From contig NZ_PPCV01000002.1 of NCBI RefSeq assembly GCF_004126535.1, positions 124,001 through 188,000 of the forward strand: a DNA stretch of 64,000 nt, in the 5' to 3' direction. Below the pieces are notes generated by a model. The model saw nothing but the letters and a program-made list of their open reading frames with translations, was not told the origin of the DNA and searched no databases. Positions 1 to 64,000 of this stretch are shown in pieces; position 1 is the stretch's first letter; each line of letters begins with the position of its first letter. The position numbers and the translations under genes were made by a program. Source of the DNA: Propioniciclava flava. GTDB taxonomy: Bacteria > Actinomycetota > Actinomycetes > Propionibacteriales > Propionibacteriaceae.

Positions 1-822
1 GCGGTCTTGGCGACGGCGACCTTGGCGGCCGCGACGGTCGCCTTGATCCAATCCGCCTCGCTCGGGGCTGCCATGACGGTTGCGCTGCTGGGGCTTGCCG
101 TGGTGCTGGGCGTGGCTTTCGTGCTGGTGGAGCGGCGGACCGAGCACCCGATGGTGGAGCCGTCCCTGTTCGCTGATCGCGTGTTTAGCGGGGCGAACCT
201 CATGACGCTGCTCACCTATGCCGCGTTGGGGGCGATGTCGTTCTTCGTGACGTTGCAGTTGCAGATCACCGTCGGCTACGAACCGCTGCTGGCCGGGGTG
301 GCGTCCATGCCCATCACGGTGCTGATGATGGCGCTGGCGGCCAAAGGCGGCGAGTTGGGCACCAGGATCGGGCCTCGCATCCCGATGACGGTGGGCCCCC
401 TGTCGTGTGCGATCGGCGTCGCCTGGCTGTCGTTCGTGGACGCCTCGGACGCTGGCCTGGCGGGCTACCTGACGGCCGTCCTGCCCGGGCTGCTCGTGTT
501 CGGCCTGGGACTATGCCTGCTGGTCGCCCCACTGACGTCGACGGTGCTGGCCGCCGCTCCCGAGGGTTTTGCGGGGGTGGCGAGCGGGGTCAACAATGCG
601 GTGGCCCGTACCGGCACCCTGCTTGCTATCGCGGCGCTGCCTGCCGCGGTTGGCTTGGGCAGCGACTATCGGGATGCGGCCGTGTTCAGCCCCGGATACC
701 AACGGGCGATGCTGGTCTGTGCCGGGCTGCTGGTTCTGGGCGCGGTGGTGTCGTGGTGGGCGCTCCGAGCCGCGCCCGCTCCGAGTAGTGGAGCCGTCAG
801 TCGTGGGACGCTTCGGGGCTGA
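1..822 (+). CDS. MFS multidrug-type exporter, 3' part (start lies before the window)
   Basis: The window opens inside this reading frame, so the 5' half is missing. About 273 codons remain. They encode alternating hydrophobic stretches of about 20 residues separated by short basic loops, with an ERRTEHPMVEPSLF loop near residue 42. This pattern is typical of the second half of 14-segment DHA2 (EmrB/QacA-like) proton-driven efflux pumps. The substrate cannot be told. The protein probably sits in the cytoplasmic membrane and ends in a short basic tail. Its last 26 bp overlap the end of the convergent glnR gene. The family call is by recognition of the pattern, not by search. Confidence 0.75.
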   Translation, partial: AVLATATLAAATVALIQSASLGAAMTVALLGLAVVLGVAFVLVERRTEHPMVEPSLFADRVFSGANLMTLLTYAALGAMSFFVTLQLQITVGYEPLLAGVASMPITVLMMALAAKGGELGTRIGPRIPMTVGPLSCAIGVAWLSFVDASDAGLAGYLTAVLPGLLVFGLGLCLLVAPLTSTVLAAAPEGFAGVASGVNNAVARTGTLLAIAALPAAVGLGSDYRDAAVFSPGYQRAMLVCAGLLVLGAVVSWWALRAAPAPSSGAVSRGTLRG

Positions 823-1468
823 AGCGGTAGCCCACGTTGCGCACCGTCCCGATCAGCGACTCGTGCTCGACGCCGAGCTTGGCGCGCAGGCGACGCACGT
901 GGACGTCGACCGTCCGGGTGCCGCCGTAATAGTCGTAGCCCCACACGTCGGAGAGCAGCGTCTCGCGGGAGAACACGCGCCCGGGATGCTGCGCCAAGTA
1001 TTTGAGGAGTTCGAACTCGGTGTAGGTCAGATCGAGAGGTTGGCCATCGAGTGCCGCGTGGTAGGCGGCCTCGTCGATGGTCAGACCGCCCGCGTTCACG
1101 ATGCCCGGTTCGTCATCCTGGGAGATGGCGAGGCGGATGCGCGCATCGAACTCGGCTGGCCCGGCTGTTCCCACGACGATGTCGGCCACCCCCCACTCGG
1201 GGCTGATCGCGGCGAAGCCGCTCTCGCCAAGGACGAGGAGCACGGGAATCCTCGAGCCGGCCGCGCTGAGGAGCCGGCACATCTGGCGTGCCGTCGTCAG
1301 GTCGGCGCGGCCATCGACGACGACGAGGTCGACGCGCTGAGCTTCGGTGACGATGGAGGCATCCGGGAGCATCTCCACCACGGTGTGCGCCAACAGCGCC
1401 AATGCTGGAATGGCCGCCGCGCCGGGTGTGACGACGGCGTTGGGGCTGACCGCCAACACCCGCGCCAT
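797..1468 (-). CDS. glnR: GlnR-like OmpR-family nitrogen response regulator
   Basis: The 223-aa protein has an N-terminal receiver-like domain (about 1-110, Asp52 in VVVDGR) and a C-terminal winged-helix DNA-binding domain (about 125-218). The tract from YTEFELLKYLAQHPGRVF through GTRTVDVHVRRLRAKLG and IGTVRNVGYRF closely matches actinobacterial GlnR as I remember it, including the atypical ADLTTAR region of the receiver. GlnR is an orphan regulator without a cognate kinase that controls ammonium, nitrate and amino-acid assimilation. No kinase gene is adjacent here. A purine-rich SD lies just before the ATG, and a possible -10 (TAGAAT at 1500-1505, minus strand) overlaps the dtd stop codon, giving a leader of about 25-30 nt. 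It is 34 bp downstream of dtd. Confidence 0.92.
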   Translation of the reverse strand: MARVLAVSPNAVVTPGAAAIPALALLAHTVVEMLPDASIVTEAQRVDLVVVDGRADLTTARQMCRLLSAAGSRIPVLLVLGESGFAAISPEWGVADIVVGTAGPAEFDARIRLAISQDDEPGIVNAGGLTIDEAAYHAALDGQPLDLTYTEFELLKYLAQHPGRVFSRETLLSDVWGYDYYGGTRTVDVHVRRLRAKLGVEHESLIGTVRNVGYRFSPEASHD

Positions 1469-1502
1469 GGTTATCTCCGCCCCTCGTCAGTTCGCCCTGA
1501 TT

Positions 1503-1952
1503 CTACGACGATGAGGGGGTCTCCCACATGACACTGTCCAGAGTGAGCGTCACGGGGCCATCGTTGACGAGTTCGACGGCCATATCCGCGCCGAAAATGC
1601 CCTCTTCTACGTGCGCCCCGCGACGCCGCAGCGCGGCGACGAAGGACGCCACGAGCGGCTCACTGACCGGACGCGGCGCTGCAGCGCTCCAGGAGGGACG
1701 CCGCCCTTTGCGCACGTCCGCGTACAGGGTGAACTGACTGATGACGAGCAGCGGCGCGCCGACGTCGGCGGCGGAGCGTTCCCCCTCGAGGATGCGCAGC
1801 CCCCACAGCTTGTCGGCCAGTCGGTCGGCGTCGGCATCGGTGTCGGTGTGGGTGACGCCGATGAGGACGCACAGCCCCGGACCGATTGCGCCGACCACCT
1901 CGCCGTCGACGCTGACACTCGCTCGCGTGACGCGCTGCACCACCAGCCGCAT
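1503..1952 (-). CDS. dtd: D-aminoacyl-tRNA deacylase
   Basis: The enzyme hydrolyses D-amino acids mischarged on tRNA. The 149-aa product begins [13 protein letters not shown] and carries both family signatures: the SQFTLYAD motif near the middle and [11 protein letters not shown] near the C-terminus. The open frame extends upstream to 2243, but ATG 1952 is preceded by a GGAGGGG ribosome-binding site and gives the usual family length of about 145 residues, so I take it as the start. Divergent from the FABP-like gene and followed on the same strand by glnR. Confidence 0.93.
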
Positions 1953-2084
1953 GAGCCCCTCCGCAGGGTTCGGGGGCGGGGGCGTCCCGCCCGGGACTCC
2001 CACACCCTGCCACGAGCCGCCTCGTGGAAGAAAGCGGGAGCGGCTAGCGTTGCTGTAGTTCAGAACGGAACCGCAGGAGGCGTC

Positions 2085-2579
2085 ATGATCGAAATCCCAT
2101 CCGACATCAACCCCGCTTTGGCCGGTTTGGCTTGGTTGCGTGGCCGGTGGGAGGGCCGTGGGTTCCGCGAGTGGCCCGGCGAGGAGAAGATCGAGTTTGG
2201 CGTGCAGATCGACTTCGCTGAGAACGGCGCCGACTACCTGCATTATCTAGCGCAGTTCTTCACCCTGGACGCTGAGGGCACCCCGATGGAGCCCCTCACC
2301 ATCGAGACGGGCTTTTGGCGCGCCGACATGGACGCGAAGGTGGACGTGGTGATGTGCAGCCCGGAGGGCTACGCGGAGATCTGGTACGGCGATGTGCAGC
2401 CCGGCCGCCTCGATCTGACCACCGACGTGGTGGTGCGCTCCCCGCGCGCCCAGGTCGAATACACCGCGGGCCGCCGTCTGTACGGTCTGGTCGACGGCAA
2501 CCTGATGTACAGCTTCGATCGGGCCACGAGCGAGGAGTCGCTGCGGCCGTTCATGTGGGCGACGCTGAGGAAGGCATGA
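2085..2579 (+). CDS. Nitrobindin/FABP-like heme-binding domain protein
   Basis: A 164-aa cytoplasmic protein starting at ATG 2085 behind a perfect AGGAGG (2075-2080). It matches the actinobacterial FABP-like/THAP4-type family (ten-stranded beta-barrel that binds ferric heme and interacts with NO or peroxynitrite): [15 protein letters not shown] near the N-terminus, an ETGFWR motif in the middle and a C-terminal MWATLRKA. The stop overlaps the start of the next gene (ATGA), so the two are translationally coupled. The family is recognised from motifs; heme binding is inferred. A -10-like TAGCGT at 2044-2049 would give a leader of roughly 30 nt. Confidence 0.85.
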
Positions 2580-3493
2580 CCGAAGTCCGGCACACCGAAG
2601 GCCCCGACGCGGGTGCCGTGTGGCACTACGGGGATCCGCTGCGCGAGCAGCGCAAGCTCACGGCCGGGGAAGCCTCCGTGGACCTGTCACACCTGCCGAT
2701 GTTCACGGTGTCCGGGCCGGATCGGCTCACGTGGCTGCATGCGTTGTCCAGCCAGGCGTTCGAGGGGCTCGCTCCCGGGGTCGAGGTGAGCGCCTACATC
2801 CTTGATCCCCAAGGCCACGTTGAGCACGCCTTCGCGGGCGTCGACGACGGTGAAACGTTCTGGGCCTTCGCCGAGCCTGGGCACCTCGACGCCTTGCTGG
2901 CGCACTTGACCCGCATGGTGTTCGCGTCCCGGGTCGAGGTGGCCGACGTGAGCGCCGCGTGGGCGCTGATCGGCGGCGCGGACGGCGTCCGCCGGGTGCC
3001 GCGCACCGCCCTGGAAGCGGAGTTGGGTGACACGCGGGCCGGAACGTGGGCGTCCGAGGCGCTGCGCATCGCCGCCGGGCGTCCGCGGCCCTTCCTGGAC
3101 GCCGACGAGAAGGCGATCCCCAATGAACTCGCCAACCCGGAGGGTGACCTGCTGGGGGAGTCGGTGCACCTGAAGAAGGGTTGCTACCGGGGCCAGGAGA
3201 CGGTCGCGCGGGTTCACACGCTGGGGCGTCCGCCGCGTCGGCTGACGCTGCTGCACCTCGACGGCTCGGCCGAGCGGTTGCCCGAGGTGGGCGCCGAGGT
3301 GCTGGCCGGGGAGAAGGTCGTGGGCCGCATGGGTACCTCGGCGATCCATTACGAACTGGGCCCGATTGGTTTGGCGCTCCTGAAACGCAATACGCCTCTT
3401 GACGCCCCCCTGACGGTCGCGGGCATCGCCGCGTCCCAGGAGGTTGTCGTTGATCCCGACGCTGGCCTGCACGTGCGCCCGGTCTTGCGCTGA
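2576..3493 (+). CDS. ygfZ: YgfZ/GcvT-domain folate-binding protein
   Basis: The 305-aa protein carries the YgfZ hallmark KGCYRGQE, with the conserved Cys at residue 203. YgfZ proteins are tetrahydrofolate-binding paralogues of the glycine-cleavage T protein that help make or repair iron-sulfur clusters. The N-terminal part (residues about 10-200) is the GcvT-like fold, followed by a small C-terminal beta domain. ATG 2576 overlaps the stop of the FABP-like gene by 4 nt, which supports a shared operon and perhaps a shared role in oxidative or nitrosative stress. Confidence 0.92.
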   Translation: MTEVRHTEGPDAGAVWHYGDPLREQRKLTAGEASVDLSHLPMFTVSGPDRLTWLHALSSQAFEGLAPGVEVSAYILDPQGHVEHAFAGVDDGETFWAFAEPGHLDALLAHLTRMVFASRVEVADVSAAWALIGGADGVRRVPRTALEAELGDTRAGTWASEALRIAAGRPRPFLDADEKAIPNELANPEGDLLGESVHLKKGCYRGQETVARVHTLGRPPRRLTLLHLDGSAERLPEVGAEVLAGEKVVGRMGTSAIHYELGPIGLALLKRNTPLDAPLTVAGIAASQEVVVDPDAGLHVRPVLR

Positions 3494-3529
3494 GCGGTCA
3501 GGCTCTGTCCTCCGTTGCGCGATGGCCGC

Positions 3530-3535
3530 TAGGGT
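3530..3535 (+). promoter_or_regulatory. -10 hexamer TAGGGT, leaderless type
   Basis: TAGGGT ends 7 nt before ATG 3543, the spacing expected when transcription begins at the start codon. No SD precedes this ATG. It also argues for 3543 rather than an upstream in-frame start. Confidence 0.55.
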
Positions 3536-3542
3536 CGGTCAG

Positions 3543-3938
3543 ATGAACGGGAATCCTGCGGAGATCACCCAACGGCTGATCGTCGGACTCGGGCTCCAGT
3601 GTGCGGTGCTGCTCCCGTTTGTGGTCATCGGGGCGCTGCTGATGGGTGTCCGGGGTTGGGGTGTGGCCGCTCTGGGAGGGGCCGCAGTGGGGATCGTGGT
3701 GATCCTGGGTGTGGGTGAACTCCTGGGGCTCCCCCGCACGGTCGCCTTGTGGGTGAGGCCTATCGTCACCCTCGTTGTGCTTGTCCCGGTCGTGGTGCTG
3801 GTGAAGCCGGACGTGGACCCGGTTGTGTTGGTGGCGATCGGTGTGCTCGTCAGCGTGGTCACCTCCTGGCTGTGGGCACGGCCGGTGGGCAGACAGGCCC
3901 GCCGGACGTCACCGGGGCAGGGCCAGGACGTCCCCTGA
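3543..3938 (+). CDS. Small integral membrane protein of unknown function
   Basis: I do not recognise the family. The 131-aa product has about four hydrophobic segments (roughly residues 12-32, 37-57, 66-84 and 90-108) and a basic, polar C-terminus of about 20 residues. The start is set by the -10 hexamer 7 nt upstream. An in-frame extension upstream to 3444 exists but would run into the ygfZ-like gene. Nothing in the neighbourhood gives a role. Confidence 0.65.
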   Translation: MNGNPAEITQRLIVGLGLQCAVLLPFVVIGALLMGVRGWGVAALGGAAVGIVVILGVGELLGLPRTVALWVRPIVTLVVLVPVVVLVKPDVDPVVLVAIGVLVSVVTSWLWARPVGRQARRTSPGQGQDVP

Positions 3939-3959
3939 TGTGTCACGCGCTTAACCTCC

Positions 3960-3965
3960 TAGGCT
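3960..3965 (+). promoter_or_regulatory. -10 hexamer TAGGCT, leaderless type
   Basis: TAGGCT ends 6 nt before GTG 3972 of the GTPase gene. There is no SD in the gap. Confidence 0.5.
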
Positions 3966-3971
3966 GAGCGC

Positions 3972-5096
3972 GTGACGCAGTTCTTCACCGAGTCGTTCCG
4001 GTCCGAGTTCGACAAGCAGGCCTCCCTCATGGGGCGGTTCAACCTGGGCGTGTTCGGCAAGACGGGCGTGGGAAAGTCGACGCTCATCAACGCCGTGTTC
4101 GGCGAGGAGGTCGCTGCCACGGGCATCGGCGAACCGGTCACCCAGGATTCGCACCTCTACGTCGGCATTCATGGCACGCTCGGGCTCATCGACACTCGTG
4201 GTGTGGAGATCGGCCGCGACGACAAGGCCCTCATCAAAGACATCAAGGGCTTCGTCGCGCAACAACGCAGGCTTCCGCTGCCCGAGCAGATGCACGCTGC
4301 CTGGTATTGCGTGCGGGCTTTGGATCGCCGCTTCGAAGATTCCGAGGCCGAGGTCATCAAGACTTTGGCGGCCCTCGACGTGCCCGTCGTCCTCGTGTTC
4401 ACCCAGGTCCCTTCCCGCAACGGCGTCCTGCACCCTGACGCCGAGGCGCTCGCGCGGCACATCGTCTCCTTGAACCTGCCCATCGTGGGCGGACGCCCGT
4501 TCCCCACCAACGCTTTGAGGGATCCCTTCACGGATCAGCCGCCCCACGGCTTGGTGGAGTTACTGAACGCCACCTTTCTGGTTGTCCCAGATGCGGTCCA
4601 CGCAGCTCTTGCCGCCGCGCAAAAAATCGATCTGGACGCCAAAGCGCGACAAGCAAACCGGGCGATAGGCGCCGCCGTCGGTGGAGCAGCCGCGGCGGCG
4701 GCCGTTCCGATCCCGTTCAGTTCGGCGGCGATCCTCGTTCCCTTGCAGTTGGGGATGATGGCCCGGATCGCCCAGCTCTACAGCATCCCCTTCGACCGTG
4801 CTGCGCTCATGGCCGTGGCGTCCACCTCGATCGCCACGACGGCGGGACGGTCGGCCGCCACCGGGCTGCTCCAGCTCATCCCCGGGGCGGGCACGATCGC
4901 GGGCGGGGCGATCAACGCCTCAGTGGCCTCGGGCTTCACCTTGGCGATGGGCCAGTCGTGGCTGGCAGTGTGCCAGCGCATCACGGCCGGTCAACTCGGT
5001 GCGATCGGGGAGGCACTGGACTCATCGGCGGTGAAGGCGCTGTTCGAGGAGGAGTTCCGTAAGCGCGCCCCGCGGGTGCGGCGTGAGCGCCCCTGA
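3972..5096 (+). CDS. Era-like GTPase with DUF697-type C-terminal domain
   Basis: The 374-aa protein has a P-loop GKTGVGKST at residues 29-37, a DTRG switch motif and a hydrophobic, Ala/Gly-rich C-terminal half (about 225-345) resembling the DUF697/YcjF domain that associates with membranes. Such proteins bind and hydrolyse GTP, but their cellular role is poorly known. The G4 position reads FTQVP, not a clean NKxD, so guanine specificity is less certain. GTG at 3972 is the start, supported by the -10 at 3960. It is followed by a strong hairpin shared with typA. Confidence 0.8.
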   Translation: MTQFFTESFRSEFDKQASLMGRFNLGVFGKTGVGKSTLINAVFGEEVAATGIGEPVTQDSHLYVGIHGTLGLIDTRGVEIGRDDKALIKDIKGFVAQQRRLPLPEQMHAAWYCVRALDRRFEDSEAEVIKTLAALDVPVVLVFTQVPSRNGVLHPDAEALARHIVSLNLPIVGGRPFPTNALRDPFTDQPPHGLVELLNATFLVVPDAVHAALAAAQKIDLDAKARQANRAIGAAVGGAAAAAAVPIPFSSAAILVPLQLGMMARIAQLYSIPFDRAALMAVASTSIATTAGRSAATGLLQLIPGAGTIAGGAINASVASGFTLAMGQSWLAVCQRITAGQLGAIGEALDSSAVKALFEEEFRKRAPRVRRERP

Positions 5097-5181
5097 CGCG
5101 CGATCAACGCCGCGAACGTGGAGTGATCGCGGCCTGCGAACAGCATGAGATGCTGCTCCGCAACCGCTACGCACATGATGC

Positions 5182-5220
5182 GTGAGGGGGCCGCACTCAC
5201 GACGAGTGCGGCCCCCTCAC
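5182..5220. terminator. Bidirectional hairpin terminator between the GTPase gene and typA
   Basis: A perfect 17-bp inverted repeat (arms 5182-5198 and 5204-5220, 5-nt loop) lies between two convergent genes. There is no U-tract on the plus strand, so it may act as a GC-rich I-shaped or Rho-assisted terminator. Confidence 0.8.
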
Positions 5221-5228
5221 ACCATCGT

Positions 5229-7091
5229 TCAGTCCCTCTTGGCGCGGTTGCGGGTGCGGGCCCGCTCGTTGGCGTCCAGGATGGTCTTCCGGATCCGCAC
5301 GGCCTCAGGGGTGACCTCCAGGCACTCGTCGGCGCGGCAGAACTCCAAAGCCTGTTCCAGCGAGTACTTGCGGGCCGGGATGAGACGCTCAAGTTCGTCA
5401 CCGGTGGCCGAGCGCACGTTGGTGAGCTTCTTCTCCTTGGTGGGGTTGACGTCCATGTCGTCGGGGCGGGCGTTCTCGCCGACGATCATGCCCTCATAGA
5501 CCTGCTCGGTCGGGGAGACGAACATGACGCCGCGTTCCTGCAGGTTGAACAGGGCGTACGCGGTGACCGAGCCCATGCGGTCGGCGACCAGCGAGCCCGT
5601 CGTCCGGGTCTTGATCTCGCCCGCCCAGGGTTCGTAGCCCTCGAACACGTGGTTCATGATGCCGGTGCCGCGGGTCTCGGTCAGGAACTCGGTGCGGAAC
5701 CCGATCAGGCCGCGCGCCGGGACGACGAACTCCAAGCGCACCCAGCCGGTGCCGTGGTTGATCATCTGCTCCATGCGGCCCTTGCGGGTGCCCATGAGCT
5801 GAGTGACGGTGCCGAGGTGCTCCTCGGGGACGTCCACGGTGAGGCGCTCGACCGGTTCTTGGGTCTTGCCATTGATCTCGCGCAGCAGCACCTCAGGCTT
5901 GCCGACGGTCAACTCGAAGCCCTCGCGGCGCATCATCTCCACCAGGACGGCCAACTGGAGTTCGCCACGACCCTGAACCTCCCAGGTGTCGGGGCGGTCG
6001 GTGTTGTTGACCTTGATCGACACGTTGCCGATGAGTTCTTGGTCCAGCCGGGCGCGCAGCAGGCGAGCGGTCAGCTTCTTGCCCGAGCGGCCCGCGAGCG
6101 GAGAGGTGTTGATGCCGATCGTCATCGAGATCGACGGCTCGTCCACGTGGATCAACGGCAGCGGACGCGGGTCGGCGGGATCCGACAGCGTCTCACCGAT
6201 GGTGATCTCCGGGATGCCCGCGATGGCGACGATGTCGCCGGGGCCAGCCGAATCCGCCGGAACCCGCTCCAGGGCGTTCGTGATCAGCAGTTCGGACAGC
6301 TTGACGTTTTGCACGGTGCCGTCGCGACGGATCCACGCCACCTGCTGGCCCCGCTTGATCGTGCCCTCGACGATGCGGCACAACGCGAGACGACCCAGGT
6401 AGGGGGAGGAATCGAGGTTGGTGACGTGCGCCTGCAGGGGGGCGCCCTCGGTGTAGGTGGGGGCGGGAATCGTCTCCATGATGACCTCGAACAAAGCCTC
6501 GAGGTTGTCTTCATCGGGCATGCCACCATCGGCGGGCTGGTTGCGGGACGCGCGACCGGCCTTGGCTGCGGCGAAGATGATCGGGAAGTCGAGCAGTTCG
6601 GCCTGCTCGTCGTCCACGAGATCCATGAACAGGGCGTACACCTCGTCGACGACCTCGCTGATGCGGGCGTCGGCGCGGTCGACCTTGTTGATGACGACGA
6701 TGATCGGCAGCTTCTTGGCCAGCGCCTTACGCAGCACGAAGCGCGTCTGGGGCAGGGGGCCTTCGGAGGCGTCCACGAGAAGGACGACACCGTCGACCAT
6801 CTCCAAGCCGCGCTCAACCTCGCCACCGAAATCGGCGTGGCCGGGGGTGTCGATGATGTTGACGGTCACCTGGTGACCGTTCGCCATCGTGTGCTCGACG
6901 GCGGTGTTCTTCGCGAGAATGGTGATGCCCTTCTCGCGTTCGAGATCCATCGAATCCATGACGCGGTTCTCGACGTCCTGGTTTTCGCGGAAGGCGCCGG
7001 ACTGCCACAGCATGGCGTCCACCAAGGTGGTCTTGCCGTGATCGACGTGGGCGATGATGGCGACGTTGCGCAGATCAGCGCGTGTGGGCAT
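5229..7091 (-). CDS. typA: Ribosome-associated GTPase TypA/BipA
   Basis: The 620-aa protein begins with the translational GTPase G1 motif AHVDHGKTT (residues 14-22), followed by DTPGHADF (G3), NKVDR (G4), EF-G-like domains and a C-terminal BipA domain with [10 protein letters not shown]. TypA is a ribosome-binding translation factor needed for ribosome assembly and growth under stress or cold. Full length. The leader (7092-7131) is about 40 nt and contains a small CCGAAGG/TTTCGG hairpin; a TAGGAT hexamer at 7126-7131 (minus strand) is a likely -10. Confidence 0.96.
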
Positions 7092-7190
7092 GCAGGACTC
7101 CGAAACCTTCGGTGGATTGACGCTTAATCCTACGCACCGGGACGCCCCGAGCGTTAATGCCCCCTTGCCGCGCCCCGCGGACGAGACGAA

Positions 7191-7232
7191 GCCGCGCCCG
7201 CGGCGTCCACGTTCGGACGCCGCGGGCGCGGC
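7191..7232. terminator. Hairpin terminator downstream of the amino-acid permease
   Basis: A perfect 18-bp GC-rich stem (7191-7208 with 7215-7232) and a 6-nt loop lie 13 bp past the permease stop, between it and the typA promoter on the same strand. Confidence 0.8.
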
Positions 7233-7244
7233 CCTGATCGGGGG

Positions 7245-8741
7245 TCAGTGGTTCTCGCCCACGGCCTTCTTCAGGTCGTGGGGGAGTTCCACCCCGGTCT
7301 GGACGCGCGAGTGATGCCCGGACCACACGAAGTAGATCACCAGCCCGATCGCGAGCCACACCAGGAAGCGGATCCACGTCTCCACCGAGAGGTTCAGCAT
7401 CAGGTAGAGGCAGATCGCCGCGGAGATGATCGGCAGCACCGGGGAGAACGGCACCTTGAACGTTCGGGGGATGTCGGGGCGCTTCTTGCGCAGCACCGGG
7501 ATGCCGATCGACACGAGCACGAACGCGCTCAGCGTGCCGATGTTGACCATCTCCTCCAGCATGCCGACCGGCGTCAGGCCGGCGATCAGCGCGCACACCA
7601 CGGTGACGATGGCGGTGATGCGGGCCGGCGTCCGGTGCACCGGGTGCACCTTGGCCAGGCTCATCGGCAGCAGGTTGTCGCGCGACATCGCGAAGATGAT
7701 GCGGGTGGCGCCGACGAGCAGGGTGAGCACGACGGTGGTCAGGCCAGCGACGGCACCCGCCGAGATGAGCGTGGCCATCCAACCCTGCCCGTGGAACACG
7801 AACGCGTTGGCCAGCGCCGCCGCGGGGTCCAGATCCTTGTAGGAAACCATGCCGGTCACCACGAGCGCGACGGCGCAGTACAGGACGGTGCAGATGATCA
7901 GCGTGGCGATGATGCCGATGGGCAGGTCGCGCTGGGGTCGCTTGGTCTCCTCGGCGGTGGTCGCCACGACGTCGAAGCCGATGTAGGCGAAGAACACCAG
8001 CGAGGCGCCGGCGATGACGCCGCCCCACCCGAACGCCATGGGGGTCGCGCCGCCCAGGGCCTGCAGCAGCGGCTGCGTCCAGCCGGTGACGGCCTCGGTG
8101 GCCTGCGGTTCCGGCACGAAGGGGGTGTAGTTGGCCGGGTTGATGAACTGCAGGCCGGCCACGATGACGAACAGCACGATGAAGAGCTTCAGGGCGACCA
8201 GCACCATGTTGACCCGCATCGACTCCTTGATGCCGAACCCGACCAGCATGCCGAGCACGCAGACCAGCAGCACGGCCGGGAGATCGACCACGCCGCCGTA
8301 CGCGACCTGCTCGGGAATGATAATTCCGAAGTTTTCAAGGAATACGCCCAGATAGGCGCTCCATCCTTGCGCCACAACGGACGCACCGAGGAACATTTCC
8401 AGGATCAGATCCCAGCCGATGATCCAGGCGAAGAACTCGCCCAGCGAGGCGTAGCTGAACGTGTAGGCCGACCCCGAGACCGGGACGGTGGAGGCGAACT
8501 CCGCATAACACATCGCTGCCAGGCCGCAGCAGATCGCCGCGAGCACGAAGCTGAGCACGATCGCGGGGCCGGTCATGGTGTGCGCGACGCGCCCGGTCAG
8601 CGTGAAGATGCCGGCGCCGATCACCACGCCGACGCCGAAGACGGTCAGGTCGAGGGCCGTGAGCGACTTCTTGAGCTGGTATTCGGGCTCGTCGGTGTCG
8701 GCGATCGATTGCTCGATGCTCTTGGTGCGCAGTAGATCCAT
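7245..8741 (-). CDS. APC-superfamily amino-acid permease (CAT type)
   Basis: A 498-aa integral membrane protein with about 12 or more hydrophobic segments. It starts with a short charged tail, then LTVFGVGVVIGAGIFTLTG, the TM1 signature of the cationic amino-acid transporter (CAT/YfnA) branch of the APC superfamily, and retains the YAEFASTVPVSGSAYTF motif of TM3. Substrate is probably one or more amino acids, exact identity unknown. ATG 8741 follows an AGGAG. The gene is monocistronic, with its own terminator and a long 5' region. Confidence 0.9.
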   Translation of the reverse strand: MDLLRTKSIEQSIADTDEPEYQLKKSLTALDLTVFGVGVVIGAGIFTLTGRVAHTMTGPAIVLSFVLAAICCGLAAMCYAEFASTVPVSGSAYTFSYASLGEFFAWIIGWDLILEMFLGASVVAQGWSAYLGVFLENFGIIIPEQVAYGGVVDLPAVLLVCVLGMLVGFGIKESMRVNMVLVALKLFIVLFVIVAGLQFINPANYTPFVPEPQATEAVTGWTQPLLQALGGATPMAFGWGGVIAGASLVFFAYIGFDVVATTAEETKRPQRDLPIGIIATLIICTVLYCAVALVVTGMVSYKDLDPAAALANAFVFHGQGWMATLISAGAVAGLTTVVLTLLVGATRIIFAMSRDNLLPMSLAKVHPVHRTPARITAIVTVVCALIAGLTPVGMLEEMVNIGTLSAFVLVSIGIPVLRKKRPDIPRTFKVPFSPVLPIISAAICLYLMLNLSVETWIRFLVWLAIGLVIYFVWSGHHSRVQTGVELPHDLKKAVGENH

Positions 8742-9230
8742 GGCTGCTCCTGGTGCGTCCGGCGTCGGGGTGCGGGTTGAAAATACCCTGCTCGGGGCTG
8801 ATCCGCAGCTTCTTGTGCGAGGTGGCTCGCCATGGTGGGGTGTCGGGTTATCTCTGCTTCGTCGGCGGATTCCCCGCGCTGGGGTTCGGGAGGGTAACCG
8901 CGTGCGGGCTAGGGGAGTCGCTCGCGGGTGACGGCTTTACGCCAAGATTCATGGTGGGGGTGCGGGTTGCCGCTTGGTATTGTGCCAAATGATGCTTGGT
9001 GCGGTGAAAACAGCATTTCTTGAGGGTGCGTGTTCGCTTTCGAGGCGAGGGGTATTCCGGGGTGGTGCTCGCGTGAGAAGCGCGGTGGCCTGCTCACGTG
9101 CCACCCCTCACCGACGCCGCTGCCTGGCCGCAGACCTGCAGGCTCCGAGTCGGGGTGCGGGCGGGGTTTCCCGTTCGGCTTCTCGTCACTGACGGGGCAG
9201 GATCAGGGCCAACTGTGAAAAGATCGCGGC
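8742..9230. other. 489-bp intergenic region between divergent permease and rmlA genes
   Basis: I find no convincing gene. The region is somewhat richer in A+T near 8980-9030 and holds three copies of GGGGTGCGGG (8767-8776, 8957-8966, 9152-9161), the first two extended by TTG, spaced about 190 and 195 bp. A TTGG-N7-CCAA dyad is at about 8976-8990. It must contain the promoters of both flanking genes; an AAAGAT hexamer ends 6 nt before rmlA. Confidence 0.5.
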
Positions 9231-10087
9231 ATGCGCGGCATTATCTTGGCAGGCGGCTCCGGCACGCGGCTTCACCCCGTGACCCAGGCCACCTCGAAGC
9301 AACTCGTCCCCGTCTATGACAAGCCGATGATCTATTACCCGCTCTCGACGCTGATGTTCGCGGGGATCAAGGACGTGCTCGTCATCACCACCCCGCATGA
9401 GGCCGACGGATTCCGCCGCCTCCTCAAGGACGGTTCGGGGTTCGGCATCAACATCACGTATGCGACCCAGGACGAACCCAAGGGCTTGGCGCAAGCGTTC
9501 ACAATCGGTGCCGACTTCGCCCGCGGGCACAAGTGCGCGCTCGTCCTGGGTGACAACATCTTCTATGGCCCAGGGCTGGGGCGGCAGCTCAGCAGCTTCT
9601 CCGATGTCGACGGTGCGGCCGTGTTCGCCTACTGGGTCGATGATCCGACCGCCTATGGCGTCGTGGAGTTCGATGACGAGTTCACGGCGTTGTCCATCGA
9701 GGAAAAGCCCGCCGCGCCGAAGTCGCACTACGCGGTTCCGGGGCTGTACTTCTACGACGAGCAGGTCGTCGACATTGCGGCCAACCTGAAGCCGTCCGCC
9801 CGGGGCGAGTACGAAATCACCGACGTTAACCGGACGTACCTCGAGCAGGGGCGCCTGCGGGTGTCGGTGCTGCCTCGTGGCACCGCCTGGCTCGACACGG
9901 GCACGTTCGACTCCCTCAACGACGCCGGCAACTTCGTGCGCACGATCCAGGCCCGGCAGGGCCTCCAGGTCGGCTGCCCCGAGGAGGTCGCCTGGCGCCA
10001 AGGCTTCCTCAGCGATGACGACCTGCGTGTCCGCGCTGAGGGCCTGGCGAAGTCCGGCTACGGCGACTACCTGCTCAACTTGCTCAA

Positions 10088-10100
<13 letters not shown>
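9231..10100 (+). CDS. rmlA: Glucose-1-phosphate thymidylyltransferase
   Basis: The 289-aa enzyme makes dTDP-glucose from dTTP and glucose-1-phosphate, the first step to dTDP-L-rhamnose. The nucleotide-binding GGSGTRL (residues 8-14) and [17 protein letters not shown] are intact, as are [27 protein letters not shown] and GTAWLDTGT. Normal length for the short RmlA class. It is convergent with the rmlC-rmlD fusion, overlapping it by 13 bp, so rhamnose genes face each other. An AAAGAT hexamer 6 nt upstream may be a weak leaderless -10. Confidence 0.96.
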
Positions 10101-12552
<2,452 letters not shown>

Positions 12553-13584
12553 TCACGAGTGAGGGCGGTGCCCAGCCTCAATCGCCACACGCGCCAGGCG
12601 CCAGTAGCCCTGCAGGACGCGCTCCAGGACGCGACCCGCCGCAGGCATCTCCTCTTGCGGAGCAGTGAAGCGAGTGACGAGGTAGGGGACCAGGGCCGCA
12701 TCAGGCAACCGCCGGGCGGCCTGAACGGTGCGTCGGCGCCGGGCAATGGTGCCCGGATGGGTGATCAGCCAGGCCCAGCCCTTGATCTTCTGCCCAGCCC
12801 ACCCCTGTGCGACGGCCAGCGCGAGCATGGCGATCTCCAGGGCGAGGAGCGGCAGAGCCAAGGCGGCGAGCGTGCGTCCTTCATGGCAGGTCATCAAGAA
12901 CAGGATGCGATTGCGCTCCAGGAGGTAGTTCTTGATGCGCGTTCGGCCGTACTCGTAGTGGTGCCAGCATGCGGCGTCCGCCAGCACGGTGACAGGAAGG
13001 CCTAGCTGCCGGGTGCGCCACGACAGATCCAGATCCTCGTGATAAGCGAAGTACTCCTCGGGGAACCCGCCCACGCGATCCCAATGGCTCCGCGTCAGCG
13101 CCATGCAGGCGCCGCTGGCCGACGCGAAGCTCCCCTCTGCCGGGGCCTGAGTGCGGGGGAGCCCCATCATCCCCGCCCAGGACAGGCCGAGGATGTGCAG
13201 CGGATTGCCGGCCGAATTGATCGTGTCCGGCTCGTCATTCAGCAGAATCAAGGCACCGGCGATGCCGTCCTGCTCCACCACCTTCGCCGTCAGAAGCGCG
13301 ATGCAATCGGGGGCGACGTGGGCGTCGGAGTTCAGCATGCAGATGATCTCGCCACGAGAGTGGGCCACCCCCAGGTTCACCCCTCCTGCGAACCCGGTGT
13401 TCCTACCTGGGGAGACGATCGTGATGCGCGGGTCGAGGCCGCGGATAGCGGCTACCGATTCCTGGGCGCCATTGTCGACGACGACCACTTCCACGTCGAC
13501 GCCCTCAGACGCCAGAGCCGATTGAACCGACTCGACCAACCATGGCTCGTCCCCGTATGCCAGGACCACGACACTGACCAGCAT
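12553..13584 (-). CDS. Family 2 glycosyltransferase (rhamnosyltransferase-like)
   Basis: The 343-aa protein has a GT-A catalytic domain: VSVVVLAYG near the N-terminus, VVDNGA, RNTGFAGGVN, the DXD-equivalent MLNSDAHV and an AYHEDLDLSWR motif. The C-terminal part contains a hydrophobic stretch (about 225-245) suggesting membrane contact. It resembles rhamnosyltransferases of the wbbL type, and its place beside rmlB supports dTDP-rhamnose as donor. ATG 13584 is chosen for its AGGAGG site; the frame continues to 13632. Acceptor unknown. Confidence 0.85.
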   Translation of the reverse strand: MLVSVVVLAYGDEPWLVESVQSALASEGVDVEVVVVDNGAQESVAAIRGLDPRITIVSPGRNTGFAGGVNLGVAHSRGEIICMLNSDAHVAPDCIALLTAKVVEQDGIAGALILLNDEPDTINSAGNPLHILGLSWAGMMGLPRTQAPAEGSFASASGACMALTRSHWDRVGGFPEEYFAYHEDLDLSWRTRQLGLPVTVLADAACWHHYEYGRTRIKNYLLERNRILFLMTCHEGRTLAALALPLLALEIAMLALAVAQGWAGQKIKGWAWLITHPGTIARRRRTVQAARRLPDAALVPYLVTRFTAPQEEMPAAGRVLERVLQGYWRLARVAIEAGHRPHS

Positions 13585-13775
13585 AAAAACCTCCTGTGGG
13601 ATCGGGCGTAGCCTAGCGGCCTTCATCACCAAGCGTGCCGGTAGGCTCGGGGCGGCCGAGCGGTGAGGGAGTCCATGGAGAGCCTGCGATACATCAGTTG
13701 CGTTGCCGGGCGTCGCCTTTCGCGTGTGATGTCGCTGGCCCGCGTCGGATGTGCCGCTGAAGGAGGCGAGGCGAG

Positions 13776-15068
13776 GTGACCGTGCCCCACGGCGACGAAA
13801 CGCAGGTGGAGAGACCTCGAACGGCCGACGTCGGACGGACCATGTTTTGGCTCACGTTCGGGACCCTCCTCTACGTGGCGGCGCAGTGGGTCTTGACGGT
13901 GATCGTCTTCAAGCTGGCCGGTCCTGAAGCTAACGGCGACTACACGCTGGGCTTGTCGTCCTCGAATGTGGCGTATGCGGTCGTGATGTTCGGTATGCGT
14001 CCCTACCAAATCTCCGACACGCGCGGCGAGTTCGCCGATAGGACCTATTTCGCCTCCCGGGCGTTGACGAGTCTCCTGGCGATCGGTTCGGCCCTGCTCA
14101 TCTTTCCGTTCACCGCGGACTTTGCGCGGCTGTGGCCTCTTTTGGTGGTCTTCTTGCTGTTCCGGCTCACCGAGGGATGGATGGACGTGTTTCATGGCGT
14201 CCTCCAGAAGGCCAATCGAATGGATAAGGCGGGGGTTGCCCTCATCGTCCGCGCGGTCGTCATCACTGCCGTGTTCTCGATCCTGATGGCGGTGACAGGA
14301 TCAGTGTTCATTGCCGTCAGCGGCATGTTGGTGGTGTCGGTCCTGGCCCTCATCGTCCTCGAGTGGCGCTGGACGAAGCCCTACGTGGACTCGGTGCCCC
14401 TAGCGGCGGCGGGTGGCTGGCGGCGGGCTGCGGAACTGGTGCGCCACTGCGTCCCCTTGCTGGCGGCGAACCTGGCCTACTCGGCGATCCTCTTCATGTC
14501 GAGGAACTCCGTGGGAGATATCTGGGGCCCGGGTGTCCTCGGCTTCTACGGGGCGATCTCGGCACCCCTCTTGCTCGTTCCGTTGATCGTTTCGTCGCTC
14601 TACACGCCTTTCATGGGGCACCTCGCCGAGTACAAGCTGTCAGGCCAGGTGCGCCGCCTCATGACGTTGGCAGGGCAGCTCATGGGGGCGATTCTGGGCC
14701 TGATCACGATCGCCTTCGTGCTCCTGCCCTGGGTTGGTCCGCCGATCCTCGCGCTGATCTTCGGGTCCTCCATCCTCGATCACATGGACCTGCTCATCCC
14801 TGTGGCGGCCAGCGTGAGCCTGACTGCGCTCGTCGGGTTCGGTAACGCGGTCTTGACGTCCGTGCGCAGGGTTGGCTGGACGATGCTGGCGGCCGCCGTC
14901 GCCGTCGTGCTGGTGTTCTTCATCGGAGATCACTTGGTCACGGCCTATGGGGCGAACGGTGCGAGTTTCGCGCTGGTCCTGGGGCAAGGGGCGCAACTGC
15001 TGGTGACGTTGATTGGGTTCCTGGTGTCGCTACGGTCGTTGCGCCCTGCACCGTCGGCGCAGCGCTAG
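13776..15068 (+). CDS. Polysaccharide flippase-like membrane protein (Wzx/MATE superfamily)
   Basis: The 430-aa product is hydrophobic throughout, with about 12 predicted membrane segments starting near residue 25 and a short cytoplasmic N-terminus. The pattern and the location among glycosyltransferases fit an O-antigen/teichoic-acid-type flippase that moves lipid-linked sugars across the membrane. GTG 13776 follows a GAGGCGAG site. It is the only plus-strand gene between rmlA and the transcarboxylase. Assignment rests on topology and context more than on sharp motifs. Confidence 0.72.
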   Translation: MTVPHGDETQVERPRTADVGRTMFWLTFGTLLYVAAQWVLTVIVFKLAGPEANGDYTLGLSSSNVAYAVVMFGMRPYQISDTRGEFADRTYFASRALTSLLAIGSALLIFPFTADFARLWPLLVVFLLFRLTEGWMDVFHGVLQKANRMDKAGVALIVRAVVITAVFSILMAVTGSVFIAVSGMLVVSVLALIVLEWRWTKPYVDSVPLAAAGGWRRAAELVRHCVPLLAANLAYSAILFMSRNSVGDIWGPGVLGFYGAISAPLLLVPLIVSSLYTPFMGHLAEYKLSGQVRRLMTLAGQLMGAILGLITIAFVLLPWVGPPILALIFGSSILDHMDLLIPVAASVSLTALVGFGNAVLTSVRRVGWTMLAAAVAVVLVFFIGDHLVTAYGANGASFALVLGQGAQLLVTLIGFLVSLRSLRPAPSAQR

Positions 15069-15091
15069 GCGAAAGAACTGGCCTAGCCGCT
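15061..15091. terminator. Weak hairpin between flippase and glycosyltransferase genes
   Basis: AGCGCTAGGC at 15061-15070 pairs with GCCTAGCCGCT at 15081-15091 apart from one bulge, around a 10-nt loop. It sits between convergent genes and includes the flippase stop codon. Confidence 0.45.
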
Positions 15092-15114
15092 GCGCTTCCT
15101 CGTGAGGGGAGCGC

Positions 15115-16032
15115 TTAGGAGGGGGTCACGTCTCCGTCATAGAGGGTTCCACTGGGCAGATAGCGGGCTGCAACCTTGCCGCTGAGTGCGTGCGCCAGCC
15201 CCGTGCCAAACGCGCGTAGATGGGTCAGGCGATCGGGGCCGAAGGCCGCCATGGTGACGACGGTCCGAGCCATGTAAAACACGTACTCGAGCCCCCACCC
15301 CGGGAAAGCGGCCGCGTTCTCACGGAACAGGATGAGCCCATTGCGAGCGATCCAGTAACGGCGCCAGGGGGCGTAGCGCAGCACCCGCACCTTCCAAAAG
15401 AGAAACCGGTGAGTGTGGCCGTCGCCGATGGAGTGGGGGAGCCGCGTTGAACGGTCCAAGACGACACGAACGCCGGAACGGCGAAGCTTCAAGCAGAAGT
15501 CGTTGTCAACCCAGTCCACGAAGAAATCGGTGCGGAACCTCGGCACGGTCAGGAAGCAGGACCTCCGGACGAGCATTCCCGACGTGATGAGGGAGTAGCG
15601 GTCAGCCAAGACGTCATGGCGCCCTTCGAACCGCTCGTAGCCCTCCCCGGTCTCGGCATCGTAGGGGGCTGGCCCGACCGCGCCGATGCTGGGATCCTCA
15701 AGGAGGTGCTGCGCGAGGCGCGGCACGAGCTTGGGGGGAAGTTCAGAGTCCTGATCGAGGAACAGTACGGCGTCCGTGTCAGCTCCCAGGGCATCCAGGC
15801 CGGCGTTGAGTGCCGCTGCCAATCCCTCGTTGTGTCCGGAGCGGAGAACGAGGACACGAGGGTCGTCGAGGGTGTCTGATGCGGAGACGGCCCCCAGGGG
15901 GGTGTTGTCGATCACGATCACCGCCTGGCATGAGCCGAGCGCGGCAAGAACCGCAGACGTCAAGCGTGCATCGGGGTGATAGGCCGTGACGAGGGCGGTG
16001 ACGCGCAGAGCAGGATCAGAATCCATGATCAT
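15115..16032 (-). CDS. Family 2 glycosyltransferase
   Basis: The 305-aa protein has VTALVTAYHPDARL, VIVIDNTP, GHNEGLAAALNAGL, the DXD-like FLDQDSEL and a VDWVDNDFCLKLRRSG motif, all typical of the rhamnosyltransferase branch of GT2 (RfbF/WsaF-like). A hydrophobic C-terminal segment may associate it with the membrane. ATG 16032 overlaps the stop of the preceding glycosyltransferase by 4 nt, so this is the last gene of a tightly coupled run that starts at the DPM1-like gene. Confidence 0.85.
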   Translation of the reverse strand: MIMDSDPALRVTALVTAYHPDARLTSAVLAALGSCQAVIVIDNTPLGAVSASDTLDDPRVLVLRSGHNEGLAAALNAGLDALGADTDAVLFLDQDSELPPKLVPRLAQHLLEDPSIGAVGPAPYDAETGEGYERFEGRHDVLADRYSLITSGMLVRRSCFLTVPRFRTDFFVDWVDNDFCLKLRRSGVRVVLDRSTRLPHSIGDGHTHRFLFWKVRVLRYAPWRRYWIARNGLILFRENAAAFPGWGLEYVFYMARTVVTMAAFGPDRLTHLRAFGTGLAHALSGKVAARYLPSGTLYDGDVTPS

Positions 16033-17090
16033 CCCTTCGGCTGGGGGCGGCAGTAGATCCGGGCGAAGAGGGTGGTGAGCCGGAGCCGGTCCACGATGAC
16101 CATCGCGAGGATCGTCATGCGTGCCTGGGTGGTTTCCCCCGGAGGCCCCATCAGTTCCCGAGCCGACAAGGCCCCGCAGTGCGTCTTGTACCAGTGGAAC
16201 AGCGCTGACTGAGCGTCGATGAAGTCGCGAGGGGTGCTGTGCCTGCCGGAGAACAGCAGATAGAACACGATCGTGCGCAGCAGGTAGTAGCGCACCTCGA
16301 CGGTGTCTCTCAGCGCCGCGGCGGCCCCACGGATCTCGTTCAGCAGCGTCAGCAGGGGTGCCGTGTCGTCGGGGGTCAAGCCCTGCTGTGACGTGTTGGA
16401 CACCGACGCGGTGTTGAAGAACCAGTTGTAGCCGACGTAGTCGATGTGCTGCCACGCGCTTGTCGCAGCGATTTCAGCGACCGTGAAGACGGTGTCCTCG
16501 CCGTACTTGTTGCTCAGGAAACGTACGCCATGCTCAAGCAGAAAAGCCCGAGAGTGAATTTTCGCCCACGCGGCCACGACAATGAAGCGTGCATAGAAGT
16601 CGCGCCCCGGAGTGACGGTGACGCGCACGCGCCCCGCTTCGTCTGGTCGTCGGTAGCCGCCATAGGCGACGTCCGCGCCGGAGGCGACAATGGCGTCGTA
16701 GAACGTGCGGCAATAAGTGCTGTCCACCCAATCGTCTTGATCGACGAACATGACGTAGACCCCGCGCGCCTCGTCGATGCCACGGTTCCGCGTTGCTGCG
16801 ACGCCCATGTTGGGATGCTGCAGCCCGCGCACGCACTGGGGGTGCGCCTGGTGGTAGCGGTCGATGATCGTGCCTGAGGAGTCCGTTGAGCCGTCGTCCA
16901 GGAGCAGGATCTCGAGGTCGTCGGACGGGAAACCCTCTTGCGCAAGCAGAGAGTCCAAGCAGCGGGCCAGATAGGTGGCCCCGTTGTAGACCGGGACGAT
17001 GACAGTTAGCTTCTTGGTTGAGCTTGCTGGGTCGTTCGCGGGGAGGGGGGCGCTGCGGGGCCCGCTACCCGTGTCGACCTCGTCCGTCAC
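16029..17090 (-). CDS. Family 2 glycosyltransferase (EpsJ-like)
   Basis: A 353-aa GT-A enzyme. The donor-binding features are LTVIVPVYNGATYL, LLLDDGSTDSS, MGVAATRNRGI and the DXD motif VDQDDWVD. The first 26 residues are polar and poorly conserved. The C-terminal third carries Tyr/Leu-rich helices (VRYYLLRTIVFYLL). The GTG start is inside the second copy (in gene direction) of a 39-bp tandem repeat and overlaps the DUF2304 stop as GTGA. Sugar and acceptor are unknown. Confidence 0.83.
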   Translation of the reverse strand: MTDEVDTGSGPRSAPLPANDPASSTKKLTVIVPVYNGATYLARCLDSLLAQEGFPSDDLEILLLDDGSTDSSGTIIDRYHQAHPQCVRGLQHPNMGVAATRNRGIDEARGVYVMFVDQDDWVDSTYCRTFYDAIVASGADVAYGGYRRPDEAGRVRVTVTPGRDFYARFIVVAAWAKIHSRAFLLEHGVRFLSNKYGEDTVFTVAEIAATSAWQHIDYVGYNWFFNTASVSNTSQQGLTPDDTAPLLTLLNEIRGAAAALRDTVEVRYYLLRTIVFYLLFSGRHSTPRDFIDAQSALFHWYKTHCGALSARELMGPPGETTQARMTILAMVIVDRLRLTTLFARIYCRPQPKG

Positions 17091-17569
17091 GGGTGATCGC
17101 CTTCGCGCTCATCGCTGGTACTGATGCACGGGTGATCGCCTTCGCGCTCATCGCTGGTACTGATGGGAGCTATCGACCGGTGAGTTTCCTCGCTCGAACC
17201 GGCCTCTGGGCTCGTCGTGGACGTGTGACACAGGCGGCCTCGATACCGTTCGGCGGCGTCCAGGAGGGCCAGGCGGCGACCCAACTGATACATCACTCGT
17301 CGGTTGGCCTGGGCGCGCGTGTACTGGGTCAAGGCGTAGACGACGAAGGCGACAGTGAGGCCGTACAGAAGCAGATCTGCTCCTCGGCCAATCCCGATGG
17401 CGTTCGCCGCAGCGGTGGTAACCTGGGGGATCAAGACGCTCACGATCATGGCGATCATGAGGGCCACGATCCCGACCTTTTTGAGCGCGCTGATGGTGCT
17501 GGGAGGCTGGCGGGCGACGAACCAGAGCACCCAAAGCACCACGAGGATGACAACGATCTGAACCCACAT
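17087..17569 (-). CDS. DUF2304-type membrane protein
   Basis: The 160-aa product has three hydrophobic segments (about 4-20, 32-52, 64-82) and then a charged cytoplasmic tail, the layout of the DUF2304 family that commonly sits beside DPM1-like glycosyltransferases. It may anchor or regulate its partner, but its function is unknown. The last 25 residues contain two copies of ISTSDEREGDHP separated by Cys, the result of a 39-bp tandem duplication. It starts one base before the stop of the upstream DPM1-like gene ends (TGATG), so the pair is coupled. Confidence 0.75.
   Translation of the reverse strand: MWVQIVVILVVLWVLWFVARQPPSTISALKKVGIVALMIAMIVSVLIPQVTTAAANAIGIGRGADLLLYGLTVAFVVYALTQYTRAQANRRVMYQLGRRLALLDAAERYRGRLCHTSTTSPEAGSSEETHRSIAPISTSDEREGDHPCISTSDEREGDHP
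17088..17165. repeat. Perfect 39-bp tandem duplication (2 copies)
   Basis: Copies 17088-17126 and 17127-17165 are identical. On the minus strand each copy ends in GTG: the downstream one is the start codon of the next glycosyltransferase, the upstream one is out of frame and soon meets a stop. The length is 13 codons, so the DUF2304 reading frame is kept. Confidence 0.97.
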
Positions 17570-18252
17570 CAGCGAGCCACCTTCCGCAGCAGCGTGTCGA
17601 AGGCAATGTTGACGGCGTTGATGGCCTGCTGTCCCTTGGCCCGGCTGTAATCGGTGTAGATGATCTGCACCGGGACCTCGCAGTAGGTGTATTTGTTGCG
17701 GCGGATGATCTCCAGGATCTCGGAGGCGTGAGACATGTCCGGCATCGAGATGTTGATCTCATCGGCCACGCGCTTGGTGAAAACCCGCAAGCCATTGTGG
17801 GTATCGGTGAGTTTCACCCCCGACGTTGCGTTGCTGAACGCGATGGCCGCCTTCAGCACGGAACGCTTCGAACGCGACATCCCGACAGCCTCGGTGCCCA
17901 GGAAGCGCGATCCCAGAACCATGTCCTTGCCTTCGCGTTCGATCACCTCCAGCATGGTGGCGACGTCTTCGAGGCGATGCTGGCCGTCGGCGTCAAAGGT
18001 GACGACGTAGCGGATGCCGGGGAGCGTCCGCACGAACTCGATCCCCGTTTGGAGGGCTGCGCCCTGACCCATGTTGATCGGGTGATTCACCAGGTAGGCG
18101 CCACCAGCCTGGATCTGGGCGGCGGAGTCGTCGGTGCTGCAGTCGTTGACAGCGACCACTTCGGAGTAGTGCTCCCGCACCGATTCGATGACGTCTTTGA
18201 CCACCTTGCCTTCGTTGTATACGGGGATCACGAAGGCGACATCGCTCCTCAT
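17569..18252 (-). CDS. DPM1-like family 2 glycosyltransferase (polyprenyl-phosphate sugar synthase type)
   Basis: The compact 227-aa enzyme matches the dolichyl-phosphate mannosyltransferase-like clade: VAFVIPVYNEGKVVKDVIESV, VVAVNDCSTDDSA, NMGQGAALQTGI, the DXD motif FDADGQH and GSRFLG. It lacks membrane segments of its own, and the DUF2304 partner next door may supply them. Such enzymes charge undecaprenyl phosphate with one sugar for use outside the membrane by GT-C transferases, which fits the DUF6541-like protein upstream. ATG 18252 follows an AGGAGA site; the longer open frame to 19683 is a shadow of the DUF6541 gene. Confidence 0.87.
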   Translation of the reverse strand: MRSDVAFVIPVYNEGKVVKDVIESVREHYSEVVAVNDCSTDDSAAQIQAGGAYLVNHPINMGQGAALQTGIEFVRTLPGIRYVVTFDADGQHRLEDVATMLEVIEREGKDMVLGSRFLGTEAVGMSRSKRSVLKAAIAFSNATSGVKLTDTHNGLRVFTKRVADEINISMPDMSHASEILEIIRRNKYTYCEVPVQIIYTDYSRAKGQQAINAVNIAFDTLLRKVAR

Positions 18253-18344
18253 AAGGTCTCCTGATACATCCGGTTGGTCACGCAGGCCACTGTATCCGTC
18301 CCGGACGCCGCCGTTGGTGAAGGCGCGTGGCGTGCGTGGCCGCA

Positions 18345-20285
18345 CTAACGGCAGGCGGTAATCCGGTAGAGCGCCACGCTGCCTTCGCGATCCACCAGTT
18401 CGAATCCCGGGGCGGTGTCCAACGAGTCGAACCCGGGGAAGGGGTGGTCGGCTTGGGGAGTGACCTCTTGGTCGCCGAAGTCGAGCACATAGTCCACGCC
18501 CATATCGCGAATGGCGGGGCAGACGATGGGGTTGGTGGTGGCCTCGTCGAGACTGAACTGGAGGATGTCCAGGTCGCGCGTGGGGGTATAGAACACGTGC
18601 TTGGTCGTGGTCTGGATCCCCGTAAAGGCGTAGACGAGAGACGAGCCGTTCCACGGGTTGGTGGCGATGATCGCGCTGGGGGGAACCTCCTGAGGGATCC
18701 GGTGGATGAGGGCCAACTCGTCGGTGGTGAGGATCCAGGACCCTTCGCTCAGGGCGTGGGAGTCGGCCACGCGCCCCAGCGTCTGGGCCATATACGTGCT
18801 CGGCTGCGTGGCTACCGTCAAGGCGGCCGCGACGAGGACGCCGACGACTGCCTCCCACAGTGACGCGCTGCCGCGGGGGAGCCGTGCCGCCTGCGAGGCC
18901 AGCCACGTGCAACAGGAGGCGAGCCCGAGGGCCGATACCGCCAGCGAAACGACGGCGAGGAGTGCCCCGACCCGATACGGATCGTTGTAGTAGCCGCCCG
19001 TCAGCAGTTCGCGCCAGCGGTTCGCGGGACCGCTGGAGACGACCACCCACATGACGGCCACGACGATCCAAGAGGTGACCAGCCAGCGCGCGCCGTGACG
19101 CCAGGCGGACACGATTCCTAGCAGCATCAACGCGCTCACCGCCCACGCCGGACCGGGGCCGAAGGGGGCATTCAAGAGGGCCTGCCCCACTGCCTCGAAG
19201 CGGGACAATGGCGGATCCCAGGGGGCGTCCCCTGGACGCAGGATCAGCCACACCGCCGCGAAGACGGGCAAGCAGGCCAGGAGGAGGCTGAGGCGCACGA
19301 TGCTGGTGCGGCGCGGCGTTTGCGGGTCGCGCAGGGTCTTCCACTCCCGGAAGGCGCGGGCGAGGATGGGGGCTGCCACGACCGCCATGAGCGAGAGCAG
19401 GGTGGAGGGGTGGCTCAACGCCAACCCTGGGAGGACCAGCGCGCCCAGGACGAGCGCCTGCGCGTCGTAGCGCGAGGAACGGCCAAGGCCCAGGGCTTCC
19501 AGCGAGAGCGCGATAGCGACGGGCAGCAGGATGAGCCCGAGGATGTTGGGGTAGAGGATCCCCCACTGCAACAGCAGGAACGGGAACCCGGGGAAGGACG
19601 CTGAGAGGATCCCGACGCCGATGAGGGAGGCCCCCGTCGAACGGGTCACGGTGACCGCGAGGTAGAGGCAGCCCAACGGCCATGCGACGGCGAGCATCGT
19701 CCAGATCGCAGCGTTCATGGCCACGGTGATGCTGCCGGGGAACACCGTAAACACGAGCGAGGCGTAGCCGTGGAAGGCCGCCGGGTAGAAGGACGATGCT
19801 GCTCCCGGATCCATGGCGGTGACGCTGAAGGACGACCCGGTCCCCGCCTCCGCCATGTAGCGCACCAGGCTCAGATGGAAGATGTTGTCGAACAACTGGG
19901 AGAACGTGTCAGGGGAGACGTAGATCTCTCGCAGGCAGCGCAGCCAGGCGACGATGCCTGCGGCGGCCCCGACCCACAAAGGCCATTCCTGACGCCATCC
20001 CGCCCCCGCGTCCTGGCGAGGGTTGTGGCCCCGGAGCAGGCGATGGGCGCCCCAGGCCGCCGCGGCGAGGAGCAGCGCGAGCGCGGCGGGTGTCCACCAA
20101 CCCCAGGGGACGCCAAGGAAACCGCCCAGAATGCCGCCCACGCTGATGGTCGTCACGGATAAGGCGGGCGCGAGCGCTACGGCGGCAAAACCCCGGCGGC
20201 CAGCAGCGAGCGCGACCACCAGGCCGGGCAGCATCAGGAGTGCGATCGCGTACACGAGGGGCCCCGCGAGGGCAGACCATGGCAT
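18345..20285 (-). CDS. Large polytopic membrane protein, DUF6541-like (candidate GT-C transferase or polymerase)
   Basis: About 646 aa. Roughly a dozen hydrophobic segments fill residues 1 to about 490, followed by an extracytoplasmic domain of about 150 residues with EVPPSAIIATNPWNGSSLVYAFTG. A loop after the early segments holds a DTFSQLFDNIFHLSLVRY motif, the kind of acidic first loop seen in GT-C enzymes. I recall this architecture from the actinobacterial DUF6541 family. It may transfer a lipid-linked sugar or polymerise the surface glycan, but this is inference. Start is uncertain: ATG 20285 has no clear SD, and GTG 20336 is in frame. Confidence 0.72.
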   Translation of the reverse strand: MPWSALAGPLVYAIALLMLPGLVVALAAGRRGFAAVALAPALSVTTISVGGILGGFLGVPWGWWTPAALALLLAAAAWGAHRLLRGHNPRQDAGAGWRQEWPLWVGAAAGIVAWLRCLREIYVSPDTFSQLFDNIFHLSLVRYMAEAGTGSSFSVTAMDPGAASSFYPAAFHGYASLVFTVFPGSITVAMNAAIWTMLAVAWPLGCLYLAVTVTRSTGASLIGVGILSASFPGFPFLLLQWGILYPNILGLILLPVAIALSLEALGLGRSSRYDAQALVLGALVLPGLALSHPSTLLSLMAVVAAPILARAFREWKTLRDPQTPRRTSIVRLSLLLACLPVFAAVWLILRPGDAPWDPPLSRFEAVGQALLNAPFGPGPAWAVSALMLLGIVSAWRHGARWLVTSWIVVAVMWVVVSSGPANRWRELLTGGYYNDPYRVGALLAVVSLAVSALGLASCCTWLASQAARLPRGSASLWEAVVGVLVAAALTVATQPSTYMAQTLGRVADSHALSEGSWILTTDELALIHRIPQEVPPSAIIATNPWNGSSLVYAFTGIQTTTKHVFYTPTRDLDILQFSLDEATTNPIVCPAIRDMGVDYVLDFGDQEVTPQADHPFPGFDSLDTAPGFELVDREGSVALYRITACR

Positions 20286-20408
20286 GAGGTCATTGTTGCA
20301 GGACTCTTCCCAAGGGAGAGGACGTTCGGCGCGCACCTGGTCTGACCAACTGAGCGGGGCTGTCCGGCATGTGGATGATCGGCGACCGAATGCTGACCAA
20401 TCGTTCGC

Positions 20409-20429
20409 GCTCCTACGTGGCGTAGGAGC
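20409..20429. promoter_or_regulatory. Palindrome upstream of the transcarboxylase operon
   Basis: GCTCCTACG-TGG-CGTAGGAGC: perfect 9-bp arms and a 3-bp centre, ending 21 bp before ATG 20451. It could be a repressor operator or an mRNA hairpin in the leader. CTGACCAA occurs twice just upstream (20342-20349, 20393-20400). Confidence 0.55.
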
Positions 20430-20450
20430 CTAGGTGGCACCATTGAGCCC

Positions 20451-21947
20451 ATGAGCCCACGAACCATCGGTGTGACCGAAGTTGCGTTGCGCGACGCGCA
20501 CCAGAGCCTCATGGCGACTCGCATGGCCATGGAGGACATGGTCGATGCGTGCGCTGACATCGACGCTGCAGGCTATTGGAGCGTCGAGTGTTGGGGCGGC
20601 GCGACCTATGACGCCTGTATCCGATTCCTGAACGAGGATCCCTGGCAGCGCCTGCGGACCTTCCGCGAGCTGATGCCCAACAGCAAGCTGCAAATGCTGC
20701 TGCGCGGTCAGAACCTGCTCGGCTACCGCCACTACGAGGACCACGTCGTCGACCGTTTCGTCGAGAAGTCGGCCGAGAACGGCATGGACGTGTTCCGCGT
20801 CTTCGACGCCCTCAACGATCCCCGCAACATGGCGCGGGCCATGGAGGCGGTCAAGAAGACCGGCAAGCATGCCCAAGGCACCATCTGCTACACCATCTCC
20901 CCGCTCCACACCACCGAGGGCTACGTCAAGCTCGCCGGTCGCCTGCTCGATATGGGCGCCGACTCCATCGCGCTGAAGGACATGGCTGCACTGCTGCAGC
21001 CCCAGCCCGCCTACGACATCATCCGCGGCATCAAGGAGACCTACGGCGAGGACGTCCAGATCAACGTCCACTGCCACTCCACCACGGGCGTCACCCTCGT
21101 CAGCCTCATGAAGGCCATCGAGGCCGGGGCCGACGTGGTCGACACCGCCATCAGCTCGATGAGCCTCGGGCCGGGCCACAACCCGACCGAGTCGCTCGTC
21201 GCGATGCTCGAGGGCACCGAGTACACGACCGACCTGAAGATGGATCGCCTCCTGAAGATCCGCGACCACTTCGCCAAGGTTCGCCCCAAGTACGCCGAGT
21301 TCGAGTCGGCGACGCTGGTCGACACCGACATCTTCTCCAGCCAGATCCCCGGCGGCATGCTCACCAACATGGAGAGCCAGCTCCGCGCCCAGGGTGCGGG
21401 CGACCGCATCCGCGAGGTCATGGCGGAAGTTCCGCTGGTTAAGGCCGACGCGGGGTACCCGCCGCTGGTCACCCCGTCCTCGCAGATCGTCGGGACGCAG
21501 GCCGTGTTCAACGTCCTCATGGGCAAGTACAAGGTCCTCACCGGCGAGTTCGCCGACCTCATGCTCGGCTACTACGGCGAGGCGATGGGGGAGCGTAACC
21601 CCGAGGTCGTCGAGATCGCTCACGCCCAGACCAAGAAGGATCCGATCACGGTTCGTCCCGCGGATCTGCTGGCCCCCGAGTGGGACAAGCTCGTTGACGA
21701 AGCCACCTCGCTGCCGGGTAACAACGGCACCGACGAGGACGTCTTGACCTACGCCATGTTCCCCGGCGTCGCACCCGGCTTCTTCGAGCATCGCGAGGAA
21801 GGCCCCAAGAACGTCGGCAAGACCGCCGAGCAACTGGCCGATGAGGCCTCGAACAAGAACGAAGCCGATCGTGCCGTCAAGGGCCCGATCACCTACCGGG
21901 TCTCCCTCGGTGGTCGCGAGCATTCCGTCATCGTGGAAAGGGCATGA
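20451..21947 (+). CDS. Methylmalonyl-CoA carboxytransferase 5S subunit
   Basis: The 498-aa carboxyltransferase subunit moves CO2 from the 1.3S biotin to pyruvate, giving oxaloacetate. It is a TIM-barrel of the pyruvate-carboxylase CT family. The Co/Zn-binding set is intact: Asp15 (EVALRDAHQS), Lys176 (IALKDMAAL, the carbamylated lysine) and His207/His209 (NVHCHST). These equal D23, K184, H215 and H217 of the Propionibacterium shermanii enzyme shifted by 8. The LRGQNLLGY and VFRVFDALND motifs are present. First gene of the operon; its stop overlaps the 12S start. Confidence 0.97.
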   Translation: MSPRTIGVTEVALRDAHQSLMATRMAMEDMVDACADIDAAGYWSVECWGGATYDACIRFLNEDPWQRLRTFRELMPNSKLQMLLRGQNLLGYRHYEDHVVDRFVEKSAENGMDVFRVFDALNDPRNMARAMEAVKKTGKHAQGTICYTISPLHTTEGYVKLAGRLLDMGADSIALKDMAALLQPQPAYDIIRGIKETYGEDVQINVHCHSTTGVTLVSLMKAIEAGADVVDTAISSMSLGPGHNPTESLVAMLEGTEYTTDLKMDRLLKIRDHFAKVRPKYAEFESATLVDTDIFSSQIPGGMLTNMESQLRAQGAGDRIREVMAEVPLVKADAGYPPLVTPSSQIVGTQAVFNVLMGKYKVLTGEFADLMLGYYGEAMGERNPEVVEIAHAQTKKDPITVRPADLLAPEWDKLVDEATSLPGNNGTDEDVLTYAMFPGVAPGFFEHREEGPKNVGKTAEQLADEASNKNEADRAVKGPITYRVSLGGREHSVIVERA

Positions 21948-23512
21948 CAGCCATGGCCAAGAAGCCAAGGAGCATGCAGGAGCAGGCCGACTACGTCCTC
22001 CAGCGCCGCGCTGAAGAGCGTCTCGGCGGCGGCGAAGCCCGCCTGCAGAAGCAGCGCGACAAGGGCGTCCTGACCGCCCGGGAGCGCGTCGACGCCCTGC
22101 TGGATCCCGACACCTTCCAGGAAGTCGGCCTGTTCCGACGCAACCGGACGGTCACCTTCGGGATGGACAAGGCCAACATGCCCGCCGACGGTGTTGTCAC
22201 CGGCACGGGCGCAGTGTTCGGACGCCCCGTCCACGTCGCCAGCCAAGACTTCACGGTCGTCGGCGGGTCCGCGGGTGAGACGCACAGCAAGAAGGTCGTC
22301 GAGATGATGGAGTCCGCGCTCAAGTGCGGCACCCCGTTCGTCTTCATCAACGATTCCGGCGGCGCGCGCGTCCAGGAGGGCATCGACTCCCTGTCCGGCT
22401 ACGGCCAGGTGTTCTACAGCAACGTGAAGCTGTCCGGTGCCGTCCCGCAGATCTCGATCATCTCCGGCCCGTGCGCCGGCGGTGCGGCCTACAGCCCGGC
22501 GCTGACGGACTTCATCATCCAGACGCGCAAGGGGCACATGTTCATCACCGGCCCGAGCGTGATCCAGCAGGTCACCGGCGAGAAGGTCACCCAGGACGCC
22601 CTGGGCGGCGCCGACGCCCACATGAGCGTCTCCGGCGTCAACCACTTCGTCGCCGACAGCGACGAGCAGGCCATCCTGATCGCCAAGAAGCTGCTGAGCT
22701 TCCTGCCGCAGAACAACACCGAGGACGCCCCGATCGTCGATCCCGACCCCTACGTGGAGCCGGATCCGGCGATGCTGAACATCGTCCCCACCGATGGGCA
22801 GAAGGGCTACGACGTCCGCGAGGTCATCGGCCGCCTGGTCGACCACCAGGACTTCCTCGAGGTCCAGGCTGGGTACGCGATGAACATCGTCGTCGGTTTC
22901 GCGCGGATCAACGGCCGTAGCGTCGGCATCGTCGCGAACCAGCCCGCCGTCATGGCTGGCGTCCTCGACATCAACGCGTCCGACAAGGCCAGCAAGTTCA
23001 TCCGGTTCTGCAACGCGTTCAACATCCCGCTGGTCACCCTGGTGGACGTCCCCGGCTTCCTGCCTGGCGTCGCCCAGGAGCACGGCGGCATCATTCGCCA
23101 CGGCGCGAAGATGCTGTACGCGTACTCGGCAGCGACCGTCCCGAAGATCACCGTGGTGCTGCGCAAGGCCTACGGCGGCGCCTACCTGGCGATGTGCTCG
23201 AAGGACTTGGGTGCGGACGACGTGTTCGCGTGGCCGACCGCCGAGATCGCCGTCATGGGTGCCGAGGGCGCCGCGTCGGTCGTCTTCAAGCGGGAGATCG
23301 AGAACGCTGAGGATCCGGTTGCCAAGCGCGAGGAGCTGGTGCAGGAGTACCGCGACACCTTCTCCACGCCGTTCGTGGCCGCGTCGCGTGGCCTGGTGGA
23401 CGACATCATCAACCCCGAGGACACCCGTCGCAAGGTGGCCATGGCGTTGGAGATCCTGGTGAACAAGCGCGAACTGCGTCCCGCCAAGAAGCACGGCCTC
23501 GGGCCGGCCTGA
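21944..23512 (+). CDS. mmdA: Methylmalonyl-CoA carboxytransferase 12S subunit
   Basis: The 522-aa subunit takes CO2 from methylmalonyl-CoA and places it on 1.3S biotin, yielding propionyl-CoA. It has the two crotonase folds of acyl-CoA carboxylase beta subunits, with oxyanion-hole motifs [12 protein letters not shown] and [17 protein letters not shown] in the first and [25 protein letters not shown]-like and [11 protein letters not shown] in the second. ATG 21944 overlaps the 5S stop (ATGA); ATG 21953 is an alternative with better SD spacing. High similarity to the remembered P. freudenreichii protein supports orthology. Confidence 0.97.
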   Translation: [522 protein letters not shown]

Positions 23513-23523
23513 TCGGGGGAGAG

Positions 23524-23790
23524 ATGTCCGAAGACGTCAACGTCGAACTGCTCGACGCGGTCAAGGCGCTCAGCTCGCGGGTCGAAGAGCTGGAAACCGA
23601 GATCAAGAGCATCAAGCTGCTCAACGCGCAGAACGTGCCAGAGGAGACCATGGTGGCCATCGCGTCCGCCGTGGCCGCCTACCTCGGTCACCGCGCCAAG
23701 CGCCGCCAGGCGCACTTCACCCGCTCGGCGTCGTGGCAAAGCACGACCCGTCGGTCCCAGCACGTCCACGCGCCGCTGCACCTGCGGTGA
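23524..23790 (+). CDS. Small coiled-coil protein of the transcarboxylase operon
   Basis: An 88-aa protein between the 12S and 1.3S genes, starting at ATG 23524 after GGGGAGAG. Residues 5-35 are a likely coiled coil (heptads with [18 protein letters not shown]). Next comes [24 protein letters not shown], resembling the conserved tail motif of small accessory subunits of biotin-dependent decarboxylases (OadG/delta type), then a basic Ser/Arg/His-rich tail. A role in assembling or stabilising the 5S-12S-1.3S complex is plausible but not shown. The reading frame is real by position and spacing. Confidence 0.8.
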
Positions 23791-23806
23791 TTCGAAAGGC
23801 AGATTC

Positions 23807-24172
23807 ATGAAGCTCAAGGTGACCGTCAATGGCATCCCCTACGACATTGACGTAGAGGTCCAGGAGGAAGAGTCGATGCCCATCGGCTCGATCATCATCG
23901 GCGGGGGTGCGGGCGCCAGCAACGCGGTTCCCAGCTCCGCGTCCGTGCAGGCCACCTCGGCCAATGCCGTCACCGCGCCGCTGTCCGGCACGGTGGCACG
24001 CATCCTGGTGGAGGAAGGCGACGAGATCGAGGCCGGACAGGTGCTCTGCGTCCTGGAGGCCATGAAGATGGAGACCGAGATCACCGCCCCGCAGGCGGGC
24101 AAGGTCGAGCGGATCCTGGTCAGCAAGGGCGGCTCTGTCGCTGGCGGCGAGGCCCTCATCGAGTTGGGTTAG
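23807..24172 (+). CDS. Methylmalonyl-CoA carboxytransferase 1.3S subunit (biotin carboxyl carrier)
   Basis: The 121-aa carrier shuttles carboxyl groups between 12S and 5S sites. Its C-terminal biotinyl domain contains EAMKMETEI, with Lys87 as the biotinylated residue (Lys89 in the 123-aa P. shermanii protein). The N-terminal 40 residues ([19 protein letters not shown]) form the segment known to contact the other subunits, and a flexible Ala/Ser-rich linker joins the two. ATG follows GAAAGGCAG. Last gene of the operon, closed by a strong terminator. Confidence 0.98.
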
Positions 24173-24180
24173 TTCCCAAC

Positions 24181-24235
24181 CCACACAACAGCGGCCGTCC
24201 TCCTCGTGGAGGGCGGCCGCTGTTGTGTGGTTTTT
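24181..24235 (+). terminator. Intrinsic terminator of the transcarboxylase operon
   Basis: A 22-bp stem (24181-24202 with 24209-24230, one G-U pair, 6-nt loop) is followed directly by TTTTT at 24231-24235. It is the only hairpin in the window with a clear U-tract. Confidence 0.95.
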
Positions 24236-24270
24236 CGTGGTGTACCGCGGCGTCGATGCGGTGCAGCGTG

Positions 24271-25113
24271 CTAGTTGCGGTACTGCGTGTTCGCGAAGGT
24301 GTCGGGATCGGGGTAGAGCCGGTTGCCTGCCTCCAGGCCGTCCAGGGCGGCGATCTCGGCGTCGGTCAGGGTGAAGTCGAAGATGTCGAAGTTCTCCTTG
24401 ATGCGCGCCGGGGTGTTCGACTTCGGGATCGCGATGCGGCCCTCCTGCACGTGCCAGCGCAAGACAACCTGCGCGGGCGTCACCTGATGTGCGGTCGCGA
24501 TCTCGATGACGGTGGGCAGGGAAAGGTCCTCGCCTTGCCCGATCGGGCCGTAGGCCTCCGGGATCACCCCGTGCGCGAGGCTGGTCTCCTGCGCGGCGAT
24601 CTGCTGGAGGGTGGGGTGAATCTCCAACTGGTTCACCGCGGGCACAATGTCAGCGCCTGCGATCAACGCGTCGAGGTGCTGGGGCAGGAAGTTGGAGACG
24701 CCGATGGCACGCACAGCGCCCTCGGCGTACAGCTTCTCGAAGGCCTTCCACGTTTCGGCGGCCAGCCCACGGCTGGGGACAGGCCAGTGTACGAGGTACA
24801 GGTCGACCACATCGACGCCCAGCGCGGCGCGGCTGTCCTCAAACGCCTTCAGCGCGCTGTCGTAACCCTGGTCGCCGTTGCGGAGCTTGGTCGTCACGAA
24901 CACCGACTCGCGGGGCAGCCCGGACGCCTTCAGCGCCGCGCCGACGCCCGCCTCGTTGTAGTAGCCCGCCGCCGTGTCAATGTGTCGATACCCGACGGCC
25001 AGCGCCTCCTCGGTGACCTTTTGCGTCTCCTCGACGCTGACCCGGAAGGTTCCAAAGCCCAACTGGGGGATCTGGACGCCGTTGTTGAGTGCGATGAGAG
25101 GTTGAGTGCTCAT
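24271..25113 (-). CDS. Aldo/keto reductase (2,5-diketo-D-gluconate reductase-like)
   Basis: A 280-aa NADPH-dependent TIM-barrel oxidoreductase. The catalytic tetrad is complete: Asp46, Tyr51, Lys76 and His109 (YRHIDTAAGYYNE, TTKL, LYLVHWP). IPKSNTPARIKENFDIFDF is the NADP phosphate-binding motif. It matches the AKR5 group that reduces small aldehydes and keto-sugars; the natural substrate cannot be told. A leaderless-type -10 precedes ATG 25113. It is followed by SDR and AKR genes on the same strand, each with its own spacing. Confidence 0.93.
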   Translation of the reverse strand: MSTQPLIALNNGVQIPQLGFGTFRVSVEETQKVTEEALAVGYRHIDTAAGYYNEAGVGAALKASGLPRESVFVTTKLRNGDQGYDSALKAFEDSRAALGVDVVDLYLVHWPVPSRGLAAETWKAFEKLYAEGAVRAIGVSNFLPQHLDALIAGADIVPAVNQLEIHPTLQQIAAQETSLAHGVIPEAYGPIGQGEDLSLPTVIEIATAHQVTPAQVVLRWHVQEGRIAIPKSNTPARIKENFDIFDFTLTDAEIAALDGLEAGNRLYPDPDTFANTQYRN

Positions 25114-25119
25114 GCGCCA

Positions 25120-25125
25120 ACCCTA
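25120..25125 (-). promoter_or_regulatory. -10 hexamer TAGGGT, leaderless type (aldo/keto reductase)
   Basis: Minus-strand TAGGGT, then 6 nt, then ATG 25113; no SD. Confidence 0.55.
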
Positions 25126-25154
25126 GTGGGCGGGCCGATTGTCGCGGCGACCAG

Positions 25155-25916
25155 CTAGCTGCTTGCAGCGGGGGTGCGGTACACCTTGAAGTTCGACGCC
25201 TGCGCGCGGGGCCGGACGACGAGGCGATCCACATTCACGTGCGGGGGACGGGACGCGACCCACGCGACCACCTCCGCGACATCCTCCGCAGTCAGCGGAT
25301 CGGGAACGCCGTCGTAGACCGCATCGGCGCGCGCCTGATCCCCGCCAAAACGCGTCAGCGAGAACTCGGGGGTGTGCACCATGCCCGGGGAGATCTCACA
25401 GACCCGCACGGGGTGGCCGGACAGTTCCAGCCGCAAGGCCCCGGCCAGCATCCGTTCGCCAGCCTTGGCCGCGTTGTACCCGCCCCCACCCTCGTAGGCC
25501 GACTCGGCGGCCGTGGACGTGATGAACACGACCGTGCCCTCGCCCGCCTCCAGGGCTGGAAGGAGAGCCTTCGTCACGCGTGCCGTGCCGAGCACGTTCG
25601 TCTCATACATCTGCTCCCAGGCATCCAGGTCGGCTTCGGCGAGGGGCTCTTGGCCCAAGGCGCCGCCCGCGTTGTTGACCAGCAGCGTCAGGTGATCCCC
25701 GACGGCGTCGGCGAGTGCAGCGACATCGTCGGGCTTAGTGATGTCGCACGCGAGCGCCACGCCGTCGATCTGTGCGGCGAGCGCTTGGATGCGATCCAGG
25801 CGCCGGGCCGCACAGATGACGCGGTAGCCGTCCGCGGCCAAGGCGCGTGCCGTCGCCGCGCCGATGCCGCTGGACGCCCCCGTGACGACCGCGGTTGGGG
25901 TGGAAGGTGAGGTCAT
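25155..25916 (-). CDS. Short-chain dehydrogenase/reductase (YdfG-like)
   Basis: The 253-aa Rossmann-fold oxidoreductase has TGASSGIGAATARAL for NAD(P) binding, an NNAGGALG motif, Ser in FITSTAAE and the YNAAKAG catalytic Tyr/Lys. It resembles NADP-dependent 3-hydroxy-acid dehydrogenases such as YdfG (L-allo-threonine, serine, 3-hydroxypropionate). The start ATG 25916 lies 20 bp after the stop of the upstream aldo/keto reductase and has a GAGAGGA site, so the two may be cotranscribed. Confidence 0.9.
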   Translation of the reverse strand: MTSPSTPTAVVTGASSGIGAATARALAADGYRVICAARRLDRIQALAAQIDGVALACDITKPDDVAALADAVGDHLTLLVNNAGGALGQEPLAEADLDAWEQMYETNVLGTARVTKALLPALEAGEGTVVFITSTAAESAYEGGGGYNAAKAGERMLAGALRLELSGHPVRVCEISPGMVHTPEFSLTRFGGDQARADAVYDGVPDPLTAEDVAEVVAWVASRPPHVNVDRLVVRPRAQASNFKVYRTPAASS

Positions 25917-25936
25917 CTCGTCATCCTCTCAGTGGG

Positions 25937-26875
25937 TCAGGCGAACGTGGCCGACGCGGCGTTCAGCGTCGTGATCTCGTCGGGGGTCAGCGTGAGGGTG
26001 ACGGCCGCGAGCAAGGCGGGAACCTGGGCGGCGTGCGATGCCGACGCGATCGGGGCGGTGACGCCACGAGCCAGAAGCCAGGCGAGCGCCACACTGGTCA
26101 TCTCCGCGCCGCGAGCCTCCGCGATGGTGGCGAGGGCGTCAACCACGCTCAAACCGCCCGCGTCCAAGTACGACTTGGCGGCACCCGCGCGGGCCCCCAC
26201 CAGATCCTCAGCGGTGCGGTACTTGCCGGAAAGGAATCCCGAGCCGAGCGTCGAATAGGGGAACGAGGCCAGCGCATAGTCGGCTACCAGCGGGGCGTCG
26301 TTCGTCTCGTAGTCGTGCCGCGACACCAGGCTGTAGCGGGTCTGGATGGCGGCGGGACGCGGCAGGCCCAGGGCATCCGCCGTCTTGATCCAGTCGCGCA
26401 CCCGCTCGGGGGCGTAGTTGGACAGGCCGATCGCGGAGATGGTCCCGTCGGCAACCAAGCCACCGAAGGTGCGCACCTGTGACTCGATCGACACCTCGGC
26501 GTCGTCGCGATGGGCGTAGTAGAGATCGATGTGGTCGGTGCCCAGGCGCGCCAGTGAATCGCGGACCGAAGCCTTCACCGTCGCGTCCGCCAGGCCGATA
26601 TGGCCCTCCAACTGGCCCGTCTTCGTGGCGACGACCACCTCGTCGCGGTTGCCACGGCTCGCCATCCAGGCGCCGATGATGCGCTCGGACTCGCCGCCGG
26701 AGTTCCCCGGTGCCCACGCCGAGTACACGTCGGCCGTGTCGACGAAGGAGCCACCGCCCGCGACGAAGGCGTCCAGCACCTCAAAGGAGGTGGCTTGATC
26801 CGCCGTCCAGCCGAAGGGGTTGCCGCCTAGGTTGAGCGGGAGAATCTCATGGTCGATGCCGTGAATGCGTGCCAT
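25937..26875 (-). CDS. Aldo/keto reductase (Tas/YajO-like)
   Basis: The 312-aa protein belongs to a second AKR group distinct from the one at 24271. It has LGGNPFGWTAD near the N-terminus, the Asp/Tyr pair in FVDTADVYSAW, KTGQ for the catalytic lysine and IDLYYAHRDD for the histidine. The C-terminus ends with the usual TLNAAS helix. Substrate unknown. It is the first gene of the AKR-SDR run and diverges from ligD. Confidence 0.92.
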   Translation of the reverse strand: MARIHGIDHEILPLNLGGNPFGWTADQATSFEVLDAFVAGGGSFVDTADVYSAWAPGNSGGESERIIGAWMASRGNRDEVVVATKTGQLEGHIGLADATVKASVRDSLARLGTDHIDLYYAHRDDAEVSIESQVRTFGGLVADGTISAIGLSNYAPERVRDWIKTADALGLPRPAAIQTRYSLVSRHDYETNDAPLVADYALASFPYSTLGSGFLSGKYRTAEDLVGARAGAAKSYLDAGGLSVVDALATIAEARGAEMTSVALAWLLARGVTAPIASASHAAQVPALLAAVTLTLTPDEITTLNAASATFA

Positions 26876-26881
26876 AGCCCC

Positions 26882-26887
26882 ACGTTA
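26882..26887 (-). promoter_or_regulatory. -10 hexamer TAACGT, leaderless type (aldo/keto reductase)
   Basis: Minus-strand TAACGT, then 6 nt, then ATG 26875. Confidence 0.5.
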
Positions 26888-27024
26888 GGCGGCCTGGGGG
26901 ACATTTCCAGCCCTCGACCGCCCTGTGTCACCACGGTTGCCTTGCCGGTGAGGGCGCGAGCCGGAGGGGCGCGGCCGGACTGGGTGCACAGGTGGGGTGA
27001 TGGCGGGGGGGAGGCCCGGGGCCC

Positions 27025-27030
27025 TAGCCT
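27025..27030 (+). promoter_or_regulatory. -10 hexamer TAGCCT, leaderless type (ligD)
   Basis: TAGCCT ends 7 nt before ATG 27038. This supports 27038 over the in-frame upstream extension that overlaps the divergent gene. Confidence 0.5.
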
Positions 27031-27037
27031 GGGCGCC

Positions 27038-29212
27038 ATGGCCGATGCAGCGATGCTTGAGGTTCCCGGGCCCCACGGGCCCCGCACCGTGAAGCTGTCC
27101 AGTCCTGACAAGGTGTTGTGGCCTGGCGCTGCCACTAGCCCCGCGGTAACGAAGGCCGATCTTGCCCGTTACCTCCTCGCCGTGGCCGAGCCCTTCCTCC
27201 ACCTCAACGGGGACCGTCCCATGACCCTCCAGCGGTTCCCCGACGGCATCGACGGGGAGGAGTTCTTCAGTAAGCGCCCGCCTCGGGGCGCACCCAGCTA
27301 CCTGCGCACCGTCACCTGCACCTATCCGTCGCGGCGGCGCCACGAGCAACTCGTCTTCCAAGAGCCCGCCGAGTTGGTGTGGGCCGCCCAGATGGGGACG
27401 CTGACCTTCCATCCCTGGCCGGTCCGCACGGCGAACCTCGACAACCCCGACGAACTGCGCATCGACCTGGACCCCCAACCCGGCCGCGACATCGTCGACG
27501 CGGTGACGGCCGCGCTGGCCCTGCGTGACCTGATGGCCGAGGTCGGGCTCGTCGCCTTCGCCAAGACGTCGGGCAACCGCGGCGTCCACGTGTACGCCCG
27601 CATCGCCCCCGAGCACGAGTTCGTGGACGTGCGCCACGGCGTCATCGGGATCGCGCGCGAACTCGAACGGCGGCTTCCCGACCTGGTCACGACGAGTTGG
27701 TGGAAGGAAGAGCGAGGCGCGAAGGTGTTCGTCGACTTCAACCAGGCCAACCGCGACCGCACGATCGCGGGGGCCTACTCCCCGCGTCCCCTGCCTGGAG
27801 CGCCCGTCTCCACACCACTGACCTGGGAGGAACTCCCCGGAACGCGTCCGGCGGATTGGACGATCCACACCGTCCCTGGCCTTCTGCAGGAGCGCGGGGA
27901 CGCCTGGGCTGGGATCGACGCCCATGTCGGCCACCTGACGGGGGCCCTGGCGCTGTGGGAGGCCGACCTGGAACGCGGCCTGGGGGAACTCAACTATCCG
28001 CCCGACTACCCCAAGATGCCCGGCGAACCGCCCCGCGTCCCGCCCAGCCGCCGCAAGGCCGACCGTCCTGAGGCCGATTACCTGGCGCCGAAAGCGGAGC
28101 GGGACGCCGACTGGGGCATGCCCATCGTGCCGCCCTATGGCCCCATGCTGGCCAAGCTGGTCAAGGAGTTCCCGAGCGCCGATGTCCTCTTCGAACCCAA
28201 GTGGGACGGGTTCCGCAGCATCATCTGGCGGTCGGGGGACCGGGTGGAACTCGGCAGCCGGAACAGCCGCCCGCTGACCAGGTACTTCCCCGAACTGGTC
28301 GAGGCGGTCAAGGCCAGCTTCCCGGAGCGGGCGTGCATCGACGGCGAGATCATCATGGTTGATCCGCACACCGGCGATCGGCTCAACTTCGACCTGCTGC
28401 AGCAACGCATCCATCCTGCCGCCTCGCGGATCGCGAAACTGGCCCGCGAGGCCCCGGCGAGCTTCGTCGCCTTCGACCTGCTCGCCCTCGGCGAGGACAA
28501 CTACGCCGAGCGTCCCTTCGCTGAGCGCCGTGCCGCCTTGGAGCAAGCCCTCGCGCACGCGCGCCCCCCGATCTACCTCACCCGGACCACCCGCGACCGC
28601 GAGTTGGCCCGGCAGTGGTTCACGCAGTTCGAGGGGGCGGGGCTGGATGGCGTCATCGCCAAGCCGGTGGACGCGGCCTATGCCGAAGACAAGCGCGTCA
28701 TGTTCAAGATCAAGCACGAACGCACCGCCGACTGTGTGGTGGCCGGGTACCGGCTCTACCGCGATGAACCCGACGCGATCGGCTCGCTCCTGTTGGGGCT
28801 CTACACCCCGCAGGGGAACCTCAACTCGGTCGGCGTCATCGGGGCCTTCCCCCTGGCCCGGCGGCGCGAACTGTTCGCCGAACTGCAACCGCTCGTGACG
28901 ACGCTGGAGGATCACCCCTGGTCGTGGGCGGCCCCGCAGGAGTCCTCGCCCGATAACCGGGATCGTTCCGCACCTCGGACGCCGACCGCTGCCGCCCACA
29001 GCCGCTGGAATGCGAAGAAGGATCTCTCCTTCACACCCCTGCGCCCCGAGCGCGTTGTCGAGGTGCGCTACGAGCACATGGAGGGGGAGCGGTTCCGGCA
29101 CACCGCTCAGTTCTCGCGCTGGCGCCCGGACCGTACCCCGCAGTCGTGCACCTATGCCCAACTGGAGGAACCGGTCAGCTACGACCTCGACGACGTCTTG
29201 GGCACAGCCTGA
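27038..29212 (+). CDS. ligD: NHEJ DNA ligase LigD with polymerase and ligase domains
   Basis: The 724-aa protein joins a primase-like polymerase domain (about 1-300: LSSPDKVLWPGA, FFSKRPPRGAPSY, catalytic acidic pair in RIDLDPQP, KTSGNRGVHV) to an ATP-dependent ligase (about 365-700) whose nucleotidyl lysine is Lys388 in FEPKWDGFR. The 3'-phosphoesterase domain found in mycobacterial LigD is absent: the linker between the domains is short and lacks its His/Asp motifs. The enzyme would repair double-strand breaks together with Ku, but no ku gene is in the window. The C-terminal OB part ends SYDLDDVLG. Confidence 0.93.
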   Translation: MADAAMLEVPGPHGPRTVKLSSPDKVLWPGAATSPAVTKADLARYLLAVAEPFLHLNGDRPMTLQRFPDGIDGEEFFSKRPPRGAPSYLRTVTCTYPSRRRHEQLVFQEPAELVWAAQMGTLTFHPWPVRTANLDNPDELRIDLDPQPGRDIVDAVTAALALRDLMAEVGLVAFAKTSGNRGVHVYARIAPEHEFVDVRHGVIGIARELERRLPDLVTTSWWKEERGAKVFVDFNQANRDRTIAGAYSPRPLPGAPVSTPLTWEELPGTRPADWTIHTVPGLLQERGDAWAGIDAHVGHLTGALALWEADLERGLGELNYPPDYPKMPGEPPRVPPSRRKADRPEADYLAPKAERDADWGMPIVPPYGPMLAKLVKEFPSADVLFEPKWDGFRSIIWRSGDRVELGSRNSRPLTRYFPELVEAVKASFPERACIDGEIIMVDPHTGDRLNFDLLQQRIHPAASRIAKLAREAPASFVAFDLLALGEDNYAERPFAERRAALEQALAHARPPIYLTRTTRDRELARQWFTQFEGAGLDGVIAKPVDAAYAEDKRVMFKIKHERTADCVVAGYRLYRDEPDAIGSLLLGLYTPQGNLNSVGVIGAFPLARRRELFAELQPLVTTLEDHPWSWAAPQESSPDNRDRSAPRTPTAAAHSRWNAKKDLSFTPLRPERVVEVRYEHMEGERFRHTAQFSRWRPDRTPQSCTYAQLEEPVSYDLDDVLGTA

Positions 29213-29230
29213 CCGCAGCCAGCCCTGTCG

Positions 29231-30661
29231 CTAGTCGATCGTCACCTTCATCGCGGAGCGGTGCCCCAAGACGTTGCGGAGCATCGTGATGAGCGTGGGA
29301 TCGAGTTGCAGGGTGGAGATCTCGCGCAGGCGGCTGCGTTCCAGGGTCATGGCGTGGCCCGACGCCCACATCACCTTGGAGAGTTCGGTGAGCTGACCGT
29401 CGGTGATGAGGGCGGCCGAGCGGCCAGATTCAGCGTCGAAGAGGGTACGCAGCCGCTGCTTGGACGACGCGGGCCGCTCCGGCTTGTCGAGGTGGCTTGC
29501 CTCGCGCAGGGAACGCTGCGCTTTGTCGCTGATCCACAACTGTCCGTCGCGGTCGGCGAGCATCTGTTCCGTGACGGTGGTGGCGGCCGCTGGACGCCCG
29601 GTCACGACAGCCGCCTGCCTCATTCGCGCCAGCCGAGCGGGGTCGCCGAGGAGTTCGCCGAGCTTCCAGCCGATGGTGGTGTCGTAGTTGTTGCGCACGG
29701 CGGCCCCCTGTTCCAGCAGGTAGTCGCTGTTGCGCACTTCCTGACCCGGGATCGGGTTGATCAGCGCCATGGGGAGCCCCGCCGCCATGGCTTCGGAGGA
29801 GGACAACCCGCCGGGCTTACCGATGAACAGGGACGCGACGCGCATCAGGTCTGGCATCGCGGTGGTGTAGCCGAGCACGTGGAACCGGTCGGTGTCGTGG
29901 CGCACGAGGGCGTCCACGTCCTGCTTCAGGTCGGCGTTGTGGCCGCACACGACCACAGCCTGGAAGGGCTCGGTGCGGGCCTGCATCTGCTGCACGATAC
30001 GCAGGGCGTAGGCCCCGCCCGCCGCCCCCGCAGAAATGAGGAGGATCGGGATCCCCTCGCGCAGACCGAACGTGGCCAGGACGGCCGCACGGTCGACCTG
30101 CTGCCCGAACTCGTAGCGCACGGGAATCCCGGAGGCGGTGAGTCGGTCCTCGGGGAACCCGGAGGAGATGAGGTACTGCCGGGATTCCTCGCGGGCCAGG
30201 AAGATCCGCGAGAACGTGTTGGTGAGCCACAGCCCCTGGACGTCGTAGTCGGTGGTGATGATCGCCAGGCGGGTGAACAGATCCCGAGAGGTCTGCAGAT
30301 TGGCGACGATGCGGGCCGGGAGGAAGTGCGTGGCCAAGACGAGGTCGGGGGAGAACTCCTTGATCTTGGCGACCGTTTCGGTGGTGTTGATCTGGTCCCA
30401 CCACGGGACGCGGCTGCCGAGCTGGAACGGGCTGTCAACCTGGTCGTAACCCCAGCCGACAAGCCACGGGGCGCGGGCGACCATCTCGAAGTAGCCGTCG
30501 TCGTACACGGCCCGATAGAACCCAGGCGTCGTGGTCAACACGTCGAGGGTGGTCACGGTGCTGACGTCAGGGCGGTTCGCGACGACGCGCTGCAGAGCCG
30601 CGGCAGCGCTGTTGTGCCCCGAGCCGACGCCAGCGCTGAGGATCATCACCTTGCGTTCCAT
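29231..30661 (-). CDS. MGDG-synthase-like family 28 glycosyltransferase
   Basis: A 476-aa GT-B enzyme. The N-terminal domain opens with VMILSAGVGSGHNSAAAAL, the MGDG_synth signature of UgtP, MGDG synthase and MurG relatives, and the C-terminal domain has the nucleotide-sugar loop IGKPGGLSSSEAMAAGLPM. These enzymes add a hexose to diacylglycerol or another lipid at the inner face of the membrane. About 100 extra residues after 370 are charged and unlike MurG. The donor and the lipid are unknown. A leaderless-type -10 precedes ATG 30661. It is divergent from gpmA. Confidence 0.86.
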   Translation of the reverse strand: MERKVMILSAGVGSGHNSAAAALQRVVANRPDVSTVTTLDVLTTTPGFYRAVYDDGYFEMVARAPWLVGWGYDQVDSPFQLGSRVPWWDQINTTETVAKIKEFSPDLVLATHFLPARIVANLQTSRDLFTRLAIITTDYDVQGLWLTNTFSRIFLAREESRQYLISSGFPEDRLTASGIPVRYEFGQQVDRAAVLATFGLREGIPILLISAGAAGGAYALRIVQQMQARTEPFQAVVVCGHNADLKQDVDALVRHDTDRFHVLGYTTAMPDLMRVASLFIGKPGGLSSSEAMAAGLPMALINPIPGQEVRNSDYLLEQGAAVRNNYDTTIGWKLGELLGDPARLARMRQAAVVTGRPAAATTVTEQMLADRDGQLWISDKAQRSLREASHLDKPERPASSKQRLRTLFDAESGRSAALITDGQLTELSKVMWASGHAMTLERSRLREISTLQLDPTLITMLRNVLGHRSAMKVTID

Positions 30662-30667
30662 CGGGCC

Positions 30668-30673
30668 AGCTTA
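30668..30673 (-). promoter_or_regulatory. -10 hexamer TAAGCT, leaderless type (GT28 gene)
   Basis: Minus-strand TAAGCT, then 6 nt, then ATG 30661. Confidence 0.55.
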
Positions 30674-30772
30674 ACCAGCGGATGCCTGGCCGCGGACGAC
30701 CCGGGGCCCGAGCGGTGCCCTCTGCGCGCGTATCGCCAAGGAGGGACGTCCCCGCGGGGCAGGCGTCAGCGA

Positions 30773-30778
30773 TAAACT
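30773..30778 (+). promoter_or_regulatory. -10 hexamer TAAACT, leaderless type (gpmA)
   Basis: TAAACT ends 7 nt before ATG 30786. The in-frame GTG at 30780 lies only 1 nt from the hexamer and would not be in the transcript, which decides the start. Confidence 0.65.
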
Positions 30779-30785
30779 CGTGACC

Positions 30786-31538
30786 ATGACGTACAAGCTG
30801 ATCCTTCTGCGCCACGGCGAGAGCGAGTGGAACCAGAAGAACCTGTTCACCGGCTGGGTGGACGTCGACGTGAATGAGAAGGGCGCCGCCGAAGCCGTCC
30901 GGGCTGGCGAGCTGCTCAAGGAGCAGGGCCTGCTGCCCGAGAAGCTGCACACCTCGCTGCTGCGCCGCGCCATCCACACCGCCTACACCGCCCTCGACGT
31001 GGCTGATCGGCACTGGATCCCCGTGGAGCGCTCGTGGCGCCTCAACGAGCGTCACTACGGCGCTTTGCAGGGCCTCAACAAGTCCGAGACGCTGGAGAAG
31101 TACGGCGAGAAGCAGTTCATGGAGTGGCGTCGCAGCTACGACGTCCCGCCGCCCCCGCTGGACAAAGACGCCGAGTTCAGCCAGTGGAATGACCCCCGCT
31201 ACGCCGACATTCCCGAGGACGAGCGTCCCCAGACCGAATGCCTCGCCGACGTCGTCGTGCGGATGCTTCCCTACTGGGAGAGCAACATCAAGCCCGACCT
31301 GGCCGCAGGCAAGACGGTCCTGGTGACGGCGCACGGCAACTCGCTGCGCGCGCTGGTCAAGCACCTCGACGAGATCAGCGACGCCGACATCGCCGGGCTG
31401 AACATCCCCACCGGCATCCCGCTGTTCTACGAACTCGACGAGAACTTCAAGCCTGTCACCAAGGGTGGCCGCTACCTCGACCCGGAGGCCGCGAAGGCGT
31501 CCATCGAGGCCGTGAAGAACCAGGGCAAGAAGAAGTAG
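30786..31538 (+). CDS. gpmA: 2,3-bisphosphoglycerate-dependent phosphoglycerate mutase
   Basis: The 250-aa glycolytic enzyme interconverts 3- and 2-phosphoglycerate through a phosphohistidine. The N-terminal [19 protein letters not shown] contains the catalytic RHGES histidine; [24 protein letters not shown] and [11 protein letters not shown] (second histidine) are intact. ATG 30786 is the start, as judged from the -10 spacing. In mycobacteria gpm1 also precedes senX3-regX3, so this synteny is conserved here with phoU inserted in divergent orientation. Confidence 0.97.
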
Positions 31539-31558
31539 TCCTCCTGGCCGCACACGTC

Positions 31559-31597
31559 ACGAGGCCCCGCACCCGATAGTTGGGTGCGGGGCCTCGT
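31559..31597. terminator. Bidirectional hairpin terminator between gpmA and phoU
   Basis: A perfect 16-bp stem (31559-31574 with 31582-31597) and 7-nt loop lie between convergent genes. Its left arm shares CACGAGGCCCCGCACC with the terminator at 39978. Confidence 0.88.
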
Positions 31598-31611
31598 TGC
31601 GCCGGGACGCG

Positions 31612-32277
31612 TCAGGCGATCGTCCAGTTCTCGCCTTCGGGCTGCATGCCGGTGACGATGTAGATGACGCGGCTGCCCATCAGCACCGCGTGGTCGGCGA
31701 TGCGCTCGTAGTAGCGGCCCAGCAGGGCGCAGTCGACGGCCGCCTCGACGCCATGGTTCCAGTTCTCGTCCAACAGGAGACGGAACTGGTGGGTGCGGAG
31801 GTTGTCCACTTCCTCGTCGTCGTCGGCCATCTTCTCGGCGTCCAAAACGTTGCGATCACGCAGGGTGCGCCCGGCGATCTGCACCATCTCTTCGGCCAGG
31901 GTGGCCATGCGGCGGAAGTTCTGCTGCATGGGCTCCGGCACGGCGGGCTTCGGGTACCGCATGCGGGCGATCTTGGCGACGTGGGCAGCGAGATCGCCCA
32001 TGCGAGCCAGATCCGCCACCATGCGCAGGGCGGCGACGATCGTCCGCAGTTCACCGGCGACGGGGGACTGCCGCGCCAGCAAGGTGAAGCAGCGCGACTC
32101 AAGATCGTCGTGCAATTGATCCAGGGTGGCGTCGGCGCCGATGACCTTCTCGGCGAGGGCCAGGTCGGCGTCCAGCAGGGAACGGGTGGCGTCCTCGACG
32201 GCCGTGCTGACCTTCTCGGTCATCGTGACGAGATCGTCGACGACCGACGACAGTTCCTCGTGGTAACTCGCGCGCAT
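31612..32277 (-). CDS. phoU: Phosphate-signalling protein PhoU
   Basis: The 221-aa all-helical protein has two PhoU repeats with the conserved metal-binding signatures MGDLAAHVAKIA and YYERIADHAVLMG. PhoU keeps the phosphate two-component system off when phosphate is plentiful. ATG 32277 begins the usual MRxxYHEEL and follows AAGGAGAGG at a somewhat long spacing. An in-frame ATG at 32319 lies just past a TAGGGT hexamer and is an alternative. It diverges from senX3-regX3 across a shared regulatory region. Confidence 0.93.
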   Translation of the reverse strand: MRASYHEELSSVVDDLVTMTEKVSTAVEDATRSLLDADLALAEKVIGADATLDQLHDDLESRCFTLLARQSPVAGELRTIVAALRMVADLARMGDLAAHVAKIARMRYPKPAVPEPMQQNFRRMATLAEEMVQIAGRTLRDRNVLDAEKMADDDEEVDNLRTHQFRLLLDENWNHGVEAAVDCALLGRYYERIADHAVLMGSRVIYIVTGMQPEGENWTIA

Positions 32278-32376
32278 ATTCGCTGCGTTCCTCTCCTTGG
32301 GCACTTCGTGGGACTGCATCGACCACCAACCCTACGTACGGTCGGAATCTTAAGCCCGCCACCAGGCCAACGCCGA

Positions 32377-32393
32377 GTGAACACTGCATGAAC
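32377..32393. promoter_or_regulatory. Candidate PHO/RegX3 box between phoU and senX3
   Basis: GTGAAC at 32377 and ATGAAC at 32388 form a direct repeat with an 11-bp period (GTTCAT/GTTCAC on the other strand). This matches the known GTTCAC-type half sites, spaced 11 bp, of actinobacterial PhoP and RegX3. It lies upstream of both divergent transcripts. Confidence 0.65.
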
Positions 32394-32453
32394 GCTCAAC
32401 GGCGCTCGCGGCAGGCCCGCCGCAACCCCCCCAGAAGGCGAGGGGAGGCGTCC

Positions 32454-32459
32454 TATGAT
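32454..32459 (+). promoter_or_regulatory. -10 hexamer TATGAT, leaderless type (senX3)
   Basis: TATGAT ends 6 nt before GTG 32466. A GGGGAGG stretch lies upstream of the hexamer and so would not be in the mRNA. Confidence 0.6.
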
Positions 32460-32465
32460 CGAGCC

Positions 32466-33590
32466 GTGACTCCCGCTATGGCCGCCGCGCTCGGCGTCGT
32501 GGTCGGGGCCGTGTTCGCCACGATCGCCACCCATGTCGCGATGCGTATCCGGCTGGCCGCGCCCCCGCCTGACCCCGGTCCCGAACGCCAACGCGTCCTG
32601 GACGCCCTGCGTGCGGGCGGCGTCCTGGTCGGCGATCAAGACGAAATCCTCGGCGCGAATACGGCGGCTGCTGACCTTGGCCTGGTCCGCGGGGACCGGG
32701 TGGCGATACCGGCCCTGCTGGAACTGGTTCGCGAGGTGCGTCGCGATGGGGAAACGGCCGCAGTCAACCTCGATCAGACGCGGTCAGGACGCACGGGGCA
32801 GCGCCTCGCCGTGCGTGTCGTGCGCCTCGATGATGGCGTCGTGCTCGTCGTGGCGGACGATCGGGCGGCCGCCCTGCGCGTGGAGGCTTCGGCGCGGGAC
32901 TTCATGGCCAATGCCACCCACGAGTTGAAGACGCCGATCGGCGCGATCACTTTGCTGTCCGAGGCCGCCGAGCAGGCCGCCGACGATCCCGAGGCTGTGC
33001 GGCGCTTCACGGGCAAGATCCAGGGCGAGTCCGCGCGGTTGACGCAACTCGTCACCCAGATCGTCCAGTTGTCGCATGTGCAGGGCACCCAGTTGGCCAC
33101 CCTGAGCATGGTCGACATTGACGAGGTGGTCGCCACAGCGTTGGATCGCAGCCGTCACCTGGCCGAGCAGCGCTCAGTGAGCCTCACCACGAGCGGGGCG
33201 CGCGGGCTCAGCATTCGCGGTAGCCGCGACCAGCTCATCACGGCGCTGGTCAACCTGCTGCACAACGCGATCCACTATTCCGACACCAAGGCGCGCGTGG
33301 TCGTCACCACGCGCCTGGTGCCCTCCCCGGACGGGGACAAGATCGCGATCGGCGTCTCCGACAACGGCATCGGGATCAGCGAAGAGGATCAGCGCAGGGT
33401 GTTCGAGCGGTTCTACCGCGTCGACTTCGCCCGCAGCCGACAGACGGGCGGCACGGGTTTGGGGCTGTCGATCGTGAACGAGATCGTGGAGGCGCACGGC
33501 GGTTCGATCACCTTGTGGAGTCGCGTCGGCAGCGGTTCCACGTTCACCATGGAGCTGCCCGCAGCCCCTGACCTGGAGGAGGACGCGTGA
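32466..33590 (+). CDS. senX3: Sensor histidine kinase SenX3/PhoR type
   Basis: The 374-aa kinase begins with one clear membrane segment (about residues 4-24), a PAS-like region (about 40-125), then the dimerisation helix with the H-box NATHELKTPIGAI (His152) and an HATPase domain with NLLHNAIHYS (N box), VSDNGIGI (G1), VFERFYRVD (F box) and GGTGLGLSIV (G2). It senses phosphate limitation, likely through PhoU, and phosphorylates RegX3. The frame extends to 32388, but the -10 spacing selects GTG 32466. The stop overlaps the regX3 start. Confidence 0.93.
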   Translation: MTPAMAAALGVVVGAVFATIATHVAMRIRLAAPPPDPGPERQRVLDALRAGGVLVGDQDEILGANTAAADLGLVRGDRVAIPALLELVREVRRDGETAAVNLDQTRSGRTGQRLAVRVVRLDDGVVLVVADDRAAALRVEASARDFMANATHELKTPIGAITLLSEAAEQAADDPEAVRRFTGKIQGESARLTQLVTQIVQLSHVQGTQLATLSMVDIDEVVATALDRSRHLAEQRSVSLTTSGARGLSIRGSRDQLITALVNLLHNAIHYSDTKARVVVTTRLVPSPDGDKIAIGVSDNGIGISEEDQRRVFERFYRVDFARSRQTGGTGLGLSIVNEIVEAHGGSITLWSRVGSGSTFTMELPAAPDLEEDA

Positions 33591-34264
33591 GCGTCGTTTT
33601 GATCGTCGAGGACGAAGAGAGCTACCGCGACGCGCTGGGCTTCATGCTGGAGCGTGAAGGCTTCGAGGTCATCTTGGCCTCCGATGGTGCCGAAGGGCTG
33701 GTGCAGTTCGAACGGCATGGAGCCGACATCGTCTTGCTCGACCTCATGATGCCGGGCCTGTCAGGCACCGAAGTGTGCCGACGCCTGCGGCAGCGCAGCA
33801 CGGTTCCGATCATCATGGTGACCGCGCGCGACGCCGAGATCGACAAGGTCGTCGGGTTGGAGCTGGGCGCCGATGACTATGTCACCAAGCCGTTCAGCCA
33901 CCGTGAGCTGGTGGCCCGCGTCCGGGCGGTCTTGCGCCGGGGGCACGACGTCGAGCTGGTGCCGGATGTGATTGAGGCCGCGGGCGTCCGCATGGACGTC
34001 GAACGGCACGAGGTCTGGGTCGACGGGCGCCCCGTCCGGCTGGCGTTGAAGGAGTTTGAGCTCCTGGAGATGCTGTTGCGTAACGCGGGCCGGGTGATGA
34101 CGCGCGGGCAACTCATCGACCGCATCTGGGGTGCCGACTACGTCGGGGACACCAAGACGTTGGACGTCCATGTGAAGCGCCTGCGCGGCAAGATCGAGTC
34201 CGACCCCGCCAACCCGGCCCTGCTGCTGACCGTGCGCGGGCTGGGCTACAAGTTCGAAGGCTGA
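33587..34264 (+). CDS. regX3: OmpR-family response regulator RegX3
   Basis: A 225-aa regulator with a receiver domain (phosphoacceptor Asp52 in VLLDLMMPG, acidic pair Glu8/Asp9/Glu10, Lys in YVTKPFSHREL) and a C-terminal winged helix (LKEFELLEMLLRNAGRVMTRGQL, VHVKRLRGKIE, VRGLGYKFE). GTG 33587 overlaps the kinase stop as GTGA, so both proteins are made together. It controls phosphate-starvation genes and probably binds the direct repeat at 32377. Confidence 0.95.
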   Translation: MSVVLIVEDEESYRDALGFMLEREGFEVILASDGAEGLVQFERHGADIVLLDLMMPGLSGTEVCRRLRQRSTVPIIMVTARDAEIDKVVGLELGADDYVTKPFSHRELVARVRAVLRRGHDVELVPDVIEAAGVRMDVERHEVWVDGRPVRLALKEFELLEMLLRNAGRVMTRGQLIDRIWGADYVGDTKTLDVHVKRLRGKIESDPANPALLLTVRGLGYKFEG

Positions 34265-34280
34265 GCGCCAGCCCTTCCCC

Positions 34281-34874
34281 CTACGGCGTCGCCGTCGGGG
34301 TGGGAGCCGTGCCCCGATCCGTGGTGCTGGTCGGCAGGGTGTGCGTGGGGCTCGCCGTGGCCTCGCTACTCGGGGCGGGGGAGACCGTCGCATAGACCGG
34401 GTCCTTGGGGCTCAGCACGGGGGCCTGCACGACCTGCCGGTCACCGGAGGCGAACTCCAGGGCCACGGACGCGACCAGCCCCGGCCGCAGGTCGGGGCTC
34501 GACACGGTGAGGGTAGCGGTCGGGTTGGTCAAGACCACGAGCTGGTTCGAAGTCAGGGAGACGGGCAGCCCGCCACCGACCTTGAACGACGCCCCCGCAG
34601 CCCCGTCGAGCTTGATCGGATTGCCGGCGACGGAGACCAAAGCGGTGTTCTTGGGGGAGACGAGGGAGGCGGACAGGTAGCCGTGGCCTTCGTCGTCACT
34701 CACGACGACCAGGTTGCGCACCTTCACGTCGCCGATCTGGGTGTTGACACCCTCGGCCGGCGTGTAGGGCTGCAGCGTCTGAGCGTTGAAGCCGCAGCCG
34801 GACAACAGCAGGGCCGACGCGGCGGCTGCGATCATGACGTGCGCAGCCCTGCGCTTAGGGGTGCTCAGATGCAT
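34281..34874 (-). CDS. Putative lipoprotein of unknown function
   Basis: The 197-aa protein has a lipoprotein signal peptide: basic MHLSTPKRR, a hydrophobic core and the lipobox LLSGC with Cys27 as the lipidated residue. The mature part is about 130 residues of beta-rich sequence (NTQIGDVKVRNLVVVSD...), then a Ser/Thr/Pro-rich tail of 30 residues. Similar lipoproteins next to senX3-regX3 are known in other actinobacteria, but no function is established. ATG 34874 follows AGGAGGA. It is convergent with regX3. Confidence 0.82.
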   Translation of the reverse strand: MHLSTPKRRAAHVMIAAAASALLLSGCGFNAQTLQPYTPAEGVNTQIGDVKVRNLVVVSDDEGHGYLSASLVSPKNTALVSVAGNPIKLDGAAGASFKVGGGLPVSLTSNQLVVLTNPTATLTVSSPDLRPGLVASVALEFASGDRQVVQAPVLSPKDPVYATVSPAPSSEATASPTHTLPTSTTDRGTAPTPTATP

Positions 34875-35217
34875 GGCGGAAGTCCTCCTGGTCGTGATCC
34901 ACCTCGAATGGCCTCACCCTAACGAAACGCGTGCGTGGGGTGGTAGCTCGCATGGGTGCGCGGCGCGGTTCGTGACCGCAGCGCAACCGGTGTGGGCGCG
35001 CATCGCGGAGTTCGGTGGCGACAGTTTCGCGCGTCGGCTGGTCCCGGTCTGACTACGGTCGTAGTGTGTGTGCTGACCCTATTTGATGCGATAGTTCTGC
35101 GCAGATTCACATTCTTGCGAGATTGTCAAGGCACCCAACTCCACTCTGGCTAGAGGTTTCGATCTCGGGAGCCATGTACGACCGTGGTATGATGGATGTC
35201 GGGAAGGGGTCAACACT
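34875..35217. other. 343-bp intergenic region upstream of carD
   Basis: No gene is seen. It is richer in A+T towards carD. A palindrome ACTACGGTCGTAGT is at 35052-35065, and an extended -10 for carD at 35188. The left end holds the lipoprotein SD and a possible minus-strand TAGGGT -10 near 34917. Confidence 0.5.
35185..35193 (+). promoter_or_regulatory. Extended -10 of carD (TG-G-TATGAT)
   Basis: TGGTATGAT at 35185-35193 combines a TGn extension with a near-consensus -10. Transcription would start about 18 nt before ATG 35218, leaving room for the GGGAAGGGG ribosome site. No good -35 is visible. Confidence 0.55.
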
Positions 35218-35703
35218 ATGACTTTTGCAGTCGGAGAAACGGTCGTCTACCCGAATCATGGGACGGCTGTCATCGAAGACATCGAAGCCCGGACGATCAA
35301 GGGTGAGGAACGTCTCTACCTGGTCTTGCGGATCGTCGGGCAAACGGATCTCGTGGTGCGGGTTCCAGCCTGCAATCTCGATTTGGTCGGTGTGCGCGAC
35401 GTCGTCGACGCCGATGGCCTCGAGCGGGTGTTTTCGGTGTTGCGTGCGCCGCACACGGAGGAGCCGACTAACTGGTCGCGCCGTTACAAGGCGAATCTGG
35501 AAAAGCTGCACTCGGGCAACGTCATGAAGGTGGCCGAGGTCGTTCGCGATCTGTGGCGGCGTGAGCGCGAGCGAGGCCTGTCTGCTGGTGAGAAGCGCAT
35601 GCTGGCCAAGGCTCGCCAGATCCTCGTCTCAGAGTTGGCGCTCGCCGAGAAGGTCGAGGAAGACCGTGCGGAGGTCATGCTCGACGAGGTGCTCGCCTCC
35701 TAG
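35218..35703 (+). CDS. carD: CarD-family RNA polymerase-binding transcription factor
   Basis: The 161-aa protein has the N-terminal Tudor-like RNAP-interacting domain ([23 protein letters not shown], similar to Mfd/TRCF) and a helical DNA-binding C-terminal domain with [13 protein letters not shown] (the conserved Trp that contacts the -10 upstream edge) and [19 protein letters not shown]. CarD stabilises open complexes and regulates rRNA and housekeeping promoters. Its gene is followed by ispD and ispF, the usual actinobacterial order. Confidence 0.96.
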
Positions 35704-35714
35704 ATGAACAACCG

Positions 35715-36422
35715 ATGAGTACAGACTTCATCGCCGAACCGGTCGTCGCCATCGTGGTGGCGGCCGGTTCCGGTTCCCGGCTGGGGGCCGCCGTGCCGAA
35801 AGCTCTCGTTCCGGTGGCGGGCGTCACGCTGTTGCGGCGGTCGCTCACGCAGTTGGCTGCGGGGGGCGTCCAGCAGGCCGTGGTCGTCGTCCCGGCCGAG
35901 ACGGCCGAACTGTTCGATGCGGACCTTCTCGATGCGCCGTTGCCCGTGCAGCGCGTGGTGGGGGGTGCGCAACGCCAAGACTCCGTTGCCGCGGGGCTGG
36001 CGGTGTTGCCCGATGTGATCGCCGACGCGGAGGCGCTCGTCCTCATTCACGATGCGGCGCGGGCCTTCGTGCCGTCCGACGTCGTGGCGCGGGTGATCGA
36101 CGCCGTCCGTTCCGGAGCCGACGCGGCCATCCCGGTGGTCCCTGTGGCCGACACGATCCGCGAGGTCGACGAGGCGGGCTCTCACGTCATCGACAGGACT
36201 CGCCTGCGTGGCGTCCAGACTCCGCAAGGGTTCCGGCGCTCGATCATCGAGGCAGCTCACGCCGTGCTGTCCGATACGGGTACCCCGGTCACCGACGACG
36301 CCGCAGCCGTGGAGTACACCGGCCACGAGGTCACCCTGGTGGCCGGTGATCGGCTGGCCTTCAAGGTCACCGAACCGCTGGATGTGGCGCTCGCGGTGGC
36401 GGTTGCGGGCGGAGCCGCGTGA
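35715..36422 (+). CDS. ispD: 2-C-methyl-D-erythritol 4-phosphate cytidylyltransferase
   Basis: The 235-aa enzyme of the non-mevalonate isoprenoid pathway activates MEP with CTP. The N-terminal [18 protein letters not shown] is the CTP loop; [23 protein letters not shown] and [11 protein letters not shown] are conserved family motifs. ATG 35715 lies 11 bp after the carD stop, without an SD, so translation may depend on carD. Its stop overlaps the ispF start (TGATG). Confidence 0.95.
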
Positions 36423-36892
36423 TGCGCATCGGCCTCGGCACGGACGTACACCGCCTCAGTGCGGAGGCCCCGATGCACTGCGCCGGACTGTTCTTCCCGC
36501 AGGAGCCCCAAGGGCTGGCGGGCCACTCCGACGGAGACGTTGCCGCCCACGCCATGTGCGATGCGCTGCTGTCGGCGGCGGGCCTGGGCGACTTGGGCAG
36601 CAACTACGGCACCAGCGACCCTGCGTGGGCCGGTGCCTCCGGGGTGTCCCTGCTGGAGGAGACGTCTCGCCGCGTGCGAGCCGCTGGGTTCACCCCCGGC
36701 AACGTGGCCGTCCAGATCATCGGCAACCGTCCGCGTATCGCGGCTCGGAGGGTCGAAGCCGAAGCGGTGCTCTCCCAGGCTGTGGGGGCCCCTGTGTCGG
36801 TGTCGGCAACGACGACCGATGGGCTGGGGCTGACCGGACGCGGCGAGGGCGTCGCGGCCATGGCGACGGCCCTGCTCTTCGAGGTCACCTGA
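36422..36892 (+). CDS. ispF: 2-C-methyl-D-erythritol 2,4-cyclodiphosphate synthase
   Basis: The 156-aa trimeric enzyme forms MEcPP. The metal ligands Asp8 and His10 (GTDVHRL) and His43 ([10 protein letters not shown]) are present, as is the [14 protein letters not shown] active-site loop near the C-terminus. ATG 36422 overlaps the ispD stop. A GTG 3 nt upstream is in frame but less typical. In many actinobacteria cysS and rlmB follow directly; here they are 7.5 kb away and inverted. Confidence 0.96.
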
Positions 36893-36902
36893 GCAAAGGA
36901 AC

Positions 36903-36934
36903 GGCCTCACCCGGTCCGCGGACCAGGTGAGGCC
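36903..36934. terminator. Hairpin terminator between ispF and the metallopeptidase gene
   Basis: GGCCTCACC (36903-36911) pairs with GGTGAGGCC (36926-36934), and inside it GGTCC pairs with GGACC after a C/A mismatch. It serves convergent genes. Confidence 0.75.
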
Positions 36935-36956
36935 TGAGGCATCCTCCCTGCTCGGA

Positions 36957-38243
36957 TCAGCGCACCTGATCCGGTGGGGCCGTGAACGTGTTGCACACGC
37001 CCAGTTGAGCATCCTCCAAGCCGCGCGTGAACCACGCCTGGCGCGCCTTGCCGGTGCCGTGACCACCGACGTAACCCTCCTTGCCGGAGAGCACGTCGTC
37101 ACCGATGGTGTAGGTCACCTTCTTCAGGTTGGCCACGTCAGCCGACGTCAGTTTCTGGCTGCGCGCCACCGATTGCACGTACGCCCCGGCGAAACAATCG
37201 GCCTGGACCTCCACGCGCCGCGAGAGTTCCTGGGTGGCGGCCTTGGTGGTGGCGTCGGTTTCCAACGCGCGTTCGGACATCAAAATCGCTGTGCGCGCCT
37301 GGACGGCGTGCCCAAACTCGTGCGCCATGACAAGTTCCCCCGCATACCTGCCCTGAGCCGCCTCGCTGGAGAGGGAATCCAGCAATTCGTCGGAATAGTA
37401 GATGCGCTGATCGGCGGTGCAGTAGGCGGCGTTGACCGAGTCGAAATCGCCGCAGGCGGTCTTGATCGGGGACGTGTAGACGTACACGGGCGGACGCGGC
37501 AGCGTGAAACCGGACTTCTCCACAGGGTTGACCCACACCGTCATCAGGCAGCCCACCTGCTCGTTGAAGTGGGCTTCCTTCTCCTTGGGCGACATTTGCT
37601 GGAGCGGCTTCGTGTTGGACATCTTGCAGTTCGTGGGCACCGGCACCGTCTGCGAGTAGAGCGGGTTGTCGCTCACCAGTTGATGGGCCGCGTCCAGGTT
37701 CTTAGGCCCAGGGACGGGCGGGGGAGACTTGGAGACGGCCGGGGGAACGTAGTCCTCGTTTTGATAGACCGGCCCATTGGACTGACCGGGAGTCGGGCTC
37801 GCGCCGCCGCCGGGCCGGAAGCCTGAAACCAGAGGGCTGACCATGCTGATGACAAAGATGACCCCGACGACGGCCACGACGACCTTGACCAGCGTGCCGA
37901 AACCGCTGCGCTTGCGAGGCGGCGGCGGCCAGTTGCCACCCGGGGCCTGCCAGGATCCGGGGGCCTGCTGCCATGGGCCCGGAGAAGGCTGCTGCCAACC
38001 CTGATTCGGGGGTTGCTGCTGCCAGGGACCCCCGGGCGCGGGCCGTGGACCAGGGGTATAGTGAGCCCCGGGTCCGCTGGGCTGGCCTGCGGGGTTCGAC
38101 CAGGGGCCGGGAGCTTGTGAGGGGCCCGGCACGTAGTGGTGCCCACCCCAACCGGCGTTGCCGCCCTGCCATGGGGGACGCCCCTGGGCCCAGTTTCCGC
38201 CGGACGGGGGCTGAGGCGGGGATCCCCACTGCTGCTGGCTCAC
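36957..38243 (-). CDS. Putative neutral zinc metallopeptidase (YpfJ-like), membrane anchored
   Basis: A 428-aa protein in three parts: a cytoplasmic N-terminus of about 112 residues rich in Pro, Gly, Gln and Trp, one membrane segment (about 119-140, VKVVVAVVGVIFVISMV) and an extracytoplasmic domain of about 270 residues with MAHEFGHAVQ, an HExxH zinc site, and a downstream RVEVQADCFAGAY that supplies the third ligand. This is the YpfJ-type putative neutral zinc metallopeptidase family; substrates are unknown. The -10 TAGGGT 7 nt upstream fixes GTG 38243. It is divergent from the DUF2207 gene with only 37 bp between. Confidence 0.87.
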   Translation of the reverse strand: MSQQQWGSPPQPPSGGNWAQGRPPWQGGNAGWGGHHYVPGPSQAPGPWSNPAGQPSGPGAHYTPGPRPAPGGPWQQQPPNQGWQQPSPGPWQQAPGSWQAPGGNWPPPPRKRSGFGTLVKVVVAVVGVIFVISMVSPLVSGFRPGGGASPTPGQSNGPVYQNEDYVPPAVSKSPPPVPGPKNLDAAHQLVSDNPLYSQTVPVPTNCKMSNTKPLQQMSPKEKEAHFNEQVGCLMTVWVNPVEKSGFTLPRPPVYVYTSPIKTACGDFDSVNAAYCTADQRIYYSDELLDSLSSEAAQGRYAGELVMAHEFGHAVQARTAILMSERALETDATTKAATQELSRRVEVQADCFAGAYVQSVARSQKLTSADVANLKKVTYTIGDDVLSGKEGYVGGHGTGKARQAWFTRGLEDAQLGVCNTFTAPPDQVR

Positions 38244-38250
38244 ACGGCAC

Positions 38251-38256
38251 ACCCTA
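38251..38256 (-). promoter_or_regulatory. -10 hexamer TAGGGT, leaderless type (metallopeptidase)
   Basis: Minus-strand TAGGGT, 7 nt, then GTG 38243. It lies 12 bp from the plus-strand -10 at 38269, so the two promoters overlap. Confidence 0.6.
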
Positions 38257-38268
38257 GCGGGGGTGCTG

Positions 38269-38274
38269 TAGGTT
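38269..38274 (+). promoter_or_regulatory. -10 hexamer TAGGTT, leaderless type (DUF2207 gene)
   Basis: TAGGTT ends 6 nt before GTG 38281. Its expected -35 would fall on the start codon region of the divergent metallopeptidase gene. Confidence 0.55.
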
Positions 38275-38280
38275 CTCACC

Positions 38281-39969
38281 GTGCCGTTCACGCCATCGCG
38301 CCCTCTGCGCACCCTCGTGCTGTTCCTGGTCGCCGTCGCCACGCTCCTGGCGGGGCCCTTCGCGCGGCCCGCCTTCGCGGCTGCGCAGATCACCTCCTAC
38401 ACCGTGGCCGCCACCATTGCCGCCGATGGCGCTTTGCATGTCAAGGCGACCATCGCGCCGGACGCCGCAGGCGGCGATCTGGTGCAGCGCTTTGCGACCA
38501 GCGAGGAGACGACAGGCAACCGTTCCTACGCGTTCACCCTCTCGGATGTGCGCGCCACACGGGGTGGGGTAGACGCGGGGGCGTCGGTCGCGCAGCAGCC
38601 GGACGCCGCCGTGGTGACCATTCCGCTGACCAGCGCAGAGCCGGTCGTCTTGGAGTACACGGTGCGCGGCGCGGCCTTCGACAACGGGGACGGGACGACC
38701 GTGACGTGGCGGCTGTTGCAAGGGCTCAACCTCCCCGTGGAGACCTTCGAGGCCACCGTCAAGGCGCCCGCCCTGTTCACCATGATCGATTGCGCGGCGG
38801 GGTCGGCTACCTCCCCGGGAGCCTGCGGCTGGTACCGCGGTGGGACGCATGACGCTCCCGACCCGACCTTCCACGACGGCCCGCGCCGCGCCGGTGACGT
38901 GGTTCAGGTGACGTTGCGGTTCGCGGCGGGGTCGGTGTCACCGAACGCCGTGCTGACGCACCATTGGACGCTGGATCGCGCCCTTTCTTTGGCGCCCCTG
39001 CCCCTGGGCCTGGCGGCTTTGCTCGCCATCGGTGGCCTCTTGGGCCTGGTGTTCCTGTCGCGCCGGCTGCGCCGTGAGCCGTCTCCGGATCTGACTCCCA
39101 CCATCGTGGGCACGTTCCGCCCGGTCGGTCCTGGCCGCAGCGAGTTCGAGGTGTCGGACGATGTGCGTCCTGGCCAGGTCGGCACCTTGATCGATGGCCG
39201 CGCCGACCCGGTGGATGTCACGGCGACGGTGGTCGATCTGGCGGTGCATGGCTCGCTGCTGATCCGGGAGCTTCCCCGTGGCCGGTTCGCCCAAGGCGAT
39301 TGGGAACTGCACCTGCGTCACGACAACCCGCGCCCGCTGCGTCCCTTCGAGTCGACGCTGCTGGACGCGTTGCAGCCCCACGATGGTGCACCGGCTCGGG
39401 TGTCTGAGCTGGCGGGCCGTATTGGCGGCATCCTGCCCCGCCTGCAAGGGGAACTGTATGACGACGTGGTCGCCAGCGGCTGGTTCGCGCGGCGCCCCGA
39501 CGTGCGCAAGAACGCTTTCGCGGTCGCGACCTGGGTGGGTCTCGGGGTTGCGGTCGTGGCCGCGGGCCTCCTGATCGCCTTCACCGAGTTCGGCCTGCTC
39601 GGGCTCGTCTTGGTCGCCTTGGCGGCCGGTTTCGGCTGGGTGATCCAGGACGTGCCTGCACGCACCCAGGCGGGGGTGAAGGTGTTGACGGGGCTCGACA
39701 TCCTGCGCGGCCAACTGCTGACCCAGCCGACCGACGAAATACCGCCCGCCAAGGCCGAAGCGGAACTGTCGGAGGTGCTGCCCTACGCGATCGTTTTGGG
39801 CGGGCTGGGGCGCTGGCTGGACGGGTTGGCGGCCACGGATGACGATCCCGACCCCGACGAGACCGACCTGAGTTGGTATCACGGTCCTCAGGGCTGGCAG
39901 TTGTCCGATCTGCCGGAGTCGCTGCGCCACTTCATCACCACCGTTGAGGGACGCCTCCTCGAACGCTGA
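38281..39969 (+). CDS. DUF2207-type membrane protein
   Basis: The 562-aa protein has a Sec signal peptide (first 33 residues, cleavage likely after ARPAFA), an extracellular beta-rich domain to about 225, a membrane segment (about 237-260), a cytoplasmic winged region (about 262-415) and two more membrane segments (about 418-460). The last 80 residues include SELSEVLPYAIVLG-like and RWLDGLAA motifs seen in DUF2207 proteins. Function is unknown. The gene is divergent from the metallopeptidase and convergent with glyA. Confidence 0.83.
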   Translation: MPFTPSRPLRTLVLFLVAVATLLAGPFARPAFAAAQITSYTVAATIAADGALHVKATIAPDAAGGDLVQRFATSEETTGNRSYAFTLSDVRATRGGVDAGASVAQQPDAAVVTIPLTSAEPVVLEYTVRGAAFDNGDGTTVTWRLLQGLNLPVETFEATVKAPALFTMIDCAAGSATSPGACGWYRGGTHDAPDPTFHDGPRRAGDVVQVTLRFAAGSVSPNAVLTHHWTLDRALSLAPLPLGLAALLAIGGLLGLVFLSRRLRREPSPDLTPTIVGTFRPVGPGRSEFEVSDDVRPGQVGTLIDGRADPVDVTATVVDLAVHGSLLIRELPRGRFAQGDWELHLRHDNPRPLRPFESTLLDALQPHDGAPARVSELAGRIGGILPRLQGELYDDVVASGWFARRPDVRKNAFAVATWVGLGVAVVAAGLLIAFTEFGLLGLVLVALAAGFGWVIQDVPARTQAGVKVLTGLDILRGQLLTQPTDEIPPAKAEAELSEVLPYAIVLGGLGRWLDGLAATDDDPDPDETDLSWYHGPQGWQLSDLPESLRHFITTVEGRLLER

Positions 39970-39977
39970 TCCGTATG

Positions 39978-40017
39978 CACGAGGCCCCGCACCGTTCGCC
40001 GGTGCGGGGCCCTCGTG
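39978..40017. terminator. Bidirectional hairpin terminator between the DUF2207 gene and glyA
   Basis: Arms 39978-39994 and 40000-40017 pair with one bulged G around a TTCGC loop. The left arm repeats 16 nt of the gpmA-phoU terminator. Confidence 0.85.
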
Positions 40018-40031
40018 TCGTCAGAAACGCC

Positions 40032-41474
40032 TTACAGTTCCAGGCCGGGGTAGAGCGGGTTGGCGGCCAGCATTTCGGCCGAGGCGGCCTTGGTGCGGTC
40101 GGCGACGCCGTCGGCCAGGGTGTACTTCGCCTTGCCGGGCTTGCCCGTGGAGGCGGTCACCGGCGTCGTGTTGGCGAGCACATTGGCGATGAGTTCTGCG
40201 ACTCGGTCGAACTCGGCGGCACCGAAGCCGCGCGCGGTCAGCGCGGGCGTCCCCACCCGGATGCCCGAGGTGTACCAGGCGCCGTTGGGGTCGCGGGGGA
40301 TCGAGTTGCGGTTCGTGACGACCCCGGCGTCCAGGAGCGCCGATTCGGCCTGTCGCCCGGTCAGCTCGAAGGAGGACTCCACATCGAGCAGGACGAGGTG
40401 GTTGTCCGTCCCGCCCGTGACCAGGCGCACCCCGCGCCTGAGGAGACCCTCGGCCAGCGTTTGGGCGTTATCGGCCACCTGCTGCGCGTACGCCTGGAAG
40501 TCGGCGGTGCGAGCTTCGGCGAACGCGACGGCCTTGGCGGCCATCACGTGCGAGAGCGGGCCGCCCAGGACCATCGGGCACCCCTTGTCGATGAAGGGCG
40601 CGTATTCGGCGGTGGACAGCAGGAAGCCACCGCGCGGGCCACGCAGGCTCTTGTGCGTCGTGGACGCGACGACGTCGGCATACCCGACCGGGTTCTCCTC
40701 GCCGGTGAAGACCTTGCCTGCCACCAGGCCAGCGAAGTGAGCCATGTCGACGAACAGGGTGGCGCCCACCTCGTCGGCGATCGCGCGCATCTTCGCGAAG
40801 TTCACCCGGCGCGGGTAGGCGGAGTAGCCAGCCACCAGGATGAGGGGCTTGAACTCGCGAGCATCGGCCAAGAGTTGGTCGTAGTCGATGAGGCCGGTCT
40901 CCGGGTCGGTCCCGTAGGAGTGCTGGGAGAACATCTTGCCGGAGATGTTGTGGCGGAAGCCGTGGGTGAGGTGACCGCCCGCGTCCAGGCTCATGCCCAT
41001 GACGCGCTGCTCGTTGAAGGTGCGGCGCAACTCTTCCCAGTCGGCTTCGGTGAGGTCGTTGACGTTCTTGGCGCCCAGCCGCTCCAGGGCGGGTGCCTCG
41101 ATGCGCTTGTTCAAGATCGCCCAGTAGGCGACGAGGTTCGCGTCGATGCCCGAATGCGGCTGTACGTAGGCGTATTCGGCGCCGAACAGTTCACGGGCGT
41201 GCTCGGCGGCCACGGATTCCACGGTGTCCACGTTGCGACACCCGGCGTAGAACCGGTGACCGATCGTTCCTTCGGCGTACTTGTCGCTGAGCCAGTTGCC
41301 CATGGTGAGCAGGGTGGCGAGCGAGGCGTAGTTCTCGGACGCGATCAGCTTCAGCGAGGCCCGCTGGTCGGCCAGTTCGGCGCCGATGGCGTCACTGATC
41401 CGCGGCTCGACGCTGCTGATGATCGACAAGGCTTGGGTGTAAACGCTAGACGCGGTTGCGGCGTAGTCGGACAC
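40032..41474 (-). CDS. glyA: Serine hydroxymethyltransferase (long form)
   Basis: The PLP enzyme interconverts serine and glycine with tetrahydrofolate. At 480 aa it is longer than the usual 415-435 residues, with an insertion (about 127-165, [19 protein letters not shown]) and an extended C-terminus. The PLP lysine lies in [24 protein letters not shown] and [10 protein letters not shown] are family motifs. The longest frame begins at ATG 41480, but that ATG touches its AGGAG; GTG 41474 has ideal spacing of 6 nt, so I prefer it. Confidence 0.94.
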
Positions 41475-41634
41475 GAACATCTCCTGTGCAAGGTCGTCGG
41501 TGCCGACAATCTATCAACGCGGGTGCCTCAGCCCGGCGCGGCACTGCCCGGCGGACGGTCCTTCCTCGGCGCGAGCCAGGGGAGGGGCCGCTAGGTTGGG
41601 TGATAGTCCCCCAACCACACAACCAGAGGTGACC

Positions 41635-42879
41635 ATGAACGAGACACCCCAGGACAGCATCCAACCCGACGACCAGCAACCGACCGGCGGTCACGAACCC
41701 CGCCCGCGCACCCCACCCGAATCCCGCCCGATGTCGGCACCGTCTTTACCTCCCCAAGGCAGGCCCTTCCGGCCCGAGACCCCCTTCCGGCGCGGCTTCG
41801 GCCTCGGGGCGGGGGCCGGATTCGGCGCAGGCCTCGCCATCATCGTGGCGAGCCTGGTGGCCAGCCTCCTCGGCGGCCTCGTCCTGATGGCTTTCGCCGC
41901 GACCGGTGCGACGCTGGCGGCGGGGAGCACCCCGCAGACCGAGCGACTGTCCACGATTTGGGGCAAGGAAACTGCGGCGAACAAGCTGCGTGCGATTCCC
42001 GTCACGGGCACCATCCAGACCTCCGGCGGTGACGGTCTGGGCCTGACCCAAGGCACGTTCGGCTACGAGGTGGCCGACGTGCTCGACTCGCTCACGGCCG
42101 ACGATGCAGCCGGGGTGGTGTTGCTGATGAACACCCCGGGCGGCTCGATCTCCGGGTCGCGTGCCATGGCCGACGCCATCGACCGCTACCGGCAACGCAC
42201 GGGCCACAAGGTGTTTGCGTATGTGGAGGAGATGTCGGCCTCCGGCGGCATGTACACCATGGCTGGTGCGGACGAGATCGTCGTCGATCACGGTGCCACC
42301 GTCGGCAGCATCGGCGTCGTCATGGGTCCGCTGCAGCGCTACCGCAACGTGACGGCGGCTGGCAGCGTCCTGGGTGGCGTCGTCGTGGCTGAACGCATCG
42401 ACAGCGAGTACATCAGCGCAGGAACCGGCAAGACCGCCGGGGATCCGTACCGGGATCTGACGCCGGGCGAACGCCAAGAGCTCACGAACATCGCCACGGC
42501 CTTCTATGCCGATTTCGTCGACTTCGTGGCGGCCAAGCGGGGCATCGAGAAGTCGGTGATCGTCGACCAGTTGGGGGCCGGTTTGTTCGCGCCCGCCGAC
42601 GCGCAGCGCTATGGCCTCATCGACGCGCAGATGGGGCGCGATGAGGCGTTGCGGCACTTCGCCGAGAAGGCAGGTGTCGATCCGAACAACACCCGGCTGG
42701 TGCAGTCGGCGGGCTCCTCGCTGCTGAACCAGTTGTTCGGCGCCGACGCGCGCCCCCTGGGGGTGTCACCGGCGGTGAAGCCCACCGGCGGTCAGCCCGC
42801 ACGCGCGTCCGCGGCGATCTGCGCCACTTCGGTGAAGCCGGTCGCCCTTCACGGGGATCTCTCCGCGTTCTGCGGGTAA
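41635..42879 (+). CDS. SppA-like S49 signal peptide peptidase
   Basis: A 414-aa membrane protease. A polar, Pro-rich N-terminus (about 60 residues) leads to one membrane segment (about 64-96), then the ClpP-fold S49 domain. The nucleophile is the Ser in EEMSASGGMY and the general-base Lys lies in the AKRGI stretch (about residue 302). It likely cleaves remnant signal peptides or lipoprotein pieces at the membrane. A TAGGTT hexamer at 41592-41597 may be the -10 with a 30-nt leader. It ends with a Cys-containing tail of unclear meaning. Confidence 0.88.
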   Translation: MNETPQDSIQPDDQQPTGGHEPRPRTPPESRPMSAPSLPPQGRPFRPETPFRRGFGLGAGAGFGAGLAIIVASLVASLLGGLVLMAFAATGATLAAGSTPQTERLSTIWGKETAANKLRAIPVTGTIQTSGGDGLGLTQGTFGYEVADVLDSLTADDAAGVVLLMNTPGGSISGSRAMADAIDRYRQRTGHKVFAYVEEMSASGGMYTMAGADEIVVDHGATVGSIGVVMGPLQRYRNVTAAGSVLGGVVVAERIDSEYISAGTGKTAGDPYRDLTPGERQELTNIATAFYADFVDFVAAKRGIEKSVIVDQLGAGLFAPADAQRYGLIDAQMGRDEALRHFAEKAGVDPNNTRLVQSAGSSLLNQLFGADARPLGVSPAVKPTGGQPARASAAICATSVKPVALHGDLSAFCG

Positions 42880-42923
42880 CACCCTGAGGCTGGGTGCTGA
42901 GAGCACGCGGCGCAGGACGCATC

Positions 42924-42958
42924 GATGGCCGGTGCCTCGTGACGAGGCGCCGGCCATC
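42924..42958. terminator. Hairpin terminator between sppA-like and DoxX genes
   Basis: A 15-bp stem (42924-42938 with 42944-42958, one T-G pair) with a 5-nt loop, between convergent genes. Confidence 0.8.
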
Positions 42959-43024
42959 GGCGTTTCCGGGCCCCGTAGCGCGTCGAGGCGCGTCAGGGGG
43001 CGGCGGCCACGCCGTGGGCGTGGC

Positions 43025-43387
43025 CTAGCGCGCGACGAAACCCAGCAGCGCGGAGGCGAGACAGGCAAGCCCCAGGATCAGTGCAGGGGCGTAGGGCTCC
43101 TTGCGCCGCACGTGGGTGGCCAGGGCCCCTGCCATCGTCGCGGCCAGGCACAAGGAGGCGATGGGCGTCAGGATGGGTGCCACGTTCAGCAGCCGCGGAA
43201 CGATCAGGCCTACCGCGCCGAGCAGTTCGGCGACCCCGATCGCGCGGACCACGGCAGGGGTGTACTCCTCGACCCAGGTCATCCCCCGGGTCTTCAGCCG
43301 CTCGTACGGGGTCGCGATCTTCACGATCCCCGCCGCCGCGAACACGGCGGCCAACAGACCGTTGATGCTCCACAGTGCGATGATCAT
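43025..43387 (-). CDS. DoxX-family membrane protein
   Basis: The 120-aa protein has four hydrophobic segments (about 4-22, 44-64, 69-88, 98-117) and the DoxX-like pattern: AAAGIVKIATP in the first helix region and AIGVAELLGAVGLIVP in the second. DoxX-like proteins are small membrane components often linked to redox or detoxification, with no firm biochemical role. It lies 24 bp downstream of rlmB on the same strand and could be cotranscribed with cysS-rlmB. Confidence 0.85.
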   Translation of the reverse strand: MIIALWSINGLLAAVFAAAGIVKIATPYERLKTRGMTWVEEYTPAVVRAIGVAELLGAVGLIVPRLLNVAPILTPIASLCLAATMAGALATHVRRKEPYAPALILGLACLASALLGFVAR

Positions 43388-43411
43388 GCAGGCTCCCTCC
43401 GGGCCTTGAGG

Positions 43412-44416
43412 TTAGGCGTCCGCTCGGGCCGCCTCGATGGCGTACAACGCGATGGAAGCAGCCACGGACGCGTTGAGGCTCTCCACCGCGGAACTGATCG
43501 GGATGGATGCCAGCACGTCGCAGTTGTCGCGCACGAGGCGAGACAGGCCGTCGCCTTCGGAGCCGACGACCAGCAGCACGGGGCCGTCCACGCCGGGAAT
43601 GTCGGCGATCGGGGTTTCCCCTTCGCCCGCAAGACCCACCACGACGAAGCCCGCGTCGGCGTACTCCTTGATGACCCGGTTGAGGTTCGTCGCCAAGGCG
43701 ATCGGAACCCGCGCCGCAGCACCGGCTGACGTCTTCCACGAGGCAGCCGTCATGTGGGCCGAACGGCGCTCGGGCAAGATGATGCCCGCCGCGCCGAACG
43801 CAGCCGCCGAACGGATGATGGCGCCCAGGTTGCGCGGATCGGTGATCGAGTCGCATGCGACCACCAGCGGGGCCGTGTGGTCCAACGCCGCATCGAGCAC
43901 GTCGCCGGGATGGGCGTATTCGAACTCGGGAAGCTGGAGCGCAACCCCCTGGTGGACGGCCCCCGCGGTCATGCGGTCGAGTTCGGAGCGGGACGCCTGC
44001 AACAGCGTCTGCCCCTGCTCGGCCGCGAGCCGCAGAATGTCGCTGACCCGTGAGTCGCGCTCAGCGCCCTCCATGAGGTAGCCGCGCCGCACGGGCAGGC
44101 CCGCCTGAAGCGCCTCCAAGACGGCGTTGCGTCCGATGACCCATTCCGCGCCCGGTGCCTTGCGCTGCTCGGTACGGACCCGCTGCTCGCCCGGAGGGGT
44201 CCGGCGCCCGCGCGGCTTGTTCCCCGAGATGGGCGACTCCTCAGGCCGGCGGTTGCGATAGGCCTTGTGGTAGGGGCGATCCTCGGCCTTCGGGGTGGGG
44301 CCGCGGCCCTCCAGACCCCGCTTGACGCGGCCGCCCGATCCGGCGGTGATCCCGGAGTTCCCAATGCCCTTGCCGCGCTTGCGGACGGCTCCCTTACGTT
44401 GACTGTTCCCGGCCAT
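43412..44416 (-). CDS. rlmB: 23S rRNA (guanosine-2'-O-)-methyltransferase RlmB
   Basis: The 334-aa SpoU-class enzyme methylates the 2'-O of a conserved G in 23S rRNA (G2251 in E. coli). After a basic, Gly/Arg-rich N-terminal extension of about 80 residues comes the RNA-binding domain (VIGRNAVLEAL) and the trefoil-knot catalytic domain: NLGAIIRSAAAFG (motif 1), LLVVGSEGDGLSRLV (motif 2) and IPISSAVESLNASVA (motif 3). It starts 5 nt after the cysS stop, the typical actinobacterial cysS-rlmB pair. Confidence 0.95.
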   Translation of the reverse strand: MAGNSQRKGAVRKRGKGIGNSGITAGSGGRVKRGLEGRGPTPKAEDRPYHKAYRNRRPEESPISGNKPRGRRTPPGEQRVRTEQRKAPGAEWVIGRNAVLEALQAGLPVRRGYLMEGAERDSRVSDILRLAAEQGQTLLQASRSELDRMTAGAVHQGVALQLPEFEYAHPGDVLDAALDHTAPLVVACDSITDPRNLGAIIRSAAAFGAAGIILPERRSAHMTAASWKTSAGAAARVPIALATNLNRVIKEYADAGFVVVGLAGEGETPIADIPGVDGPVLLVVGSEGDGLSRLVRDNCDVLASIPISSAVESLNASVAASIALYAIEAARADA

Positions 44417-44421
44417 GATGA

Positions 44422-45849
44422 TCAGGCCTTCCCGAGGCTCCAGCGAGCCCCATCCTTGGTGTCCTCAATGGTCAGGCCCGCGTCCTTAAGCGCGTCCCGA
44501 ATGGCGTCGGCGGACGCCCAGTCCTTGCGTGCTCGCGCCTGCTCGCGCTGGCTGAGCACCGTTTGGACGAGGCGGTCGACCACGGGGGTGAGGTCGTCGG
44601 TGGATGCGGCGGACGCCCACTCCGGCGCGGCAGGATCCAACCCCAGGACGCCGAGCATGGCCGTCACGGACGCCAGCGCGGCGCCGACGGCGGGCAGATC
44701 GCCCCGGTCGAGCGCCTGGTTGCCTTCGCGCACCGTGTTGAACAGCACCGCCAGCGCCTGCGGGGTGCCGAGGTCGTCGTCCATGGCGGCGGCGAAGTCG
44801 GCAGGCACCTGCCCGAGGGGCTCGTCCCCTGCGAGTTCGACGGCCGAGAGCTTGGCTGCGGCACGGGCCAGGAAGGAGTCGACGCGCTCGAGTTGGGCTG
44901 CCGATTCGGCCAGCGACTCATCGGACAGTTCCACCGAGGAGCGGTAGTGCGGGCCTGCCAGGTAGAGCCGGATCGCACGCCCGCCGTAGCGGGCGACGGC
45001 CTCCAGCACGTCGGCGGTGTTCCCCAGCGACTTGCTCATCTTTTCGCCGGCCTGGGTCACCCACGCGTTATGGACCCAGAAGTTCGCGAACGGGCGACCC
45101 GCAGCGCGCGACTGGGCCAGTTCGTTCTCGTGATGGGGGAAGCGCAGATCGAGGCCGCCACCGTGAATGTCAAAGCTCGGGCCCAGGTACTTGCCCGCCA
45201 TCGCGGAGCATTCGATGTGCCAGCCGGGGCGCCCCTTGCCCCAAGGCGAATCCCACGAAGCGGTGTCCGGTTCGCCGGGCTTGGTGCCCTTCCACAGCGC
45301 GAAGTCGCGTGGATCACGCTTGCCGCGTTCCTCGACGCCTTCCCCGGTGACCATCTCGTCGGCCTTCTGACCGGACAGTTCCCCATAGGAGGGCCAGCTG
45401 GCCACGTCGAAGTAGACGTCCCCGGACCCGTCGGGGGCGGCGTAGGCGTGCTGGTTGGCGATGAGGATCTCGATGAGCTCGATCATCTCCGGGATGTGGG
45501 CGGTGGCATGCGGCTCGTAGGTGGGCGCCTTGATCCCCAGGGCCCGATAGGCCTCGTGGAAGATCCGCTCGACGCGATAACCCAGCGCGTACCACGGCTC
45601 GCCCGACTCCTGGGCGAGCAGGAGGATCTTGTCGTCGATGTCGGTGATGTTCGAGATCAGCGTGACCTCATAGCCGGTGTGCTCCAGCCAGCGGCGCAAG
45701 ACGTCAAAGTTGACCTCCTTGCGGACGTGACCCAGGTGCGGCGCCTTCTGAACCGTCGGGCCGCAGGCGTAAATCGACACGTGCCCCTCCACGAGGGGGA
45801 CGAAGTCGCGCTTCATGCGGCTGGCGGTGTCATACAGGCGAAGGCTCAC
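44422..45849 (-). CDS. cysS: Cysteinyl-tRNA synthetase
   Basis: The 475-aa class I synthetase charges tRNA-Cys. HLGHV is the HIGH motif, preceded by zinc ligand Cys29 (YACGPTVQ); GWHIECSAM and HHENE supply the other zinc ligands, and [11 protein letters not shown] is the KMSKS loop. A C-terminal helical domain follows. The close homologue MshC (mycothiol synthesis) is shorter and lacks this anticodon-binding domain, so CysS is preferred. A TAGGAT hexamer ends 6 nt before GTG 45849. Confidence 0.94.
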
Positions 45850-45855
45850 CTGGGC

Positions 45856-45861
45856 ATCCTA
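45856..45861 (-). promoter_or_regulatory. -10 hexamer TAGGAT, leaderless type (cysS)
   Basis: Minus-strand TAGGAT, 6 nt, then GTG 45849. Confidence 0.6.
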
Positions 45862-45894
45862 TCGAGGCGAGCCCGAAGGCAGGAGAAAGGCCGC

Positions 45895-47274
45895 TCAGCG
45901 TCCCGCTCGGCGCCGCAGCGCATCGATGTCCAGATGGTCGGGCAGCACCTCGGTTCCGGGGGCGTAGGCCTCGGCCTCCCAGGGATCCACGGGCATGTCC
46001 TGGTCGTCGACGAACCCCTGCGAAGGATCGAGCGGGTTGACCAACTGCCGCTGCTCGCCCAGCGGGCTGATCATCTCCGAGGAGATCACTTCGTCGGGCA
46101 GCGCTGACAGCACATCGCGGATGTACCCCTGCACCGCCTCGGTCAGCGGAACCTCGCGCCGTTCGCGCTGGGACTGGTACCAGCGGTAGTCGAGTACCTC
46201 GTGGAAGATCTGGGCCGGTTCACGCTTGCCCGCCAGGTCGGGCGGGATCGCCGTGACGACCGGCTCGAAGGCGTTCATCAGCCACTGGTGGGCTGCCACT
46301 GACTCCTCGGTGTGGCTGAGGTTGTTCTGGGCCCGGTAGGTGTCCAGGTCATTGAGGAGTCGCCGTGCCTGGTTCTCCTCGGTGTCCAGGCCCGTGAGCC
46401 GCAAGAGGCGTCGGCTGTGGTGGCCCGCATCCACCACCTTGGGCTGGATGCGGATCGTCTCGCCGGTAGGGGACGTCTGGATGTCGAGTTCGGCGACATC
46501 GAAGCCCAAGGTGTTGAGGCGGCGCACGCGTGACTCGATGCGCGACAACTCGCTCCCGGCGAACTCCTCCACGCCCGTGAGTTCCTGCCACAGGTCGTGG
46601 TAGCGGGTCTCGATCTGCTTGACCAGGGCCAGCGGATCGAGTTGCTCATCAAGCATGCGGCCCTCCTTCAGATCGGAGAACTCGCCAAAGAGGTTCACCA
46701 CGGCGATGTCGAGATCGTGGAGGCGTTGCCCATCGGACAAGGTGTCGTGCAGTTCGCCAGTCTCCGCGTCCACCAGGTAGGCGGCGAACTCGCCCGCGTC
46801 CCGCCGGAACAAGATGTTCGACAGGGACACGTCGCCCCACAGAAACCCGGTCAGATGCAGGCGGGCCAACAAGACCACCATGGCGTCGATCAACCGTGAG
46901 ACCGTCTCGCGTCGCACACCCGTGGAGAAAAGAGAGCGGTACGGCAAGGAGAACTGCAGGTGGCGGGTCAGCAGGATCGAATCCAGCGGCGAACCGTGCG
47001 CATCCACCCGGCCGGAGACGACGCCGGACGGTTCGACGGCTGGGGCCCGGAGGCGATTGAGATCGGTCAGCATCCGGTACTCGTGCATCGCCGAACCTTC
47101 GAGGACCTCCTTGGCGGCGAACACCTCCGAACCGACCTGAATGAACCGGACGACGTGGCGGGAAATACCGCGGGGGAGGGCCACCAAGACGTCGTTAGGC
47201 CACTGCTCGAGGGGAAGGTGCCACGGCAGCGGAATCAGGCGGGCGTCGGGCTGAGCCGCAAGGAAGCGAGGCAC
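45895..47274 (-). CDS. DUF4032 protein with protein-kinase-like fold
   Basis: The 459-aa cytoplasmic protein belongs to an actinobacterial family usually called DUF4032 (name recalled). Residues about 30-200 resemble an atypical kinase of the lipopolysaccharide-kinase type: a VFAAKEVLEGSAMHEY region for the ATP lysine and Glu, GFLWGDVSLSNILF as catalytic loop and YLVDAETGE as metal-binding Asp. The rest is alpha-helical with an acidic end. The substrate is unknown. GTG 47274 (PRFLAAQPD) is chosen by similarity; an in-frame TTG at 47286 exists. No SD is evident. Confidence 0.78.
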   Translation of the reverse strand: MPRFLAAQPDARLIPLPWHLPLEQWPNDVLVALPRGISRHVVRFIQVGSEVFAAKEVLEGSAMHEYRMLTDLNRLRAPAVEPSGVVSGRVDAHGSPLDSILLTRHLQFSLPYRSLFSTGVRRETVSRLIDAMVVLLARLHLTGFLWGDVSLSNILFRRDAGEFAAYLVDAETGELHDTLSDGQRLHDLDIAVVNLFGEFSDLKEGRMLDEQLDPLALVKQIETRYHDLWQELTGVEEFAGSELSRIESRVRRLNTLGFDVAELDIQTSPTGETIRIQPKVVDAGHHSRRLLRLTGLDTEENQARRLLNDLDTYRAQNNLSHTEESVAAHQWLMNAFEPVVTAIPPDLAGKREPAQIFHEVLDYRWYQSQRERREVPLTEAVQGYIRDVLSALPDEVISSEMISPLGEQRQLVNPLDPSQGFVDDQDMPVDPWEAEAYAPGTEVLPDHLDIDALRRRAGR

Positions 47275-47362
47275 GGCCCTATTCAACCATCTACGCCCTC
47301 AGCGCACCGGGGGACGCGCAGGTCGGCTGGGCGGGGCGTCCTTCGCAGCCGGGCCCGAGCAG

Positions 47363-47404
47363 CACCACGGCCCCGCCGCGACGAGCGCGGGCGGGGCCGT
47401 GGTG
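47363..47404. terminator. Hairpin terminator downstream of the sugar ABC ATPase gene
   Basis: A perfect 15-bp stem (47363-47377 with 47390-47404) and 12-nt loop region, 14 bp past the ATPase stop. Confidence 0.82.
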
Positions 47405-47418
47405 GACGAACGCGAGGA

Positions 47419-48519
47419 TCAGTCGCTGATCCGCTTGCTGGACGCGTTGGAGAACACGTGCAGCGAGTCGGGCGTCGGACGCAGGCGAACCGTCTGGTTC
47501 GGTGCGAGCGGGTGACGCGACTGCAGGCGGGCGACGATCTGCGGAGCGTTGAGCTTCTCCTCGTCCGACAGGCCCGCACGGGTGCCGTACAGGTAGGAGT
47601 CGGCGCCGAGTTCCTCGACCAGGGCGATCTCGACGGCGATGCCGTCGTTGCCTTCGGCCGGGACGAAGGTCTCCGGGCGAATGCCGAGCGTCAGATCCGA
47701 CTCGCCGCTTGTCTTGGCGAGCACCTCACGGGCCACCGGGACGACGTAGTCGCCGACCTGGACGCCACCCTCGACGATCTTGCCGGGGATGAGGTTCATG
47801 GCCGGGGAGCCGATGAAGCCTGCGACGAACAGGTTGTCGGGACGGTCGTACAGCGCCAGCGGAGAATCCACCTGCTGCAGGACGCCGTCCTTCATGACCG
47901 CGACGCGGTCACCCATCGTCATGGCCTCGATCTGGTCGTGGGTCACGTAGACGGTGGTGACGCCCAGGCGGGACTGCAGTGCGGCGATCTGGGTACGGGT
48001 CGACACGCGGAGCTTCGCGTCCAGGTTGGACAACGGCTCATCCATCAAGAAGACCTGCGGCTGGCGGACGATGGCGCGGCCCATGGCGACGCGCTGGCGC
48101 TGGCCACCGGAGAGGGCCTTCGGCTTGCGGGAGAGGAAGTCTTCGAGGCCCAGCAGCTTGGCGGCCTCCAGGACGCGCTTCTCGCGCTCCTCCTTCGGCA
48201 CGTTCTGCATCTTCAACGCGAAGCCCATGTTGTCCGCAACCGTCATGTGCGGGTACAGGGCGTAGTTCTGGAACACCATCGCGATGTCGCGGTCCTTCGG
48301 GGGAAGGTCGGTGACGTCGCGGTCGCCGATGGTGATGGACCCTGCGTTGACCTCTTCGAGGCCAGCGAGCATGCGCAGGGAGGTGGACTTGCCACAGCCG
48401 GAGGGGCCGACGAGAACCATGAACTCGCCATCGCCGATTTCCAAGTTGAGCTTGTCAACGGCGGGGTGATCGGCACCCGGGTACACACGGGTGGCGTCCT
48501 TAAACGAAACAGCGGCCAT
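47419..48519 (-). CDS. Carbohydrate ABC transporter ATP-binding protein (MsmX/UgpC/MalK type)
   Basis: The 366-aa ATPase energises one or more sugar importers. Walker A GPSGCGKST, Q-loop, signature LSGGQRQRVAMGRAI, Walker B VFLMDEPLSNLDA and the switch His in YVTHDQ are intact, followed by the MalK-type regulatory OB domain (from about 240). No permease or binding protein gene is nearby, so it is probably a shared ATPase serving several sugar transporters, as MsmX does in Bacillus. ATG 48519 follows AAAGGAG at 8 nt; the frame continues to 48537. Confidence 0.94.
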   Translation of the reverse strand: MAAVSFKDATRVYPGADHPAVDKLNLEIGDGEFMVLVGPSGCGKSTSLRMLAGLEEVNAGSITIGDRDVTDLPPKDRDIAMVFQNYALYPHMTVADNMGFALKMQNVPKEEREKRVLEAAKLLGLEDFLSRKPKALSGGQRQRVAMGRAIVRQPQVFLMDEPLSNLDAKLRVSTRTQIAALQSRLGVTTVYVTHDQIEAMTMGDRVAVMKDGVLQQVDSPLALYDRPDNLFVAGFIGSPAMNLIPGKIVEGGVQVGDYVVPVAREVLAKTSGESDLTLGIRPETFVPAEGNDGIAVEIALVEELGADSYLYGTRAGLSDEEKLNAPQIVARLQSRHPLAPNQTVRLRPTPDSLHVFSNASSKRISD

Positions 48520-48698
48520 CGCCGCACTCCTTTCCACGGGCAGGTACGTGCCCGACGATCCTTGGTGGAACCGACCGCACCTTCACGGTCTAGCGCCATC
48601 TAAGCACGTCCGGTGACACTGCGGCGACTTCGCAGCGAAGCTCTCGAGGTGCTGTCCGGAGGCTGTTTTGGTCAGGCCAATCGGGTAGTGTGGCCGGG

Positions 48699-48704
48699 TA
48701 TTGT
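48699..48704 (+). promoter_or_regulatory. -10 hexamer TATTGT, leaderless type (DedA-like gene)
   Basis: TATTGT ends 6 nt before GTG 48711. Confidence 0.55.
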
Positions 48705-48710
48705 GCGCCC

Positions 48711-49478
48711 GTGAGCGAACAGCCCGATCCCGCCCTGCCGGACGCCTCTTCCGGAGACGATCCGGCTGGGGAGGAGTGGTGGCAGGCCGAAGGTATGCCG
48801 TGGAAGCACAAGCCCGGACGCGCCGACATCATCTGCTTGAGCGCCATCAGCGTGGCGGCGATCTACGGGCTGGTCATGCTTCCCTTGCGTCCGGTGATGC
48901 TGGGGCTGGCGCCGCACCTGCTGGGCTCGCTCGGCTACCGCACGGGGTTGGTGCTCGTGGGGGCCTTAGCTGCGGTGGGCGACCACTGGTGGCCTCTGGT
49001 GTTGGTGTTCGGTGCGCTGATGAGCATGAAGTTCGACTGGATCTACTGGTGGGCAGGGCGCCTGTGGGGCCGTTCGATCCTCGACGTGTGGGTCTACGGC
49101 AAGTCGCCGCGCACGCAGCGCCGTTACGAACGGGCCTGGGGGTGGGCGCGCCGCTACGAATCGTTGGCGATCTTCGTGACGTTCCTCCCGATCCCCATCC
49201 CTGCGGCCGTCGTCTACGCGGCGTTGGGCGCAGCCGGAACAAGCCTGCGCAAGTTCCTCAGCGTTGCGTTCGCCAGTGCGCTGGTGACGTCGGCCGGCTA
49301 CATGGCGCTGGGCTACTGGATCGGCGAACCGGCCGTGGCCGCCGTCGACACCTATGGCAAGTACCTGTGGTACGTCTCGATCGCAATCCTGGTCGGCATG
49401 CTGGCGGTCTACTTCTACCGCGAGCGGCAACGTGCTGCCGCGGAGAAGACGGGCGCAGCCCGCGCCGACCAGGACTGA
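48711..49478 (+). CDS. DedA-family (VTT domain) membrane protein
   Basis: The 255-aa protein begins with a polar, acidic N-terminus of about 40 residues, followed by five or so hydrophobic segments and a basic C-terminal tail. The central part (LVLVFGALMSMKFDWIYWWAGRLWG) and FLPIPIPAAVVYAALG resemble the VTT/SNARE-associated domain: the re-entrant loop with an acidic residue and a Pro-rich motif. DedA proteins are half-transporters or lipid scramblases that support envelope homeostasis. The GTG start is set by the -10 spacing. Confidence 0.78.
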   Translation: MSEQPDPALPDASSGDDPAGEEWWQAEGMPWKHKPGRADIICLSAISVAAIYGLVMLPLRPVMLGLAPHLLGSLGYRTGLVLVGALAAVGDHWWPLVLVFGALMSMKFDWIYWWAGRLWGRSILDVWVYGKSPRTQRRYERAWGWARRYESLAIFVTFLPIPIPAAVVYAALGAAGTSLRKFLSVAFASALVTSAGYMALGYWIGEPAVAAVDTYGKYLWYVSIAILVGMLAVYFYRERQRAAAEKTGAARADQD

Positions 49479-49497
49479 ACGGCGCCGGGGCGGTGGG

Positions 49498-50160
49498 TCA
49501 GGCGCGAGCTAGGAGCGCGACCAGGAAGCCCGAGCCAGGGGAGTAGGGGCGCAGATCCCAGGTGCCAAAGGCGTCCTGGACGGCCAGCCCGGACGCCGCC
49601 GCATCCGCGAAGAAGTCGTCGAAGGCGTAACCGCGACCGGCGCCAAAGCCGACCACGGCGCGACCCTCGGGGGCGAGCCAGGAGGCGAAGGACGCCAGGA
49701 CGGGCCGTCGCGTATCGGGATGGAGGAAGCCCATCACGTTACCGGCGCACAAGATGACGTCGAACGGCTGCGGCACGTCGGCGGGCAACGTGACATCGGC
49801 GAGGTCGCCCACCAGGTAGCGCGGCCCCGGGAAGTCCTGCTGTGCGGCGTCGATCAGAATCGGGTCCAGATCGACCCCGACGACCGTGTGGCCACGCTCG
49901 TGGAGATACCCGGCGTGACGCCCCGGGCCGCACCCTGCGTCCAGGATGGTTGATCCGCGCGCGGCCAAGGCGTCCACGAGCCGCGCTTCGCCGACCAGGT
50001 CGGCCCCGGCCGCGGCCATGTCGCGGAAACGCTGGACGTACCAGGCCGAATGCTGCGGGTTCGCGGCGGTCGCCTCGGCCCACTTGCTCCGGGGGGTGCC
50101 GGTGGCGGCGCGGCCCACCGCGCCGAGCGGGTTGATGGGGCCGAGCTTGGAGGGATCCAC
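49498..50160 (-). CDS. Class I SAM-dependent methyltransferase
   Basis: The 220-aa Rossmann-fold methyltransferase has motif I ILDAGCGPGRHAGYL (about 72-86), the acidic motif II VVGVDLD and GDLADVTLP. N-terminal sequence SAWYVQRFRDMAAAGADLVGEARLVDAL is typical of an actinobacterial group whose substrate is unknown. GTG 50160 lies one base after the 3' end of tRNA-Thr on the same strand, so the two may be one transcript. A second GTG at 50118 is possible; neither has an SD. Confidence 0.85.
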   Translation of the reverse strand: MDPSKLGPINPLGAVGRAATGTPRSKWAEATAANPQHSAWYVQRFRDMAAAGADLVGEARLVDALAARGSTILDAGCGPGRHAGYLHERGHTVVGVDLDPILIDAAQQDFPGPRYLVGDLADVTLPADVPQPFDVILCAGNVMGFLHPDTRRPVLASFASWLAPEGRAVVGFGAGRGYAFDDFFADAAASGLAVQDAFGTWDLRPYSPGSGFLVALLARA

Positions 50161-50161
50161 G

Positions 50162-50234
50162 AGCCTCCGACAGGAATCGAACCCGCGACCGTCCGCTTAC
50201 AAGGCGGGTGCTCTACCAACTGAGCTACGGAGGC
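50162..50234 (-). tRNA. tRNA-Thr (anticodon UGU)
   Basis: A 73-nt cloverleaf on the minus strand. The 7-bp acceptor stem GCCTCCG/CGGAGGC and D-stem GCTC/GAGC are perfect. The anticodon stem CCCGC/GCGGA has a C-A mismatch at its outer pair, and its loop CTTGTAA has anticodon TGT at 50199-50201. The T-arm carries GTTCGAAT. The discriminator is U, as is common for tRNA-Thr in high-GC actinobacteria; no CCA is encoded. Confidence 0.95.
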
Positions 50235-50360
50235 TTGGCCGCAGGGGCCGTGCCCATTGTGCCGTATCCGCTCGCCGATCGTCACGGCGGCGTCGGTATG
50301 AGGCGGAGTCCCGACCACCATTCGGTGCAGTGCCGGATGCCGCCGATGACGCGACGGGAG

Positions 50361-50366
50361 TAGCGT
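50361..50366 (+). promoter_or_regulatory. -10 hexamer TAGCGT, leaderless type (SMR pair)
   Basis: TAGCGT ends 7 nt before GTG 50374. The GGAG that abuts the GTG is too close to act as an SD. Confidence 0.5.
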
Positions 50367-50373
50367 CCCGGAG

Positions 50374-50688
50374 GTGGACTGGATTGTTCTGCTGGGCTCC
50401 GGTGTCTTGGAGGCAGTATGGGCGACCGCGTTGGGCGCGTCGGCAGGCCTGCGACGCCCCCTCCCGACGGTCGTGTTCGTGCTCGCTTTGCTCGCCAGCC
50501 TGTACGGGCTGTCGCTGGCCATGATGACCATCCCCGTCGGGACGGCCTACGCCGTGTGGACCGCCACCGGCGCGACACTGACCGTCGTGTGGGGATTGAT
50601 CCAGGGCACTGAACCTGCGACCTGGCGACGCATCGGGCTGTTGTTCGGCATCGTCGCCTGCGTCGTCGGCCTGAAGCTGGTGAGCTGA
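50374..50688 (+). CDS. SMR-family exporter subunit, SugE/Gdx-like (first of pair)
   Basis: The 104-aa protein has four membrane helices and the SMR core: the essential Glu in GSGVLEAVWATAL (Glu13), then GTAYAVWTATGA in TM3. The EAVWATAL segment with small residues around the Glu is closer to the SugE/Gdx guanidinium-exporter branch than to EmrE. It forms a pair with the next gene, 1 bp apart, so a hetero-oligomer like YkkCD is likely. The exported compound is unproven. Confidence 0.9.
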   Translation: MDWIVLLGSGVLEAVWATALGASAGLRRPLPTVVFVLALLASLYGLSLAMMTIPVGTAYAVWTATGATLTVVWGLIQGTEPATWRRIGLLFGIVACVVGLKLVS

Positions 50689-50689
50689 C

Positions 50690-51061
50690 ATGGCCTGGAT
50701 CGTGCTGGTGGTGGCGGGCCTGCTGGAAGCGGTGTGGGCAACGGCGCTGTCGGCGTCCGCCGGGCTGACCCAACCCGTGCCCAGTGCGGTGTTTGCCGTG
50801 GCAACCGTGCTCAGCGTCGTGGGCCTGGGGTGGTCCATGCGGCACATTCCCACCGCTACCGCCTACGCGATCTGGACGGGGATCGGCGCGGTGGTCACCG
50901 TCGTCTACGCGGCGGCGACGGGTGCCGAACATCTGACGGCGCTCCGGGGATTGTTCCTGGTGGGGATCATCGGTTGCGTCGTCGGGCTGAAGAAGACATC
51001 CGATGATGAACAGCAGGCGGTCGCCGAGGAACTCGTGGAGGAGCCGATGGACGTCGACTGA
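50690..51061 (+). CDS. SMR-family exporter subunit, SugE/Gdx-like (second of pair)
   Basis: The 123-aa partner has the same fold: Glu13 in VAGLLEAVWATAL, ATAYAIWTGIGA in TM3 and a fourth helix ending GLKK. Unlike the first subunit it carries an acidic C-terminal tail of about 20 residues (DDEQQAVAEELVEEPMDVD), which would face one side of the membrane and could fix opposite orientation of the two subunits. ATG 50690 follows the first stop by one base. Confidence 0.9.
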   Translation: MAWIVLVVAGLLEAVWATALSASAGLTQPVPSAVFAVATVLSVVGLGWSMRHIPTATAYAIWTGIGAVVTVVYAAATGAEHLTALRGLFLVGIIGCVVGLKKTSDDEQQAVAEELVEEPMDVD

Positions 51062-51083
51062 CGCCGACGCCCGACAGGACGCC

Positions 51084-52025
51084 TCAGTGGCCGGTCGTCT
51101 GCTTACGCGGGATCAGGTGCATCACGGCGACGACGACGGCACCGACCGCGAGCCCGACCAGGAAGGAGAAGAACGTGTTGGTCAGCCAGCCCAGGAAGCC
51201 GCCGAACGCGCCAGTGGCGTGCGCGACGCCCTCCTCGAGGTGGTGCACGAACCCGTAGGGGGCTTGCCAGCCCAACTCGGCCACCCCGACCAGCAGGATG
51301 TGCCCGCCGACCCACAGCATGGCGATCATCCCGACATTCGACAGCACCGCCAACACGGTGGGCATGGCCTTCACCAGGCCCTCCCCGAAGCGAGCCCGGA
51401 ATCCCTCGCCTCGCGCGAGCGCCAACCCGATGTCATCCATCTTCACGATCAACGCGACGACCCCATAGACGCCCACGGTGATGAGTAGGCCGACGATCAC
51501 CAAGATGAAGGCCCGCCAGCCGAGCGGCTCGTGAGTGACCTCGTTGAGGGCGATCACCATGATCTCGGCCGACAAGATGAAGTCGGTCCTGATAGCGCTG
51601 GCCGTCATCACCTTCTCGTGATCGGTTCCTGACGTGGCGACGGGATCGTCGGTGACGACCGGGGTGTGGCCAGAAACCTTCTCCCAGAGCTTCTCGGCAC
51701 CCTCATAGCTGAGGTACACCCCGCCCACCATGAGCAGCGGCGTCAGCAGCCAGGGCAGGAACTCACTGAGCAGCAGGATCGCGGGCAGGATGAAGATCAG
51801 CTTGTTGCGCAGAGAACCCACCGCGATGTTCTTGATCATGGGTAGTTCGCGGGAGGGGCTGAAGCCGGTGACGTAGCGGGGGGTCACCGCAGCGTCATCG
51901 ATCACGACCCCCGAGGCCTTCGCGCTGGCCCGGCCTGCCGCTGCGGCGACGTCATCCACGGACGCCGCAGCGGCCTTCGCCAAGGCCGCAATGTCGTCGA
52001 GCAAGGCGGCGAGACCACCACTCAT
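51084..52025 (-). CDS. DUF808 (YedI-like) membrane protein
   Basis: The 313-aa protein matches the DUF808 family: SGGLAALLDDIAALAKAAAASVDDVAAAAG at the start (here given in part by its LLDDIA and VDDVA helices), then KSGVVIDDAAVTPRYV-like and several membrane segments. Its function is unknown; in E. coli the relative is the inner-membrane protein YedI. ATG 52025 is the usual family start (MSGGLAALLDD) and follows GATGAGGATGG. It is convergent with the SMR pair, 22 bp apart. Confidence 0.87.
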   Translation of the reverse strand: MSGGLAALLDDIAALAKAAAASVDDVAAAAGRASAKASGVVIDDAAVTPRYVTGFSPSRELPMIKNIAVGSLRNKLIFILPAILLLSEFLPWLLTPLLMVGGVYLSYEGAEKLWEKVSGHTPVVTDDPVATSGTDHEKVMTASAIRTDFILSAEIMVIALNEVTHEPLGWRAFILVIVGLLITVGVYGVVALIVKMDDIGLALARGEGFRARFGEGLVKAMPTVLAVLSNVGMIAMLWVGGHILLVGVAELGWQAPYGFVHHLEEGVAHATGAFGGFLGWLTNTFFSFLVGLAVGAVVVAVMHLIPRKQTTGH

Positions 52026-52079
52026 GGATCCATCCTCATCTCGGGGTTGCGTCAAGCCGACAAAGCGGGTTGCGGGGCC

Positions 52080-53267
52080 TCAGGACAGGCCAGGGGAAGC
52101 CAGGAACGCCTGGCCGTCGCCGCGTGCGGACACCTCGACGTCCTCGGCGGACAGGAAAGCGGAGTCGCCTTGGTGGAGGTCTACGACGCTTTGAGGGCAG
52201 CGCAAGGTGAGGGAACCGCGCGTGACGAAGATGATGCGGGCCTGGGCCCGCTTTGGCAGCGCTACCTCGCGCCCGGGCGTGGCCTCGATGCGGTTGACCT
52301 CGAACTCCAGCGCGGGGGTGTGGTAGGTCCACAGTCCGGGGGAGGTCTCTTCCGGGGTCCGGATCGTCGGACGGCCCCAGGAGAAGTCGACCACCGTCAC
52401 CAGTTCGTCGACGGCGATGTGCTTGGAGGTGAGGCCTCCGCGCAGCACGTTGTCGCTGCTCGCCATGACTTCGATGCCGGTGCCGCGAAGATGGGCATGC
52501 ATCCGCCCGGCCGGGACGTACAGTGCTTGGCCGGGCTCCAGGACCACCCGGTTCATCAGCAGGGCCGCCATGATGCCCGGATCGCCGGGGAAGACGTCGT
52601 CCAGTTCAAGCGCCGTCCGGGCGAACTCGCCCAGTTCCCCGTCGGCTTCACGGTGATCGACCGCCGCAGCCAAGACCGCATCCACGGCCTGGCGACGCTC
52701 GTCATCCAGGGACAGCACTTGGAGGAAGACCTCTTGCAAGGCGGCCTCGCCCCCGCGCGAGCGCAGCGGCGCGATGAGGCGTTCGACGTCGGGGCCTGCT
52801 GAGAGTTCGCTGAACAGCCGCGCCGTCTCTGCGGGCTCACGGAACCCGGCCAGCGTGTGGAACTCGTCCAAGGCGACCAGGATCTCGGGCTTGGGCCAGG
52901 TGTCCTTGTAGGTCCGCTGCGGGGAATCGCGTGGGATCCCCGCGGCCTCCTCAGCCGCGAACCCTGCCTGCGCCTGCTCCCTGTTGGGGTGAGCCTGCAG
53001 CGACAAGGCGTGGCGGGCCGAGAGCACCTTCATGAGGAAGGGGAGGTGCGGCCCGAAGGCGGCAAGGCTCTGATCGCCCAGGAGCGTGGGGTGCTGGGCG
53101 ATGGCCGCGTCCAACGTCGTGCCGTCCAAAGCCGAGGGTGCCAGCGGGTGAGCGCCGAGCCAGAACTCGGCCAACGGGCGGCCATCGGGTTGCGTGCCGA
53201 GCAGCGAGTGAACAGCCTCGAAGGTGCCCCAGGGGTAATGGATCATCGTTCCCTGTAGCTGTTCCAT
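52080..53267 (-). CDS. manA: Mannose-6-phosphate isomerase, type I
   Basis: The 395-aa zinc enzyme interconverts fructose-6-P and mannose-6-P, supplying GDP-mannose for envelope glycans. The cupin zinc ligands are visible in SLQAHPNREQA (Gln, His), KPEILVAL (Glu) and the C-terminal VPAGRMHAHLRG. The YPWG start and ELWLGAHP-like (EFWLGAHPLAPS) motif are typical. ATG 53267 follows GGAGGCG; the frame runs on to 53498 but overlaps the promoter of the divergent DUF3263 gene. Confidence 0.94.
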   Translation of the reverse strand: MEQLQGTMIHYPWGTFEAVHSLLGTQPDGRPLAEFWLGAHPLAPSALDGTTLDAAIAQHPTLLGDQSLAAFGPHLPFLMKVLSARHALSLQAHPNREQAQAGFAAEEAAGIPRDSPQRTYKDTWPKPEILVALDEFHTLAGFREPAETARLFSELSAGPDVERLIAPLRSRGGEAALQEVFLQVLSLDDERRQAVDAVLAAAVDHREADGELGEFARTALELDDVFPGDPGIMAALLMNRVVLEPGQALYVPAGRMHAHLRGTGIEVMASSDNVLRGGLTSKHIAVDELVTVVDFSWGRPTIRTPEETSPGLWTYHTPALEFEVNRIEATPGREVALPKRAQARIIFVTRGSLTLRCPQSVVDLHQGDSAFLSAEDVEVSARGDGQAFLASPGLS

Positions 53268-53361
53268 CGGGAGCGCCTCCAAGCGTCGGTCAACGTCGTC
53301 GTGTCTCCCCCCATTAGACCCGGCGCCCTCCGGGCGGGCAACCCCGCCGCCCCAGGAGCGA

Positions 53362-53390
53362 ATGACACCGCTGTGATTCGCGCGTAAACT
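53362..53390 (+). promoter_or_regulatory. Promoter of the DUF3263 gene, leaderless type
   Basis: -35 ATGACA (53362-53367), 17-bp spacer, -10 TAAACT (53385-53390), then 7 nt to ATG 53398. This is the best full sigma-A-type promoter in the window and lacks any SD downstream. Confidence 0.75.
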
Positions 53391-53397
53391 TGGCCCC

Positions 53398-53685
53398 ATG
53401 TCCGATGCCAATCCGATGATCGCTTCGTCCGGCCTGAGCGAGATCGATGAGCGCCTCTTGGATTTTGAGGCGTCGTGGTGGTCGGCGACAGACAACAAGG
53501 AGGCCGCGATCCTGGAGCGCTTCGGCCTCTCCTCCCCGCGCTATTACCAGCAACTCAACGCCCTGATCGACCGGCCCGAGGCCCTGGCGTACGCGCCGAT
53601 GCTGGTCAAGCGTCTGCGTCGTCAGCGGCAGCGTCGCCAAGAGCAGCGCTCGGCCCGTCACCTCGGGGCCCACTCGGTCATCTGA
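53398..53685 (+). CDS. DUF3263 small protein
   Basis: The 95-aa protein has the DUF3263 pattern: [16 protein letters not shown], then [30 protein letters not shown] and a strongly basic end ([14 protein letters not shown]). The middle reads like a helix-turn-helix (helices around AAILERFG and [11 protein letters not shown]), so DNA or RNA binding is plausible, but no function is known. It is actinobacteria-specific as far as I recall. A small hairpin GGGCCG/CGGCCC at 53770-53786 may end the transcript. Confidence 0.85.
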
Positions 53686-53805
53686 GGCTCGCCGCGAGAA
53701 CCTCGCCGCGATGGTGCGTGCCGGGCGGGATGGCGACGCGTGCGACGGTGGCCTCATCCGGTCAAAAACGGGCCGTGAATCGGCCCACAATGAGGAGGCG
53801 GATCG

Positions 53806-53832
53806 TTTGCACTCGGCCATGTCGAGTGCTAA
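53806..53832. promoter_or_regulatory. CIRCE element 1 (HrcA operator)
   Basis: TTTGCACTC-N9-GAGTGCTAA; 17 of 18 positions match TTAGCACTC-N9-GAGTGCTAA. It overlaps a -35 (TTGCAC, 53807-53812) and -10 (TAAACA, 53830-53835) with 17-bp spacing. Confidence 0.92.
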
Positions 53833-53840
53833 ACATGGTG

Positions 53841-53867
53841 TTAGCACTCTCTGGTCGAGAGTGCCAC
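53841..53867. promoter_or_regulatory. CIRCE element 2 (HrcA operator)
   Basis: TTAGCACTC-N9-GAGTGCCAC. The first arm is perfect, the second differs at two positions. It begins 8 bp after element 1 and covers the predicted transcription start. Confidence 0.88.
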
Positions 53868-53932
53868 ACGTTCGGTCCGGTGAGGCCTGCCGATCAGGCC
53901 GTCCGTCGCGGGCACCGTCCGGACGCTCATAG

Positions 53933-55588
<1,656 letters not shown>

Positions 55589-55606
55589 GCCCAGTCCTCC
55601 TGGCTT

Positions 55607-55644
55607 GACGCGGGGCGTCCCACTTCGGTGGGGCGCCCCGCGTC
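55607..55644 (+). terminator. Hairpin terminator of groEL
   Basis: A 17-bp stem (55607-55623 with 55628-55644, one T-G pair) with a stable TTCG tetraloop. Confidence 0.85.
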
Positions 55645-55660
55645 GCATCTAGACGACGGA

Positions 55661-55709
55661 GCGTGGCGCGGCGTTCCCGCGTGGCGCGGCGTTCCCGCGT
55701 GGCGCGGCG
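55661..55709. repeat. 18-bp tandem repeat, 2.7 copies, upstream of cutC
   Basis: GCGTGGCGCGGCGTTCCC is present at 55661-55678 and 55679-55696, and its first 13 nt again at 55697-55709. It lies in the cutC leader or promoter region. Confidence 0.95.
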
Positions 55710-55741
55710 CCGCTCACCGCGTCGTCGGCCATGATGACGCC

Positions 55742-56455
55742 ATGAGCGCGCTCCTGGAGGTCCGCGTCCTGTCCGCACAGGACGCCGCCCCTGCCGAGGC
55801 TGGCGGGGCGGATCGGCTCGAGGTCGTGGGCGTCCTTGACGATGGGGCGCTGTCGCCCGAGCCGCGACTGGTGGCGCAGATTCGCTCGCGCACGTCACTG
55901 CATCTCCGCCCGGTCGTGCGGCTGCGTCCGGGGTACTCCACCGACGGCGGGGAGGCGACGCGGTTGCGAGGCCTGATCTCCGCCTATCTCGACGCCGGGG
56001 CGGACGGGGTCACTCTCGGTTTCGTCAACGGCCTGGGCGCTGTCGACGTGGAGGTCGTATCGGCACTGCTGGATGGGGTCGTGTGCCCGTGGACCTTCTC
56101 GCGAGCCTTCGACGCGGTGCTGGACGTCCCCGCGGCCTGGCGAGCGGTGATGAGTCTTCCTGGCCTCGACGGGGTCCGCACGGCGGGGTCCGCCCGTGAT
56201 CTCGAGCATGGCCTAGACGATCTGCTGGCCGTGCTGCGCGACGAACCGGCCCGGGCCCGTTTGGTGGTCGCCGACGGTGCCCTCCTGCCGGATCAGGTGC
56301 CTTGGCTCGCCCGGGCGGGCGTGCGCCAGTTCCACCTGGAGGGTCAGGTCAGGCCCGGCGGATCAGCGCGCGCCTACGTGGACGAGTCGCTGGTGCGGTC
56401 CTGGCGCCTGTTGGTGGACGCCCAGGCCGCGAGCGCTGCCCGCCACCGCGGCTAG
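55742..56455 (+). CDS. cutC: CutC-family protein
   Basis: The 237-aa TIM-barrel protein resembles CutC: EVRVLSAQDAAPAEAGGADRLEV at the start, HLRPVVRLRPG, GADGVTLGFVNGLGAVD and the WTFSRAFD motif (VTFHRAFD in E. coli). CutC was linked to copper homeostasis, though its biochemical role is unclear. The His of HRAFD is replaced by Ser, which weakens a metal-binding role. ATG 55742 gives the family length; the frame runs upstream to 55628 through the 18-bp repeat. A CATGAT hexamer ends 6 nt before the ATG. Confidence 0.82.
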   Translation: MSALLEVRVLSAQDAAPAEAGGADRLEVVGVLDDGALSPEPRLVAQIRSRTSLHLRPVVRLRPGYSTDGGEATRLRGLISAYLDAGADGVTLGFVNGLGAVDVEVVSALLDGVVCPWTFSRAFDAVLDVPAAWRAVMSLPGLDGVRTAGSARDLEHGLDDLLAVLRDEPARARLVVADGALLPDQVPWLARAGVRQFHLEGQVRPGGSARAYVDESLVRSWRLLVDAQAASAARHRG

Positions 56456-57435
56456 CGCGCAGCGGGGGTGCCTTCGGTGCCCGACGCATCGCCGGAGGCC
56501 GAGGCGGCGTCGGGGCCCTGTTCGACGCCTGGGGCCGGGGCGCTCTCGGGACCCGGTTCGATGTGGACGACCGTGGTGGTGCCGGGGAGCGCCTCATCGA
56601 CGACCTCCTCGATGCGGTCAGCCAGCTTGTGGCTGCGCGACACGGACCAATCACCGGGGACGACGACCGTGGTCTGGACGAACCGCTGACGCCCCGACTC
56701 CCGGGTGAGGATCTGGGTGACGTCGACGTTGGTATCGGTCACGACATCGAGGGCCTCATGAATGAGCGCGACCTCCTCATCGGGAAGTGCGGCGTCCAGC
56801 AACCCGACGACGGAGCGGCGGATGAGCTTGCCGCCGGTCCACAAGATGTTGATCCCGACCAGCAACGCGATCAGCGGGTCGATCCACTGCCACCCGGTCA
56901 GGAACAACAGCACGATGCCCGCGATGACGCCGACGGTCGTCCAGACGTCGGTGATCAGGTGCTTTCCGTCCGCCTCCAGCGTGATGGAGCGGTTCTGCCG
57001 CCCCTTGCGGATGAGGATCAGCCCGACCACGAGGTTGATGACGGTTGCGAGGCTGGCCAGAATCAGGCCCCAGCCGATCTCCTCGACGGGTTCGGGGACG
57101 ATGAACCGGCGGATCGAGGTGATGATGATGCTGGCGGCGGCGACGAAAATGAGGGCGCCCTCGACCAGGCTCGACATGTATTCGGCCTTGCCGTGACCGA
57201 AATCATGATTGTGGTCGGCGGGCTTGCCGGACACCGCGAGCGCCCACAGCGCGACGAACGCGGCGACGAGGTTGACCGTAGACTCCAAGGCGTCCGACAG
57301 CAACCCGACCGAGCCCGTCATCAGCGCGGCGGAGCCTTTGATGCCCACGGTTAGGACGGCCGCTGCGATCGACAGCAGGATGAACTTCATCAAGAAGCGC
57401 GTCGAGACGGGGGAGTCCGGCTGTGCCGTGTCCAT
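56452..57435 (-). CDS. Cation diffusion facilitator (CDF) metal transporter
   Basis: The 327-aa protein has six membrane helices (about 15-210) and a cytoplasmic C-terminal domain, then a low-complexity Ala/Gly/Pro/Glu tail of about 35 residues. The TM2 motif LLSDALESTVNL and the TM5 motif DGKHLITDVWTTVG give the transport-site residues (HxxxD in TM5; D with Ser at the fourth TM2 position). HDFGHGKAEYMSSLVEG is the CDF signature. The metal may be Zn, Fe, Mn or Co. ATG 57435 follows GGAAGGA. It is convergent with cutC, overlapping by 4 bp. Confidence 0.93.
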   Translation of the reverse strand: MDTAQPDSPVSTRFLMKFILLSIAAAVLTVGIKGSAALMTGSVGLLSDALESTVNLVAAFVALWALAVSGKPADHNHDFGHGKAEYMSSLVEGALIFVAAASIIITSIRRFIVPEPVEEIGWGLILASLATVINLVVGLILIRKGRQNRSITLEADGKHLITDVWTTVGVIAGIVLLFLTGWQWIDPLIALLVGINILWTGGKLIRRSVVGLLDAALPDEEVALIHEALDVVTDTNVDVTQILTRESGRQRFVQTTVVVPGDWSVSRSHKLADRIEEVVDEALPGTTTVVHIEPGPESAPAPGVEQGPDAASASGDASGTEGTPAAR

Positions 57436-57469
57436 GAGGGTTCCTTCCAAGCGAAAAAGCGGCCCTAGT

Positions 57470-58030
57470 CTACGGACCGATCGCGACGGTGGACTCCTCG
57501 ACCCAACCCACGTCACCTGGCCAGCGCTCCGGATCGTTCCCGCAGGACGCCAGCGTGGCCAACTGCTGAGGCCAGATCGGCTCGGGGACGTCGGCCAAGG
57601 AGGCCAGGGGAATCCAGGCGTGCCCCGCCAGGGTCACCTGCTCCTCGGCCGTGTGGCCGGAGGTGTCGAGCGTGAACTGGGGGACGCGCAGCAGATAGAA
57701 GGTTTCTGTCTGCTCGCAGATCTGATCGGAGTAACCGTGCGCGGCCACGCGGCGCATGAGGGGGCCGACCAGATCCTCGGCGCGCGCGTGGAACCCCGTC
57801 TCCTCGGCGAGTTCCCGCAACGCCGTCTCGATCTCGGTTTCCCCGGGATCCATTCCGCCGCCAGGGGTGACCCACCAGCGGGAGCCGGGAACCCCAGGAT
57901 CGGTGTCGGCGAACAGCAGGACCGCTGTTCCATCGGTGACCACGACGCGCACTCCGCGCCGCGTCTTGCGCGGCCGATCAGCCGGGGCGATCGGGGTGAA
58001 CGTGCGTGACCGAAACGGTTCGGCAGTCAT
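57470..58030 (-). CDS. Nudix hydrolase
   Basis: The 186-aa protein has a full Nudix box at residues 57-79 (GX5EX7REXXEEXG, with RELAEETG) inside an alpha/beta domain. Nudix enzymes split nucleoside diphosphate linkages, but the substrate cannot be read from the sequence. The C-terminus adds about 60 residues with Trp and Pro. ATG 58030 overlaps the stop of the upstream membrane-protein gene (ATGA), suggesting a common operon. Confidence 0.92.
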   Translation of the reverse strand: MTAEPFRSRTFTPIAPADRPRKTRRGVRVVVTDGTAVLLFADTDPGVPGSRWWVTPGGGMDPGETEIETALRELAEETGFHARAEDLVGPLMRRVAAHGYSDQICEQTETFYLLRVPQFTLDTSGHTAEEQVTLAGHAWIPLASLADVPEPIWPQQLATLASCGNDPERWPGDVGWVEESTVAIGP

Positions 58031-58917
58031 GGCATCTCTTCGGGTGGTTCGCGATTGCGCAGAGCCTGCCCCATGAGCAGGGGCGTCGTCAGGAAGAGGG
58101 CGAAGTCCGCCAGGCGAGCCCAGGGCTGTGCGTATCCGGGGAGCGAGAACAGATCAAACCCCCCGGTCTCGGCGGCCATGGAAAACAGGGAGATGGCGAG
58201 CACGATCACCGCGATGACCAGGAACGTCCGTTGGATGGGCGCGCGGCGATAGCGGATACGGGTGGACAGGGCCCAGGCGACAAGGAACAGCGGCGCGGAC
58301 AGTGGTGTGATGAGGGCGCCCAACGCCAGCGCGATCATGACCCCGGGGGTCGCGGCCTTCAGCATCTGCTGCAGTGTGACCTGGCTGTACTGGCGTTGCT
58401 GCGCCTGCCAGGGGGCACCTCCAGGCTGACCGGGAGCAACGCCGGGGCCGTTGACGCTGGGCAGGGGAGCATAGGGGCCACGCTGTTCCGGCAGTGCCGC
58501 GGGTGAGGCCGGCGCCGATACGGGGCCGGGCGGCCACGCCTGGGGGGGCGGCCATGACGGGGACGGTGTAGGCGGTGGCCACGACGATCCGGTCGCCGCG
58601 ACGGGGGAGGCTGCGGACGGGAAGGGCTCCTCGGGCCGTCGAGTGGGCTCGGCCGGATTCTCGACGCCGCCCAGCGGGTTGGCCGCGACGTCGAAGGCCG
58701 TCCGCGGATCCCGCGTATCCGGCGGCGGTGGGATGAGTCGCGCGAGGTCGGGCGCCGAGGGCGCCACGTAGGTCGGGGCAGGCGTTGCCGGGGCGACAGC
58801 TGTGAGCGCTGCCGTGTGGGGCGCCTCGGCCTGGCTGAGCGGTGCAGCCATCGGAGCGACGAACGCGCCGGGCCGCTCGTGGGGCGCGTACTCGGGCCCA
58901 TCGGTCCAATCGGCCAC
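58027..58917 (-). CDS. Membrane protein with long proline-rich N-terminus
   Basis: I do not recognise the family. The 296-aa product has about 185 residues of low-complexity Pro/Ala/Ser/Trp sequence (repeated WPPP motifs), then three hydrophobic segments (about 193-222, 232-252, 265-285) and a short acidic end. GTG 58917 is preferred because AGGAGG lies 8 nt upstream; ATG 58950 lies before this SD. It is coupled to the Nudix gene. Divergent from the cold-shock gene. Confidence 0.75.
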   Translation of the reverse strand: MADWTDGPEYAPHERPGAFVAPMAAPLSQAEAPHTAALTAVAPATPAPTYVAPSAPDLARLIPPPPDTRDPRTAFDVAANPLGGVENPAEPTRRPEEPFPSAASPVAATGSSWPPPTPSPSWPPPQAWPPGPVSAPASPAALPEQRGPYAPLPSVNGPGVAPGQPGGAPWQAQQRQYSQVTLQQMLKAATPGVMIALALGALITPLSAPLFLVAWALSTRIRYRRAPIQRTFLVIAVIVLAISLFSMAAETGGFDLFSLPGYAQPWARLADFALFLTTPLLMGQALRNREPPEEMP

Positions 58918-59039
58918 GTCATCCACCTCCTCAGGTCGCCGTCCCACCATACCTGGAGGGCTCAGGCGGGCTCCGCCGCACCTTGTCTGGTCGGGTACGC
59001 TGGAGCGGTCTATCCAATGACTGTTCAGGAGTGTGTGAC

Positions 59040-59426
59040 ATGCCTTCCGGGCGCGTGCGGTTCTTCGATGCCGACAAGGGGTTCGGCTTCATCGCCAAGG
59101 ACGATGGCGGCGACGAGGTGTACGTCCATTCTTCAGCCCTGCCCGAAAACGTCGCGACCCTGAAGAAGGGTCAGCGCGTCGAGTTCGGCCTCATCGAAGG
59201 CCGTCGCGGCGAGCAGGCCATCTCCTTGCGTCTGTTGGAGGCCCCCGTCTCGCTGTCGAAGGCGACGCGGAAATCCCCCGAACAGATGGCTGTCATCGTC
59301 GAGGATCTGATCAAGATGCTGGACGCGCTGGGTGGGAGCTACCGCCGCCACCGTCACCCGGACGCCAAGCAGGCGTCCAACACTGCGCACGTGCTCCGGG
59401 CCGTCGCCGACGAATTGGAGCTGTGA
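59040..59426 (+). CDS. Cold-shock-domain protein with C-terminal extension
   Basis: The 128-aa protein starts with a cold-shock domain (1-66) holding the RNA-binding motifs KGFGFI (13-18) and VYVHSSA. Unlike stand-alone CspA (about 67 aa) it continues with about 60 residues, mainly helical and basic (EQMAVIVEDLIKMLDALGGSYRRH...), as in a family of actinobacterial CspB-like proteins. It would bind single-stranded RNA or DNA. ATG 59040 follows CAGGAG. Its stop directly abuts the next start (TGAGTG), so both are coupled. Confidence 0.92.
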   Translation: MPSGRVRFFDADKGFGFIAKDDGGDEVYVHSSALPENVATLKKGQRVEFGLIEGRRGEQAISLRLLEAPVSLSKATRKSPEQMAVIVEDLIKMLDALGGSYRRHRHPDAKQASNTAHVLRAVADELEL

Positions 59427-60200
59427 GTGGCGCTTAAGGCACCCGAATTGGACGAGGCCTGCGCTGAGGCCATCGACCTCGCACGTCAGGCGGCCGAAGC
59501 GCGTGCCGACGTTGCGGGCGTGGGCGAGCATCTGGGCGTCCAGGTGGAAGGCACCCGCGTCGCGACGCATTACTTCGCCGTCGAGCACCCCGGCTACCCC
59601 GGCTGGCGCTGGGCGGTCACGGTGGTCCGCGCCGCCCGCGCGAAGGTGGTGACCGTCTCCGAGGTGGTGATGCTGCCGGGCGAGGGGTCGCTGCTGGCTC
59701 CCACCTGGGTGCCATGGGCCGAGCGTATCGAGGCCGGTGACGTCACTCCTGGCGTCCTCCTGCCGACGGCCGACAACGACCCCCGGGTCGAGGCCGGGTT
59801 CACCGGTGGCGACACGGCGCGTGACGCCGATCCGGCGCAGTGGCAGGCGACGCGCGCCGTCGTTGCCGAGTTGGGGCTTGGTCGCGAGCGCGTCATGAGC
59901 GCCTATGGGCGTGACGAAGCTGCTGAACGGTGGATCGCGGGCGACGGTGGTCCCAACAACGCCATGACCAAGCAAGCTCCCGGCCAGTGCGTCGATTGCG
60001 CGTACTGGGTTCGGCTCTCGGGTTCGCTGGGCCGGGCCTTCGGCGCCTGCGCCAACGAGTTCTCTCCCAGCGACGCGCACATCGTCTCGGTCGACCACGG
60101 CTGCGGCGCCCACTCCGACGTCGTGGAGGCGCACCGGGGTGTGGATTTGCCGCGTCCGGTGTGGGACACGATCTCCGTCGACGACCTGCTCTTCGACTGA
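59427..60200 (+). CDS. DUF3027 protein
   Basis: The 257-aa cytoplasmic protein follows the cold-shock gene without any gap and has a GTG start. It matches the actinobacterial DUF3027 family (name recalled). The N-terminal part is helical (ELDEACAEAIDLARQAAEA), then a WRWAVTVVRA core, and the C-terminal third has a possible metal site: CVDCAYW, then GACANEF and DHGCGAHSD. Function is unknown; the stable pairing with a CSD gene suggests a role in RNA or translation control. Confidence 0.85.
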   Translation: MALKAPELDEACAEAIDLARQAAEARADVAGVGEHLGVQVEGTRVATHYFAVEHPGYPGWRWAVTVVRAARAKVVTVSEVVMLPGEGSLLAPTWVPWAERIEAGDVTPGVLLPTADNDPRVEAGFTGGDTARDADPAQWQATRAVVAELGLGRERVMSAYGRDEAAERWIAGDGGPNNAMTKQAPGQCVDCAYWVRLSGSLGRAFGACANEFSPSDAHIVSVDHGCGAHSDVVEAHRGVDLPRPVWDTISVDDLLFD

Positions 60201-60303
60201 GTCTTCGGTACGGCACCCGGGAGGGGCGCGGAGCATAGCCGTGTGACGACCGCGTGACGGGCGGCGACGGCGAGACAAGGGGGAGCGTCCCTGCTTCTAC
60301 CCT

Positions 60304-60309
60304 TAAGAT
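60304..60309 (+). promoter_or_regulatory. -10 hexamer TAAGAT, leaderless type (purine permease)
   Basis: TAAGAT ends 7 nt before ATG 60317. No SD and no purine riboswitch fold are seen in the leader. Confidence 0.6.
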
Positions 60310-60316
60310 TCCCGGC

Positions 60317-61801
60317 ATGTCCTCCAGCACTTCGGCGCCCGTCGGCGCGCCACAAACCGGCCTTGATGGCTGGTTCGGAATCACCAAGCGTGGGTCGAGC
60401 GTCGGGCAGGAGGTGCGCGGTGGCCTCGTGACGTTCTTCACGATGGCGTACATCATCGCCCTCAACCCGCTGATCATCGGCACCACGCCCGACAAGACAG
60501 GCAACCTCATCAGCGGGCTGCCCGCGACGGACGCCAACATTCCGATCACGATCGCGATGGTGGCTGCGGCGACCTCGTTGGTCGCGGGCGTCATGACCAT
60601 CATCATGGGTGTCGTCGGCCGCTTCCCGCTCGGCCTGGCGACCGGCCTGGGCCTGAACGCGATGCTGGCCTACGTCATCGCCCCGCAGGTCACCTGGCCG
60701 CAGGCGATGGGCCTGGTCGTGTGGGAGGGCATCTTCATCCTCATCTTGGTGCTGACCGGTTTCCGGGATGCGGTCTTCCGCGCCGTGCCGCGTCCGCTGC
60801 GGACCGGCATCGCCGTCGGCATCGGCCTGTTCATCACGCTCGTGGGCCTGGCGGACGCGGGCATCGTGCGCACCGGCAGCGGGACGCCGCTGCAGTTGGG
60901 CATCGGCGGCTCGCTCATCGGCTGGCCGATGGCCATCTTCGTGATCGGGCTGTTCCTGCTGGTCATGCTGTACATTCGCCGCGTCCGCGGGGCCATGCTG
61001 ATCGCCATCGTTGGCATGACGGTGCTTGCCGTCATCGTCGAATCGGTGTTCCACGTCCCGGCCAAGAGCGCCGACTTCCCGGCCGGGTGGGCTCTGAACG
61101 TTCCTGAAGTTGGCCCCGGCGGGCTGTTCAGCCTCCCCGACCTGTCCTTGATCGGACGCGTCGACATGCTGGGGGCCTTCTCCGGAAGCGCTACCGCGAC
61201 CATCGCGATGATCATGACCGTGTTCGCACTGCTGCTGGCCGACTTCTTCGACACGATGGGCACCATCGTCGCCGTCGGCGCCGAAGGCGATCTCCTCACC
61301 GAGGACGGCAACCCCGAGCGCATCCGGGAGATCTTCGTGGTGGACTCGCTGGCCGCCATCGCCGGTGGTCTGGGTTCGGTGTCCTCGAACACCTCCTACA
61401 TCGAGTCCGCGGCGGGTGTCGGTGAAGGCGCTCGTACCGGGTTGGCGTCCGTCGTGACCGGCCTGGCCTTCCTGGTCAGCTTGTTCCTGGCGCCGCTGGT
61501 CAAGCTGGTGCCGTCCGAGGCGGCTGCCCCGGCGCTCGTCTTCGTCGGTTTCTTGATGCTCAGCCAGATCATTCACGTCGACTGGAGCGATCCTGAAGAG
61601 GGCTTCCCCGCATTCATCACGATGATCGCGATGCCGTTCTCCTACTCGATCACCACCGGTATCGGCGCTGGCTTCTTGTTCTGGGTGGCCATCAAGACCG
61701 CCCGCGGCAAGTTCAAGGACATCCATCCGCTGATGTGGGTCATCTCGGCCGCGTTCATCATCTACTTCGGCCAGGGGGCCATCAACGCGCTGCTGGCGTG
61801 A
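60317..61801 (+). CDS. NCS2/AzgA-like nucleobase permease
   Basis: The 494-aa membrane protein has about 14 hydrophobic segments and motifs of the AzgA branch of the NCS2 family: RGGLVTFFTMAYIIALNPLI, GLATGLGLNAMLAY, and in the substrate region LLADFFDTMGTIVAVG and SSNTSYIESAAGVGEGARTG. This branch imports adenine, guanine and hypoxanthine by proton symport. ATG 60317 is set by the -10. The in-frame upstream frame to 60254 lacks support. Confidence 0.93.
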   Translation: MSSSTSAPVGAPQTGLDGWFGITKRGSSVGQEVRGGLVTFFTMAYIIALNPLIIGTTPDKTGNLISGLPATDANIPITIAMVAAATSLVAGVMTIIMGVVGRFPLGLATGLGLNAMLAYVIAPQVTWPQAMGLVVWEGIFILILVLTGFRDAVFRAVPRPLRTGIAVGIGLFITLVGLADAGIVRTGSGTPLQLGIGGSLIGWPMAIFVIGLFLLVMLYIRRVRGAMLIAIVGMTVLAVIVESVFHVPAKSADFPAGWALNVPEVGPGGLFSLPDLSLIGRVDMLGAFSGSATATIAMIMTVFALLLADFFDTMGTIVAVGAEGDLLTEDGNPERIREIFVVDSLAAIAGGLGSVSSNTSYIESAAGVGEGARTGLASVVTGLAFLVSLFLAPLVKLVPSEAAAPALVFVGFLMLSQIIHVDWSDPEEGFPAFITMIAMPFSYSITTGIGAGFLFWVAIKTARGKFKDIHPLMWVISAAFIIYFGQGAINALLA

Positions 61802-61816
61802 TTCTTTCCTTCGAGC

Positions 61817-61847
61817 GGCCGGGTCATCTCCTCACGATGACCCGGCC
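61817..61847. terminator. Hairpin terminator between permease and hypothetical gene
   Basis: GGCCGGGTCAT (61817-61827) pairs with ATGACCCGGCC (61837-61847) around a 9-nt loop; convergent genes flank it. Confidence 0.82.
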
Positions 61848-61857
61848 CTCGTGCGTT

Positions 61858-62505
61858 CTAGGCGCGGTAGACGGCGACGAGGTCGGGTTGCTGACGCCCC
61901 TGCTCGCGTGCCTGCTGCGTCCACTGCGGGAACCCCTGCAGCCACTCGACGATGGGTGCTGCGAGGTCGTGATGTTCGGGCGTCAGCGCCGGGAGGGCTG
62001 CTTGCCAATGGGACGCCATCGCGATGGCCTGGGCGCCCCTCGCATAGCCGAGGGTCTGACCGGGTAGTGGTTTGAGGGGGAGCCCGATGGCTCGACGGAA
62101 CACACTGCGCAGCCCGAGGTCGGCGGGGACGCCGTGGGCGGCCAGGTCGAAATCGATGCTGTCCAGGGGGCCTCGGTCGACGGAGACCTCGAGGTGGCTC
62201 CAGCCATGATCGGCCAGCCATGCTCCCACCAGGGCCCACGCTGCGGACAGGCGCTCGGGGGGAACGTCACGACCATGGCCGACCGCATCGATGTCGATAC
62301 CGGTGGGGATCCCCGGGTAGACCACTGGGGCATCGGCGGCCCGCCGCGAGAAGGGGCCCAGTTTGCTCAACAGGCCTCCGCGGGGCGGGGGTGCAGGCCA
62401 GACGCGCTCGGCCACATCACGCAGTTCGGCGAGGCTGGCGTCGCTTCCGCTAAACACCTCGCGCACGTCGTCAATCGCTACCGCGATGAGGCTCACGTTG
62501 CCCAT
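61858..62505 (-). CDS. Hypothetical protein
   Basis: I do not recognise this 215-aa soluble protein. It starts MGNVSLIAVAIDDVREVF, with a mid-region PGIPTGIDIDAVGHGRDVPPERLSAAWALVGAWL and a DSIDFDLAAHGVPADLGLRSVFRRAIGLPLKPLPGQ-type segment (seen here as several shorter conserved-looking blocks). No signal peptide or membrane segment is seen. A TAAGCT hexamer ends 6 nt before ATG 62505, supporting it as a real, separately transcribed gene. Confidence 0.75.
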   Translation of the reverse strand: MGNVSLIAVAIDDVREVFSGSDASLAELRDVAERVWPAPPPRGGLLSKLGPFSRRAADAPVVYPGIPTGIDIDAVGHGRDVPPERLSAAWALVGAWLADHGWSHLEVSVDRGPLDSIDFDLAAHGVPADLGLRSVFRRAIGLPLKPLPGQTLGYARGAQAIAMASHWQAALPALTPEHHDLAAPIVEWLQGFPQWTQQAREQGRQQPDLVAVYRA

Positions 62506-62511
62506 ACCCGG

Positions 62512-62517
62512 AGCTTA
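62512..62517 (-). promoter_or_regulatory. -10 hexamer TAAGCT, leaderless type (hypothetical gene)
   Basis: Minus-strand TAAGCT, 6 nt, then ATG 62505. Confidence 0.55.
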
Positions 62518-62555
62518 CTCATGCGGCCTCCCGATGGTGAGCCTGGCGCCCCGGA

Positions 62556-62561
62556 TACACT
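62556..62561 (+). promoter_or_regulatory. -10 hexamer TACACT, leaderless type (surface protein)
   Basis: TACACT ends 7 nt before GTG 62569. It selects this start over longer in-frame ones back to 62134. Confidence 0.6.
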
Positions 62562-62568
62562 GGCCAGC

Positions 62569-63531
62569 GTGAGACTGAGGGCCCAGAACCGGATCGTCAC
62601 CGGCGCACTTCTCCTGTTGCTGCTCTTGGTTGTGGCAGGCGCCCTGTGGTCGGCGCCTCCGGCCCGAGCCGAGGAGCCGCTGCGGTTGGCCGCGTCGTCG
62701 CAACCGTTGGGGATGGCGACCGATCATGCACGCGGCAGATATTGGGTGCTGGACAAGTCCAGCGGACGCCTCACCCTGACGGCCATCAAGCCGGACGGCA
62801 CCGTCGAAGGGACGATGAACTCCCGCGACAACCTGACTAATGCGCAGGCGCTCGCCTTCGACTCGGGGGAGGCCTACGTCGGCGACATCGGTGGGAAGCG
62901 AGCTCAGGTCACCGTCTATCAGGTCACCGAGCCCTGGCCCGGGACGGAGATCCTCAAAGCCATTGCCTACCCGTTGACCTACCCCGATGGCAGCCACGAC
63001 GCCGCCGCGATCCTGGTCGATGGTTCCCATCGCATCTCGGTGGTCACCAAGGGCCCCAACCCCGGCATTTACCAAGCTGTCCCCACGCCGTCGCGTGACA
63101 CCCCCAGCCCCCTCACGAGGGTGGCGAATGCTCCCGACGGGGTGACCGACGCGGTCGTGCTGCAGGACGGACGCCTGGTGCTGCGCACGGCGACGACCAT
63201 CTACGCACTGGACGCCACCAGCTACGCCACCTTGGGTCAGGCTGACATTGGGGTTACGGAGCGCGGCCAGTCGATCACAGAGTCGATCACGGCCGGTCAG
63301 GTGCTGACTGCTGCGGGGCCCTCCGGTGTGGTGACATCCCTGGCCGTTCCCGGCCCAGCCCCGGCCACCCCGCAGAATCCCGCGACGCGGTCGGCGAACC
63401 CGCAGACCCAGGCGACCACGGATCCTGCCGAAAACCGCACGTTCGCTCAGACGGGGACCACCACGTCGGTGGCGATCGCCGCCGGGTTGGCCGCAGTCGC
63501 AGGCCTGGTCGTCGTGCTGCGCCGCCGCTGA
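62569..63531 (+). CDS. Secreted, probably cell-wall-anchored protein
   Basis: The 320-aa protein has a signal peptide (residues 1-34, hydrophobic core TGALLLLLLLVVAGALW, ARAEEP cleavage region). The mature part (about 35-245) has repeated strands such as RYWVLDKSSGRLTL and DAVVLQDGRLVLRT, suggestive of a beta-propeller. A Pro/Thr-rich stretch leads to FAQTG, a hydrophobic helix and RRR at the C-terminus, the layout of a sortase substrate (LAXTG-like, class E) or simply a tail anchor. Binding partner and function unknown. Start GTG 62569 by -10 spacing. Confidence 0.8.
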   Translation: MRLRAQNRIVTGALLLLLLLVVAGALWSAPPARAEEPLRLAASSQPLGMATDHARGRYWVLDKSSGRLTLTAIKPDGTVEGTMNSRDNLTNAQALAFDSGEAYVGDIGGKRAQVTVYQVTEPWPGTEILKAIAYPLTYPDGSHDAAAILVDGSHRISVVTKGPNPGIYQAVPTPSRDTPSPLTRVANAPDGVTDAVVLQDGRLVLRTATTIYALDATSYATLGQADIGVTERGQSITESITAGQVLTAAGPSGVVTSLAVPGPAPATPQNPATRSANPQTQATTDPAENRTFAQTGTTTSVAIAAGLAAVAGLVVVLRRR

Positions 63532-63567
63532 GTCTCGCGGCCGGGGCGCCGGCCCCGCCACGAGACG

Positions 63568-64000
<433 letters not shown>

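Follow-up and report, generated by a model that had tools for sequence, protein, structure and literature searches.

A TANNNT hexamer six or seven nucleotides before the start codon appears to mark leaderless genes in Propioniciclava flava

How a gene is expressed when no Shine-Dalgarno (SD) sequence precedes its start codon is the question raised by a stretch of 64,000 nucleotides of Propioniciclava flava, the whole of which is called the window here. A preliminary description listed 18 starts in the window at which SD is absent and a TANNNT hexamer lies 6 or 7 nt upstream of ATG or GTG. All 18 carry the hexamer at exactly that gap, nine at gap 6 and nine at gap 7. We consider it very probable, from sequence analysis, that the sites are promoters of leaderless genes, with the -10 element placed so that transcription would begin on the start codon. 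The putative -10 elements and their genes are as follows.

3530..3535, plus strand: TAGGGT, gap 7; ORF 3543-3938, 131 aa, no Pfam family
3960..3965, plus strand: TAGGCT, gap 6; ORF 3972-5096, GTPase, MMR_HSR1
12476..12481, minus strand: TAGGGT, gap 7; rmlB-like dehydratase 12468-11470
25120..25125, minus strand: TAGGGT, gap 6; aldo/keto reductase 25113-24271
26882..26887, minus strand: TAACGT, gap 6; aldo/keto reductase 26875-25937
27025..27030, plus strand: TAGCCT, gap 7; ligD 27038-29212
30668..30673, minus strand: TAAGCT, gap 6; glycosyltransferase 30661-29231
30773..30778, plus strand: TAAACT, gap 7; gpmA 30786-31538
32454..32459, plus strand: TATGAT, gap 6; senX3/phoR histidine kinase 32466-33590
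38251..38256, minus strand: TAGGGT, gap 7; zinc peptidase (Pfam) 38243-36957
38244..38280, no strand: 37-bp intergenic region in which two -10s face each other; leaderless expression predicted for both genes
38269..38274, plus strand: TAGGTT, gap 6; DUF2207 membrane protein 38281-39969
45856..45861, minus strand: TAGGAT, gap 6; cysS 45849-44422
48699..48704, plus strand: TATTGT, gap 6; VTT-domain membrane protein 48711-49478
50361..50366, plus strand: TAGCGT, gap 7; small-multidrug-resistance-family protein 50374-50688
53385..53390, plus strand: TAAACT, gap 7; DUF3263 protein 53398-53685
60304..60309, plus strand: TAAGAT, gap 7; xanthine/uracil-type permease 60317-61801
62512..62517, minus strand: TAAGCT, gap 6; DUF7691 protein 62505-61858
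62556..62561, plus strand: TACACT, gap 7; ORF 62569-63531, no Pfam family

Four properties of these sites, namely distance from the start codon, dependence on frame, exclusion of SD, and conservation, could be demonstrated at the level of sequence. An earlier hand estimate of less than one chance case was right: 2000 shuffles of the 30 nt in front of each of the 61 window starts given by an automatic caller predicted 0.55 sites versus the 18 seen, and the maximum in any shuffle of the 61 starts was 5. The automatic caller missed 4 of the 18 listed starts (38243, 60317, 62505, and 62569), and its counts therefore run low. The idea that the window is rich in leaderless genes was rejected, as the same caller found TA-led genes at 14 of 61 starts in the window versus 202 of 1,064 in the genome sample. 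TAGGGT occupies four of the 18 sites, as claimed, and does recur as a -10, although the genome sample has TAGGCT a little more often (25 versus 23 at gaps 6-7). The absence of SD at the listed starts also held, both by a lenient 4-mer score that covered 14 starts and by eye at the remaining 4. The score flagged two starts: at 45849, the flagged AGGA sits within the -10 itself, and at 50374, the SD-like 4-mer is at long spacing.

Exclusion of SD extends beyond the window. In a sample of 41% of the genome, with 980 starts chosen blind to the motif, an SD 5-mer occurred at 1 of 118 motif starts versus 233 of 862 other starts; where TANNNT lay farther away, at gaps 14-33, 28 of 79 starts had one. 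This result bears on the strongest rival, in which the -10s are genuine but many genes are transcribed from an upstream promoter as well, so that leaderless mRNA is one of two forms and the other is longer. Precedent is found in the LysG paper, where lysE has two promoters and the second gives a leaderless transcript, and the 3972 gene lies 33 nt past the end of the 3543 gene, such that cotranscription is also possible. SD is almost absent at motif starts, however, and a longer transcript would thus be without the usual loading site, so we regard this rival as unlikely. TANNNT preceded only 27 of the 358 genes that follow a codirectional gene by less than 30 nt versus 100 of 336 divergently placed genes.

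That most nonoperon genes without SD would fit the leaderless pattern proved only about half right. Among SD-less genes in the sample, 100 were TA led and 85 unclassified when the neighbor was divergent, and 74 were TA led and 115 unclassified when the gene was codirectional and at least 30 nt downstream. Part of the remainder may use CANNNT, which in a scan of one-base variants occurred 34 times at gap 6 versus a mean of 8.6. AANNNT also peaked there (12 versus 4.7), and the motif tolerates another base in place of its first T. Variants altering the A or the last T gave no clear peak in that scan, the largest being TANNNG (8 versus 4.4). GANNNT was more frequent at gaps 5 and 6 (21 cases at each versus a mean of 9.2), but its signal is mixed because 5 of 27 cases at gap 6 or 7 carry SD. 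No -35 element stood out among the 202 TA-led genes. A base at +4 specific to leaderless genes was considered and rejected, as A is common there in all classes (83 of 202 TA led, 239 of 516 with SD, and 134 of 346 with neither). The argument that a pyrimidine at -1 and a purine at +1 prove transcription to begin there was also rejected: SD starts have C at -1 almost as often (63%) as TA starts (68%), and the preference therefore lends no support to the leaderless reading.

How narrowly the distance is fixed was seen at the 980 motif-blind starts, where TANNNT occurred 62, 40, and 16 times at gaps 6, 7, and 8 and 0 to 6 times at each of the remaining gaps between 0 and 29. The frequency is clearly not equal at other distances, as the peak is restricted to gaps 6-8. 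Peaks also appeared at motif-blind starts of two relatives (33, 9, and 1 at gaps 6, 7, and 8 in G001, n = 319; 15, 9, and 2 in G013, n = 315) and in the in-frame test of a third (G006). The enrichment at gap 8 (16 of 980) might mean that transcription begins 1 to 5 nt before the start codon, which would produce ultrashort leaders rather than strictly leaderless mRNAs, and in the Propionibacterium acnes study, 50 start codons overlap a mapped start and a further 88 follow one within 10 nt (PMC3848588). Gaps 6 and 7 dominate, however, and match the usual spacing from -10 to transcription start; an ultrashort leader would be functionally nearly equal to none, and we judge this alternative highly improbable. 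The peak is also confined to in-frame starts. In-frame candidate starts in the sample had TANNNT 107, 85, and 24 times at gaps 6, 7, and 8 versus a mean of 10.5 at gaps 10-33, and the two out-of-frame registers of the sample had no peak (5, 4, and 4 versus a mean of 6.0; 0, 0, and 1 versus 2.2). Of 14,558 ATG or GTG codons lying more than 300 nt inside genes, 17 were preceded by the hexamer at gap 6 or 7. That TANNNT is a translation signal or base-composition effect would accord with its fixed position relative to the start codon but has next to no chance of being right, given that out-of-frame and internal codons lack enrichment and that the hexamer matches the mapped -10 of P. acnes, of the same family, and favors genes needing their own promoter.

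The scale of leaderless expression can be estimated. The caller, which misses some starts, assigned TANNNT to 202 of 1,064 sample genes, a number from which the 29 to 42 expected by chance have yet to be subtracted (29, 42, and 29 in three shuffles), and the motif-blind share was 118 of 980. About one-sixth of the genes in the genome appear, by this sequence evidence, to have an mRNA that begins exactly at the start codon. We propose that the housekeeping sigma factor would recognize a -10 of TANNNT, of which the A and the last T would be essential, and that RNA polymerase would begin 7 to 8 nt past the last T, at the A or G of ATG or GTG. An mRNA begun there would have neither a 5' leader nor SD, and the ribosome would load directly onto the 5'-terminal start codon. 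We infer the sigma factor, the start of transcription on the start codon here, and the mode of ribosome loading. The leaderless reading is supported by the sequence tests and by a counterpart with a mapped start: the senX3/phoR gene at 32466, with a divergent phoU and an OmpR-type regulator downstream as neighbors, corresponds to Streptomyces genes for which mapping placed the start of transcription on the start codon, and Streptomyces phoR is transcribed from its own ATG with a -10 of TAACCT.

The sites are also conserved. A strict orthologue filter reduced 324 gene-locus pairs to 169 distinct starts (85 were left out for identity below 45%, 55 because the alignment started past residue 6, 13 because ATG or GTG was lacking within 9 nt, and 2 as duplicates). 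TANNNT was at gap 6 in 63 and at gap 7 in 62 (125 of 169), at gap 8 in 6, and at any other gap in at most 2. For six of the 18 genes (3543, 26875, 30661, 48711, 50374, and 60317), the filter left no orthologue start. The start corrections previously made by the motif rule were supported by relatives for rmlB (14 of 16 orthologue starts), gpmA (54 of 79), and senX3 (14 of 21) and only weakly for ligD (2 of 6); TANNNT at gap 6 or 7 was missing in 25 of 79, 7 of 21, and 4 of 6 orthologues of gpmA, senX3, and ligD, respectively. It was found at 22 of 22 orthologue starts of cysS, 3 of 3 of the DUF3263 gene (53398), 4 of 8 of the DUF7691 gene (62505), and 8 of 8 of ORF 62569. A looser test among relatives accepted any in-frame start within 60 nt, and its counts include chance hits. 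By that test, relatives carry a -10 at the listed starts 38243, 62505, and 62569, gpmA has one in all 14 loci listed, the 3972 gene has one at the aligned start also in L034, and the reductase at 25113 has one also in L035; at 60317, the loci compared gave none. The corrected start predicted at 38243 is supported by a start and -10 common to six of nine relatives. The hexamer offers a practical rule for correcting start codons, and in the window it serves for rmlB, gpmA, senX3, and the zinc peptidase. Conservation of the promoters of cysS and gpmA is so wide that they would be good models for why some core genes remain leaderless.

Divergent leaderless genes raise a further possibility. A sequence scan of 3.9 Mb found seven divergent pairs with intergenic regions of 19 to 25 bp, their start codons placed that far apart from sequence only, on symmetric -10s that overlap on both strands. 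The class is small: at D up to 200 the scan had 35 dual-motif pairs, these seven among them, and a single cysS pair, counted in each of two Nocardioides, accounts for two of the seven. Controls in which the motif was set at a wrong gap yielded 0, 1, 1, and 0 pairs, including one at 23 bp. When starts were chosen blind to the motif, dual-motif pairs at D up to 45 numbered only 3 among 328 divergent pairs (19, 22, and 32 bp), and the frequency of shared -10s is therefore uncertain. The window pair 38243(-)/38281(+), at 37 bp, was omitted by the scan, which we attribute to the coding filter. It is a face-to-face version in which the -10s do not overlap and lie 12 bp apart, and its layout and both genes are kept in six of nine relatives (L199, L200, L201, L202, L203, and L205, not L204, L206, or L207).

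A few divergent neighbors thus seem, by sequence, to share one tiny promoter. Two divergent leaderless genes could dock on a symmetric -10 of the form TANNNTA, TANNNTNTA or ANNNTANNNT, and RNA polymerase bound in one direction would exclude the other, such that the pair, if this is true, would be a mutually exclusive expression switch. Such a pair might form if the leader next to an established leaderless promoter were lost through a deletion or a gene insertion. The trkA/APC permease pair suggests such leader loss: the spacing is 19 bp here versus 65 to 213 bp in the other loci with APC, which was present in 24 of 29, and a palindromic -10 occurs in three other members of the genus. The notion that this tight spacing is conserved was rejected, as relatives do not keep it. 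Another tight pair joins a debranching-enzyme gene to hisF; the former is patchily distributed, with matches in 11 of 24 genomes (its own included), several of them partial. If they hold up, the shared -10 pairs would be, to our knowledge, the most compact gene-pair promoters, and if real, they would be a natural test of whether polymerase occupancy one way blocks the other.

A known parallel to the shared -10s comes from enteric bacteria, where bidirectional promoters have a near-symmetric -10 read both ways, with starts most commonly 18 bp and also commonly 10 or 23 bp apart (PMC12825309, PMC10268837). The word "leaderless" is absent from the main text of both. Here, both starts would be start codons, and the spacing would thereby become the entire intergenic region. 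In leaderless-rich Actinobacteria, the bidirectional spacing rule might then become a gene-spacing rule, in which a divergent leaderless pair on one symmetric -10 has an entire intergenic region of approximately 19 to 25 bp and would be a mutually exclusive switch, a tentative proposal that we think somewhat more apt to fail than to hold.

The leaderless genes themselves have close parallels in published accounts, drawn on here in excerpt. In P. acnes (Cutibacterium), of the same family, mapped transcription starts fall on start codons, with a -10 of TAnnnT and both ATG and GTG starts, as here; a -35 of GnTTnG was derived there from 92 starts of translation-machinery genes, whereas none is visible in the TA-led genes here (PMC3848588). 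The leaderless transcriptome of Mycobacterium tuberculosis likewise has TANNNT and no -35, tRNA synthetase genes are often leaderless (7 of 14), and juxtaposed divergent promoters are common, with prpD and its divergent regulator both leaderless; the excerpted account contains no case of two leaderless genes sharing one -10 (PMC3898074). The P. acnes study mapped RNA ends and the M. tuberculosis data are experimental, whereas leaderless status here is predicted from sequence. Across Actinobacteria, TANNNT approximately 12 bp upstream of the start codon marks leaderless genes, and as excerpted, those TA-led genes resemble ours in spacing, lack of SD, and sizeable share, with nothing essential different (PMC3160421). 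The share of genes preceded by exact TANNNT in this genome varies with the method and the correction for background, from approximately 11 to 19%, versus "more than twenty percent" there (PMC3160421). The leaderless mode is already known in Actinobacteria, and the present analysis extends it, with clean numbers, to a Propioniciclava-like genome.

All 18 window genes described as leaderless carry TANNNT, the putative -10, with a gap (the nucleotides between its last T and the start codon) of exactly 6 in nine genes and exactly 7 in nine, and TAGGGT is found four times among these elements, as the preliminary description had stated. Its estimate of fewer than one chance case in the window also held, as 2,000 rounds of shuffling the 30 bases 5' of each of the 61 called window starts averaged 0.55 cases, with a maximum of 5. 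The placement of TANNNT at window starts is real and strongly supported. The scan by distance that had been proposed was carried out on this 3.0-Mb, 26-contig genome, of which 1.164 Mb was sampled as stretches; with the window, 1.228 Mb and 1,065 called genes were analyzed. At 980 ATG or GTG starts picked by coding score alone, without regard to TANNNT (motif-blind starts), the hexamer peaked sharply at gaps 6, 7, and 8 (62, 40, and 16 starts; the remaining gaps between 0 and 29 had 0 to 6 each). Among all in-frame ATG and GTG codons near gene starts, the same gaps gave 107, 85, and 24 versus about 10 elsewhere, and the peak was absent for the other two frames of this sample. Of 14,558 gene-internal ATG and GTG codons (over 300 nt into the gene), only 17 had TANNNT at gap 6 or 7. 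Motif-blind starts of two relatives gave 33, 9, and 1 (G001; n = 319) and 15, 9, and 2 (G013; n = 315) at gaps 6, 7, and 8, and the in-frame test in a third, G006, likewise gave a peak (16, 18, and 6).

The claim that leaderless candidates lack a Shine-Dalgarno (SD) sequence extends genome-wide, as an SD 5-mer was found in just 1 of the 118 motif-blind starts that had TANNNT at gaps 6 to 8, versus 233 of 862 other starts; control starts with TANNNT at gaps 14 to 33 had one in 28 of 79 cases. A start model divided 1,064 genes into 202 led by TANNNT (ATG, 124; GTG, 78), 516 led by an SD under a lenient 4-mer rule that shuffles satisfied 258 to 306 times, and 346 led by neither; shuffled upstream regions yielded 29 to 42 TANNNT-led genes versus the actual 202. 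TANNNT-led genes made up 27 of 358 genes that follow a co-directional gene by less than 30 nt, 28 of 80 at 30 to 60 nt, 46 of 284 beyond 60 nt, and 100 of the 336 that have a divergent neighbor. Thus, their share is low right behind co-directional genes and high at divergent ones, and they are located where a promoter is needed.

TAGGCT and TAGGGT were the most frequent -10 hexamers in the sample, usually followed by G, and no -35 element stood out across the 202 sites. The first T appears dispensable, as CANNNT occurred at gap 6 in 34 of the 980 starts versus a background of 8.6. Moreover, none of 41 starts with CANNNT at gap 6 or 7 had an SD, and therefore TANNNT alone undercounts leaderless genes. 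One-base variants with a changed A or a changed last T gave no clear peak in the sample, an intolerance that agrees with the two key -10 bases named in excerpts from the bidirectional-promoter literature (PMC12825309, PMC10268837).

Conservation was assessed at 169 distinct orthologue starts, kept from 324 gene-locus pairs and covering 12 of the 18 genes. TANNNT lay at gap 6 in 63, gap 7 in 62, and gap 8 in 6; no other gap between 0 and 30 had more than 2.

Orthologue starts with TANNNT at gap 6 or 7
45849(-), cysS: 22/22
62569: 8/8
12468(-), rmlB: 14/16
30786, gpmA: 54/79
32466, senX3: 14/21
53398, DUF3263 gene: 3/3
62505(-): 4/8
27038, ligD: 2/6
3972: 1/2
38281(+), DUF2207 membrane protein: 1/2
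25113(-): 1/1
38243(-), zinc peptidase: 1/1

For the other six (3543, 26875, 30661, 48711, 50374, and 60317), no orthologue start passed the filter. The start corrections suggested for rmlB, gpmA, and senX3 are backed by these -10s; that for ligD gains weak support. The names rmlB, gpmA, and senX3, carried over from the preliminary description, are consistent with the Pfam domains found. For gpmA, identity is 89% with the counterpart in a Propionibacterium MAG and 87% with the one in Propioniciclava sinopodophylli.

The zinc peptidase and DUF2207 genes diverge from start codons 37 bp apart, with two face-to-face -10s separated by 12 bp. They are adjacent in nine relatives, with both -10s at gap 6 or 7 of open frames on both sides in six (L199, L200, L201, L202, L203, and L205); the exact double pattern is missing between them in three (L204, L206, and L207). 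A scan of 3.9 Mb (this genome's sample, G006, G001, G013, and 80 loci) for divergent genes at most 200 bp apart, with coding sequence on both sides, found 35 pairs with TANNNT at gaps 6 to 8 on both sides; wrong-gap controls gave 0, 1, 1, and 0. Seven were spaced 19 to 25 bp and none 5 to 18 or 26 to 31 bp. The two -10s overlap in all seven, and one cysS pair, present in two species, accounts for two of them. When starts were called motif-blind, just 3 of the 328 divergent pairs had both motifs at 45 bp or less.

Closely spaced divergent pairs and their -10s
trkA and APC permease (contig C11 of this genome, 260954-260973; L168, L022): 19 bp between start codons, overlapping -10 TAGAGTGTA
Debranching enzyme and hisF: 20 bp, overlapping -10 TAGGCTA
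Pair in G001: 22 bp, overlapping -10 AGTCTAGGCT
Pair beside cysS, Nocardioides: 22-23 bp, overlapping -10 AGTCTAGGGT

Presumptive names, read off protein sequences without a family search, are used here for the trkA, APC permease, debranching enzyme, and hisF genes. A survey of the trkA/APC spacing drew on 30 loci returned from 57 genomes. Of the 29 loci other than this one, APC was found in 24, and there the spacing was 65 to 213 bp. Palindromic -10s (TACAGTGTA, TAGAGTGTA, and TAGAGTCTA) occur in three other genus members, one without APC found beside it. Together, the wide spacing elsewhere and the palindromic -10s suggest the loss of a leader from the trkA side in this genome. At C11 317017-317044, an Lrp-type regulator gene and an exonuclease-like gene (names read by eye) lie 27 bp apart with no exact TANNNT and, by eye, CANNNT-like -10s on both strands. 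Its apparent counterpart, with kinship also judged by eye, is a similar-looking pair of divergent genes 25 bp apart in G006.

Elsewhere in the window, an inverted repeat, GAATGACA-CCGC-TGTGATTC (53360-53379), lies immediately 5' of the DUF3263 gene's -10, and near-identical repeats were read by eye at the same position in 15 of 23 loci (this one included), those with a -10 match. The repeat is probably the operator of some regulator; a literature search for DUF3263 had cyanophage work as its sole match. An msiK RNA (48524-48579, minus strand; Rfam RF01747, 49.1 bits) lies directly 5' of the gene called at 48519(-), and a tRNA gene (50162-50234, minus strand) adjoins the called gene starting at 50160(-).

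The predicted leaderless genes of this genome are a further instance of a known phenomenon. According to excerpts of the papers cited here, the TANNNT rule for leaderless genes in Actinobacteria has been in print since 2011 (PMC3160421), and in the family member P. acnes, mapped transcription starts overlap 50 annotated start codons and precede 88 more by at most 10 nt (PMC3848588). Leaderless genes are reported to make up 26% of those with a primary start in M. tuberculosis, with TANNNT and no -35, and 7 of 14 tRNA synthetase genes there are leaderless (PMC3898074). The kinase gene at 32466 is flanked by phoU and an OmpR-type regulator gene, the same placement as senX3/phoR. Transcription of Streptomyces filipinensis phoR starts at the A of ATG, with TAACCT as the -10, and that paper, in the part available, gives the same position for S. 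coelicolor and S. lividans. Dual-leaderless pairs in themselves are already known from M. tuberculosis, where prpD and the regulator divergent from it are each described as leaderless (PMC3898074, excerpt). The shared -10 is not described in the titles or abstract openings of the matches listed for leaderless genes and bidirectional or divergent promoters. Any novelty would lie in this compact form alone, which is inferred from the sequence of few cases. In bidirectional promoters elsewhere, as excerpted, the two starts tend to lie 18 bp apart, and spacings of 10 and 23 bp are also frequent (PMC12825309, PMC10268837).
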